From contig CADAZU010000030.1 of assembly GCA_902792535.1 (NCBI GenBank), positions 1 through 36,400 of the forward strand: DNA of 36,400 bases, given 5' to 3'. A program made the translations under genes and the position numbers. This document shows, one piece after another, positions 1 to 36,400 of the stretch; within the stretch, counting starts at the first letter, position 1, and every line of letters begins with the position of its first letter. This stretch comes from an uncultured Bacteroidales bacterium (GTDB taxonomy: Bacteria > Bacteroidota > Bacteroidia > Bacteroidales > Paludibacteraceae). The notes below the pieces were generated by a model. That model made no database searches and was not told where the DNA came from. It was given only the letters and a program-made list of their open reading frames with translations.

Positions 1-1475
1 CGAACATGGACGAGTGCGAGAACGGCCGTTTCAACCGGATGTACCCGGGTTTTCCGAACCTGTACATGCAGTTCAGCAAGGCAGTGGAATACCACCACGA
101 CCCGCAGTGGTACAAAGATATCGTTTATCGCAAAGAGCGCGACCGCGGCTATGCGTATAAAGAAGATTTGTTAGTACCGGGTTATTTCGAGTTGCCGATG
201 AAGAAAGGCGAGAGTATCATTTTCGCCGCAGGTGTGACGGAATGCAAGACGAGCACGCTAAAAGCGACGTGGAAGAAAGAGCTGGAGCGTAGAAACCGCC
301 GGGAGGACATGTTCTCTACGCTGAAGAACAGCGCAAGCCAATTCTACAAACGCGAAGGCGACAAATGCTATCTGTTAGCCGGTTTCCCGTGGTTCCACGC
401 CGACGCGCGCAACACATTCTTCGCTACGCCGAGTTGTACGCTGGACATCGACCGTCCGGAATACTGGGACGCGATCATCAACAAGACGGCTGTCGATGAG
501 ATCCGTCTGTTCATGGCCGGCAAGATCCACGACATCAAGATGACCGGAATGGACGAGCCGGACGCGTTGCTGTGGTTTATCCGTGCTGCGCAGAAATACG
601 CGCATAAATATACGGTACGCGAGGCGGCAGAGCTGTACGGTCAGTTATGTCAAGAGATCATCACTTGGTATCGCAAGCAGAATCATCCGCGTGCCAAATT
701 GCACCAGAACGGCTTGCTCTGGGTGGACGGCAGACAGCGGCCTGCGACATGGATGAACGCAACCGAGAACGGTTGGCCCATTACTCCGAGAACGGGTTAT
801 GTGGTAGAGATCAACGCGCTGTGGTACAACGCGATGCGGTTCACGGCAGAGATGCTGCGCGAGATGGGCAAAGAGACGAGTGCCGACCTGATGGAATACC
901 AAGCGGAGATCACCAAAGACGCATTCGTGAAAGTCTTCTGGAACGGCGTTTATCTGAACGATTTCGTGATCGACAACTACGAGAACCGCGAGGTTCGTCC
1001 GAACCAGATCTGGGCAGCCGGACTGCCTTACAGCCCGCTGGACAAAAAACAGCAGAAGGCTGTGGTGGATATCTGTACGAAAGAGTTGCTGACTCCGAAA
1101 GGCTTGCGAACGCTGAGTCCGAAGAGTGGCGACTACCGTCCGATCTACCGCGGCGGTCAGCAGGAGCGCGACCGCAATTTCCACAACGGTCCGGTATGGC
1201 CGTTCACGATTGCGGCTTATTCGCGTGCGTACATGAACGTATATAAATACAGCGGAATCAGTTTCATGGAGCGTCTGCTGGTCGGTTTCGAAGCCGAGAT
1301 GGACCAGTTGACGATCGGAACGCTGAACGAGATGTACGACGGCAACCCGCCGTACAAGGGCCATGGCGGCATGAGTTACGCTCCGAGCGTAGCGGCTGTG
1401 ATCAGCGTCATGGACACGCTGAAAAAGTATAAGCAGGCTGAAGCTGAACAAGAAAAGAAGGAGGCAGAATTATGA
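1..1475 (+). CDS. Glycogen debranching enzyme, amylo-alpha-1,6-glucosidase part (5' end outside window)
   Basis: The reading frame is open from the window edge, so the N-terminus is missing; about 490 residues are visible. The visible part matches the glucosidase (six-hairpin) domain of archaeal/bacterial-type glycogen debranching enzymes, which hydrolyse alpha-1,6 branch points left after phosphorolysis. Family signatures in order are GFPWFHADARNTFF, DEPDALLWFIRA, NGLLWVDG, TWMNAT, TPRTGYVVEINALWYNA, RPNQIWAAGLP, LLTPKGLRTLSP and a late FHNGPVWPF block. The end (EQEKKEAEL) is charged. The stop codon overlaps the next start by four bases (ATGA), which suggests translational coupling with the glycosyltransferase. 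It is the first visible gene of a glycogen-metabolism operon. The family call is secure; the upstream extent is not visible. Confidence 0.93.
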   Translation, partial: NMDECENGRFNRMYPGFPNLYMQFSKAVEYHHDPQWYKDIVYRKERDRGYAYKEDLLVPGYFELPMKKGESIIFAAGVTECKTSTLKATWKKELERRNRREDMFSTLKNSASQFYKREGDKCYLLAGFPWFHADARNTFFATPSCTLDIDRPEYWDAIINKTAVDEIRLFMAGKIHDIKMTGMDEPDALLWFIRAAQKYAHKYTVREAAELYGQLCQEIITWYRKQNHPRAKLHQNGLLWVDGRQRPATWMNATENGWPITPRTGYVVEINALWYNAMRFTAEMLREMGKETSADLMEYQAEITKDAFVKVFWNGVYLNDFVIDNYENREVRPNQIWAAGLPYSPLDKKQQKAVVDICTKELLTPKGLRTLSPKSGDYRPIYRGGQQERDRNFHNGPVWPFTIAAYSRAYMNVYKYSGISFMERLLVGFEAEMDQLTIGTLNEMYDGNPPYKGHGGMSYAPSVAAVISVMDTLKKYKQAEAEQEKKEAEL

Positions 1476-2734
1476 AAGCACTAATGTTCGGTTGGGAGTT
1501 TCCCCCTCATATCTTAGGAGGTTTAGGAACCGCCAGTTACGGTTTGACACGCGGCATGGCGGAACAGGAAGACATGCATATCACGTTCGTCATCCCGAAG
1601 CCATGGGGCGACGAGGATCAGAGTTTCTTGCGTATCATCGGCGCTAACAGCGTGCCCATCGTGTGGAAAGATGTCAATTACGACTACGTGAAGCAACGGA
1701 TGGAAGGCAAGATGAGTCCGGAGGAGTATTACCACCTGCGCGACGGCATCCGTTATGACTACCGCCGTATCGGAACAGACGATTTAGGCTGCGTCGGTTT
1801 CTCAGGCCGCTATCCGGATAACCTGATCGAAGAGATCGGTAACTACGAAGCGGTGGCTTCCGTGCTGGCACACAGTCTGGATTTCGATATTATCCACAGC
1901 CACGACTGGCTGACTTATCCGGCAGGTGTGTTCGCGAAACATATCAGCGGCAAGCCGCTTGTGATCCACGTCCACGCGACCGATTTCGACCGCAGCCGCG
2001 GCAATGTAAACCCAACGGTTTATGCCATCGAGAAACGCGGAATGGACGAAGCGGATCATATCATATGCGTTAGTAACCTGACGCGCCGCACGGTGATCGA
2101 GAAATACGGAATCGACCCGCGCAAGGTGAGCACGGTTCACAATGCCGTTGAGCCGCTGGCTCATCCGGAGGAGTTCACCAAGCCGGAGCGGAAAGACAAA
2201 TTGGTTACTTTCCTGGGCCGTATCACGATGCAGAAAGGTCCTGAGTACTTCGTGGAAGCCGCAGCACGCGTGCTGAGCAAGACGGACGGTGTCCGTTTCG
2301 TAATGGCAGGTAGCGGCGACAAGATGACGGAGATGATTGATCTGGTAGCCAAACGCGGTATCGCAGACAAGTTCCACTTCCCGGGCTTCATGCGCGGCAA
2401 GCAGGTACAAGAGATGCTCGCCATGAGCGACGTGTATATCATGCCGAGTGTGAGTGAGCCGTTCGGTATCAGTCCTCTGGAGGCGATGCAGGTCGGCTGC
2501 CCGTCGATCATCAGTCATCAGTCCGGCTGCGCAGAGATCCTGCAACACGCGATCAAGACCGATTACTGGGACATCGACGCGATGGCGGACGCTATCTACG
2601 CGATCGTCAAATATCCGGCGATGTACAAGAGCCTGCACGAACTCGGAATGGCTGAGGTGAACAACATCAAATGGTCCGACGCAGGACTCAAGGTGCGTAA
2701 GATTTACGACGGGGTCATAAATCATACCATTTGA
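1472..2734 (+). CDS. GT4-type glycosyltransferase, probable glycogen synthase
   Basis: This 420-residue GT-B fold glycosyltransferase opens with the glucan-synthase-like N-terminus MKALMFGWEFPPHILGGLG. It then shows HDWLTYPAG (about residues 144-152) and HVHATDFDRSRGN. The nucleotide-sugar domain carries LGRITMQKGPEYF with the phosphate-binding Arg and Lys, and SEPFGISPLEAMQ with the E-x7-E pair typical of retaining GT4/GT5 enzymes. The likely reaction is alpha-1,4 chain extension of glycogen from a nucleotide-glucose donor in the cytoplasm. The ATG overlaps the debranching-enzyme stop by four bases and follows a GGAG-like ribosome site at 1460-1464, which fixes the start. Its place between debranching enzyme and GH57-like protein is the usual Bacteroidetes glycogen arrangement. 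The exact donor and product are inferred from context. Confidence 0.9.
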   Translation: MKALMFGWEFPPHILGGLGTASYGLTRGMAEQEDMHITFVIPKPWGDEDQSFLRIIGANSVPIVWKDVNYDYVKQRMEGKMSPEEYYHLRDGIRYDYRRIGTDDLGCVGFSGRYPDNLIEEIGNYEAVASVLAHSLDFDIIHSHDWLTYPAGVFAKHISGKPLVIHVHATDFDRSRGNVNPTVYAIEKRGMDEADHIICVSNLTRRTVIEKYGIDPRKVSTVHNAVEPLAHPEEFTKPERKDKLVTFLGRITMQKGPEYFVEAAARVLSKTDGVRFVMAGSGDKMTEMIDLVAKRGIADKFHFPGFMRGKQVQEMLAMSDVYIMPSVSEPFGISPLEAMQVGCPSIISHQSGCAEILQHAIKTDYWDIDAMADAIYAIVKYPAMYKSLHELGMAEVNNIKWSDAGLKVRKIYDGVINHTI

Positions 2735-2740
2735 AGATTT

Positions 2741-2768
2741 GAAAATTGAAAATTGAAAATTGAAAATT
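2741..2768 (+). repeat. Four tandem copies of heptamer GAAAATT
   Basis: Exactly four GAAAATT units fill most of the 42-bp gap between the glycosyltransferase stop and the GH57-like start. A related A/T-rich run (AAGATTTGAAGATTTGAAAATT-like) fills the gap after the porin gene near 6017-6047. Such simple repeats could vary in copy number by slippage. No function is shown by the sequence. Confidence 0.85.
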
Positions 2769-2776
2769 TAGTTATT

Positions 2777-4045
2777 ATGAAAAATATATGTTTTTGCTTC
2801 CAGATGCATGCTCCTTATCGTCTGAAGCGCTATCGTTTCTTTGAAATCGGTCATGATCATTACTACTACGACGACATGGCTACCGAAGAACACGTAAACT
2901 GGTTGGTAGAGACGTCTTATCTGCCTCTTTGCCAGACATTGAAAGACATGATCAGCCTGAGTAAAGGCAAGTTCCACTGCGCGCTGAGCATCAGCGGAAC
3001 GATGATCGAGATGTTCGAGCAGTTCAACCCGGAGATGATTGATATTCTGAAAGAGTTGGCCGCCACCAAAGCCGTTGAGTTCCTCGCAACTCCGTACAGT
3101 TATTCGCTGGCGTCGGAGTACAATGAGGCGGAATTCAAGATGCAGCTGAAGAAACAGGGCGAGTTGCTGGAGTCGATCCTCGGCGTGAAAGCACAGACGG
3201 TTTGGAACACGGAGTTGCTGTACACCGACGAGTTGGCTTATAACCTGAACAAGATGGGTTACAAGGCCATTCTGACAGAAGGCGCGAAGCATGTGATCAG
3301 CTGGAAGACGCCGAACAAGATGTATCAGTCTGCGGGTGCACCGAAGATGAAAGTGCTGCTGCGCAACACCGGATTGAGCGACGAGCTGAGTTTCCATTTC
3401 TCGGATCCGGGATGGGGCAATTTCCCGATCGACGCAGAGAAATATGCGAACCAGTTGCAGGCTCTGCCGGAAGGCGAAGATATCATCAATATCTGGGTTG
3501 GAGCGGAGACCTTCGGTATCCGTCAGAACGCCGGAAGCGGTATCTTCGATTTCCTGAAAGCGCTGCCGTACTACGTGCTGGAGCGCGAGATGGGATTCAT
3601 GACTCCTGCTGAAGCGACCAAGAAACTGAGTGCCGAAGATGTGCTGTCGAGTCCTTATCCGCTGACATGGAGCGGCGAGGCAAAGGATCTGAGCGTCTAT
3701 ACCGGTAACGACTTGCAGCAAGAGGCATTGAACAAACTGTACGCCGTGACCGAGCGCGTGCATCTGTGCCAGGACAAGAACCTGAAGACCAACTGGTTGA
3801 GATTGCAGGACGTGAACTACGTGCACTACATGAACCATATCGATCAGGGCGAGACGCAGTTTGAGTCCGCTTACGACGCGTTCATCAATTATATGAATAT
3901 CCTGTCCGATTTCCTGCAGACCGTAGAGGAGCAATACCCGACGACTATCGAGAACGAGGAGTTGAACGAGTTGCTGAAGACTATCCGCAATCAGGAGGAG
4001 GAGATTCAGGCTCTTCAGGCAAAGCTGAAGAAAGCGAAGAAATAA
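2777..4045 (+). CDS. GH57 family alpha-amylase-like protein, possibly catalytically altered
   Basis: This 422-residue cytoplasmic protein belongs to glycoside hydrolase family 57 by its N-terminal CFCFQMHAPYRLKRY, the ATPYSYSLAS motif and WNTELLY, where Glu146 occupies the usual nucleophile position. The later motif, usually D-Y-E-T-F-G in Bacteroidetes homologues, reads VGAETFG here, so the Asp expected as acid/base is Gly242. Families of GH57 'amylase-like' homologues lacking a catalytic residue are known from Bacteroides and Prevotella; this looks like one. The last 35 residues are a charged heptad-rich helix. I chose ATG 2777 over an in-frame TTG 24 bases earlier because that extension would translate the heptamer repeat. 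The gene lies in the glycogen operon, so a role in handling alpha-glucan is likely, but hydrolysis is doubtful. Confidence 0.85.
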   Translation: MKNICFCFQMHAPYRLKRYRFFEIGHDHYYYDDMATEEHVNWLVETSYLPLCQTLKDMISLSKGKFHCALSISGTMIEMFEQFNPEMIDILKELAATKAVEFLATPYSYSLASEYNEAEFKMQLKKQGELLESILGVKAQTVWNTELLYTDELAYNLNKMGYKAILTEGAKHVISWKTPNKMYQSAGAPKMKVLLRNTGLSDELSFHFSDPGWGNFPIDAEKYANQLQALPEGEDIINIWVGAETFGIRQNAGSGIFDFLKALPYYVLEREMGFMTPAEATKKLSAEDVLSSPYPLTWSGEAKDLSVYTGNDLQQEALNKLYAVTERVHLCQDKNLKTNWLRLQDVNYVHYMNHIDQGETQFESAYDAFINYMNILSDFLQTVEEQYPTTIENEELNELLKTIRNQEEEIQALQAKLKKAKK

Positions 4046-4051
4046 AAACGC

Positions 4052-6016
4052 TTGAACAAACGTATCGGAATAGTATTAGTGCTGTTGGCAGCGACCCTTG
4101 TGGCCGCTGCCAAGCCGCTCCGTACGAAGACGGTGGTACGAACCTGGCAGATGCCGGGTTATACCGCTGTCGCCGATACGATCGATTTCAAGGACACGAC
4201 GGTGTTGAACTACCACGACGTGGACGTGCAGCAGCTCTATTCGATCAGTAGTGCGACCAACGGCAACGTGCTGGTTTCGCCGATCGAGAGCCGCGTGGTA
4301 CAAGACCGGAAGAAGACGATAGACGACCCGTTTGCATGGAGTCTGACGCCGTACGTCGTGACGCCGCAGCAGCAACGATTTTTCAATACTACGACGCCTT
4401 ATTCCACGGTGGCATACAAGAAAGGATTTGTGACCGGGCACGAGGAGAACGACATTGATTTTCTTTTCACCGGCAATATCGGCAAGCGGCTGAATTTAGG
4501 TCTGGAGATGGACTACCTGAGTTCGATGGGTCACTATGCCAATACGGCAGGCAAGTTATTCCGCGGAAGTGTCTGGGGCAGTTATACGGGCGCGCACTAC
4601 AGCATGCATGGCGCTTTCGGCTGGAGCCGTTTGAGTTCGTTCAACAACGGCGGAATCCAGGATGTGAGCCAGCTGAGCAGCAGTCTGAGTTCCGAAGACT
4701 TGCCCGTCCGGATGAATGCCATGATCGGTTATCGGTATTTGAGCGGCTACCTGCACAATCAATATTCGATTGCCAATCCGCGTGAGTATCACGATTCGAT
4801 TATGGTGATCGAAGACGGGCGGAGGGTAAAAAAAGACACCATCAAAGTGGAATATATTCCGCTGATGACTTTCAGTCATATTTTCGAGACCAACAACTCC
4901 AACAGGCGGTACATTGAGAAGAACGCCAACCAAGGTTTCTACGACACGACCTATTACGACACGAGCAAAACGAATGACTCGACGGACGTGCTGACCATCC
5001 GCAACACGGTCGCGGTCACTTTCTGCGAAGCGTATAACACGAAGTTGAAATTCGGTATCACGGCTTTTGCGATGAACGAATGTCAGCGGTTTTTGCAAGA
5101 CACGCTGAGTGTGGGCGGCGTGATGCCCGGCAGAGCGGACAGTATTTTCAATTACCGATGGACGAACAACACCTTCGTCGGCGGCGCGATCCACAAACAC
5201 AGCGGAGCGAACGTGCGGTATCATGTAGAGGGGCAAGTGTGCGTGCTGGGTTACAAGATCGGCGAGTTCGACGTGCATGGCAAGTTGCAGACGCGGTTCA
5301 TGGCAGGCAAATATCCGCTGGAGATCTCCGCACGAGCTTACGCCAAGAGCGAGAAGCCGAACTGGTATCTGAACCATTTCAACTCCAACCATTTGCGGTG
5401 GGAGAACGATTTCGGGTTCACCTACCGGTTTATGGGCGGCGCAACGGTGAGTTACCTCTATAAATGGCTGAAGCCGCGGATTGATTTCAGTTTCGAGAAC
5501 CAGACCAATCCGATTTATACCTCTGCCACGGACTGGAAGCCGCGTCAGTTCAACGGCAATGTACAGATCATCACGGGTGACGCAGGCTTGGATCTGACCA
5601 CCCCGTGGATCAATCTGGAGAACCGCGCGGTGATTCAGGTATCGACTAATGACAGCGTGATGCCGGTTCCGCTGGTAATTTTGCAACACCGGCTGTATTA
5701 TCACGGCACATGGTTCCGTGCTCTGGATGCCCAGATCGGAGTCGATCTGCGCTATTTCACGCGCTACCATGCACCGGTGCTATGCCCGAGCACAGGTCTT
5801 TTCGCCACCCAGCAGGAGACGAATGTGGGCAACTATCCATGGATGAACGTATATGCCAGTTTCTATGTGCGGTCCATCCGTCTGCGCTTCTTCGCGCACT
5901 ACCAACACCTGAACCATTTATTTATGAAAAGCAACACGAATTACCTGACCATGCCGGGTTATCCGACCAATCGGGATGTATTCCGGGCTGGAATAGCATG
6001 GCACTTTTATAATTAA
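4052..6016 (+). CDS. Putative outer-membrane porin (Bacteroidetes porin type)
   Basis: This 654-residue protein has a signal peptide (KRIGIVLVLLAATLVAAA) followed by a long region rich in alternating aromatic/polar strands, and it ends in the aromatic AWHFYN, as expected for an outer-membrane beta barrel. The stretch around residues 109-150 (FFNTTTPYSTVAYKKG then DIDFLFTGNIGKRLNLGLEMDY) resembles the Bacteroidetes 'putative porin' family (Porin_10-like). The start must be TTG 4052: the preceding in-frame codons run directly into the GH57 stop at 4043-4045, and the next Met lies beyond the signal peptide. Only six bases separate it from the GH57-like gene, so it is probably the last gene of the glycogen operon. 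Substrate unknown. Confidence 0.72.
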   Translation: MNKRIGIVLVLLAATLVAAAKPLRTKTVVRTWQMPGYTAVADTIDFKDTTVLNYHDVDVQQLYSISSATNGNVLVSPIESRVVQDRKKTIDDPFAWSLTPYVVTPQQQRFFNTTTPYSTVAYKKGFVTGHEENDIDFLFTGNIGKRLNLGLEMDYLSSMGHYANTAGKLFRGSVWGSYTGAHYSMHGAFGWSRLSSFNNGGIQDVSQLSSSLSSEDLPVRMNAMIGYRYLSGYLHNQYSIANPREYHDSIMVIEDGRRVKKDTIKVEYIPLMTFSHIFETNNSNRRYIEKNANQGFYDTTYYDTSKTNDSTDVLTIRNTVAVTFCEAYNTKLKFGITAFAMNECQRFLQDTLSVGGVMPGRADSIFNYRWTNNTFVGGAIHKHSGANVRYHVEGQVCVLGYKIGEFDVHGKLQTRFMAGKYPLEISARAYAKSEKPNWYLNHFNSNHLRWENDFGFTYRFMGGATVSYLYKWLKPRIDFSFENQTNPIYTSATDWKPRQFNGNVQIITGDAGLDLTTPWINLENRAVIQVSTNDSVMPVPLVILQHRLYYHGTWFRALDAQIGVDLRYFTRYHAPVLCPSTGLFATQQETNVGNYPWMNVYASFYVRSIRLRFFAHYQHLNHLFMKSNTNYLTMPGYPTNRDVFRAGIAWHFYN

Positions 6017-6083
6017 AAGATTTAAGATTTGAAGATTTGAAAATTATTGCCATTTTGGCAGACGGAGACTGACAAAAACAGAT

Positions 6084-6099
6084 TAGCACGATTTTTGCT
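6084..6099 (+). promoter_or_regulatory. Possible sigma-54-like -24/-12 element before the Clp ATPase gene
   Basis: The 16-mer TAGCACGATTTTTGCT matches the sigma-54 consensus TGGCACGnnnnTTGCW at every fixed position but one: the -24 GG is AG. If used, transcription would start about 6110, only two bases before the ATG at 6112, giving a virtually leaderless mRNA. That and the GG mismatch keep confidence low. No TAnnTTTG promoter is visible in the same gap. Confidence 0.3.
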
Positions 6100-6111
6100 G
6101 TAGAGATAGAC

Positions 6112-8385
6112 ATGCAAGTAACGCAAAATTTAAATAAGATATTATATTACGCGCACGACGAAGCAGAGCGGTTGAAATGTTCGTCGGTGGAGGCAGAGCA
6201 TCTGCTGCTGGCGATCATCCGTTTGGGCGAAGGCTCTGCGTACGAGTTACTCCGTCAGGCGGAGTTTGCGCCGGAAGAGGCGAAGAGTTATTTGGACAAA
6301 ACTTTGCGCGTAGAGAAACATACGCTGGCAGAACCGGTCACCCGCAGCGCTCAGGTAGAGCGTATATTGCGGATTGCGGAGGGAATCAGCCGCGAGTATC
6401 AAACCGAGGTGATCAATTCCGCTCACCTGCTGTTAGCCATCATGCGCGAGCAGATCAACCGAGCTGCTTGTTATCTGGAGGAGAAATGGGGTATCAGTTA
6501 TGGTCAGTTGGTTGATTTATACGGCCAGCCTCATTATTCGACAGAGATGCCGAAGGACGGTTCGGAGTCGATGGGCGACGTGAACGACAGCGGTTGGCAG
6601 CCGCAGCGCGGCAGCCGCAAGGGCAATGCCACGACCGCGTTGGACAAATACGGACATGACCTGACCCGCCAAGCCGAGGAAGGCAAGTTAGATCCGGTAG
6701 TGGGTCGCGAGGTAGAGATCGAGCGCGTGGTTCAGATCCTAAGCCGGCGCAAGAAGAACAACCCTATTCTGATCGGCGAACCGGGTGTAGGCAAATCGGC
6801 TATAGTAGAAGGATTGGCATTGCGTATCATGAGCAATGAAGCAGGCGCGCTGCGCGGCAAACGCATCGTGACGCTGGATATCGCTTCGATGGTAGCCGGT
6901 ACGACCTACCGCGGTCAGTTTGAGGAGCGCATGAAACAAGTGATCACAGAGCTGGAGACCCATCCGGAGGTGATTCTTTTCATCGACGAGATCCACACGT
7001 TGATAGGAGCCGGCAATGCGTCCGGATCGCTGGATGCAGCCAATATACTGAAGCCCGCATTGGCGCGAGGCGAAGTGCAATGCATCGGCGCTACGACGAC
7101 TGCCGAGTACGCCAAATCGATCGAGAAAGACGGTGCGTTGGAGCGTCGGTTCCAGAAAGTGCAGGTGCGTCCGACCACGACCGAAGAGACGGTCAACATT
7201 CTGGAGCGGCTGAGCGAGCATTATGCGAAATACCACCATGTGGTCTATACAGAGGAAGTAGTGCGCGCCTGCGTGAACCTAAGCGAACGCTATATCACCG
7301 ACCGAGCATTCCCGGACAAAGCGATCGACGTGATGGACGAAGTAGGTGCTCGCAGCCATGCGCGGCAGAAAGCGATCGGTGCTCCGGGCGAAGCGCCCTA
7401 CGAGATCACGACCGACGATGTGGCGAACGTAGTGAGCATGATGAGCGGCGTACCGGTTCAGCGCGTGGCGACGGGTGAGACCGAGCGTCTGCGCACGATG
7501 GGAGACACGCTGCGCAAGAAAGTAATCGGACAGGATCAGGCGGTGGATACGGTGGTTCGCGCTATCCAGCGCAGCCGTTTGGGGCTACGGGATCCAAAAC
7601 GACCGATCGGCACATTCTTCTTCCTCGGTCAGACGGGCGTCGGCAAGACGTATCTGGCGCAATGTCTGGCGGAAGAGATGTTCGGCAGCAAGGATGCCTT
7701 GATCCGGTTCGACATGAGCGAATATATGGAGAAGCACACGGTGAGTCTGCTGGTAGGTGCGCCTCCGGGGTACGTAGCTCATGAGGACGGCGGCAAGCTG
7801 ACCGAGGCTGTGCGGCGCAAACCCTACTCGATCGTGCTCTTCGACGAGATAGAGAAAGCCCATCCGGATATCTTCAATGTGCTGCTGCAAGTGCTGGACG
7901 AGGGCAGACTGACCGACCGACAGGGACATATCGTGGACTTCCGGAATACGATCATCGTACTGACCAGCAACGTAGGCACAAGACAGTTGCAGGAGTTCGG
8001 CAACGGTATCGGTTTCGGAGCGGAAGAGATGGATCGCAAGCGTTCGCACGATGTGCTGATCAAAGCCTTGCAGAAGCAGTTCCCGCCGGAGTTTGTGAAC
8101 CGTATCGACAGCGTCGTCACGTTTGAGCCGCTGAGTCGCGAGACGATCGAGAAGATCGTCCGGATCGAAGTAGGGTTGCTGCAAGAGCGACTGAAAGCGC
8201 GGGGACACCAGTTGAGTGTCTCGCCGGAAGCGATCAAACAGCTGGTAGAGAAGAGTTACGACACCAAGAACGGTGCTCGTCCTGTGAAACGCGCTGTGCA
8301 GACATATCTGGAAGATCCGCTGACGGATATATTGCTGCGCAGACCTAATCAGAAAAAAATAACCATCAAAAATATATCATTATGA
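6112..8385 (+). CDS. clpC: Clp protease ATP-binding subunit (ClpC/ClpA type, lacking the middle domain)
   Basis: This 757-residue Hsp100 unfoldase has two Clp_N repeats (about 1-145). AAA1 carries Walker A GEPGVGKS (222-229) and Walker B VILFIDEIHTL (287-297). AAA2 carries Walker A GQTGVGKT (506-513) and Walker B IVLFDEIEKAHPD (574-586). A ClpP-docking-type tripeptide IGF (633-635) sits in the expected loop after the second sensor region. It therefore should deliver unfolded substrates to ClpP. Between AAA1 (ending near DEVGARSHARQ, about 410) and the D2 entry (ITTDDVANVVSMMSG) there are only about 18 residues, so the coiled-coil M-domain of ordinary ClpC is absent. In length and layout it resembles ClpA, although the sequence reads as a Bacteroidetes ClpC. 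Its stop overlaps the thioredoxin start (ATGA). Confidence 0.92.
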   Translation: MQVTQNLNKILYYAHDEAERLKCSSVEAEHLLLAIIRLGEGSAYELLRQAEFAPEEAKSYLDKTLRVEKHTLAEPVTRSAQVERILRIAEGISREYQTEVINSAHLLLAIMREQINRAACYLEEKWGISYGQLVDLYGQPHYSTEMPKDGSESMGDVNDSGWQPQRGSRKGNATTALDKYGHDLTRQAEEGKLDPVVGREVEIERVVQILSRRKKNNPILIGEPGVGKSAIVEGLALRIMSNEAGALRGKRIVTLDIASMVAGTTYRGQFEERMKQVITELETHPEVILFIDEIHTLIGAGNASGSLDAANILKPALARGEVQCIGATTTAEYAKSIEKDGALERRFQKVQVRPTTTEETVNILERLSEHYAKYHHVVYTEEVVRACVNLSERYITDRAFPDKAIDVMDEVGARSHARQKAIGAPGEAPYEITTDDVANVVSMMSGVPVQRVATGETERLRTMGDTLRKKVIGQDQAVDTVVRAIQRSRLGLRDPKRPIGTFFFLGQTGVGKTYLAQCLAEEMFGSKDALIRFDMSEYMEKHTVSLLVGAPPGYVAHEDGGKLTEAVRRKPYSIVLFDEIEKAHPDIFNVLLQVLDEGRLTDRQGHIVDFRNTIIVLTSNVGTRQLQEFGNGIGFGAEEMDRKRSHDVLIKALQKQFPPEFVNRIDSVVTFEPLSRETIEKIVRIEVGLLQERLKARGHQLSVSPEAIKQLVEKSYDTKNGARPVKRAVQTYLEDPLTDILLRRPNQKKITIKNISL

Positions 8386-8696
8386 CAGTAGAAATCACGG
8401 ACGCTAACATCAAGGATGTGATTGCGTCAGGCAAACCGGTAGTAGTAGATTTTTGGGCTGCATGGTGCGGTCCTTGCAAAATGATGCTGCCGATCCTCGA
8501 GGAACTCTCGAACGAATACGAAGGCAAAGTAGTAGTAGGCAAGTTGAATGTGGATGACAATCCTGACACCTGCGAGGAGTACGGCATCATGAATATCCCG
8601 ACGATGCTTTTCTTCCAGAACGGAGAGTTGGTAAATCGTCATGTAGGCGCGTGCCGCAAGCAAGATTTGGCACAACTTTTTGACAATTTGCTCTAA
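8382..8696 (+). CDS. trxA: Thioredoxin
   Basis: This 104-residue single-domain thioredoxin has no signal peptide. The redox motif WCGPC is at residues 28-32 (Cys29 and Cys32), preceded by VVDFWAA, with the cis-proline segment NIPTMLFF near residues 70-77. It reduces disulfides of cytoplasmic proteins using electrons from thioredoxin reductase. The start overlaps the clpC stop by four bases, so the two are almost certainly co-translated, pairing thiol repair with protein unfolding and degradation. No terminator is evident between it and the tRNA promoter. Confidence 0.96.
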   Translation: MTVEITDANIKDVIASGKPVVVDFWAAWCGPCKMMLPILEELSNEYEGKVVVGKLNVDDNPDTCEEYGIMNIPTMLFFQNGELVNRHVGACRKQDLAQLFDNLL

Positions 8697-8731
8697 AAAA
8701 CAGCCTAAAAGCAAAAAAAATACGAAATTAC

Positions 8732-8762
8732 TTGCACAATTGAAAAAAAAGCAGTAATTTTG
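8732..8762 (+). promoter_or_regulatory. Bacteroidetes-type promoter for tRNA-Arg (and perhaps rpoD)
   Basis: TTG (8732-8734), 20-nt spacer, then TAATTTTG (8755-8762), a full match to TAnnTTTG. It is followed by a GCGCGC-TTTTT-GCGCGC hairpin (8762-8778) that abuts the tRNA 5' end and would form the precursor leader. No other such promoter is visible before rpoD. Confidence 0.85.
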
Positions 8763-8778
8763 CGCGCTTTTTGCGCGC

Positions 8779-8852
8779 GGTCCGGTAGCTCAGCTGGATA
8801 GAGCAACAGCCTTCTAAGCTGTGGGTCTCGGGTTCGAATCCCGACCGGATCA
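8779..8852 (+). tRNA. tRNA-Arg (anticodon UCU)
   Basis: The cloverleaf reads directly. The acceptor is GGTCCGG paired with CCGGATC (one G-U). The D-arm contains AGCTCAGCTGGATAGAGC. The anticodon stem ACAGC/GCTGT encloses loop CTTCTAA with anticodon TCT at 8813-8815. The T-arm is TCGGG-TTCGAAT-CCCGA and the discriminator base is A8852. The 3' CCA is not encoded (CTC follows), so it must be added enzymatically. It reads AGA codons. Confidence 0.96.
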
Positions 8853-8999
8853 CTCGCGTTCGGCAAATGGATCGCAAGAGCGATACCGCTCCGCTAAATC
8901 GCAGGTGCGACCATTGCCTCCGCTCTCCCCACAGATTAAAATCTGCGGGGACCCCAATATAAGAGGGGAATAATATAGAATATAATAGCAATATTATAT
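8853..8999 (+). promoter_or_regulatory. Structured spacer between tRNA-Arg and rpoD
   Basis: This 147-nt gap contains no TAnnTTTG promoter but several small hairpins: ATCGC-AAGA-GCGAT (8871-8884), TCGC-AGGT-GCGA (8899-8910), CCCC-A-CAGAT...ATCTG-C-GGGG (8927-8950), a CCCC/GGGG pair (8952-8968), and ATATAAT...ATTATAT (8980-8999), which reaches the rpoD start codon. None ends in a T-run, so I read it as a leader rather than a terminator. It fits a tRNA-rpoD cotranscript. Confidence 0.55.
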
Positions 9000-9860
9000 A
9001 TGCGTCAATTAAAAATCACAAAATCAATCACCAATCGTGAGTCGGCAAGTCTCGACAAGTATCTGCAAGAGATCGGTCGTGAGGAGTTGATTTCGGTTGA
9101 CCGAGAGGTAGAGTTGGCAGGTCGTATCCGTAATGGAGACCGCGCAGCGCTGGAAGAACTGGTCAGAAGTAACCTACGCTTTGTAGTATCTGTAGCCAAG
9201 CAGTATCAGAATCAAGGATTGAGTTTGCCGGATTTGATTAACGAAGGCAACTTAGGACTGATCAAGGCAGCAGAGAAATTCGACGAGACTCGTGGATTCA
9301 AGTTCATTTCCTACGCTGTATGGTGGATTCGCCAATCGATCCTCCAGGCATTGGCAGAGCAGAGCCGTATTGTCCGTCTGCCGTTGAACCAAGTCGGTTC
9401 GATGAACAAGATCAACAAGGCTTTGCAGCGTTTCGAGCAAGAGCACGAGCGCCGTCCGAGTGCGGAAGAGTTAGCGGAAGCACTGGACATGCCAGTTGAC
9501 AAGATTGCAGAGACGCTGAAGATGTCGGGTCGTCACGTGAGTGTCGATGCGCCGTTTGTAGAGGGAGAAGACAACAGTCTGATCGACGTAATGGTCAACG
9601 AAGATTCGCCTAATGCGGACCGTGGCCTCATCAATGAGTCGCTCTCCACCGAGATCAACCGCGCGTTAGCTACACTCACCCCGCGTGAGGCAGACATCTT
9701 GCGTAAGTTCTTTGGTATCGGCACGCCGGAAAAGACGCTGGAGGAGATCGGCGATGAGCTGCATCTTACCCGCGAGCGCGTGCGCCAGATCAAAGAGAAA
9801 GCAATCCGCAAACTGAATTCCGGTCAACGTAGTCACATCTTGATGACTTACCTTGGTTAA
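9000..9860 (+). CDS. rpoD: Primary RNA polymerase sigma factor
   Basis: This 286-residue sigma-70 factor begins [20 protein letters not shown], the Bacteroidetes housekeeping-sigma N-terminus with no region 1.1. Region 1.2 covers about residues 18-50. Region 2 (about 55-125) includes [20 protein letters not shown] and [14 protein letters not shown], which melt and bind the unusual Bacteroidetes -7 element. Region 3 is central. Region 4 (about 218-275) ends in the helix-turn-helix [20 protein letters not shown]. The length is normal for the phylum. It should direct transcription from the TAnnTTTG promoters seen throughout this window. A strong terminator follows nine bases after the stop. Confidence 0.97.
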
Positions 9861-9868
9861 TGAAAAAG

Positions 9869-9893
9869 CCTCCCGATGGGAGGTTTTTTTTTT
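9869..9893 (+). terminator. Intrinsic terminator of rpoD (possibly bidirectional)
   Basis: The stem CCTCCC-GAT-GGGAGG (9869-9883) is followed by ten T residues. An A-run on the other side (9863-9867) could let it also end the minus-strand transcript that converges from 9903. Confidence 0.93.
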
Positions 9894-9902
9894 GAAGATT
9901 GA

Positions 9903-10082
9903 TTAATCAAAGAGTGTCGGCTGGTCACTATCTATTCGCTTGAGTATCGCGCGCATGAGCGTTTCGCGGATGAGGCGGCTTCTGTTGGAGACGCCGTATT
10001 TCTCGCAAAAGCGATCCAGCGTCTTTATTTCGCTCTCGTTGAGCAAGATGGAGATTTTATATTCGCGCGGCTGCTTTTTCAT
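9903..10082 (-). CDS. Small ribbon-helix-helix (CopG-like) protein, 59 aa
   Basis: This 59-residue protein begins MKKQPREYKISILLNESE and continues with a helix-turn-helix-like half (IKTLDRFCEKYGVSNRSRL then IRETLMRAILKRI). A basic beta strand followed by two helices is the layout of ribbon-helix-helix DNA-binding proteins. Its start codon shares one base with the stop of the outer-membrane protein gene (TAATG), a translational-coupling arrangement. No toxin gene adjoins it, so it is more likely a small regulator than an antitoxin. Target unknown. Confidence 0.72.
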   Translation of the reverse strand: MKKQPREYKISILLNESEIKTLDRFCEKYGVSNRSRLIRETLMRAILKRIDSDQPTLFD

Positions 10083-10828
10083 TAGAAGTATAGCGCTAAT
10101 TTGAGTCCGGAGGAAACGATATTGCGTCCGGATTGGTTGGTAAATTCTATGCCTTCTATCACCGTAGTCACGGGCACTTGTGCCTGCTGGAAAGAGGCGA
10201 AAGCAACTAATGCTATAGCGGTCTTGGGATTGAGTTGGCAGCGGTATCCCAGATCGACACCGGCATAGATACCGCCGAGATAATTCTTGCTGAGCGCGAT
10301 GCCATATCCGAGACCGAAGCCGAATACCGGCGCATGTTTCGCCTCTATCATCGGCATTCGGAGCGCCACCTGGATTGGCAGGAAATTATATTTCTCCGCT
10401 CCGAGGAAAACGCCGTGGTATCCCAGACCGCCTCCAATGAAGATATGTTTGTCTCCTATATGGTGCGATCCGACGAGCAAATCTGCTGAAACCGCCCCTC
10501 CGGCAGACTGCGAAGGTATGACAGTTGCTCCGCCGGCTATCTCCAAAAGGATAGAAGCTTTCTTGGACGTAGTGATCTCTTGCGCCTCGTCCGACTCGGA
10601 CGCTTTGGCAGAATCGTTTTTCTCCACTTCGTCGGAGAGTATCTCCTGCACATCGGCGCGCGGGTATTGGAATCGCGCACCTTCGGCATTGCGCACGACC
10701 ACCACCTCTTCGTTCTGGAAGACGATTGTTCCTTTTACGCGCGCACCTGTGCGCAATATTATGGTTTCCGCGTGCGCGCAAGCGAGAGAAACACAAAAAA
10801 GTACTATGAAAACGAATAATTTCCGCAT
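10082..10828 (-). CDS. Putative outer-membrane beta-barrel protein, uncharacterised
   Basis: This 248-residue protein has a clear signal peptide (MRKLFVFIVLFCVSLACAHA). An N-terminal segment, TGARVKGTIVFQNEEVVVVR, resembles a small beta domain, and a charged linker with several Ser/Asp/Glu follows. The C-terminal 150 residues are rich in Gly/aromatic strands (FIGGGLGYHGVF, VFGFGLGYGIAL, GGIYAGVDLGYR) and end in LALYF, as in outer-membrane barrels. I chose the Met at 10828, not one 63 bases upstream, because it begins the signal peptide and sits about 20 bases after the promoter. It has its own promoter although it lies 52 bases after the RNase gene. Function unknown. Confidence 0.72.
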   Translation of the reverse strand: MRKLFVFIVLFCVSLACAHAETIILRTGARVKGTIVFQNEEVVVVRNAEGARFQYPRADVQEILSDEVEKNDSAKASESDEAQEITTSKKASILLEIAGGATVIPSQSAGGAVSADLLVGSHHIGDKHIFIGGGLGYHGVFLGAEKYNFLPIQVALRMPMIEAKHAPVFGFGLGYGIALSKNYLGGIYAGVDLGYRCQLNPKTAIALVAFASFQQAQVPVTTVIEGIEFTNQSGRNIVSSGLKLALYF

Positions 10829-10847
10829 GGCTGTGTCAAATCGTCTG

Positions 10848-10879
10848 CAAAGGTACGTAAAAATTTGCATTTGTGCAAA
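10848..10879 (-). promoter_or_regulatory. Bacteroidetes-type promoter for the outer-membrane protein gene
   Basis: Read on the minus strand: TTTG (10879-10876), 20-nt spacer, then TACCTTTG (10855-10848). It begins just downstream of the RNase stop at 10881, so the downstream pair can be expressed independently. Confidence 0.82.
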
Positions 10880-10880
10880 T

Positions 10881-12242
10881 TTATTTGTCATTTATGGTTT
10901 CCAAGGCGTTATTTTCCACTAATTCGAAGTCAATTTGCCCCTTATTGACGTCTGCGCGGATGACTTTGACCATTACCGGATCGCCTATAGTATAGGATTC
11001 ATGCCCCTCACAGACGAGCCGGTAGTTTTTCTCGTCGTGCTGCCAGTATTCACCGTTGGGGCTGAGGTTCGCCATATGGATGAGTCCTTCGCATCGGGAT
11101 TCGTCGAGTTGCACAAACAGCCCGAAATCGGTCACTCCGGATATATGCCCCGCGAGCGTTTCTCCGATATGATCCGCCATCCAGAGGGCTTGAAACATCT
11201 TGACCGAGTCCCGTTCCGCCTGGGTGGCGTCCTGTTCGCAAGCTGAGCAATGTTCGCACATCATTTCGAGTTCTTCGCGGCTCAGGGACAATTTCTTGCC
11301 TGTCAGGATATATTTCTCCACCAGACGATGTACCATCAGGTCGGGGTATCGGCGGATGGGCGAGGTGAAATGGGTGTAATGGGTGAAGGCGAGTCCGAAG
11401 TGGCCTATATTATAGGTTGAGTAAACGGCTTTGGCTTGTGCTCTAATCGTCAGCAGATCAATCGTTTGCGGAGAGACGCGCGAGCCCATCTTGCGTTTGA
11501 AAGTCTTGACTGCTTCCAGTTTCTCTTGGTCGGGCAGGTCGTGCACACGATAGACGAACGGTCGTCCGGATCCGGCTTCGCGCGCGACCGTACGGTTCGC
11601 CAGCAGCATAAACTCCTCGATCAGATGGTGCGCTTCGTTGGGTTGCTCAAAATAGATCTCCACGGGATGGTGGTGTTCGTCGAGTCGGAAATGCATCTCG
11701 TCCTGCTCAATGGTGAGTGCGCCGTTGGCGATCCGCTCTGCGCGCAGCTTGGCGGCAAGGCTGTTCAGGGTCGCTATAGCCTCCGCTATCGGTTGACAGG
11801 AACTTTGCTGCATATTTCTCTCAATTATCTGCTGCGCTTCGTCATAATTGAGTCGCGCGTCGGAGCGAATGACGGTTCGGCATATCTTGTGCTTGAGCAC
11901 GCGCGCGTCGCGATCCATAGTAAAAATAACGGACATACAGAGTTTGTCTTCGCCCGGACGGAGCGAACAAAGGTCGTTGCACAGTTCCTCGGGCAACATC
12001 GGAATGACGCGGTCCACGAGATAAACGGACGTGCCTCGTTTGTACGCGTCGTCGTCTGTTTTTGTCCCAGGTTTCACATAGTGCGACACATCGGCGATGT
12101 GGACGCCGATTCGGAGCAAACCGTCCTCCAATTCCTCGAAGGAAAGGGCGTCGTCGAAGTCTTTTGCGTCCGCCGGATCGATGGTGAAAGTGAAGGCCTC
12201 ACGCATGTCTCTGCGGCGTAGAATTTCTTTTTCGTCTATCAT
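10881..12242 (-). CDS. RNase R/RNase II-family exoribonuclease lacking the N-terminal RNA-binding domains
   Basis: This 453-residue protein contains the RNB catalytic domain with TIDPADAKDFDD; Asp22, Asp28, Asp30 and Asp31 correspond to the four magnesium-binding aspartates of RNase II/R. RGTSVYLVDRVIPMLPEELC follows. A C-terminal S1 domain starts near HISGVTDFGLFVQL (about residue 367). It should degrade RNA processively 3' to 5'. Typical RNase R is about 700 residues and carries one or two cold-shock domains before RNB; here the protein begins at the residues just before RNB (MIDEKEILRRRD). No open frame continues upstream, and a good promoter sits 41 bases before the ATG, so the short form seems native rather than a broken gene. 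Confidence 0.85.
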   Translation of the reverse strand: MIDEKEILRRRDMREAFTFTIDPADAKDFDDALSFEELEDGLLRIGVHIADVSHYVKPGTKTDDDAYKRGTSVYLVDRVIPMLPEELCNDLCSLRPGEDKLCMSVIFTMDRDARVLKHKICRTVIRSDARLNYDEAQQIIERNMQQSSCQPIAEAIATLNSLAAKLRAERIANGALTIEQDEMHFRLDEHHHPVEIYFEQPNEAHHLIEEFMLLANRTVAREAGSGRPFVYRVHDLPDQEKLEAVKTFKRKMGSRVSPQTIDLLTIRAQAKAVYSTYNIGHFGLAFTHYTHFTSPIRRYPDLMVHRLVEKYILTGKKLSLSREELEMMCEHCSACEQDATQAERDSVKMFQALWMADHIGETLAGHISGVTDFGLFVQLDESRCEGLIHMANLSPNGEYWQHDEKNYRLVCEGHESYTIGDPVMVKVIRADVNKGQIDFELVENNALETINDK

Positions 12243-12282
12243 AGATTGTCAATTAAAGTACACAAAATCATAATATCAGGTG

Positions 12283-12313
12283 CAAAATTACAAAAATTTT
12301 TGCATATTTCAAA
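12283..12313 (-). promoter_or_regulatory. Promoter for the RNase R-like gene
   Basis: On the minus strand: TTTG (12313-12310), 19-nt spacer, TAATTTTG (12290-12283). Its upstream half is interlocked with the divergent phosphorylase promoter. Confidence 0.82.
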
Positions 12314-12330
12314 AAAAAACAGTAATTTTG
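12299..12330 (+). promoter_or_regulatory. Promoter for the glycogen phosphorylase gene
   Basis: TTTG (12299-12302), 20-nt spacer, TAATTTTG (12323-12330). The roughly 90-nt leader contains a hairpin TCCCGG-ATGCC-CCGGGA at 12353-12369, which could stabilise or regulate the mRNA. Confidence 0.85.
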
Positions 12331-12352
12331 CGGCGTTTTTCACGACTAGACC

Positions 12353-12369
12353 TCCCGGATGCCCCGGGA
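12353..12369 (+). promoter_or_regulatory. Leader hairpin of the phosphorylase mRNA
   Basis: A six-pair GC-rich stem (TCCCGG/CCGGGA) with a five-base loop lies 23 nt after the -7 element. There is no T-run, so it is not a terminator. Confidence 0.5.
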
Positions 12370-12422
12370 AGCCTGGTAAAATGTGTGCCAGAAAGACAAT
12401 AATTCAATAAAAATATATACAC

Positions 12423-13919
12423 ATGAAAGTAAAAGTAAGTAATGTCAACCAGCCGCAGTGGGAGGAATGTAATATCCATGCTACTCTGCCGGCTGAACTG
12501 AGCAAACTGCAAGAGTTAGCCTACAACCTCTGGTGGAGCTGGAATGCAGATGCCAAGGATTTGTTCCGTTACATAGACAACGAGGCCTGGCATCGCGCAG
12601 ATTCAAACCCGGTTGTTCTGCTGAACATTCTGAGTTACGACCGGATGGTGGAGTTGACGAAAGACGCCAAATTCATCAAGCAGCTGAACGAAGTCTATGC
12701 CGAGTTCCGCGCGTACATGGACACGCCGAAGGACAAGAAGAAACCGACAATTGCCTATTTCTCAATGGAGTACGGTCTGAGCCATGTGCTGAAGATTTAT
12801 TCAGGCGGTCTGGGTATTCTCGCGGGCGATTATATCAAGGAGGCGTCGGATTGCAACGTCGATATGACGGCGATCGGTTTCCTGTACCGCTACGGCTATT
12901 TCACCCAGACGCTGAGTCCGGAAGGCCAGCAGATTGCGAACTACGAGGCGCAGAACTTCGCGAACCTGCCTATCACGCAGGTGAAAGAGAAAGACGGCTC
13001 GAACATGATTGTCGAGGTGCCTTATCCGGGCCGCGTGGTGAAGGCATACCTGTGGCAAGTGGCTGTCGGTCGTATGAACCTGTATCTGCTGGATACCGAC
13101 AATGAACTGAACAGCGAATGGGACCGCCAGATCACCCACCAGCTCTACGGAGGCGACTGGGAGAACCGTATCAAGCAGGAGATCCTGTTAGGTATCGGTG
13201 GTATGCTGGCGTTGAAGAAACTGGGCATCAAGAAAGACGTTTACCATTGCAACGAGGGTCACGCGGCGCTCATGGGATTGCAGCGTCTGGTGGACTTGGT
13301 ACAAGAGGAAGGTCTGACTTTCAACCAAGCCAAAGAAGTTGTCCGCGCGTCGGGTCTCTACACCTGCCATACCCCGGTTCCCGCCGGACACGACTATTTC
13401 GAGGAAGGCCTGTTCTACAAATACATGAGCGAGTATGCCGGCAAATTAGGCATCGAATGGCATGACCTGATAGGTATGGGCCGCGTCAATCCGGACGACA
13501 ACACCGAGAAATTCTCGATGTCCGTCTTCGCGCTGAACACGTGCCAGGAGGCAAACGGTGTATCGTGGCTCCACGGCGAGGTGTCGAAGAAGATGTTCAG
13601 CCCCGTTTGGCCCGGTTATTTCCCCGAGGAGCTGCACGTGGACTATGTCACCAACGGCGTACACATGCCTACTTGGGCTGCCCACGAGTGGAAAGACATC
13701 TACGCCAAATATCTGCCGAAAGGATGGATGGCAGACCAGTCGAACCTTGAGATGTGGAAGCCGTACAACGACATTCCGGACGAGGTGATCTGGAACACCC
13801 GCATGAGTCTGAAGCGCAAGATGATGGACTATATCAAGGAGAAATTCCGTGAGGACTGGATGAAGACTCAGGGTGATCCGGCTCGTATCGTCCGCGCGCT
13901 GAACGAGACGTCTGGATAA
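12423..13919 (+). CDS. glgP: Alpha-glucan (glycogen) phosphorylase, N-terminal part (frameshifted)
   Basis: This 498-residue frame begins with a DUF3417-type N-terminus ([20 protein letters not shown]) and continues through the phosphorylase core ([61 protein letters not shown]). These are signatures of GT35 phosphorylases, which release glucose-1-phosphate from alpha-1,4-glucans. The frame stops early at TAA 13917-13919 after [11 protein letters not shown]. Removing one base at about 13911 (ACG-T-CTGGAT) restores [15 protein letters not shown] and the rest of the family. This part alone lacks the pyridoxal-phosphate lysine, so it could not be active. The defect may be a real mutation or an assembly error. 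Confidence 0.93.
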
Positions 13920-14820
13920 GCTGGTAAACAACCCCAATTATCCGGTTCAGTTCCTCTTCACCGGTAAGGCGCACCCGGCAGACGGAGGCGGTCAGGGTCT
14001 GATCAAACGAATCATCGAGATCAGCCGTATGCCGCAGTTCCTCGGTAAGATCATCTTCCTCGAGAACTACGATATGCGTCTGGCTAAACGTCTCATCAGC
14101 GGTGTCGATATCTGGCTGAACACACCGACCCGTCCGTTGGAGGCTTCCGGTACATCCGGCGAGAAAGCCCAGATGAACGGCGTGCTCAACTTCTCCGTCA
14201 AAGACGGTTGGTGGTACGAGGGTTATGTAGAGGGCGCAGGCTGGGCTTTGACCGAGCACCGCACCTACGAGAACCAGGCTCACCAGGACCAGCTCGACGC
14301 GGCTACTATCTACCAGATGTTAGAGAGCGAGATTATCCCTCTCTATTACGCCAAGAACAGCAAGGGCTACAGCCCCGAGTGGATCCAGTATATCAAGAAC
14401 TCCGTTACCAAGATCACACCGCGTTTCACCATGAAGCGTATGATTGACGACTATTTCAGCAAGTTCTATTTCAAACTGGCGAAACGTCACAACCTGCTGA
14501 TGGCGGACCACTACAAGATCGCCAAAGAGATCGCGGCATGGAAAGAGAACATAGTAGAGCATTGGGACGAGATAGAGGTGGTTTACAAATCAGAAAACCT
14601 GCAAAACCTCAATGTAGGCATCCGCACTTCGACCCACAACAACGACAAACTCTACGAAGTAGAGCCGCTGAAACTGGTCAAGAGCGAAGGCAGCCACTTG
14701 TTCTTCGAGAACGTGTACCAGCTGGATTATGCCGGCGGCATGAAATTCGGTCTGCGTATGTATCCGCAGAACGAGCTCCTGCCTCACCGCATGGACTTCT
14801 GCTACGTCCGCTGGATCTAA
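13912..14820 (+). CDS. glgP: Alpha-glucan phosphorylase, C-terminal part (frameshift continuation)
   Basis: This frame continues the phosphorylase without a gap in homology. It holds [18 protein letters not shown], the catalytic region [19 protein letters not shown] (the Lys of GEKA is in the usual PLP-Schiff-base position) and the C-terminal lobe ending DFCYVRWI. The first internal Met that could start it alone is at 14029, but no promoter or ribosome site marks an independent gene. With one base corrected, the joined protein is about 798 residues, close to family length. Adjacent glycogen-synthesis genes in the same window support a role in glycogen breakdown. Confidence 0.9.
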
Positions 14821-14842
14821 TTGCATTCAGCCGGATGGACAA

Positions 14843-14882
14843 AAAGGGAGATTTCGAACTTCGGAATCTCCCTTTCGTGTTT
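14843..14882 (+). terminator. Intrinsic terminator of the phosphorylase gene
   Basis: An 11-bp stem AAAGGGAGATT (14843-14853) / AATCTCCCTTT (14865-14875) is followed by CGTGTTT. It lies 22 bases after the stop. Confidence 0.8.
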
Positions 14883-14918
14883 AAAAATGTAGATTTTTAT
14901 GCTTTTTTTGGATAAAAA

Positions 14919-14950
14919 TTTGCAAATTCGAAAATTTAGCAGTAATTTTG
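14919..14950 (+). promoter_or_regulatory. Promoter of a noncoding transcript
   Basis: TTTG (14919-14922), 20-nt spacer, TAATTTTG (14943-14950). No convincing coding gene follows before a strong terminator at 15254-15287. Confidence 0.82.
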
Positions 14951-14956
14951 CACCGT

Positions 14957-15287
14957 TTATTATGGAATAATGCGCGCATAAGTGCATATTCCTGATAAAC
15001 AAGCACCCACGCCGGAGGGAAATGTCTCTCACATGGGGTGGATATAAGACATAAAATAAAGACGTTTATTGACGTTGTTTGCGACTCCCAAGAACTTCGC
15101 AACTTTTTGTACAGAGCGAGCAACCATTAATGAATGTCCTCGGGATGTGTAATTCCTGTTTTCGTGCGTAACCCGCATGGAACCGGTTTGCATATTCGGC
15201 GTGGAATTCGGTTGTTTTTCTTCTGGTATTGGGCATTGCGAAGGCCTATGGGAGCGTGAAAAACGAATTGATTTTCACGCTTTTTTT
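14957..15287 (+). ncRNA. Candidate structured noncoding RNA, about 330 nt
   Basis: A full promoter upstream and a strong intrinsic terminator at the end delimit a transcript with no credible gene. Stems visible by eye include GGAATAATGC/GCATATTCC with a bulge (14964-14992), CACCC...GGGTG enclosing ATGT-CTCTC-ACAT, AATAAA-GACG-TTTATT, TTGCGA...TCGCAA (about 15080-15102), AATTCC...GGAATT and TGCG...CGCA near 15160-15180. The segment GACTCCCAAGAACTTCGCAA (15083-15102) recurs, minus one base, in another promoter-driven noncoding stretch at 26533. I see no hallmark of tmRNA, RNase P RNA or SRP RNA. A regulatory RNA such as 6S RNA is possible by size and context but not shown. A 67-codon frame at 15177-15380 runs through the terminator and looks spurious. 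Confidence 0.6.
15254..15287 (+). terminator. Intrinsic terminator of the noncoding transcript
   Basis: A nine-bp stem GCGTGAAAA (15254-15262) / TTTTCACGC (15272-15280) with a nine-base loop is followed by seven T residues. Confidence 0.93.
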
Positions 15288-15312
15288 ATGCGTGTAAATC
15301 ACCCAAAGATGA

Positions 15313-15326
15313 TCTTTGACATAGTG
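15313..15326 (+). promoter_or_regulatory. boxA-like element, copy 1 (TCTTTGACATAGTG)
   Basis: This 14-mer recurs with small changes at 16961, 26595 and 27469, each 66-92 bases before a TAnnTTTG promoter of an accessory gene or toxin-antitoxin module. It resembles the antitermination boxA core (CTTTrACA) of rRNA leaders. Here it follows a short inverted repeat AAAGATGATCTTT (15305-15317). Confidence 0.45.
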
Positions 15327-15383
15327 AAAACCAAACAGATTAGAAATAAAACACCAAAATTATGGTATTTATTAATCTAATTC

Positions 15384-15414
15384 TTGCATATTTCGTAAAA
15401 AAGTTGTAACTTTG
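15384..15414 (+). promoter_or_regulatory. Promoter of the DUF1016 gene with operator-like palindrome
   Basis: TTG (15384-15386), 20-nt spacer, TAACTTTG (15407-15414). A perfect inverted repeat TTGCGAAA-AA-TTTCGCAA (15412-15429) spans the end of the -7 element, the expected start site and the first base of the ATG. The mRNA leader would be about ten bases. Confidence 0.8.
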
Positions 15415-15428
15415 CGAAAAATTTCGCA

Positions 15429-16631
15429 ATGGAGCAAACAATCAGACAAAACTACATCGATGAAGTAAAGCAGATACGCGAGGCGATCAGTATTGCTCGT
15501 TACCGTGCTGCCAAATTGGCTAACGGGGAGACACTACGGCTTTATTATTCTGTTGGTAAATTTATCTCTCTGAACACGCGTAATGCCAAATGGGGAACGG
15601 GTGCTCTTAAAAGCATCTCCAACCAGTTACAACAAGAGATGCCCGGTCTAAAAGGTTTTTCAGAAGGTAATATGCGTAAGATGCGTTTGTTCTATGAGGC
15701 TTGGCAACCGGTGTTTGAACCGCAGGCAGAAAATATGTTTGGCGTACTTCCTGTTACCGATCATATTGAGCTGTTTGACTTTCGTTCGCAGGTGGCGAAC
15801 GAATTGGAAAGCGCAGAAAATCAAGCTATTGTAAAACGTTCGCCACTGGCGAACGAATTGGGGAACGAAAAATGTTCGCCAGTGGCGAACGAATTAGACG
15901 CGGCAGATATAGAACAGTTTTTAAGGGTTGGTTTCACGATGCATATTGACATTATTGCGCAAACCGAAAACGATGCTGAGCGTTGGTTTTATATAAGAAA
16001 AGTGGCAAGAGATTTTATCGGTAAGCGCCAACTTCACCAACTGCTCATTTCCGACCTTTATCATCAGCATGGCTCGATGCCGAGCAATTTTGCATTAACC
16101 CTTCCGGATGAGAAACAGCGTCAAGTAGCGATGCGAACTTTCAAGGAAGATAATGTCTTGGATTTTCTGGAGATACCGAATCCCGATCTGATAGACGAAT
16201 TGGATGTTGAAGAACAAATCGTCAAGAACGTTAAGAATTTCATGATGTCGCTTGGCGGAGAATTTGCTTTCATGGGTGAGCAGTATCGCTTGATTGTCAA
16301 CGGCAAGGAACGGAAATTGGATTTGCTCTTCTACCATCGGAGAATGCGATGCTTAGTGGCAATCGAATTGAAGGGGGGAGAGTTTAAGCCTGAGTTCGCC
16401 GGCAAACTCAATTATTACTTGTCTGCCTTGGACTCGTTGGTGAAGTTACCGGAAGAGAATCCGTCAATAGGTATTTTGCTTTGCAGGGACAAGGATAACA
16501 CGGAAGTCGAGTTCACTCTGCGCGATATGACAAAACCGATGGGAGTGGCAACTTACCGTTCTTCTCAAGAACTTCCCGAACAATACCGGAATGTACTGCC
16601 TTCTGTGGAAGATCTAAAACGACTTTTGTAA
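15429..16631 (+). CDS. DUF1016 / PDDEXK nuclease-domain protein (YhcG-like)
   Basis: This 400-residue protein has an N-terminal DUF1016 domain (about 1-110; IREAISIARYRAAKLANGE, YYSVGKFIS, GFSEGNMRKMRLFYEAW) and a C-terminal PD-(D/E)xK nuclease domain. The likely catalytic residues are Asp298 (KLDLLFYH) and Glu313-x-Lys315 (VAIELKGGEF). The family is widespread in mobile regions of bacteria and is suspected to act in DNA restriction, repair or defence; its role here is inferred. Between the domains (about residues 118-160) lies a repeat-bearing linker with three copies of an ANEL-containing heptapeptide encoded by a 23-bp palindromic repeat. It is expressed alone from its own promoter and followed by a terminator. 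It is the first gene of the accessory region. Confidence 0.88.
   Translation: MEQTIRQNYIDEVKQIREAISIARYRAAKLANGETLRLYYSVGKFISLNTRNAKWGTGALKSISNQLQQEMPGLKGFSEGNMRKMRLFYEAWQPVFEPQAENMFGVLPVTDHIELFDFRSQVANELESAENQAIVKRSPLANELGNEKCSPVANELDAADIEQFLRVGFTMHIDIIAQTENDAERWFYIRKVARDFIGKRQLHQLLISDLYHQHGSMPSNFALTLPDEKQRQVAMRTFKEDNVLDFLEIPNPDLIDELDVEEQIVKNVKNFMMSLGGEFAFMGEQYRLIVNGKERKLDLLFYHRRMRCLVAIELKGGEFKPEFAGKLNYYLSALDSLVKLPEENPSIGILLCRDKDNTEVEFTLRDMTKPMGVATYRSSQELPEQYRNVLPSVEDLKRLL
15784..15896 (+). repeat. Three in-frame copies of a 23-bp palindromic repeat inside the DUF1016 gene
   Basis: Copies lie at 15784-15806, 15838-15860 and 15874-15896. They share GTTCGC--(G/T)GGCGAACGAATT(G/A). Copies 2 and 3 are near-perfect palindromes in their first part (GTTCGCCA-C-TGGCGAAC and GTTCGCCA-G-TGGCGAAC). 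Start-to-start spacings are 54 and 36 bases, both multiples of three, so each encodes S(P/Q)(L/V)ANEL in the same frame. It looks like a palindromic mobile or amplified repeat domesticated as a protein linker. Confidence 0.88.
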
Positions 16632-16663
16632 TTTTCGATTAATAAATATTCCCTAATCTGTTT

Positions 16664-16701
16664 GTAGATGATGCGCCTTGCGTGTCATCTACTTGTTTTT
16701 T
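16664..16701 (+). terminator. Intrinsic terminator of the DUF1016 gene
   Basis: The stem GTAGATGA (16664-16671) / TCATCTAC (16685-16692) is followed by TTGTTTTTT. Confidence 0.88.
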
Positions 16702-16721
16702 CATTATGTCTAACACACGGA

Positions 16722-16787
16722 TATAGCAATAATCGTTCCGTACTCAATGTACGGTATAGCAATAATCGTTCCGTACTTAATATACGG
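16722..16787 (+). repeat. Two tandem 33-bp repeats, each with a small hairpin
   Basis: Units at 16722-16754 and 16755-16787 share TATAGCAATAATCGTTCCGT and differ at two positions near the end. Each ends in a stem: CCGTAC-TCAAT-GTACGG in unit 1 and CCGTA-CTTAA-TACGG in unit 2. There are only two adjacent units with no spacers, so this is not a CRISPR array. Confidence 0.85.
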
Positions 16788-17000
16788 ATAAGAACAGGAC
16801 CATCACGGGATCATGTTCCGAGAACGACCCAAGAATAGTACAATCAGAACAATAACAACCCAAAAGAACAGGGCAATGCCCGCCTGATTGAAAGTTAGTG
16901 CTATGCGGGAAAAAGGAAAGAAATAGCAGCGGCTCGCTGCATAACAACGAGCCAAAGCGAACATTGACATACTGAAAAAGACTGAAAAATGCAAAAACTC
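16788..17000 (+). other. Noncoding stretch upstream of the YafQ-type module, with a repeated element
   Basis: No gene is visible. Positions 16856-16907 resemble 28298-28349: the last 24 bases (CTGATTGAAAGTTAGTGCTATGCG) differ from the other copy at three positions and the preceding 28 are partly alike. A stem GGCTCG/CGAGCC (16931-16936, 16948-16953) precedes a boxA-like sequence at 16961-16974. Confidence 0.5.
16961..16974 (+). promoter_or_regulatory. boxA-like element, copy 2 (ACATTGACATACTG)
   Basis: This is the weakest of the four copies; it keeps TTGACATA-TG. It lies eight bases after the GGCTCG/CGAGCC hairpin and 50 bases before the -7 element of the toxin-antitoxin promoter. Confidence 0.38.
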
Positions 17001-17031
17001 TTGCATATCTCATTTTTTTGTTGTACTTTTG
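17001..17031 (+). promoter_or_regulatory. Promoter of the YafQ-type toxin-antitoxin module
   Basis: TTG (17001-17003), 20-nt spacer, TACTTTTG (17024-17031). Transcription should start near 17037. The antitoxin ATG at 17059 leaves a leader of about 20 bases, a better fit than ATG 17041. Confidence 0.82.
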
Positions 17032-17058
17032 CAGCGTCAAATGAAAAACAACAAAATT

Positions 17059-17268
17059 ATGGCAACTTATGCATTAACAATCAATGAGCGGAGTAATAGC
17101 GGAAAAGCCTTGTTGGAATATCTTGAGGCTTTAAAACTTGACTTGCAACTCATTCCGAAAGTTCGGGTGCGCAAAAGTAGTTATGAGCGTTCAATGGACG
17201 ACATCAAACATGGCCGCATTGAGACATTCGACTCAGCGGATGAGATGTGTAAATCATTAGGGATTTAG
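17059..17268 (+). CDS. Type II antitoxin partner of the YafQ-like toxin
   Basis: This 69-residue protein (MATYALTINERSNSGKAL...) ends in a charged segment IETFDSADEMCKSLGI, common in antitoxins paired with YafQ-type toxins in Bacteroidetes. The N-terminal strand-like ATYALTINERS may be the dimerising/DNA-binding part. The stop lies three bases before the toxin start, the usual antitoxin-first order, so it should bind and neutralise the toxin and repress the shared promoter. An alternative ATG 18 bases earlier would add KNNKI. The family is assigned mainly by its partner. Confidence 0.75.
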   Translation: MATYALTINERSNSGKALLEYLEALKLDLQLIPKVRVRKSSYERSMDDIKHGRIETFDSADEMCKSLGI

Positions 17269-17271
17269 GCT

Positions 17272-17544
17272 ATGTATAGCGTCCAATTGACTAAGACCTT
17301 CCGCAAAGATGTGGAACGCTGCAAGAAGCGCGGATACGATATGCAATTGTTAAGTAAGGTTATTCACCTGTTGGAAAAAGATGGGTGTCTGCCTCCGGCT
17401 TATAAACCCCATAAGTTATCTGGGGATTACGCAGGTTCGTGGGAAGCGCATATTAAGGGGAATTGGTTACTGGTATGGCAGCAGAATGATGTCGAATTAG
17501 TGCTACTATTCACTGGAACAGGAACGCATTCTGACTTATTTTAG
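17272..17544 (+). CDS. YafQ-family type II toxin (RelE superfamily endoribonuclease)
   Basis: This 90-residue protein has the YafQ hallmarks YKPHKLSGDYAGSWEAHIKG and a terminal TGTGTHSDLF. His47, His60, His86 and Phe90 align with the ribosome-dependent mRNA-cleaving residues of E. coli YafQ (His50, His63, His87, Phe91). The position corresponding to YafQ Asp67, usually in H-x-x-P-D-W, is Asn64 here (HIKGNW), so activity may be reduced or different. The toxin would cleave mRNA in the ribosomal A site when free of antitoxin. It follows the antitoxin by three bases and ends 26 bases before a terminator hairpin. Confidence 0.9.
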   Translation: MYSVQLTKTFRKDVERCKKRGYDMQLLSKVIHLLEKDGCLPPAYKPHKLSGDYAGSWEAHIKGNWLLVWQQNDVELVLLFTGTGTHSDLF

Positions 17545-17570
17545 ATTATAGAGAGTTTTTTACTTTTTAG

Positions 17571-17606
17571 TCTGACATGGAACGAAAGTTTCGTGTCAGA
17601 TTTGTT
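17571..17606 (+). terminator. Terminator hairpin after the YafQ module
   Basis: The stem TCTGACATG (17571-17579) / CGTGTCAGA (17592-17600) has one G-U pair and is followed by TTTGTTTA. A similar CTGACATG-type stem follows the ParE-like toxin at 28130, and both are followed by AAAAAGAACAAG-like sequence. Confidence 0.7.
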
Positions 17607-17665
17607 TATAGTCTTTTTCAATATGCCCATATAAAAAAAGAACAAGCTGAAAACACAAGATAATT

Positions 17666-18301
17666 ATGGCAGAAGCCAAGAAAGAAAATATGCCGACAAT
17701 CAACGATCAATATGATCGACTGATAGCCGCTCGCAATTACCACTACGACAACCTCAATAAGTGGTTGATGTCGTTCTATGTGATTATAGGAGCATTACTT
17801 GTAGCATTTTATAATTTGTATCCAAAAAATATAGCCGCACTAATTGCAGTCCTTGGATATGTAATCAGTATTGGAGCGTTCTTATCAATTAAAGGATATT
17901 TTTATTGGGAAGTTAATTGGATCACACTGATTCACCATTTTGAAAAGGCACATTTCAAAAGTAAAGACGAACGAATATACTCTGTATTTGCAAACAAAAA
18001 GGCTAACAATTCCTTGAATCCGGTTAAAGGTGCTAATGTGTCTACGACCAAAGTAGCGCTTGTTATAACGACATGCATTATCGTGATATGGGGAATGATA
18101 GTTATTTTTATGGGTATAAACTGTTTATCTAATTTTAAAATTGTAATTCCAGAAAAGTTAATAACTATGATTATAGCGTTTGTGGTCTCATGTATTATGA
18201 CAGTTGTTTTATTGCCATTAGGATGCATAACACTACATAGTGATTTAGAAAATCTTGACGATATGGAATTAACTAAAGACAATATGAGTAAACCTCAATA
18301 A
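17666..18301 (+). CDS. Uncharacterised four-helix membrane protein
   Basis: This 211-residue protein has a soluble N-terminus with YDRLIAARNYHYDNLNKW and four predicted membrane segments (about 34-53, 57-80, 127-148 and 164-187). A cytoplasmic-looking loop (about 85-125) lies between the second and third. The N-terminal motif followed by a TM pair is reminiscent of small membrane families such as RipA-like octameric proteins or SLATT proteins, but I cannot assign it. It is strongly AT-rich compared with the core genes to the left. No TAnnTTTG promoter is visible just upstream, so it may be read through from the toxin module. It leads a three-gene cassette with the two paralogous soluble proteins that follow. 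Confidence 0.78.
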   Translation: MAEAKKENMPTINDQYDRLIAARNYHYDNLNKWLMSFYVIIGALLVAFYNLYPKNIAALIAVLGYVISIGAFLSIKGYFYWEVNWITLIHHFEKAHFKSKDERIYSVFANKKANNSLNPVKGANVSTTKVALVITTCIIVIWGMIVIFMGINCLSNFKIVIPEKLITMIIAFVVSCIMTVVLLPLGCITLHSDLENLDDMELTKDNMSKPQ

Positions 18302-18330
18302 TCGAAAAATAATATAAACAGTAAAATATT

Positions 18331-18897
18331 ATGGAGAACATTAGAACTATCAAATCATTGTCAAACAAGCAAATATGCTTTGTAAAGAGACTTTATTTGG
18401 AAAATTCCTTCTTTGGAGGCGTTGTGTGCTACACGCGGTCTTTATCCGATACATACAAGATGAATATCAAAAAGCGAAGTAAAGAAGAACTATATCTTTA
18501 TCAATATGAAGAAGACGAATACCCCAAAGATGAATTAGATATAGCTATCCTTAACGCATTAAAAATAGATTATCAAAATATAGTTTGTAAAACGAGTTTA
18601 CAATTCTTTGATGCTGAATTAGAGGAAAATCTGAGATGGAAAGATCAACGAGAAGTTATTACTTCACGTATTCAAATAGAAGAAATGGTTGAAGCTGTCA
18701 ATACGCCATTTGCAACACCCCTAACATGCCCACGTAGAACATCGTTTTTAACTATTGAGATATACTTCTTAAAAGGTTTAAAGTTCGATCGAGCGAAAGC
18801 AGGGGCAGTTAGGTTATATCCATGCAATACGGCGAAATATGAGAAACTGGAGCGATTAATAAATAACACGTATAGTGTATTTAGTAACAATAAATAA
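18331..18897 (+). CDS. Uncharacterised soluble protein, paralogue of the next gene
   Basis: This 188-residue protein has no signal peptide or membrane segment. A central block, GGVVCYTR then PKDELDIAILNALKIDYQN, is matched in the next gene by CGVVVYVR then SRDELDETILMAMQNQYHN at similar spacing, so the two are divergent duplicates. The part after about residue 110 differs. It begins 29 bases after the membrane-protein gene and ends 11 bases before its paralogue, which suggests one transcript. I do not recognise the family. AT-rich codon use suggests acquisition. Confidence 0.75.
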   Translation: MENIRTIKSLSNKQICFVKRLYLENSFFGGVVCYTRSLSDTYKMNIKKRSKEELYLYQYEEDEYPKDELDIAILNALKIDYQNIVCKTSLQFFDAELEENLRWKDQREVITSRIQIEEMVEAVNTPFATPLTCPRRTSFLTIEIYFLKGLKFDRAKAGAVRLYPCNTAKYEKLERLINNTYSVFSNNK

Positions 18898-18908
18898 TCA
18901 ATACTGAG

Positions 18909-19409
18909 ATGGCCGATATAATCTATAGTAAGTTGCAAAAAGGAGCAATTTTCTCTATTCACAGAGTAGAATTAAAGAATGATAATGATGCTCTATGTGG
19001 AGTAGTTGTTTATGTGCGTCTTGGTCAAGTGCCCGATTCAAGAGATGAGTTGGATGAGACAATATTGATGGCTATGCAGAACCAATATCATAATTCTGTT
19101 GATAATCCTAAATATTTTACTAAAGACTCATTAACCGAACAAGATATTGAGGAATTGTGCGAAATAGACATTCACAAGACCAATATTGCTATGCATATTG
19201 ACATTAAGGCAGAAATCTCTGATGATATAAGTGGATGGAAAAATGAATGTATATCTCAGTTGAGTATATCTCTTGTAGCCTATGATGTACAACATAATTT
19301 TACTACGGAGTATGCTTCTATCCTTAGTGATCTATCATTGAGGGAACATGGTAAATTAGAAACAGAGATAGGAGAGAACCTATTTATTTATCAAGATTTC
19401 TTACATTAG
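18909..19409 (+). CDS. Uncharacterised soluble protein, paralogue of the preceding gene
   Basis: This 166-residue soluble protein is acidic overall. It carries the same GVV-Y-R...DELD-x-x-IL-x-A core as the preceding gene (about residues 33-62), followed by an alternating strand-like segment (AMHIDIKAEISDD, CISQLSISLVAYD) that the other copy echoes as FLTIEIYFLKGL. It is the last gene of the AT-rich cassette; the giant secreted protein gene starts 35 bases later with no promoter visible between, so read-through is possible. No function can be given. Confidence 0.73.
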   Translation: MADIIYSKLQKGAIFSIHRVELKNDNDALCGVVVYVRLGQVPDSRDELDETILMAMQNQYHNSVDNPKYFTKDSLTEQDIEELCEIDIHKTNIAMHIDIKAEISDDISGWKNECISQLSISLVAYDVQHNFTTEYASILSDLSLREHGKLETEIGENLFIYQDFLH

Positions 19410-19432
19410 AATTTGTGAATATTAACATAAAA

Positions 19433-19444
19433 ACATATAAAACA
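19433..19444 (+). promoter_or_regulatory. Motif ACATATAAAACA abutting the giant-gene start
   Basis: This 12-mer sits directly before the ATG of the first giant gene. The same 12-mer occurs twice (28543-28554 and 28562-28573) in the leader of the second giant gene, so it is shared by the two cassettes. It could be an A-rich translation-enhancing leader of the Bacteroidetes kind or a protein-binding site. Confidence 0.5.
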
Positions 19445-22400
19445 ATGAAAAACTTTAAACTTAATCTCAAATCGATCGTGCAATCTAAAGCACGGTGGCT
19501 ATTTACCTTAATCGCCCTCCTTACCCTCGGAGTTGGACAGATGTGGGCGACGGATTACGTTTATCTAAATCCGAATAGCGATTGGAAAAGTGAAGGAGCA
19601 CGCTTTGCTGCTGCTTTCATGAATTCAGGAAAATCTTCTACTACTTGGGTGAGTATGGATGATGTAGGAGGTGGTTTATATCGCGCTGCTGTGCCTGCTT
19701 CTGACAATTACTACGTCATTTTCTGCCGTATGAAAGGTGATCAGGCAGACAACAATTGGAGCAACAAATATAACCAGACTGACGATTTGACTTTAAGTAG
19801 CAACACTGGCAAAAAATATAATATCACTGGGTGGGACAAAAGTGGAAACTGGGGAACTACTGTTCCTTTATTCACAAAAGACAAGGTTCTCTACCTAAAG
19901 CCTACATCAAATTGGAAAAGTAATAGTGCACGATTCGCCGTATTTTTTGCAGATGGAACAGGTACGTGGGTAAATATGACGCAAGAAGGTTCTTCCGACT
20001 ATTGGTATTGTACGGTTCCGAATAATTTATGTGCTCATGCCATTTTCTGTCGTATGAATGGTAGTGCACCTGCTAATAATTGGGAAAACAAATGGAATCA
20101 GACAAGCGACCTTGCTCCTGAGTCAGGAAAAAACGGCGTAGAAATAACCGGATGGGACAATAGTTCCGATTGGATTACCGTCTATGATGGTTTGTCTGCG
20201 GCTCGTACTCCGACAGCCGCAGCTGATGCACCGACAATTAGTCCTACTATCACTTCGTCATCTGTTTCGGTAACAGCAGCAAGTGCCAACACTGGCTACC
20301 ACTTTGTTAATTGGACATCTTCTAATGGTTCATTCGAAACTGCAACTAGTAGCAGTACATCCTTTACCCCGAGCGCACAGAATGCAGTTGCTACAGCCAA
20401 TTATGCATTGACTAACTATACCATTACTTATAATTTGGATGGAGGAACTAATCACGCTAGCAACCCAAGTACATATAACTACGAGACTGCTACTATAACA
20501 TTGCAGAATCCGACTAAGACGGGTTATAATTTTGGAGATTGGTACACAGATGCGGAGAAAACAGTAACGGGCAAAACTATCGTTAATCATTCAACGGGCG
20601 ATAAAACTTTCTATGCGACATGGACACCTAAGACCACAACTATCTCGTTCAATGTAGATGGTGGTAGTTCTATTACCAACGAAACAGCCACCTATGGTGT
20701 CGCGATGCCGAGTATCTCAAAGCCCACTAAAGATGGATATTTTTTCGAGGGTATCTACGATGCGGCAGAAGGAGGAACGCAGTATTATGATGAAAATGCT
20801 GCGAGTGCACGGGCTTGGAATAAGGAGAATGCATCCGTCACACTCTATGCTCATTGGACTAAATCGGAGTTGAGCAGCATTGCGCTTTCGCCGGCATACG
20901 CCGTACAGAATGAACATCCGGACATCACAATCACACCGACGCTATCTATCTCTTCCGGCATTGGAACCACCAGTATCTGCTGGGGACTGTATTCGAATGA
21001 AGAATGCACAGGGGATCCTTTAGATGTAACCTTTACTCCCGATCCTTCATCCGGTGCGAACACTGTTACTTTCCCTGCTCCGGATGCCGCCGGAACATAC
21101 TACATTAAAGCGGATTTCAAGGCAGGTAGTAGTTGCTCAGGAACACTCTTGAACTCTGTTACACAATCTTTCACCGTGTATCCGACCCACACGGTAACTG
21201 TTAAAGCCAAAGTAGGCGAAGCTCTTATTCCGGACGATGAATACAACCAGACTTCCAATACCGTCACAGCCAACACGACTCGCGCAGACGCTGTCAGCGC
21301 ACCGGATATTGCAGGCTATGACTTTGTGGACTGGACATTGGGCGATAATATGGAAAAGACCGATGGCGAACTGACCGCCAACCCTATTCATATAACCGCT
21401 ACTGCCGCTTCTACGCTGACGGCAAACTATACCTATCACTCCTATACGGTTACTTATCCGGACGAGGCCGGCTATACCATCAGCGGACAAGATGCATCTG
21501 TAGCCTACAAGAGCACCGGCCAGTTTACCATTCAAGCAACGGACGGTTATACGATTGTCGTTACTGCAGTTGATGCAGAAAGCAACCCTGTTTCACTTTC
21601 CCAAAACGGCGACCTCTATAGTTTCGTACAAGGCACATCAGCTGTTACGATCAATGTTGCTACGACGGAATTGAACAATACCATTACTATCGTTAACGGT
21701 ACAGAAACAGGCGGTTCGGCAACAGAAGTAACCGCAAAAGCCGCTACCACGACCGCCTCCGTTACAGCCAACGCTGCGCCGGAAGGCAAGAAGTTCGCTT
21801 ACTGGGCTATAGACGATGCAATCTCCATCACATCGGGCAGCACCACCACCCGAAGCATCACTTTCAATGCCACACGCAGCACTACGATTACTGCGGTTTA
21901 CACCAACCGCGAAAGCAAGACCGTGCATTTCGCCAAACCCTTCGGCTGGAACACCGTAACGGCTATGTTCTACCAAGACGATGTTGCCAAAACCGAACAA
22001 GAACCCGCCACAAGCACCATGACCTACAAAGGCGCTAATTACTATACATTTACTTACTTTACAGATAATAACGGCGAGACAGGCGGAGATCAATCAGCAC
22101 AAGCCAACTGGAACAAAGTGGTCTTCAGTGACGACGGAGATGGAGATAAGACAAAAACCATTACATCCATTACTAATGGTTATTACTATGCGATAGGTTC
22201 CGGCGAATCCGCAGGACGCGCTACGCCTTTTGCGGAATGGTACTTGCGCGGCAATCTGAACGGTTCGGCCAACTGGACTTCCGGAGAGGGAATTGATTTG
22301 TACAAATACCCGTTTGAGGTAGAGGGTACTTCCGCCACCTATGCGTACGGCGCAAGAACCGGAAACGCACAGTACTTCCGTATCTATCGCGTCTCCACAG

Positions 22401-25400
22401 ATGAGTGGTTCAGGCAAACAACAGGTGCCGATGCACAATTTACGATAGGCAATACTGCTACTTTGACCATCTACAATGAAAATGCAGACTACATTAGCAC
22501 TCCGAATGCCGAAGATAAAGGCGCTTATGTCTTCACATTGACTAATATCAACACAGCGGCTCCAAGCCTGACCATCACCCACCCTGCAGATACGAAATAT
22601 ACCGTAGGTAGCATTACCGCCGGAGAGCATGGTACTATCAGCAGTGCGACCGAAGCAATTACGGAATTAGGGCGCTACATGCCGACAGACATCTCCGCTA
22701 CCGCAAATGCAGGCTACCGCTTCAAGGAATGGGTAGCAACCGGAGGTGTGGTAGTGGAAAATCCGACCAGCGCGTCCACCAGAGCAACAGCTACTGCCAA
22801 CGGAGGTACCCTTACCGCCACCTTCACCAACGAAGGTATTGTCTATTTGGACAAATCTGCTATTAGTAGTTCATGGACGAATACTCCGTATGTATATTTC
22901 TATAGCGGATCTTATTGGAACAACGAAAAAGGCAGTGGCTCGAAAAACATTTTGCACGCAAGTGCTATGACGAACATTGCTGGAACAAATATTTGGTATT
23001 ATGACTACTCTTCCGCTCCGGGTATTTCCAGCACAAGGAACTATATCTCTTTCACAAATGGTGACCAAACAAATAAAGATTACTTTGATCAAACAAGTGC
23101 TATCTACCGCGGCGACTTCTACCCCGAGATGAATATGTTTGTTCCACAGAATTACATAACGAACTATTTGAACAAACACGACAACAAGCAAACCGCTTAT
23201 TACAACAACGGTTATTGGATGAAGTACAACGACGCGGAAGCTGGCTACCGGCTGCGTATCTATGACGGACAGGGACTGAACCTGCAACAAACCATACCGT
23301 TTATTACCGCCACTCCGGACAGCAGGGATACATACGAAGCAACCTTCCATGTAAGTGGTGCCGCGGATGCCAAGTTTGAATTAGTAGGCTACGACCAAGG
23401 CAACGTGAACGGTGTGTCATACGCCGGCACCTTCTATGGCAACACAGGCTCCATCAACTCGAACCTTGATAGTTGGTGGTACTTCGAGCCTGACAAAGGC
23501 AAAACCAATATCAAACTGATTTCCAAAGGAGACTATGTCTTTAAACTGCAATGCGGAACGGACGGTAAACTCTATGTCAAAGTGTCCTATCCGTTAGCGA
23601 CAGGCGATTTCCGAATCAAGTACAACGGTCTGCGCACTACGAAAGACGCAGAAAAGACAGACGTCTATTCGGATGCTATTCCGCGCCTGAGGGAAGATGG
23701 CACACGTACGGACACCGTCAGCTTCTTTGTCACCAACGCTACTGGCAAAGAGGCAGCACTGAGTCTGGAGAAAGTCGATGATATCAACAGCGAAACAGGA
23801 TACATCACATGGGGAGCCTCGGACGTCAGTCTGACCGATGCTGATATATCTTCGTTAGAAACCGATGTATATACCTTCAAGATTACCCAGACGAAATCCG
23901 ATGACACGTACACCTTGAGTTATGAAAATCTGGGGGCTTACACCGGCAATTACTACGTCCGCACCGATTGGGCTAACGGCGGATGGGTGGATTACAAGCA
24001 AGCTGACAACACCTTGCACCCGACCAATTACGCCGGCGCAGGATACAATGCCTATTTCTGCCGGTACATACCGAACGGCAGCGTGAAGTTCTGCATCGCT
24101 AACCAATACAATTCAGCCCTGACGGAAGAGAAAGTAAGCGACATCAATGCCGATGCTTACGGTACGATCCAAGTAGAGGCGAACACGCGCTTCGAATATG
24201 ATACCACCACCAATGTAATCAGCCGTTCCTACATCGGAGGGTCGAATGTAGCGACATATCTGTACATCCGTGACGCTGATCCCGATAAGATTTTCAAAGA
24301 TAATGGAACAACCGAAGGAATCACATTAACCAATGATACGGCAAAACTTATTGACCAAGAGAACTGGATTTATATGCTGAATGTAAAAGCATCACCGAAC
24401 GCCAGATACAAACTGGAAGCAGTAATCAATAGTCATAAGCAGTACTTCGTTGGCTCAGAAAGCTCATCGGAGACCTTGATTAATGCAGAGGGAGCATCGG
24501 GCAAACAAACACTGCGGCTGGTATATGATTTCAAGAACAATCATATGATTACCGCATGGCTGCCGAGTACAGGAGTTACAGGAACTATTCCTATCAAAGC
24601 TGATGTCATGTTGCTTCGCGAAGGACAAAATCAAGCAACTCAGTTGAACTTCACAGATGCGAATTCCAAACTGACACAAGTAAAGAATGTATATGGCGTA
24701 TTGGGCTTTAAGAAATCCGATTTGACGGACGGTGATAAAGCAAGTTATGAGAGATCGCTTTACTGGATTTCCTTCCCGTTCGATGTTAAAGTAAAAGACA
24801 TCTTCGGTTTCGGAACCTTCGGAAAAGATTTCATTGTACGCCGCTACAACGGGGTCAAACGTGCGCAGATTGGTTGGTTTAAGGACACCGACACATTCTG
24901 GGAGACCATGGACCCGAATAGCGAAATAGAAGAAGAAAACACCATGAAAGCGTATGAAGGTTATATGGTGGCGCTCGATAAGGGTTTGCTGAACAGCAGC
25001 GATTCACGATGGAGTGTGGACGGAAAAGCAATCTCAGAACTGTACCTCTATTTCCCGTCCACTACTACGGTAGGTACGTTATCTCAAACAAATAAAGAAA
25101 TAACGTTAGACTCCCTTTCCTGCCGCATCGACCGTCCTTTTGCGCAAGATCCGAACAAGAATCACAAGATCACGGACTCCAACTGGCGTGTAATAGGTAT
25201 CGGTAGTCTGCACAACTCGAAGCTGACAGCAAAAAATCTGAACGATGGAGACGTTACCTTGAGTTATTATAATTGGACTGCTTCTTCGAACTCATTGACT
25301 TCAACCGTATCCGATCCTGACGCCACTACCTACAAAGCCGGCCATGCCGTAATGGTACAGTTCGCAGGAAAAATAACATGGACCAATGCTTCTGTTCCGG

Positions 25401-25963
25401 CTCCCGTAGCGGCACGCCGTGTAGAAACGGAAAAGAAGAACTACACCGTTGAACTCGATCTGAATTACAACGGCTCCATGGCTGACCGCACCTATGTCGT
25501 ATTGCAGGAAAATGCCTCCGCGGACTTTGTATTGAACGAAGACCTCTACAAGGCTACCAATGCCAACCTGCCGAACGTCTATGCCTACGCAGGTGCATAT
25601 GATTGCGGCGTCAGCATTATGCCGATAGAGAGCACGACAGTGCCCGTAGGCGTTATTACCCGCAAGAAAGGTAGTTACACCTTCTCCATGCCGTCCGATT
25701 TCAGCGGAACGGTTACGCTCGTCGATTCCTTTGCGCAGACACGTACCAACCTCGCTGTTGAGGACTATACCGTGGATCTGGAGAAAGGCACATTCAATGA
25801 CCGTTTCTTCCTGGAGTTGGATATCCAAGCCGTTACAACCAATCTGGATCAGACTTCCGATGGTTTCACAAAAGACAAAACACGCAAAGTCATGATTGAC
25901 GGCATTTTGTATATCGTCAAGGACGGCAAGATGTATGACGCACGTGGAAATAAAGTAAAATAA
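19445..25963 (+). CDS. Giant secreted multidomain protein A (carbohydrate-binding-like modules, InlB B-repeats)
   Basis: This protein of about 2,172 residues starts at ATG 19445; an in-frame GTG 30 bases earlier is less likely. It has an extended signal peptide (1-35: LKSIVQSKARWLFTLIALLT then QMWA). Two CBM-like modules follow (about 36-120 and 149-245), each with W-K...ARFA...IFCRMxG...NNWxNKxNQT, a pattern seen in starch-binding-type domains of gut bacteria. InlB B-repeats occupy about 325-471 (ITYNLDGG...GYNFGDWYTD, LYAHW), with divergent copies to about residue 800. A long C-terminal region is shared with the second giant protein (YTGNYYVRTDW, KFCIAN, ERSLYWISFPFDV near 1773). The last 26 residues (IDGILYIVKDGKMYDARG then NKVK) resemble short type IX secretion-type tails. 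It is probably exported and surface-attached, binding glycans or host surfaces; that role is inferred. Confidence 0.85.
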   Translation: MKNFKLNLKSIVQSKARWLFTLIALLTLGVGQMWATDYVYLNPNSDWKSEGARFAAAFMNSGKSSTTWVSMDDVGGGLYRAAVPASDNYYVIFCRMKGDQADNNWSNKYNQTDDLTLSSNTGKKYNITGWDKSGNWGTTVPLFTKDKVLYLKPTSNWKSNSARFAVFFADGTGTWVNMTQEGSSDYWYCTVPNNLCAHAIFCRMNGSAPANNWENKWNQTSDLAPESGKNGVEITGWDNSSDWITVYDGLSAARTPTAAADAPTISPTITSSSVSVTAASANTGYHFVNWTSSNGSFETATSSSTSFTPSAQNAVATANYALTNYTITYNLDGGTNHASNPSTYNYETATITLQNPTKTGYNFGDWYTDAEKTVTGKTIVNHSTGDKTFYATWTPKTTTISFNVDGGSSITNETATYGVAMPSISKPTKDGYFFEGIYDAAEGGTQYYDENAASARAWNKENASVTLYAHWTKSELSSIALSPAYAVQNEHPDITITPTLSISSGIGTTSICWGLYSNEECTGDPLDVTFTPDPSSGANTVTFPAPDAAGTYYIKADFKAGSSCSGTLLNSVTQSFTVYPTHTVTVKAKVGEALIPDDEYNQTSNTVTANTTRADAVSAPDIAGYDFVDWTLGDNMEKTDGELTANPIHITATAASTLTANYTYHSYTVTYPDEAGYTISGQDASVAYKSTGQFTIQATDGYTIVVTAVDAESNPVSLSQNGDLYSFVQGTSAVTINVATTELNNTITIVNGTETGGSATEVTAKAATTTASVTANAAPEGKKFAYWAIDDAISITSGSTTTRSITFNATRSTTITAVYTNRESKTVHFAKPFGWNTVTAMFYQDDVAKTEQEPATSTMTYKGANYYTFTYFTDNNGETGGDQSAQANWNKVVFSDDGDGDKTKTITSITNGYYYAIGSGESAGRATPFAEWYLRGNLNGSANWTSGEGIDLYKYPFEVEGTSATYAYGARTGNAQYFRIYRVSTDEWFRQTTGADAQFTIGNTATLTIYNENADYISTPNAEDKGAYVFTLTNINTAAPSLTITHPADTKYTVGSITAGEHGTISSATEAITELGRYMPTDISATANAGYRFKEWVATGGVVVENPTSASTRATATANGGTLTATFTNEGIVYLDKSAISSSWTNTPYVYFYSGSYWNNEKGSGSKNILHASAMTNIAGTNIWYYDYSSAPGISSTRNYISFTNGDQTNKDYFDQTSAIYRGDFYPEMNMFVPQNYITNYLNKHDNKQTAYYNNGYWMKYNDAEAGYRLRIYDGQGLNLQQTIPFITATPDSRDTYEATFHVSGAADAKFELVGYDQGNVNGVSYAGTFYGNTGSINSNLDSWWYFEPDKGKTNIKLISKGDYVFKLQCGTDGKLYVKVSYPLATGDFRIKYNGLRTTKDAEKTDVYSDAIPRLREDGTRTDTVSFFVTNATGKEAALSLEKVDDINSETGYITWGASDVSLTDADISSLETDVYTFKITQTKSDDTYTLSYENLGAYTGNYYVRTDWANGGWVDYKQADNTLHPTNYAGAGYNAYFCRYIPNGSVKFCIANQYNSALTEEKVSDINADAYGTIQVEANTRFEYDTTTNVISRSYIGGSNVATYLYIRDADPDKIFKDNGTTEGITLTNDTAKLIDQENWIYMLNVKASPNARYKLEAVINSHKQYFVGSESSSETLINAEGASGKQTLRLVYDFKNNHMITAWLPSTGVTGTIPIKADVMLLREGQNQATQLNFTDANSKLTQVKNVYGVLGFKKSDLTDGDKASYERSLYWISFPFDVKVKDIFGFGTFGKDFIVRRYNGVKRAQIGWFKDTDTFWETMDPNSEIEEENTMKAYEGYMVALDKGLLNSSDSRWSVDGKAISELYLYFPSTTTVGTLSQTNKEITLDSLSCRIDRPFAQDPNKNHKITDSNWRVIGIGSLHNSKLTAKNLNDGDVTLSYYNWTASSNSLTSTVSDPDATTYKAGHAVMVQFAGKITWTNASVPAPVAARRVETEKKNYTVELDLNYNGSMADRTYVVLQENASADFVLNEDLYKATNANLPNVYAYAGAYDCGVSIMPIESTTVPVGVITRKKGSYTFSMPSDFSGTVTLVDSFAQTRTNLAVEDYTVDLEKGTFNDRFFLELDIQAVTTNLDQTSDGFTKDKTRKVMIDGILYIVKDGKMYDARGNKVK

Positions 25964-25975
25964 GGAGTGAAATAA

Positions 25976-26356
25976 ATGACTGAACACATGAAAACGAGAT
26001 TTCAAATAGTTGTATTATTGGCATTTGTCTGCTTAGGCTTGAACGCACAGCCCTTCTCTGCTCCTGCGGAGAATAATGCCATCCAAAGTCAGCAGATCAT
26101 GACTACCGGATCGAACTACAATGGTACTGTCTATGCGCCGTTCGACAATACGGTTCCTTCCGAACAGAGCACCGTCGGAGCAAGTTATTCACCGGCAAAA
26201 GCCCCAGGTCCCAGACGCGAAGGAGCATTTGACGGTAGTCCGGAAGTCAAAGAGCAAGACGAGAGTTACCCTCTCGGCGATGGCGTGCTGCCGATGCTGA
26301 TCATGGCATTCGCTTTCGGCGGCGCGGTTTATCTGCGACGCAGGCGCGAAGCGTAA
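25976..26356 (+). CDS. Small single-pass membrane protein A with PLGDGVLP sorting-like tail
   Basis: This protein of 122-126 residues has a signal peptide (MKTRFQIVVLLAFVCLGLNA) and a short polar mature region (IQSQQIM, GSNYNGTVYAPF, PSEQSTVGASYSPAKAP). The C-terminus is tripartite: PLGDGVLP, a hydrophobic segment (MLIMAFAFGGAVYL) and a basic end RRRREA. The layout recalls C-terminal sorting signals (LPXTG, PEP-CTERM, PID-CTERM) but matches none I can name. ATG 25976 is eight bases after AAGGAG, a rare strong ribosome site; ATG 25988 would match its paralogue better. It starts 12 bases after the giant protein gene and so is co-transcribed with it. It is a probable membrane partner or anchor. 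Confidence 0.83.
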   Translation: MTEHMKTRFQIVVLLAFVCLGLNAQPFSAPAENNAIQSQQIMTTGSNYNGTVYAPFDNTVPSEQSTVGASYSPAKAPGPRREGAFDGSPEVKEQDESYPLGDGVLPMLIMAFAFGGAVYLRRRREA

Positions 26357-26386
26357 CCCGCATCGCAGTTTGCACAACGAACAGAG

Positions 26387-26408
26387 AGAGCCCCGCGGGG
26401 CTCTTTTT
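26387..26408 (+). terminator. Terminator of giant cassette A
   Basis: The stem AGAGCCCC-GC-GGGGCTCT is followed by T residues. The sequence CGGGGCTCTTTTTGTTGCA recurs exactly after cassette B (36052-36070), showing that the terminator is part of the duplicated unit. Confidence 0.93.
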
Positions 26409-26470
26409 GTTGCATATAATAGACACTCCACCGCAAAAACAAAAAAATATCGCGCTTTTTGGCGAAAAAA

Positions 26471-26502
26471 TTTGCAAATGTGGGATTTTTTGTGTACTTT
26501 TG
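26471..26502 (+). promoter_or_regulatory. Promoter of a short noncoding leader or RNA
   Basis: TTTG (26471-26474), 20-nt spacer, TACTTTTG (26495-26502). It precedes a structured stretch with no gene and lies 205 bases upstream of a second promoter serving the PIN module. Confidence 0.8.
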
Positions 26503-26506
26503 CACC

Positions 26507-26610
26507 GTCTTTCGCAGAAAGACAACGTTTGGGACTCCCAAAACTTCGCAATTTTGATATGTTCCAGTCCAGACGACACCTGATTAAGGTGTGGTCTTTG
26601 ACGTATTGGA
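26507..26610 (+). ncRNA. Candidate short structured RNA or rrn-like leader
   Basis: Starting just after a strong promoter, the stretch contains GTCTTT-CGCAG-AAAGAC, TTTGGG-ACT-CCCAAA, the motif GACTCCCAAAACTTCGCAA (26533-26551; the same as in the 330-nt RNA with one base missing), a strong hairpin AGAC-G-ACACCT/AGGTGT-G-GTCT (26571-26597) and, overlapping its 3' arm, a boxA-like TCTTTGACGTATTG (26595-26608). There is no open frame and no T-run. It could be a small RNA or the leader of a longer transcript into the toxin module. Confidence 0.5.
26595..26608 (+). promoter_or_regulatory. boxA-like element, copy 3 (TCTTTGACGTATTG)
   Basis: It overlaps the 3' arm of the 10-bp hairpin at 26571-26597 and lies 92 bases before the -7 element of the PIN-module promoter. 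A hairpin followed by boxA is the order found in rRNA antitermination leaders. Confidence 0.45.
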
Positions 26611-26675
26611 TTTACCGCATAATTGCAATTTGGGAATGTATTTTTGGTAATTTTGGACTAAAAAACCCATTATTA

Positions 26676-26707
26676 TTTGCACATTCCAAATTTTTGTTGT
26701 ACTTTTG
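26676..26707 (+). promoter_or_regulatory. Promoter of the PIN-domain toxin-antitoxin module
   Basis: TTTG (26676-26679), 20-nt spacer, TACTTTTG (26700-26707), followed by GCGTCGCAAAACGC. Nearly the same post-promoter sequence (GCGTCGCAAACGC) follows the ParE-module promoter at 27559, so it may be a shared operator. Confidence 0.85.
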
Positions 26708-26735
26708 CGTCGCAAAACGCAAAAACCAAGTAATT

Positions 26736-26963
26736 ATGGAAGCAACCGTACAACAGCCGACTTTTAATCCGATTCAGATTCATCTTTTGAAGATGTTTTC
26801 CATTGATACCGCGGAACAAGGACTTATTGAGCTGAAAGATGTCCTGTACAAGTATTATTCCGCCAAAATGGAAAGTCGTTTGGATGAGTTATGGGATAAT
26901 GGCACTCTCGACCAGGCGCGCTTGGATGAAATCAACCGGATGGATCTGCATCAATTAAATTGA
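26736..26963 (+). CDS. Putative antitoxin of the PIN-domain toxin
   Basis: This 75-residue helical, acidic protein (MEATVQQPTFNPIQIHLLKM...) with LYKYYSAKMESRLDELWDNG resembles small antitoxin-like proteins found before PIN toxins in Bacteroidetes. It starts at ATG 26736, 28 bases after the promoter; a longer open frame upstream runs through the promoter and is not credible. The toxin start follows two bases after its stop. It is called an antitoxin by position and size. Confidence 0.72.
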   Translation: MEATVQQPTFNPIQIHLLKMFSIDTAEQGLIELKDVLYKYYSAKMESRLDELWDNGTLDQARLDEINRMDLHQLN

Positions 26964-26965
26964 GC

Positions 26966-27370
26966 ATGCGCATCGTTCTCGACACAAACAGTCTCATTCA
27001 AAGCGTCCCATCGAGGAGCCGCTATCATGCTGTATGGCAATCGTTGTTGGATGGACGCAACACACTCTGTGTCTCCAATGAAATCATCATGGAGTACTTG
27101 GAGATTTTGCAACGCCTGACAGACCATGATACAGCAGAGACCATCATAAAAACGATCATTAACAGTCGATTTGTAGAGTTTATCACTCCTTTCTATAATT
27201 TTGGTCTAATTCAGAATGATCCGGACGACAATAAGTTTGTTGATTGTGCCATTGCTGCCAATGCCAGATATATTGTTACGAACGACCACCATTATGATAT
27301 CCTCAAGAATATATCATATCCTCCTGTCGATGTGATCAGTTTGGAGGACTTTTTGAGGTTAATACAATAA
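26966..27370 (+). CDS. PIN-domain toxin (VapC-like ribonuclease)
   Basis: This 134-residue protein opens with MRIVLDTNSLIQ and has the conserved acidic residues of PIN nucleases: Asp6, Glu43 (SNEIIMEYLE), Asp88 and Asp93 (DPDDNKFVDCAIAANA) and Asp107 (VTNDHHYD). It matches the 'toxin component, PIN family' group common next to small antitoxins, expected to cut RNA using magnesium. ATG 26966 is preferred to a TTG that overlaps the antitoxin stop. The module sits between the two giant cassettes and ends in a strong terminator. Confidence 0.9.
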   Translation: MRIVLDTNSLIQSVPSRSRYHAVWQSLLDGRNTLCVSNEIIMEYLEILQRLTDHDTAETIIKTIINSRFVEFITPFYNFGLIQNDPDDNKFVDCAIAANARYIVTNDHHYDILKNISYPPVDVISLEDFLRLIQ

Positions 27371-27390
27371 TTGTTAAAATTATTATCACC

Positions 27391-27429
27391 AAGCGGTAAA
27401 TCCAATTAAAAAGGGTTTGCCGCTTTTTT
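27391..27429 (+). terminator. Terminator of the PIN module
   Basis: A 13-bp stem AAGCGGTAAATCC (27391-27403) / GGGTTTGCCGCTT (27413-27425) with G-U pairs runs into T residues. A second small stem TCTCCG/CGGAGA (27442-27460) follows. Confidence 0.9.
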
Positions 27430-27468
27430 GTGCGCAAAGCCTCTCCGGCTATAACGGAGAATAAACGA

Positions 27469-27482
27469 CCTTTGACATAGTG
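27469..27482 (+). promoter_or_regulatory. boxA-like element, copy 4 (CCTTTGACATAGTG)
   Basis: It lies eight bases after the TCTCCG/CGGAGA stem and 68 bases before the -7 element of the ParE-like module promoter. Confidence 0.45.
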
Positions 27483-27527
27483 ATTTAATAAAAAACAGGC
27501 AAAAAAGAAAGATTTTCGCCAAAATTC

Positions 27528-27558
27528 TTGTGTATGTCAGAAAAAAGTAGTACTTTTG
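27528..27558 (+). promoter_or_regulatory. Promoter of the ParE/RelE-like module
   Basis: TTG (27528-27530), 20-nt spacer, TACTTTTG (27551-27558), then GCGTCGCAAACGCAAAAC, a near copy of the PIN-module start region. Confidence 0.85.
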
Positions 27559-27584
27559 CGTCGCAAACGCAAAACGATACAACT

Positions 27585-27797
27585 ATGGTAGTAACACCTA
27601 CAAAAGATCAGGGGGCAACGGCTATGCCATACATCCCAACTAATATCAATCTTATGGGATTGACAGAAATCCATGAGACTCAACTGATTGATCCTAATTG
27701 GAAAAATCAACCAATGCGTCAGTGGGATGAAGTGTATGATGGTCTTTGTCGCGAGGTGGGGGCTGCTTATGGTCTGAATGATATTCGCGAGGCGTGA
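27585..27797 (+). CDS. Putative antitoxin of the ParE/RelE-like toxin
   Basis: This 70-residue protein (MVVTPTKDQGATAMPYIPTN...) has a C-terminal acidic segment QWDEVYDGLCREVGAAYG. It resembles no DNA-binding fold I can name; the assignment rests on size, promoter position and the toxin gene starting two bases after its stop. A longer frame that begins inside the promoter is rejected. ATG 27585 is 26 bases after the -7 element. Confidence 0.7.
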   Translation: MVVTPTKDQGATAMPYIPTNINLMGLTEIHETQLIDPNWKNQPMRQWDEVYDGLCREVGAAYGLNDIREA

Positions 27798-27799
27798 GG

Positions 27800-28102
27800 A
27801 TGAAACAGTTTCAAATTTCGCTTACATCAAAAGCTCTAAGCGATGTGGACAAGTTGCGATTTGCGATTGTCTTTAAGTTTCGAGCTCCGTTAACCGCCAA
27901 GCATTATCTGAAGGGAATAAATGATACGATTCAATCGTTGAAAGCCGGAGCCGACTCCATTCGGGTTGATCATGTATTGTCCGCACAATATGGGTTTGAC
28001 ATCAAAAGAATCAACTACAAGGAGATGGCAATACTTTTTTCTGTGGAAGATGATATTGTGTATATCCATCGTATTATGCCACAGAGCATGATAATTTACT
28101 AA
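27800..28102 (+). CDS. ParE/RelE-superfamily toxin
   Basis: This 100-residue protein starts MKQFQISLTSKALSDVDKLR and ends with the family-type strand pair FDIKRINYKEMAILFSVEDD and IVYIHRIMPQSMI, typical of ParE/RelE 'plasmid stabilisation' toxins. Whether it blocks gyrase (ParE) or cleaves mRNA (RelE) cannot be told. It starts just after the antitoxin stop (TGAGGATG) and ends before a hairpin terminator similar to that of the YafQ module. Confidence 0.8.
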   Translation: MKQFQISLTSKALSDVDKLRFAIVFKFRAPLTAKHYLKGINDTIQSLKAGADSIRVDHVLSAQYGFDIKRINYKEMAILFSVEDDIVYIHRIMPQSMIIY

Positions 28103-28129
28103 AGATCAGCATACCTGACTTTTTTGCCT

Positions 28130-28162
28130 GACATGAGAAGAATCTCATGTCTTGCTTTTTAT
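28130..28162 (+). terminator. Terminator hairpin after the ParE-like module
   Basis: A perfect stem GACATGAG-AAGAAT-CTCATGTC (28130-28151) is followed by TTGCTTTTT. It resembles the terminator after the YafQ module, and both are followed by AAAAAGGAACAAG-like sequence. Confidence 0.8.
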
Positions 28163-28249
28163 ATATATCACTATAAAAAGGAACAAGTTGAAAGAATACA
28201 CTACTATGTCAACCTATAGTTTGAGTCGACTTTTCGCTCGCCCCATCAA

Positions 28250-28293
28250 CCGAGAGAAGACCGGGAGAAGACCGACCGATGACCGAGAAACAA
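28250..28293 (+). repeat. Four 11-bp tandem units beginning CCG
   Basis: The units are CCGAGAGAAGA, CCGGGAGAAGA, CCGACCGATGA and CCGAGAAACAA, back to back with exact 11-base period. The first two differ at one base; the last two are degenerate. The 11-base spacing would place them on one face of the helix. Confidence 0.75.
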
Positions 28294-28297
28294 ATAT

Positions 28298-28349
28298 CAA
28301 CAAAAAAGGAACAAGTTAATGCAAACTGATTGAGAGTTGGTGTTATGCG
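28298..28349 (+). repeat. Intergenic element, copy 2 (copy 1 at 16856-16907)
   Basis: The 3' 24 bases, CTGATTGAGAGTTGGTGTTATG then CG, match copy 1 with three substitutions. The 5' part (CAAC...AAAAG...AACA...AATGC) is partly conserved. Both copies lie in gene-free stretches of the accessory region. Confidence 0.6.
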
Positions 28350-28484
28350 TAAGCGACTAATAAACGGTCATACCCATTAGGTTGGATATTATCCGACGAC
28401 AACAATAATAAAAACAATATACAAATAAAAAACAAATCTTAATCTAAAAAAACATCTTTGGATGCAGTAAATTTGCTGTCACTT

Positions 28485-28517
28485 CCAACGGTGAGCCGAC
28501 GGTCAACCGACGGTCAT
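28485..28517 (+). repeat. Three 11-bp tandem units (CCrACGGTsA)
   Basis: The units are CCAACGGTGAG, CCGACGGTCAA and CCGACGGTCAT, exactly 11 bases apart, about 115 bases before the giant gene B start. A further CGGTCA lies near 28363. This looks like an operator array for a protein reading CCGACGGTCA. Confidence 0.78.
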
Positions 28518-28542
28518 AAATGACATCTATATAACGCAAATT

Positions 28543-28573
28543 ACATATAAAACACCAAATAACATATAAAACA
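28543..28573 (+). repeat. Two copies of ACATATAAAACA
   Basis: Copies at 28543-28554 and 28562-28573 (period 19). The same 12-mer abuts the start of giant gene A at 19433-19444. Confidence 0.75.
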
Positions 28574-28599
28574 GAATAATAATAAAACTAAAAAATACG

Positions 28600-31500
28600 A
28601 TGAAAAACGTTGTTAATCGTGCCTCTTTAAGGGCAAAGAAAACTTTAAAACTTAATCTCAAATCAATCGTGCAATCCAAAGCACGGTGGTTATTCACCTT
28701 AATCACCCTCCTCACCCTCGGAATGGGACAGATGTGGGCGAAAACGTTCTATTTACATCCAAGTGATGATTGGAAGAAAGATGGTGCCAAGTTTGCTATT
28801 TGTTATGGATATGATAATTCTAGTGATCAATCATTTGTTGCAATGACTCAAGTAGCAGGGACAGAATGGTATTCTGCAGAAGTGCCATCATCTGCAAGTT
28901 CCAAGTATGTCTATTTCATGCGTGTGAGTTCAAGTTGGACAACTACTAGCAAATGGACGGATAAGTGGAATGGTTTTGGTTGGTATTCCTATAACAATGG
29001 GGATCATTATGTTAATGAATCAGCTGGTGATAGTGGAGATAAACTTGACTATGGTTTTCAATTAGAGTATAGTTCTACCTATGGAAATGGTATTAAATAT
29101 TATGACGGTTCGGATCAAGAAATGAGATTAACAACTTCAGTAACTTCATCTCAATCTAAAGATGTTAATTCATTAGCCCCAATAACTACTTTATATCTCA
29201 AGGAATGGTTTGCGCATATGTACGAAACAAAGGATTTGTGGAATAGTAATACTGTTCTGAAATACAGTATTCATCGCACTAATGCGTCAATAGGAGAATA
29301 TACGACAGACAACCATAACTGGACTGATAAAGGCGGTTGGAATGGAGGAACTCCGTCTATGTGTTTTCCGAAAATAGGTCATAGTGCAACTGAGCAAAAT
29401 TCCATTAGTGGCCTCAATGTAAACTTACTGGCAGGACTTGGTAGTGGCCTGTACACTATGTCTTTCTACTACTACGACCCAGATTTGATGTTGACTAGCC
29501 CTGTACATTCTCTAAACTGGAAAATTGCCGTTCCTGCGGTAAGTGGCGGAGCAGTCACTTCCAATGGAACAGGCACTGGAGCAGAAGGTTCTCCGTTCTC
29601 TGTGGCAGACGGCAACACAATCACTTTTACTGTTTCGGGAAGTCAAGCAAGTACAGATGCTAACTCGGTACTCTATGTTAAGTGGGGAAGCGATGAATAT
29701 AGTACCACGACAACCAAAACTATCACCCCAACAACGACCAAGCAGTCGATGAGGGTAAAACTGAAATACTATAATAGTGCAGATGATTTGTCTGGCGCAG
29801 AGACTACACTAACCATTTATTATCAATCTACTGTTACTCCGAGTGTAGCCGTCAGCAGCTTCACTCAAGATGCAAGTACAGTAACGGCAGTTAACTCAGG
29901 CGAAACAGTAACTATCAATGCAAGTCGTCAAAATGCCGGTACTGCAAATATAACATATCAGTATAGTACGGATAACAGCAGTTGGACAACTATCGGTTCA
30001 GCTACCAGTTCGACTACACAAGCATGGACAATTCCTGCCGTAACGGCTACTACAACGTATTATGTAAAAGCAACTATGACATACGATGCCGTAACGTATA
30101 GCGACACCAAAACGCTTAAAGTGTACGGAAAGAAGACAATTAAAGTAAAGAACACCAACGGTTGGTATCCATTCTACATGCACCGTTGGGATGGAGATCG
30201 TGCAGATACGGAATTCCCGGGTGAGGATGACCAAATTTCCGATTATGGTTCCGGTCAATGGAAACAAGTGGTACTTTATTCATCCAACAACAAATTTATC
30301 TTTGTTGATGGTACCAATACGAATAACAAGAATAGTGACCAGACCTATGCGAGCATGGCAGATGGTGGTTGCTATGAGATTGCTTCGGGCACAGGTGTAC
30401 TGGCTTTGAATAGTACTGTCAATTGCCCGGCAAAACCGACTGTAACTGCCAGTGCGGCAACAAGCGTGACCAATACAGCAGCAACGATAAACGGAAGTAT
30501 CAGTTCCAACGGCAATGATGCTATCACCGATTACGGCTTCTATTGGGGCACAAGTTCAACTCCCGGAACTAAAGAACAAAAAGGGACAACCGACCACACA
30601 GGTGCCATTAGTCATAACTTATCTGTCACAGCCGGAACAACCTATTATTACCAAGCTTATGCAATTAACGGACAAGGCGAAACCAAAAGTAGCCCTGTCC
30701 AGAGTTTCGTAGCTCCGTATAAAGTGACTATCACACAACCAACAGGATGTAGTGCAATAACTCCTGGAACGGGAACGCAGTATGTCAAAGTAGGCGATCC
30801 AATTACAGCAACGGCTGCTGCTGGATATACATTCAGTTCTTGGTCTTTATCAAACGTGACTCTTGAGACTTCTACAACAATAGAAGGAGTAACAAGTACA
30901 TCCATTGCTACTGCATCTAACGGAGGTACTATAGCACCGGCCTATACAGAAAACATGACGACCGTCAATCTGGTAGCCAGCCCTACAGGAAAGGGAACAT
31001 TTACCAGCGGTGGTGGAGCTGTAATATCTGTTTCGGCAGGTGTGGATACTCATCCGACCGTGACCGCTGTTCCTGCAATCGGATATCACTTAATAGGTAC
31101 TATTTGGAGCGAGAGCAGCGACTATATTTCTATAACTCCTGCCAATGCCGCTGCTACTACCATCACCGCCACCGGCACTACGGGCAATACTGCTAATTTG
31201 ACTGCCACCTTTACACCAAATAACTATTCTGTTTCGTTTAATGCAAACGGCGGTACGGGTGATGCGATGAGTAATCAGGAATTCACGTATGATGTAGCGC
31301 AGAACTTGAGCACGAATACCTATACCCGAACCGGCTATAACTTTGATGGTTGGGCAACTGAAGCAGCAGGCGCAAAGGTATATGATCCGGGGCAGAATGT
31401 TAATAATCTGACAACCACCAAGGATGGTACGGTTGCTCTCTTTGCTCATTGGGTGCCTAAAAGTTGTACCATAAACTTCGACTTTGATGAGTCGGATACC

Positions 31501-34500
31501 GGTTATGGAAGCAAGACGGGGGCTACAAACTCTACTACTGCGACTTACGCGGCGGCAATGACATCCGTTACACCTCCTACCGCAGCAAACGGATGGGCCT
31601 TCATGGGATTCTATGACGCTGCCGATGGTGCAGGCACACAATACTATGACGGAACAGGTGTCAGCGTAACAAACTGGGACAAAGATACCGAAAGTCCAAC
31701 CACACTCTACGCGTACTACAAGAAGGCGGAGATTACCAATCTGGTAGCAGCTCCGAGTGTTATTGCTCCGGGCGAGACGATAACGATCACTCCGACGATT
31801 GAACCGACGCCGACAGGAACGACAAAAGTATGTTGGGAAGTGCAATACAGCAACGGAACGCCGCTTCCTGAGCAGCCTACATTTACTCGAGAAGGCAATA
31901 CTGTTTCATTCCCTGTACCGACCGCGAGTGCAACGTATATCATTCAAGCCAAATTAGCAAAAGGATCTACTTGCCCTGCTAATCCGGAGGATGTATTAAG
32001 CACCCGCACCACTACTTTCCAAGTAGCAGGAAGCCACACCGTAACCGTTCGCTACCAAGATGCAAGCGGCAGAACGCTGCAGGCTTCGGGGTCTGTAGAA
32101 GCTCGTCCGTTAGCATGGACTGAAGTCGAAAATGCTATTACTCCGCCGACGATTACCGGCTATACATTCGACCACTGGGACGCAGGCGACGGTGTGACTA
32201 TTAAGGATGACGACTCCGATGATCCTGTGACGACCACTACTACTTCGTCCATCCAAATCAAAGCCAACTACCCCGGTACCCTGACTGCGGTGTATAACAA
32301 GAAGAATGTGCTATATTTCAATAATACATTGGGCTGGGAAGATGTATGGGTATATTTCTATAGTACTGATAAATACTGGGCTGACGACTTTGGAACCGGT
32401 GCATACAAAGGAAAAGAGTTTGAAAATAACAAACAATTCTGGGATATGCATTACGGTCAAATGACGCAGATTGCAGGAACAAATATCTGGTACTTTGATT
32501 ATACCGCTCAAGGCTGGGACGGCTGGAGAAATGTTGCATTTGCCAACATGAACAAAGCTGATAGTGGAGAGGATAACACCAGCGACAATGACAAAGCGTT
32601 CTTTAGTAATACCGTAGAGAATCCTATTCAGGTTGTTCGTCGCGGAGACCACAGTACAAGTTTGCCGATGTACGTTCCGCTGACAGGATTGACTGCACAG
32701 AAGAAGAACAACAACAAAGCCGAATACTACTTTGAGGGTTACTGGATGAACTATCCGGAGAACACAGGTTATACGCTAAAGATTTACAATGGTACTACAT
32801 ATAATACAGTGGATGAACTGCAATCTATTCCATTTGAGTTTACGGCGGATTATACATTGCCGATGGCTCTATCCGTAGAACTGAACGCCGGAAGGGATTA
32901 TGGATATGAGATTCACAGTGCAGATGGCACAGTTTATGGTAATAATTCCAAATTCATGACCAGCGGCGACAGCGGAGAAGAGGCTGCCTGGTCATTGACT
33001 TCTGGTCAGCGCGGTAAAATCAGAACCTCTGCTGCCGGCGACTATATCTTCACGTTGTCCTTTGGCAACAATAGTGGCTATAAATATCTTTTAGGCGTGC
33101 ATTATCCGGCTGCCGTGGGTGACTACCGCGTGGTTTATCATGACGATGCAGCATGGTCGAAGGAGGCACACGCTTCCGGTTGGTGGCATGAGTCACGCGC
33201 TATACATAAGGAAAACGGAGCAAAGGACATTGTTTCCTTCTATGTCAGCAAAGCGACAGGAGCCAATGCCAGCATGAAGTTCCAATACGCAGAGAGCATC
33301 AATGCAAGCACAGGTGTGATTACTTGGACAGATGTACCAAGCGGTACTATAGATTTGAATGATATTTCCTCTTCAGGCGTATATAATTTCCACCTCACAC
33401 AGGCAGATGAAACCATCAGCGTAGAGAAAATTGAACCTTACACAGGTAACTACTACATCCGTACGGACTGCGCCGGTTCTACCAAATGGGAGAACTTCCG
33501 CACGCTGGATCACCAAATGACGTATTCAGACTACGCCGAGACTACCTCGGGCTACAGCCATTATTACGCACACTGGGTAACCAACGGTACGAATGTGAAG
33601 TTCTGCATCGCTAACGACTATAGCATGTGTATCACGGATACGCTGGTTGAGGATAAAGGAACAGTTATTGCAAATATTACTGCAGAAGGAAATGACGGAG
33701 CTGGAAGTTTGAACAGCGCAAGTGCTAATATCCGCTTCATGTGGGATCAAGCAACCAACAAAATCAGCCGTGCATACATCAGCGGTTCAACAAATGTATC
33801 CGATCGATTCTTGGTATTAGAAGGAAGCGCAAAGATGTATGACGAGAATGGTAATGCTTTGAGTATATCCGGACTGAATGCCAACGAGATTAATTTGGTG
33901 GATGACCAGAACTTCGTATATGAGCGTACGATTAAGGTTAACGCCGGAGCGAATGCCAAATTAACCGCGAAATATAATAACAATATACAGTATTTCAAGG
34001 GTGGTTCCGGTTCTACTGTTGCAGACTCTGTTCAGTTGTTAGGTGGTAAGGCTGCCGGAAAGCATACCATGCGTATTGTCTATGACTTCAAGACCAACCG
34101 TTTGGTAACGGCGTATGTGCCTTCCAGTGAAATTACAGGTCCGATGGAGATTAATGCAGATCTCATGATTATTCGTGAACACCAAGGAGAAGGGCAACAA
34201 TTGACCTTCACCAGTACGGGTAAACTTTCGGAGGTACATACGGTTTATGGTGTAATGCGATTCAACCGTTGGACGCTGAATAACAAGAGTACAGCTGACG
34301 GTCACTCTCCTGTAGGCGATCCGAAGTCCATCTATGAGCGTTCGCTCTATTGGATATCTTTCCCGTTCGATGTGAACTTGAGCGATGTATTCGGTTTCGG
34401 CACCTATGGTGTTGACTGGGTTATTGAATACTACGACGGCGCAGCGCGTGCCTTAGAAGGTTATTGGGCGGACAGCCCCGGTTTCTGGAAAATGTACACC

Positions 34501-35607
34501 AACCGCGCAGGTGTTCAACTGAAAGCAGGCAAAGGTTATGTTCTGGCTATAGATCTTGACCGGATGAAAGACAACAACACATCCTTCTGGACGAACAATA
34601 TCGAGCAAGTAGAACTGTTCTTCCCGTCTGCAGCCAATATCTCTACTATTTCGCAGACCACAGCGCATACTACTGTTGAAGAACACACATGTACCATCGA
34701 CCGCACCAATTCCGGTGGCACTAGTACGGATATTCTAAAGAACCGTACCAAAGCAGACGCTCACTGGAACCTCATCGGTGTGCCGAGTTATGCGAACTAT
34801 GGCAATACGCTGACCTCTGACGGAAGTTCAGCTACCATTACATGGAATACCAACCCGTACACCAATGATCTGCCGTTCCTCTATGAGTGGAATGCGACGG
34901 ATGACTCGTACACCGTACAGAGCGGTACCACCTATCCGTTCAAGGCGATGCATGCATACATGGTACAGTACCATGGTGATCTATACTGGAGTTTGGCAAG
35001 TGCTACTCCTCCGGTGTCTCCTATCGTAGCACGCCGTACCTATGCGGAGAAACCGATGTATGAAGAGTTCCGTCTGGAGTTGCAGCAGAATGAGAAGATG
35101 GTGGACCAGACCTTCGTCAAACTGAGCAACGATGAAGAAGCGAGTGCAAACTTCGTATTCAACGAGGATCTCACCAAAGAATTCAACAGCCGCAAGGGTA
35201 ATATCTATACCCTGATAGAGAACTACTTGCCGGCAGCCGGTAACACCTTGCCGATGAGCGAGCAGACCACCGTCGTACCTGTGGGTGTGAAGATCAGCAC
35301 CGAAGGCGACTATACCTTCGCAATGCCGGAGGGCACAGACGGTATCGGCGTAACACTCATTGATAATGAGACGGGCGCGCGCACAAGCCTCAGCGCATTG
35401 GACTACACCGTTCATTTGACGGCAGGCGAGTACACCAGCCGCTTCGTAATGGAGATCTCGCCGGTACAGAATACCCCGACGGACATTGAGGAAGTACCAA
35501 GCGACCAAGTATCAAGTACCCCGGCCCGGAAGATGCTCATCGATGGCGTTCTGTACATCGTCAAGGACGGTAAGATGTTTGACGCCCGCGGCGCGAGTGT
35601 GAAATAA
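28600..35607 (+). CDS. Giant secreted multidomain protein B (carbohydrate-binding-like modules, FN3-like, InlB B-repeats)
   Basis: This 2,335-residue paralogue of giant protein A has an extended signal peptide (1-47), with residues from LKLNLKS to QMWA almost identical to A. Visible modules are an N-terminal CBM-like domain (about 48-140, FYLHPSDDWKKDGAKFA), a second glycan-binding-like module near 520 (GWYPFYMHRWDGD...FPGEDD, like CBM26-type starch-binding domains), an FN3-like domain (about 611-705, ITDYGFYWGTSS...YYYQAYAINGQGE), InlB B-repeats (about 874-954 and beyond), then the C-terminal region shared with A (GTNIWYFDY, YTGNYYIRTDC, KFCIAN, ERSLYWISFPFDV near 1917). The tail IDGVLYIVKDGKMFDARG is nearly the same as in A and may be the export or anchoring signal. 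It is probably a surface protein; ligand unknown. Confidence 0.85.
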   Translation: MKNVVNRASLRAKKTLKLNLKSIVQSKARWLFTLITLLTLGMGQMWAKTFYLHPSDDWKKDGAKFAICYGYDNSSDQSFVAMTQVAGTEWYSAEVPSSASSKYVYFMRVSSSWTTTSKWTDKWNGFGWYSYNNGDHYVNESAGDSGDKLDYGFQLEYSSTYGNGIKYYDGSDQEMRLTTSVTSSQSKDVNSLAPITTLYLKEWFAHMYETKDLWNSNTVLKYSIHRTNASIGEYTTDNHNWTDKGGWNGGTPSMCFPKIGHSATEQNSISGLNVNLLAGLGSGLYTMSFYYYDPDLMLTSPVHSLNWKIAVPAVSGGAVTSNGTGTGAEGSPFSVADGNTITFTVSGSQASTDANSVLYVKWGSDEYSTTTTKTITPTTTKQSMRVKLKYYNSADDLSGAETTLTIYYQSTVTPSVAVSSFTQDASTVTAVNSGETVTINASRQNAGTANITYQYSTDNSSWTTIGSATSSTTQAWTIPAVTATTTYYVKATMTYDAVTYSDTKTLKVYGKKTIKVKNTNGWYPFYMHRWDGDRADTEFPGEDDQISDYGSGQWKQVVLYSSNNKFIFVDGTNTNNKNSDQTYASMADGGCYEIASGTGVLALNSTVNCPAKPTVTASAATSVTNTAATINGSISSNGNDAITDYGFYWGTSSTPGTKEQKGTTDHTGAISHNLSVTAGTTYYYQAYAINGQGETKSSPVQSFVAPYKVTITQPTGCSAITPGTGTQYVKVGDPITATAAAGYTFSSWSLSNVTLETSTTIEGVTSTSIATASNGGTIAPAYTENMTTVNLVASPTGKGTFTSGGGAVISVSAGVDTHPTVTAVPAIGYHLIGTIWSESSDYISITPANAAATTITATGTTGNTANLTATFTPNNYSVSFNANGGTGDAMSNQEFTYDVAQNLSTNTYTRTGYNFDGWATEAAGAKVYDPGQNVNNLTTTKDGTVALFAHWVPKSCTINFDFDESDTGYGSKTGATNSTTATYAAAMTSVTPPTAANGWAFMGFYDAADGAGTQYYDGTGVSVTNWDKDTESPTTLYAYYKKAEITNLVAAPSVIAPGETITITPTIEPTPTGTTKVCWEVQYSNGTPLPEQPTFTREGNTVSFPVPTASATYIIQAKLAKGSTCPANPEDVLSTRTTTFQVAGSHTVTVRYQDASGRTLQASGSVEARPLAWTEVENAITPPTITGYTFDHWDAGDGVTIKDDDSDDPVTTTTTSSIQIKANYPGTLTAVYNKKNVLYFNNTLGWEDVWVYFYSTDKYWADDFGTGAYKGKEFENNKQFWDMHYGQMTQIAGTNIWYFDYTAQGWDGWRNVAFANMNKADSGEDNTSDNDKAFFSNTVENPIQVVRRGDHSTSLPMYVPLTGLTAQKKNNNKAEYYFEGYWMNYPENTGYTLKIYNGTTYNTVDELQSIPFEFTADYTLPMALSVELNAGRDYGYEIHSADGTVYGNNSKFMTSGDSGEEAAWSLTSGQRGKIRTSAAGDYIFTLSFGNNSGYKYLLGVHYPAAVGDYRVVYHDDAAWSKEAHASGWWHESRAIHKENGAKDIVSFYVSKATGANASMKFQYAESINASTGVITWTDVPSGTIDLNDISSSGVYNFHLTQADETISVEKIEPYTGNYYIRTDCAGSTKWENFRTLDHQMTYSDYAETTSGYSHYYAHWVTNGTNVKFCIANDYSMCITDTLVEDKGTVIANITAEGNDGAGSLNSASANIRFMWDQATNKISRAYISGSTNVSDRFLVLEGSAKMYDENGNALSISGLNANEINLVDDQNFVYERTIKVNAGANAKLTAKYNNNIQYFKGGSGSTVADSVQLLGGKAAGKHTMRIVYDFKTNRLVTAYVPSSEITGPMEINADLMIIREHQGEGQQLTFTSTGKLSEVHTVYGVMRFNRWTLNNKSTADGHSPVGDPKSIYERSLYWISFPFDVNLSDVFGFGTYGVDWVIEYYDGAARALEGYWADSPGFWKMYTNRAGVQLKAGKGYVLAIDLDRMKDNNTSFWTNNIEQVELFFPSAANISTISQTTAHTTVEEHTCTIDRTNSGGTSTDILKNRTKADAHWNLIGVPSYANYGNTLTSDGSSATITWNTNPYTNDLPFLYEWNATDDSYTVQSGTTYPFKAMHAYMVQYHGDLYWSLASATPPVSPIVARRTYAEKPMYEEFRLELQQNEKMVDQTFVKLSNDEEASANFVFNEDLTKEFNSRKGNIYTLIENYLPAAGNTLPMSEQTTVVPVGVKISTEGDYTFAMPEGTDGIGVTLIDNETGARTSLSALDYTVHLTAGEYTSRFVMEISPVQNTPTDIEEVPSDQVSSTPARKMLIDGVLYIVKDGKMFDARGASVK

Positions 35608-35642
35608 AAAAGATAATGAATAATGCATAAAATATAAGAGTT

Positions 35643-36008
35643 ATGAGAAAAAGAGTATATATTATTGCGTTGATAAGCGCCGTGAGCCTGCTGGCTCATG
35701 CGCAGACATTCTCGCCTGCGGCGGAGGACAATACCATTCAGAGCCAACAGATCATGCAGAGCGGTTCGAACTACAACAGCACGGTATATGAGCCGTTCAG
35801 CAACACCACTCCGTCAGAGCAAAGCGCAGTAGGCACCAGTTATTCCCCGGCGAAAGCGCCCACGGGTCCTCGTAAGGATATTATTACTCCAAGCAACCCG
35901 GGCCAGAAAGGCGAGTTTCCTCTCGGCGATGGAGTAATTCCTCTGTTGCTCATGGCGGCAGGATTCGCGGTGTTTGTAGCTGTGCGCAAAAACGCCCGCG
36001 TGGAATAA
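35643..36008 (+). CDS. Small single-pass membrane protein B with PLGDGVIP sorting-like tail
   Basis: This 121-residue paralogue of small protein A has a signal peptide (MRKRVYIIALISAVSLLAHA) and the mature-region blocks IQSQQIM, GSNYNSTVYEPF, PSEQSAVGTSYSPAKAP and GPR. A variable spacer is followed by PLGDGVIP, a hydrophobic segment (LLLMAAGFAVFVAV) and a basic end RKNARVE. It begins 35 bases after giant gene B. Conservation of both the repeated blocks and the tripartite tail between copies that otherwise vary argues for selected function, probably partnering or anchoring the giant protein. Confidence 0.85.
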   Translation: MRKRVYIIALISAVSLLAHAQTFSPAAEDNTIQSQQIMQSGSNYNSTVYEPFSNTTPSEQSAVGTSYSPAKAPTGPRKDIITPSNPGQKGEFPLGDGVIPLLLMAAGFAVFVAVRKNARVE

Positions 36009-36042
36009 AAACCGGACACGAACCGTATTATGACAAGCAAAG

Positions 36043-36064
36043 AGAGCCTTTCGGGGCTCTTTTT
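36043..36064 (+). terminator. Terminator of giant cassette B
   Basis: The stem AGAGCC/GGCTCT (36043-36060) is followed by a T-run. The right arm and tail CGGGGCTCTTTTTGTTGCA are identical to the terminator of cassette A. Confidence 0.88.
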
Positions 36065-36085
36065 GTTGCAAAAGTGCATTTTTTC

Positions 36086-36116
36086 TTGCGCATGTCAAAA
36101 AAAAGCAGTACTTTTG
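36086..36116 (+). promoter_or_regulatory. Promoter of the AAA ATPase gene
   Basis: TTG (36086-36088), 20-nt spacer, TACTTTTG (36109-36116). The 58-base leader contains a 15-bp tandem repeat. Confidence 0.82.
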
Positions 36117-36131
36117 CAGCGAATTTCGATT

Positions 36132-36161
36132 ACGACTTTTTTCGTAACGACTTTTTTCGTA
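36132..36161 (+). repeat. 15-bp tandem repeat in the ATPase gene leader
   Basis: ACGACTTTTTTCGTA occurs twice back to back (36132-36146, 36147-36161). Each copy can form TACGA-CTTTTT-TCGTA-type stems with its flanking T. It could be an operator or an mRNA structure. Confidence 0.78.
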
Positions 36162-36173
36162 ATAGTACATTAT

Positions 36174-36400
36174 ATGGAAAATCCGTTTAAATTTGGGTCC
36201 ATAGTAGAGAATGAATTCTTTACAGACCGCGTGAAAGAGGTAGCGTACATCCGTCAGTTTATAGAGAGTAGAAACCACCTCGTATTGATCAGTCCTCGCC
36301 GCTTCGGGAAAAGCAGCGTGGTATTAAAATCGGTCAAACAAGCGGAACGGCAGTACATCAATCTCAATTTGCAGGAAGTCACTTCCGTTGCCGATCTTGC
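36174..36400 (+). CDS. AAA-family ATPase, N-terminal fragment (runs off window)
   Basis: The first 75 residues are visible: MENPFKFGSIVENEFFTDRV and then a P-loop ISPRRFGKSSVVLKS in which the usual GxxGxGKS is the SPRRFGKS variant. This is the N-terminus of the archaeal-type AAA ATPase family (ATPase_2-like, often with a C-terminal DUF234 or nuclease-like domain) common in Bacteroidetes accessory regions. It has its own promoter and a short repeat-bearing leader. The C-terminal domain, which would tell more about its role, lies outside the window. Confidence 0.82.
   Translation, partial: MENPFKFGSIVENEFFTDRVKEVAYIRQFIESRNHLVLISPRRFGKSSVVLKSVKQAERQYINLNLQEVTSVADL

Follow-up and report, generated by a model that had tools for sequence, protein, structure and literature searches.

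The window analysed here is one whole contig of 36400 bases. It carries, on the forward strand, two units, each composed of a giant exported-protein gene, a small single-pass membrane protein gene and a strong terminator. In unit 1, the leader motif ACATATAAAACA (19433..19444, exact motif match) precedes a giant secreted protein of 2172 aa (19445..25963, from ORF, profile and fold searches; the ORF list puts its start at a GTG at 19415), the end of which is a shortened (half) sorting tail, IDGILYIVKDGKMYDARGNKVK (25895..25963, sequence comparison). A small exosortase-substrate-like protein of 126 aa follows (25976..26356; ORF, alignment and hhalign), and then an intrinsic terminator (26377..26414, folding against shuffles). 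Unit 2 contains two exact copies of the leader motif (28543..28573), a giant of 2335 aa that is like the first one with a diverged N-terminal half (28600..35607), the half tail IDGVLYIVKDGKMFDARGASVK (35539..35607), a small protein of 121 aa (35643..36008) and a terminator (36033..36070), the last three recognized by the same means as in unit 1. The small gene starts 12 nt (unit 1) or 35 nt (unit 2) downstream of the giant ORF.

A sequence-only reading of the window had described a duplicated cassette, and our analysis confirms it, as giant, small protein and terminator are present in both units. The claimed near-identical signal peptide and identical terminator tail are also borne out: the units share 89% identity across 108 nt of signal-peptide DNA, and the terminators (−22.7 kcal/mol, z −6.0 in unit 1; −19.5 kcal/mol, z −5.4 in unit 2) have a 19-base end in common. 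The shared leader holds in part. Exact copies of ACATATAAAACA lie at 19433 and 28543, with an extra one at 28562, but the short motif is weak taken alone, because its 9 matches with up to two mismatches (shuffle mean 4.36) are equalled or exceeded in 3 of 100 shuffles. Likewise, the C-terminal region of the giants does contain the landmarks named in that reading, but from around residue 1090 onwards the two proteins are only 35% identical (416/1189 columns), so that this region is itself diverged; a second stretch, in the InlB-type repeats, is also at 35% (123/348). Near-identity between the units is confined to the signal-peptide DNA. The same reading proposed a two-component display system in which the ligand-binding part diversifies by duplication. 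That the units are adjacent, almost the same in signal-peptide DNA and diverged in the N-terminal halves of the giants agrees with this proposal; however, the C-terminal half that they share has no more than 35% identity, and the tail class and the exosortase described below would be left unexplained. We consider it unlikely as the main explanation.

The small proteins of the two units are 54% identical (67/123). That of unit 1 consists of a signal peptide, a low-complexity body and a tail made of PLGDG, a helix and RRRREA, and both end with P-L-G-D-G, a membrane helix and basic residues, i.e. they are exported proteins with the three-part C-terminal tail typical of PID-CTERM proteins. The PID-CTERM model NF046080 (cut-off 26 bits) does not match the two proteins at E<=1, nor the paralogues at loci L003 and L004 at E<=10; among the first PID-type proteins scanned with it, L050 passes (26.3 against 26) and L048 fails (18.7). 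In an hhalign comparison the window-type family aligned with 13 cargo-linked PID-type proteins over 32 tail columns (probability 95.4%, E 1.8e-8). Judged by sequence, the tail of the window's small proteins belongs to the exosortase CTERM class, nearest to NCBI's PID-CTERM.

An exosortase in the window's genome was predicted first from the tails and found afterwards by profile search. The Pfam model PF09721 gave nothing there at E<=1, and the resulting view that the genome has no exosortase was overturned by a Bacteroidales exosortase profile (G000:C22:19429-19989, E 7e-31) and by TIGR04178, which scores 48.2 bits against a cut-off of 23. A CTERM substrate calls for an enzyme of the exosortase/archaeosortase family encoded alongside it in the genome, and this is what the window's genome has. 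With the Bacteroidales profile, the enzyme was detected in 13 of 13 sampled genomes of the same genus, and the conserved Cys, Arg and His of exosortases are present in all 12 genes read. The exosortase X model NF046081 (cut-off 170 bits) was not reached by the enzyme of the window's genome (49.5) or by five relatives (79–107).

The tail could also be a mere anchor. The small protein would then be an unprocessed inner-membrane partner, e.g. a docking factor, or a holdase in the periplasm, that assists a giant bound for the type IX secretion system (T9SS), and the exosortase would serve other substrates. Across loci the signal peptide and tail are kept while length and body are highly variable, which fits such a role, and an anchor beside the motor and translocon would suit giant cargo. 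An anchor, however, needs no conserved P-x-(G/D) motif, and P[LIVM][GDNS] occurs within the last 34 aa in 71 of 76 tails and just before in the remaining five (by eye). Moreover, tail proteins co-occur with exosortase, and exosortase-linked PID proteins have a similar tail. On balance, an unprocessed partner seems improbable to us.

Regarding the giants, that of unit 1 has a signal peptide, two CBM-like N-terminal modules, InlB-type repeats, a RemA/RemZ-like pre-sorting region and a shortened tail with GNKVK as its last residues. The last domains of the giants match the T9SS cargo proteins RemA (E 4.4e-6) and RemZ (E 5.6e-6) over 130–165 aa reaching as far as the first part of the sorting domain, which is the homology to known cargo adjoining the sorting domain that marks type A cargo. 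The earlier statement that no named system has this layout is not upheld: the giants share homology with T9SS cargo and the small proteins carry a tail of the exosortase CTERM class. A glycan-binding function of the giants, also claimed earlier, is at most suggested by a CBM26 match under the cut-off (23.5 against 28.1 bits) and by a model of the N-terminal module (pLDDT 71) with CBM41 as the best fold match (E 0.083); the predicted structure of the C-terminal 443 aa (mean pLDDT 36) was set aside.

Could the tail ending in GxxVK serve a route other than T9SS? The second half of the sorting domain is missing from the end of the giants, and profile search with TIGR04183/PF18962 gave no type A sorting domain at their C-terminus; giant P0002 has a single weak match (12.6 bits), internal and not at the protein end. 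Comparison of the half tail with the full sorting domain by hhalign gave 23% probability (E 9e-4). Against another route stand the RemA/RemZ match and the tail proteins of the same genus that come after full sorting domains (L071, L076). In addition, K or R is among the last four residues in all 15 half tails, resembling the lysine that T9SS type A cargo retains near its C-terminal end, as stated in part of a published study (PMC10994853). We regard a separate route as improbable. The SprA translocon is encoded in the window's genome (G000:C16:6344-13588, 2661 bits), and it was found in 187 of 198 genomes; T9SS presence therefore cannot separate the ideas and was dropped as a discriminating test.

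Gene order was read at 77 tail-protein loci, 47 of them recovered through likeness to the window's own proteins. A same-strand upstream gene lies within 400 nt at 57 loci; 31 of these genes match TIGR04183 (E<=0.1), 25 match PF18962 (E<=0.01) and 15 carry the shortened tail. In total, 46 of the 77 loci have directly upstream a gene that terminates in a T9SS sorting domain (31) or in the shortened tail (15). The other 31 (30 if L033 is cargo) include 2 without upstream DNA and 11 beside an exosortase; L007 (a giant without its tail), L031 (a fusion), L085 and L089 (no upstream DNA) are within the 77 and uncounted as cargo-linked. Repeat fetches of one place were counted once, and L005 was excluded as a copy of L006. 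A first order-wide search with a six-row alignment hit the window's genus only (3 of 393 genomes), and the notion of a family private to that genus was corrected by wider alignments. Ten new loci of the widened search were read and eight kept; L040 (signal-peptide-only match) and L063 (tail fragment lacking a start) were discarded, and L041, L043–L045, L047, L049 and L051–L054, which match the first part of the model only, were not counted.

A full or shortened T9SS-type tail lies upstream at 17 of 23 tail-protein loci in the window's genus and at one of two loci in two named MAGs (genus unchecked). This count of 18/25 was regrouped by eye. The sequence-only reading would have failed had the small-protein homologues been mostly away from giants; with 18 of 25 loci linked, they are not. 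What recurs is a large secreted protein with a small membrane-tailed protein; most of the upstream proteins run off the end of the locus, so that giant size may not apply to all of them. In genome G245 the small protein runs in frame into the giant with no stop between. A culturable relative, inferred to be Paludibacter propionicigenes WB4, has a tail-protein match at 2657525-2657758, behind a T9SS cargo gene, and an exosortase match at 3462099-3462671. The window's genome has 19 other TIGR04183 matches (E<=1; 10 below cut-off), none of them followed within 500 nt by a tail protein, and therefore most cargo does without. We also considered whether small proteins might provide the half of the sorting domain that the giants lack, looking for a matching segment in the small-protein bodies by eye only, but dropped this because small proteins also follow full sorting domains.

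Tail proteins and exosortase occur together. TIGR04178 matches in 51 of 56 PID-positive genomes and in 35 of 142 others, and within the family 73 of the 80 genomes with tail proteins (E<=0.01) have an exosortase, as do 29 of the 70 remaining ones, both counts being uncorrected for kinship; the seven tail-positive genomes without detected exosortase are 62–96% complete. By genus within the family, tallied by eye, tail proteins (E<=1e-3) are present in 21 of 25 genera with exosortase and in 1 of 8 without (p 5e-4). An exosortase gene is found no more than 1 kb away from at least 11 of the 88 PID genes that pass the cut-off; among the best 30 NF046080 loci (one per genome), 11 are that close to one and 14 come after a T9SS cargo gene. 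That this co-occurrence reflects only shared ancestry and habitat, with tail proteins belonging to T9SS alone, is very improbable: related genomes do have both, the near-universal SprA gives no discrimination and tail-negative genomes of the family also have exosortase, but the genus count, the PID genes near exosortase genes and the enzyme turning up where predicted all argue against it.

Our results suggest that the paired products are handled by two surface-sorting systems. We think it probable that an exosortase-processed mini-protein is made together with a T9SS giant, coupling two sorting routes. The two genes of a unit would be transcribed together. Export of the giant would proceed through Sec and next, as RemA/RemZ-like cargo, through the type IX system; glycan binding or stalk formation is the probable role of its N-terminal modules and InlB-type repeats. 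Its small partner would use Sec and be retained in the inner membrane via the C-terminal helix, and the exosortase would cut it near P-L-G-D. The new C-terminus would then probably receive a lipid or glycolipid, as happens with archaeosortase A and rhombosortase. The resulting short anchored peptide may be an escort or surface tether that pairs with the co-made giant. More tentatively, and with less than even confidence, we propose that in Bacteroidales a single display pathway with two tracks unites the exosortase with the type IX system, in which selected cargo genes bring their own exosortase-tagged mini-protein that, once cleaved, is a lipid-anchored escort or tether; the shortened tail of the giants would then depend on the partner.

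We found no published description of T9SS cargo paired with an exosortase-tagged small protein. In Flavobacterium johnsoniae, according to part of the xrtF study (PMC10936215), an xrtF deletion does not differ from porU and porZ deletions in its table entries for sand, biofilm and zorbs. It is important to note that two unrelated mutants give those same entries (PMC10936215). Identification of the exosortase substrates is named there as future work. The gene order described here proposes a concrete class of exosortase substrates in Bacteroidota, offers a reason for the possible resemblance of exosortase and T9SS mutants and makes the substrate idea directly testable in culturable organisms.

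Among known systems, PID-CTERM with exosortase X (NF046080/NF046081) is similar in its short exported protein with a P-I-(D/G) motif, helix and basic end, and in having the exosortase encoded in the same genome. The window's tails differ in having PLGDG and scoring under the NF046080 cut-off, and the small gene comes after a giant T9SS-like cargo gene rather than after the exosortase gene. RemA and RemZ are like the window's giants in the pre-sorting region and the start of the sorting domain; unlike them, the giants are cut short after G-x-x-V-K and are followed by an exosortase-type partner gene. PEP-CTERM/EpsH also has a tripartite tail, for which a section of PMC7468200 describes presumed cleavage by an inner-membrane exosortase, but the window's tails are without the PEP motif and PF09721 missed the exosortase of the window's genome. 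From the same partial source (PMC7468200), GlyGly-CTERM with rhombosortase and type II secretion is alike in that a C-terminal tag is cut and modified and the protein is held at the surface after outer-membrane secretion. In GlyGly-CTERM, tag and cargo are in one protein, whereas in the window's units they are in two genes.

The duplicated cassette described in the sequence-only reading, with units starting at 19433 and 28543, is real. Downstream of each giant (2172 and 2335 aa) come a small gene, separated from it by 12 or 35 nt, and a strong terminator. The 36.4-kb window spans a whole contig from a Bacteroidales genome of 2.37 Mb that is 82.65% complete. The signal-peptide DNA of the giants (19443-19550 vs 28634-28741) is 89% identical, whereas the giants themselves are just 35% identical where they can be aligned, a hint of gene conversion. 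Both units are surrounded by genes for a YhcG/DUF1016 nuclease (15429-16631), a YafQ toxin (17272-17544), a PIN-domain protein (26960-27370) and a ParE toxin (27794-28102). The sequence AAAGYAGTACTTTTGC occurs four times in the window (8748, 12316, 27544 and 36102; up to 2 mismatches, 0.04 expected); it may be a promoter or belong to a dispersed repeat.

The window small proteins have no match above a cut-off in Pfam or NCBIfam. A protein search at E<=1 finds four copies in their own genome (G000), and wider profiles add one further weak match each (E about 0.1 or lower). Each of the four comes immediately after a large protein, a window giant in two cases and, at loci L003 and L004, proteins of at least 482 and at least 496 aa, both reaching the locus edge. 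The six-row alignment of window-type proteins detects relatives in the window's genus only (3/393 order genomes), and wider alignments find the same design outside the genus as well: a signal peptide, a variable low-complexity body, P-(I/V/L)-(G/D), a helix and basic residues. Profile comparison of the window family with 13 cargo-linked PID-type proteins gives a match (95.4%, E 1.8e-8, 32 columns) that is confined to the tail. The substrate-tail model PID_CTERM NF046080 exceeds its cut-off of 26 bits in 42 of 198 order genomes and in no control genome (n = 14); two short proteins from other families score 26.3 bits (L050, above) and 18.7 bits (L048, below). The tail class of the window small proteins is well supported.

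We compiled 77 distinct tail-protein loci from several searches, not as a random sample; 47 came from likeness to the window small proteins and 30 from NF046080 (the best match, one per genome). At 57 of them a gene on the same strand ends no more than 400 nt upstream; such genes were counted from 200 aa upwards, or from 100 aa where the locus end cuts them. The T9SS type A sorting domain is matched by 31 of these 57 upstream proteins with TIGR04183 (E<=0.1) and by 25 with PF18962 (E<=0.01). A sorting-domain model of our own, made from 17 of these proteins, finds 31 at E<=0.001, its training rows included. Fifteen more carry a shortened (half) tail like that of the window giants, I-x-x-x-G-x-x-Y-x-x-x-G-x-x-V-K or a near variant, at the very C-terminal end. 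By these criteria 46/77 loci have a T9SS-type tail upstream. The count becomes 47/77 with L033, the C7 paralogue in the window's own genome, where the upstream protein resembles a full sorting domain by eye and scores just E 0.066. With L033 included, cargo-type genes precede 18/25 loci of the genus plus two named MAGs of unchecked genus (17/23 for the genus alone), 11/17 in the rest of the family and 18/35 in the rest of the order. The gap from cargo to tail protein is at most 100 nt in 43 of the 47 pairs.

In the window's own 2.37-Mb genome TIGR04183 has 20 matches at E<=1, nine of them above the cut-off. Leaving out the twentieth match, which lies inside the giant P0002, none of the other 19 has a tail protein within 500 nt behind it (judged by eye), so the tail-protein partner belongs to selected T9SS cargo only. 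Among the 30 NF046080 loci, 14 are behind T9SS cargo, 11 have an exosortase gene no more than 1 kb away, most of these reading PPPP...IPIDGG, and five are neither. The tail protein at L061 (G383:C85), roughly 242 aa long, precedes a gene resembling an outer-membrane beta-barrel; the gene before it has no detectable sorting domain.

A profile of the giants' last 165 aa, searched against PDB sequences, matches only RemA (4.4e-6) and RemZ (5.6e-6) at E<=1. The match extends into the first sorting-domain strands and ends about 45 residues before their C-termini. RemZ is the type A substrate caught in the T9SS translocon in PMC10994853, whose section 7 points to a near-invariant lysine close to the sorting domain's C-terminal end. 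Each of the 15 shortened tails carries K or R among its final four residues. The half tail alone gives a weak signal against full sorting domains (23%, E 9e-4). At L025 (G000:C21) the protein encoded behind a cargo gene, of 318 aa, itself has a half tail at its end (TITGNKIK); half tails in this genome are thus not confined to the four small-protein loci. In the related giant at L007 even the half tail is missing; its end gives way to short repeats such as TGTAATGTGTAA, and still the small gene comes next (L007 9700-9970).

For the window's small proteins to be substrates of an exosortase, one must be encoded in the genome. PF09721 has no match in G000 at E<=1. From 40 sites in Bacteroidales genomes other than G000 we took exosortase genes and aligned 23 of them, which share eight invariant columns, among them C104, N142, R145 and H164. 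The resulting profile matches in 102 of 150 family genomes, including G000 (E 7e-31) and all 13 sampled genomes of the window's genus (in G474 as two pieces of one 236-aa frame). The G000 gene scores 48.2 with TIGR04178 (cut-off 23), and Cys, Arg and His are retained in all 12 exosortase genes read. Its identity as an exosortase is well supported; the enzyme is XrtX/XrtF-like and, by the NCBI cut-off, not XrtX. In 11 of 12 stretches (L194-L204) the exosortase neighbour is an ESSCDDTS(A/C)AV protein, which we take to be TsaD (tsaD); the two are not adjacent in G000 (L193).

Exosortases and tail proteins co-occur, with p-values that ignore the relatedness of genomes. In 198 order genomes TIGR04178, whose counts take in other exosortases such as XrtK, is found in 51/56 PID-positive (E<=0.01) vs 35/142 PID-negative genomes (p 2e-18); with PID above cut-off, in 38/42 vs 48/156. 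PF09721 (E<=0.01), counted by hand, gives 43/56 vs 29/142. In the 150 family genomes an exosortase is present in 73/80 tail-positive (E<=0.01) vs 29/70 other genomes (p 4e-11). The seven tail-positive genomes without one are fragmentary (62-96% complete, 40-410 contigs). By genus, counted by eye, tail proteins occur in 21/25 with exosortase vs 1/8 without (p 5e-4). The exosortase-positive family genera g3, g208, g217 and g221 have no tail protein at E<=1e-3.

In G245, from the window's genus, a small protein that is not behind a cargo gene shares one open frame of 1927 aa with a giant, with no stop between them. Tail helix, basic loop and the giant's signal sequence come one after another in it. 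An internal ATG may allow translation to start anew; if the frame is read through, this order suits a chain cut by signal peptidase into two products.

An InlB-repeat giant has thus led to a link between two sorting systems, whose joint function is putative. A search of the literature outside preprints and most subscription papers returned nothing under 'PID-CTERM' and, in the parts consulted, no description of the giant/tail-protein pairing; a search for XrtX gave no title on an exosortase. According to the table in PMC10936215, F. johnsoniae mutants deleted for xrtF or for the gene beside it have the same entries as porU and porZ deletions: sand colonisation is lower, biofilm much lower and zorbs are abolished. 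This likeness is an independent hint, but an unspecific one, because deletions of an aminotransferase gene and a hypothetical gene have identical entries. By analogy with archaeosortase A and rhombosortase, cleavage of the small protein is expected near PLGD, with attachment to a lipid or glycolipid, so that a short anchored peptide would remain. The simplest role for such a peptide, produced next to a giant T9SS-like protein, would be as an escort or tether for the giant. The archaeosortase A route, as given in PMC7157517, runs from tag to cut to lipid, and rhombosortase (PMC7468200) is a second analogue for the predicted processing of the small protein.
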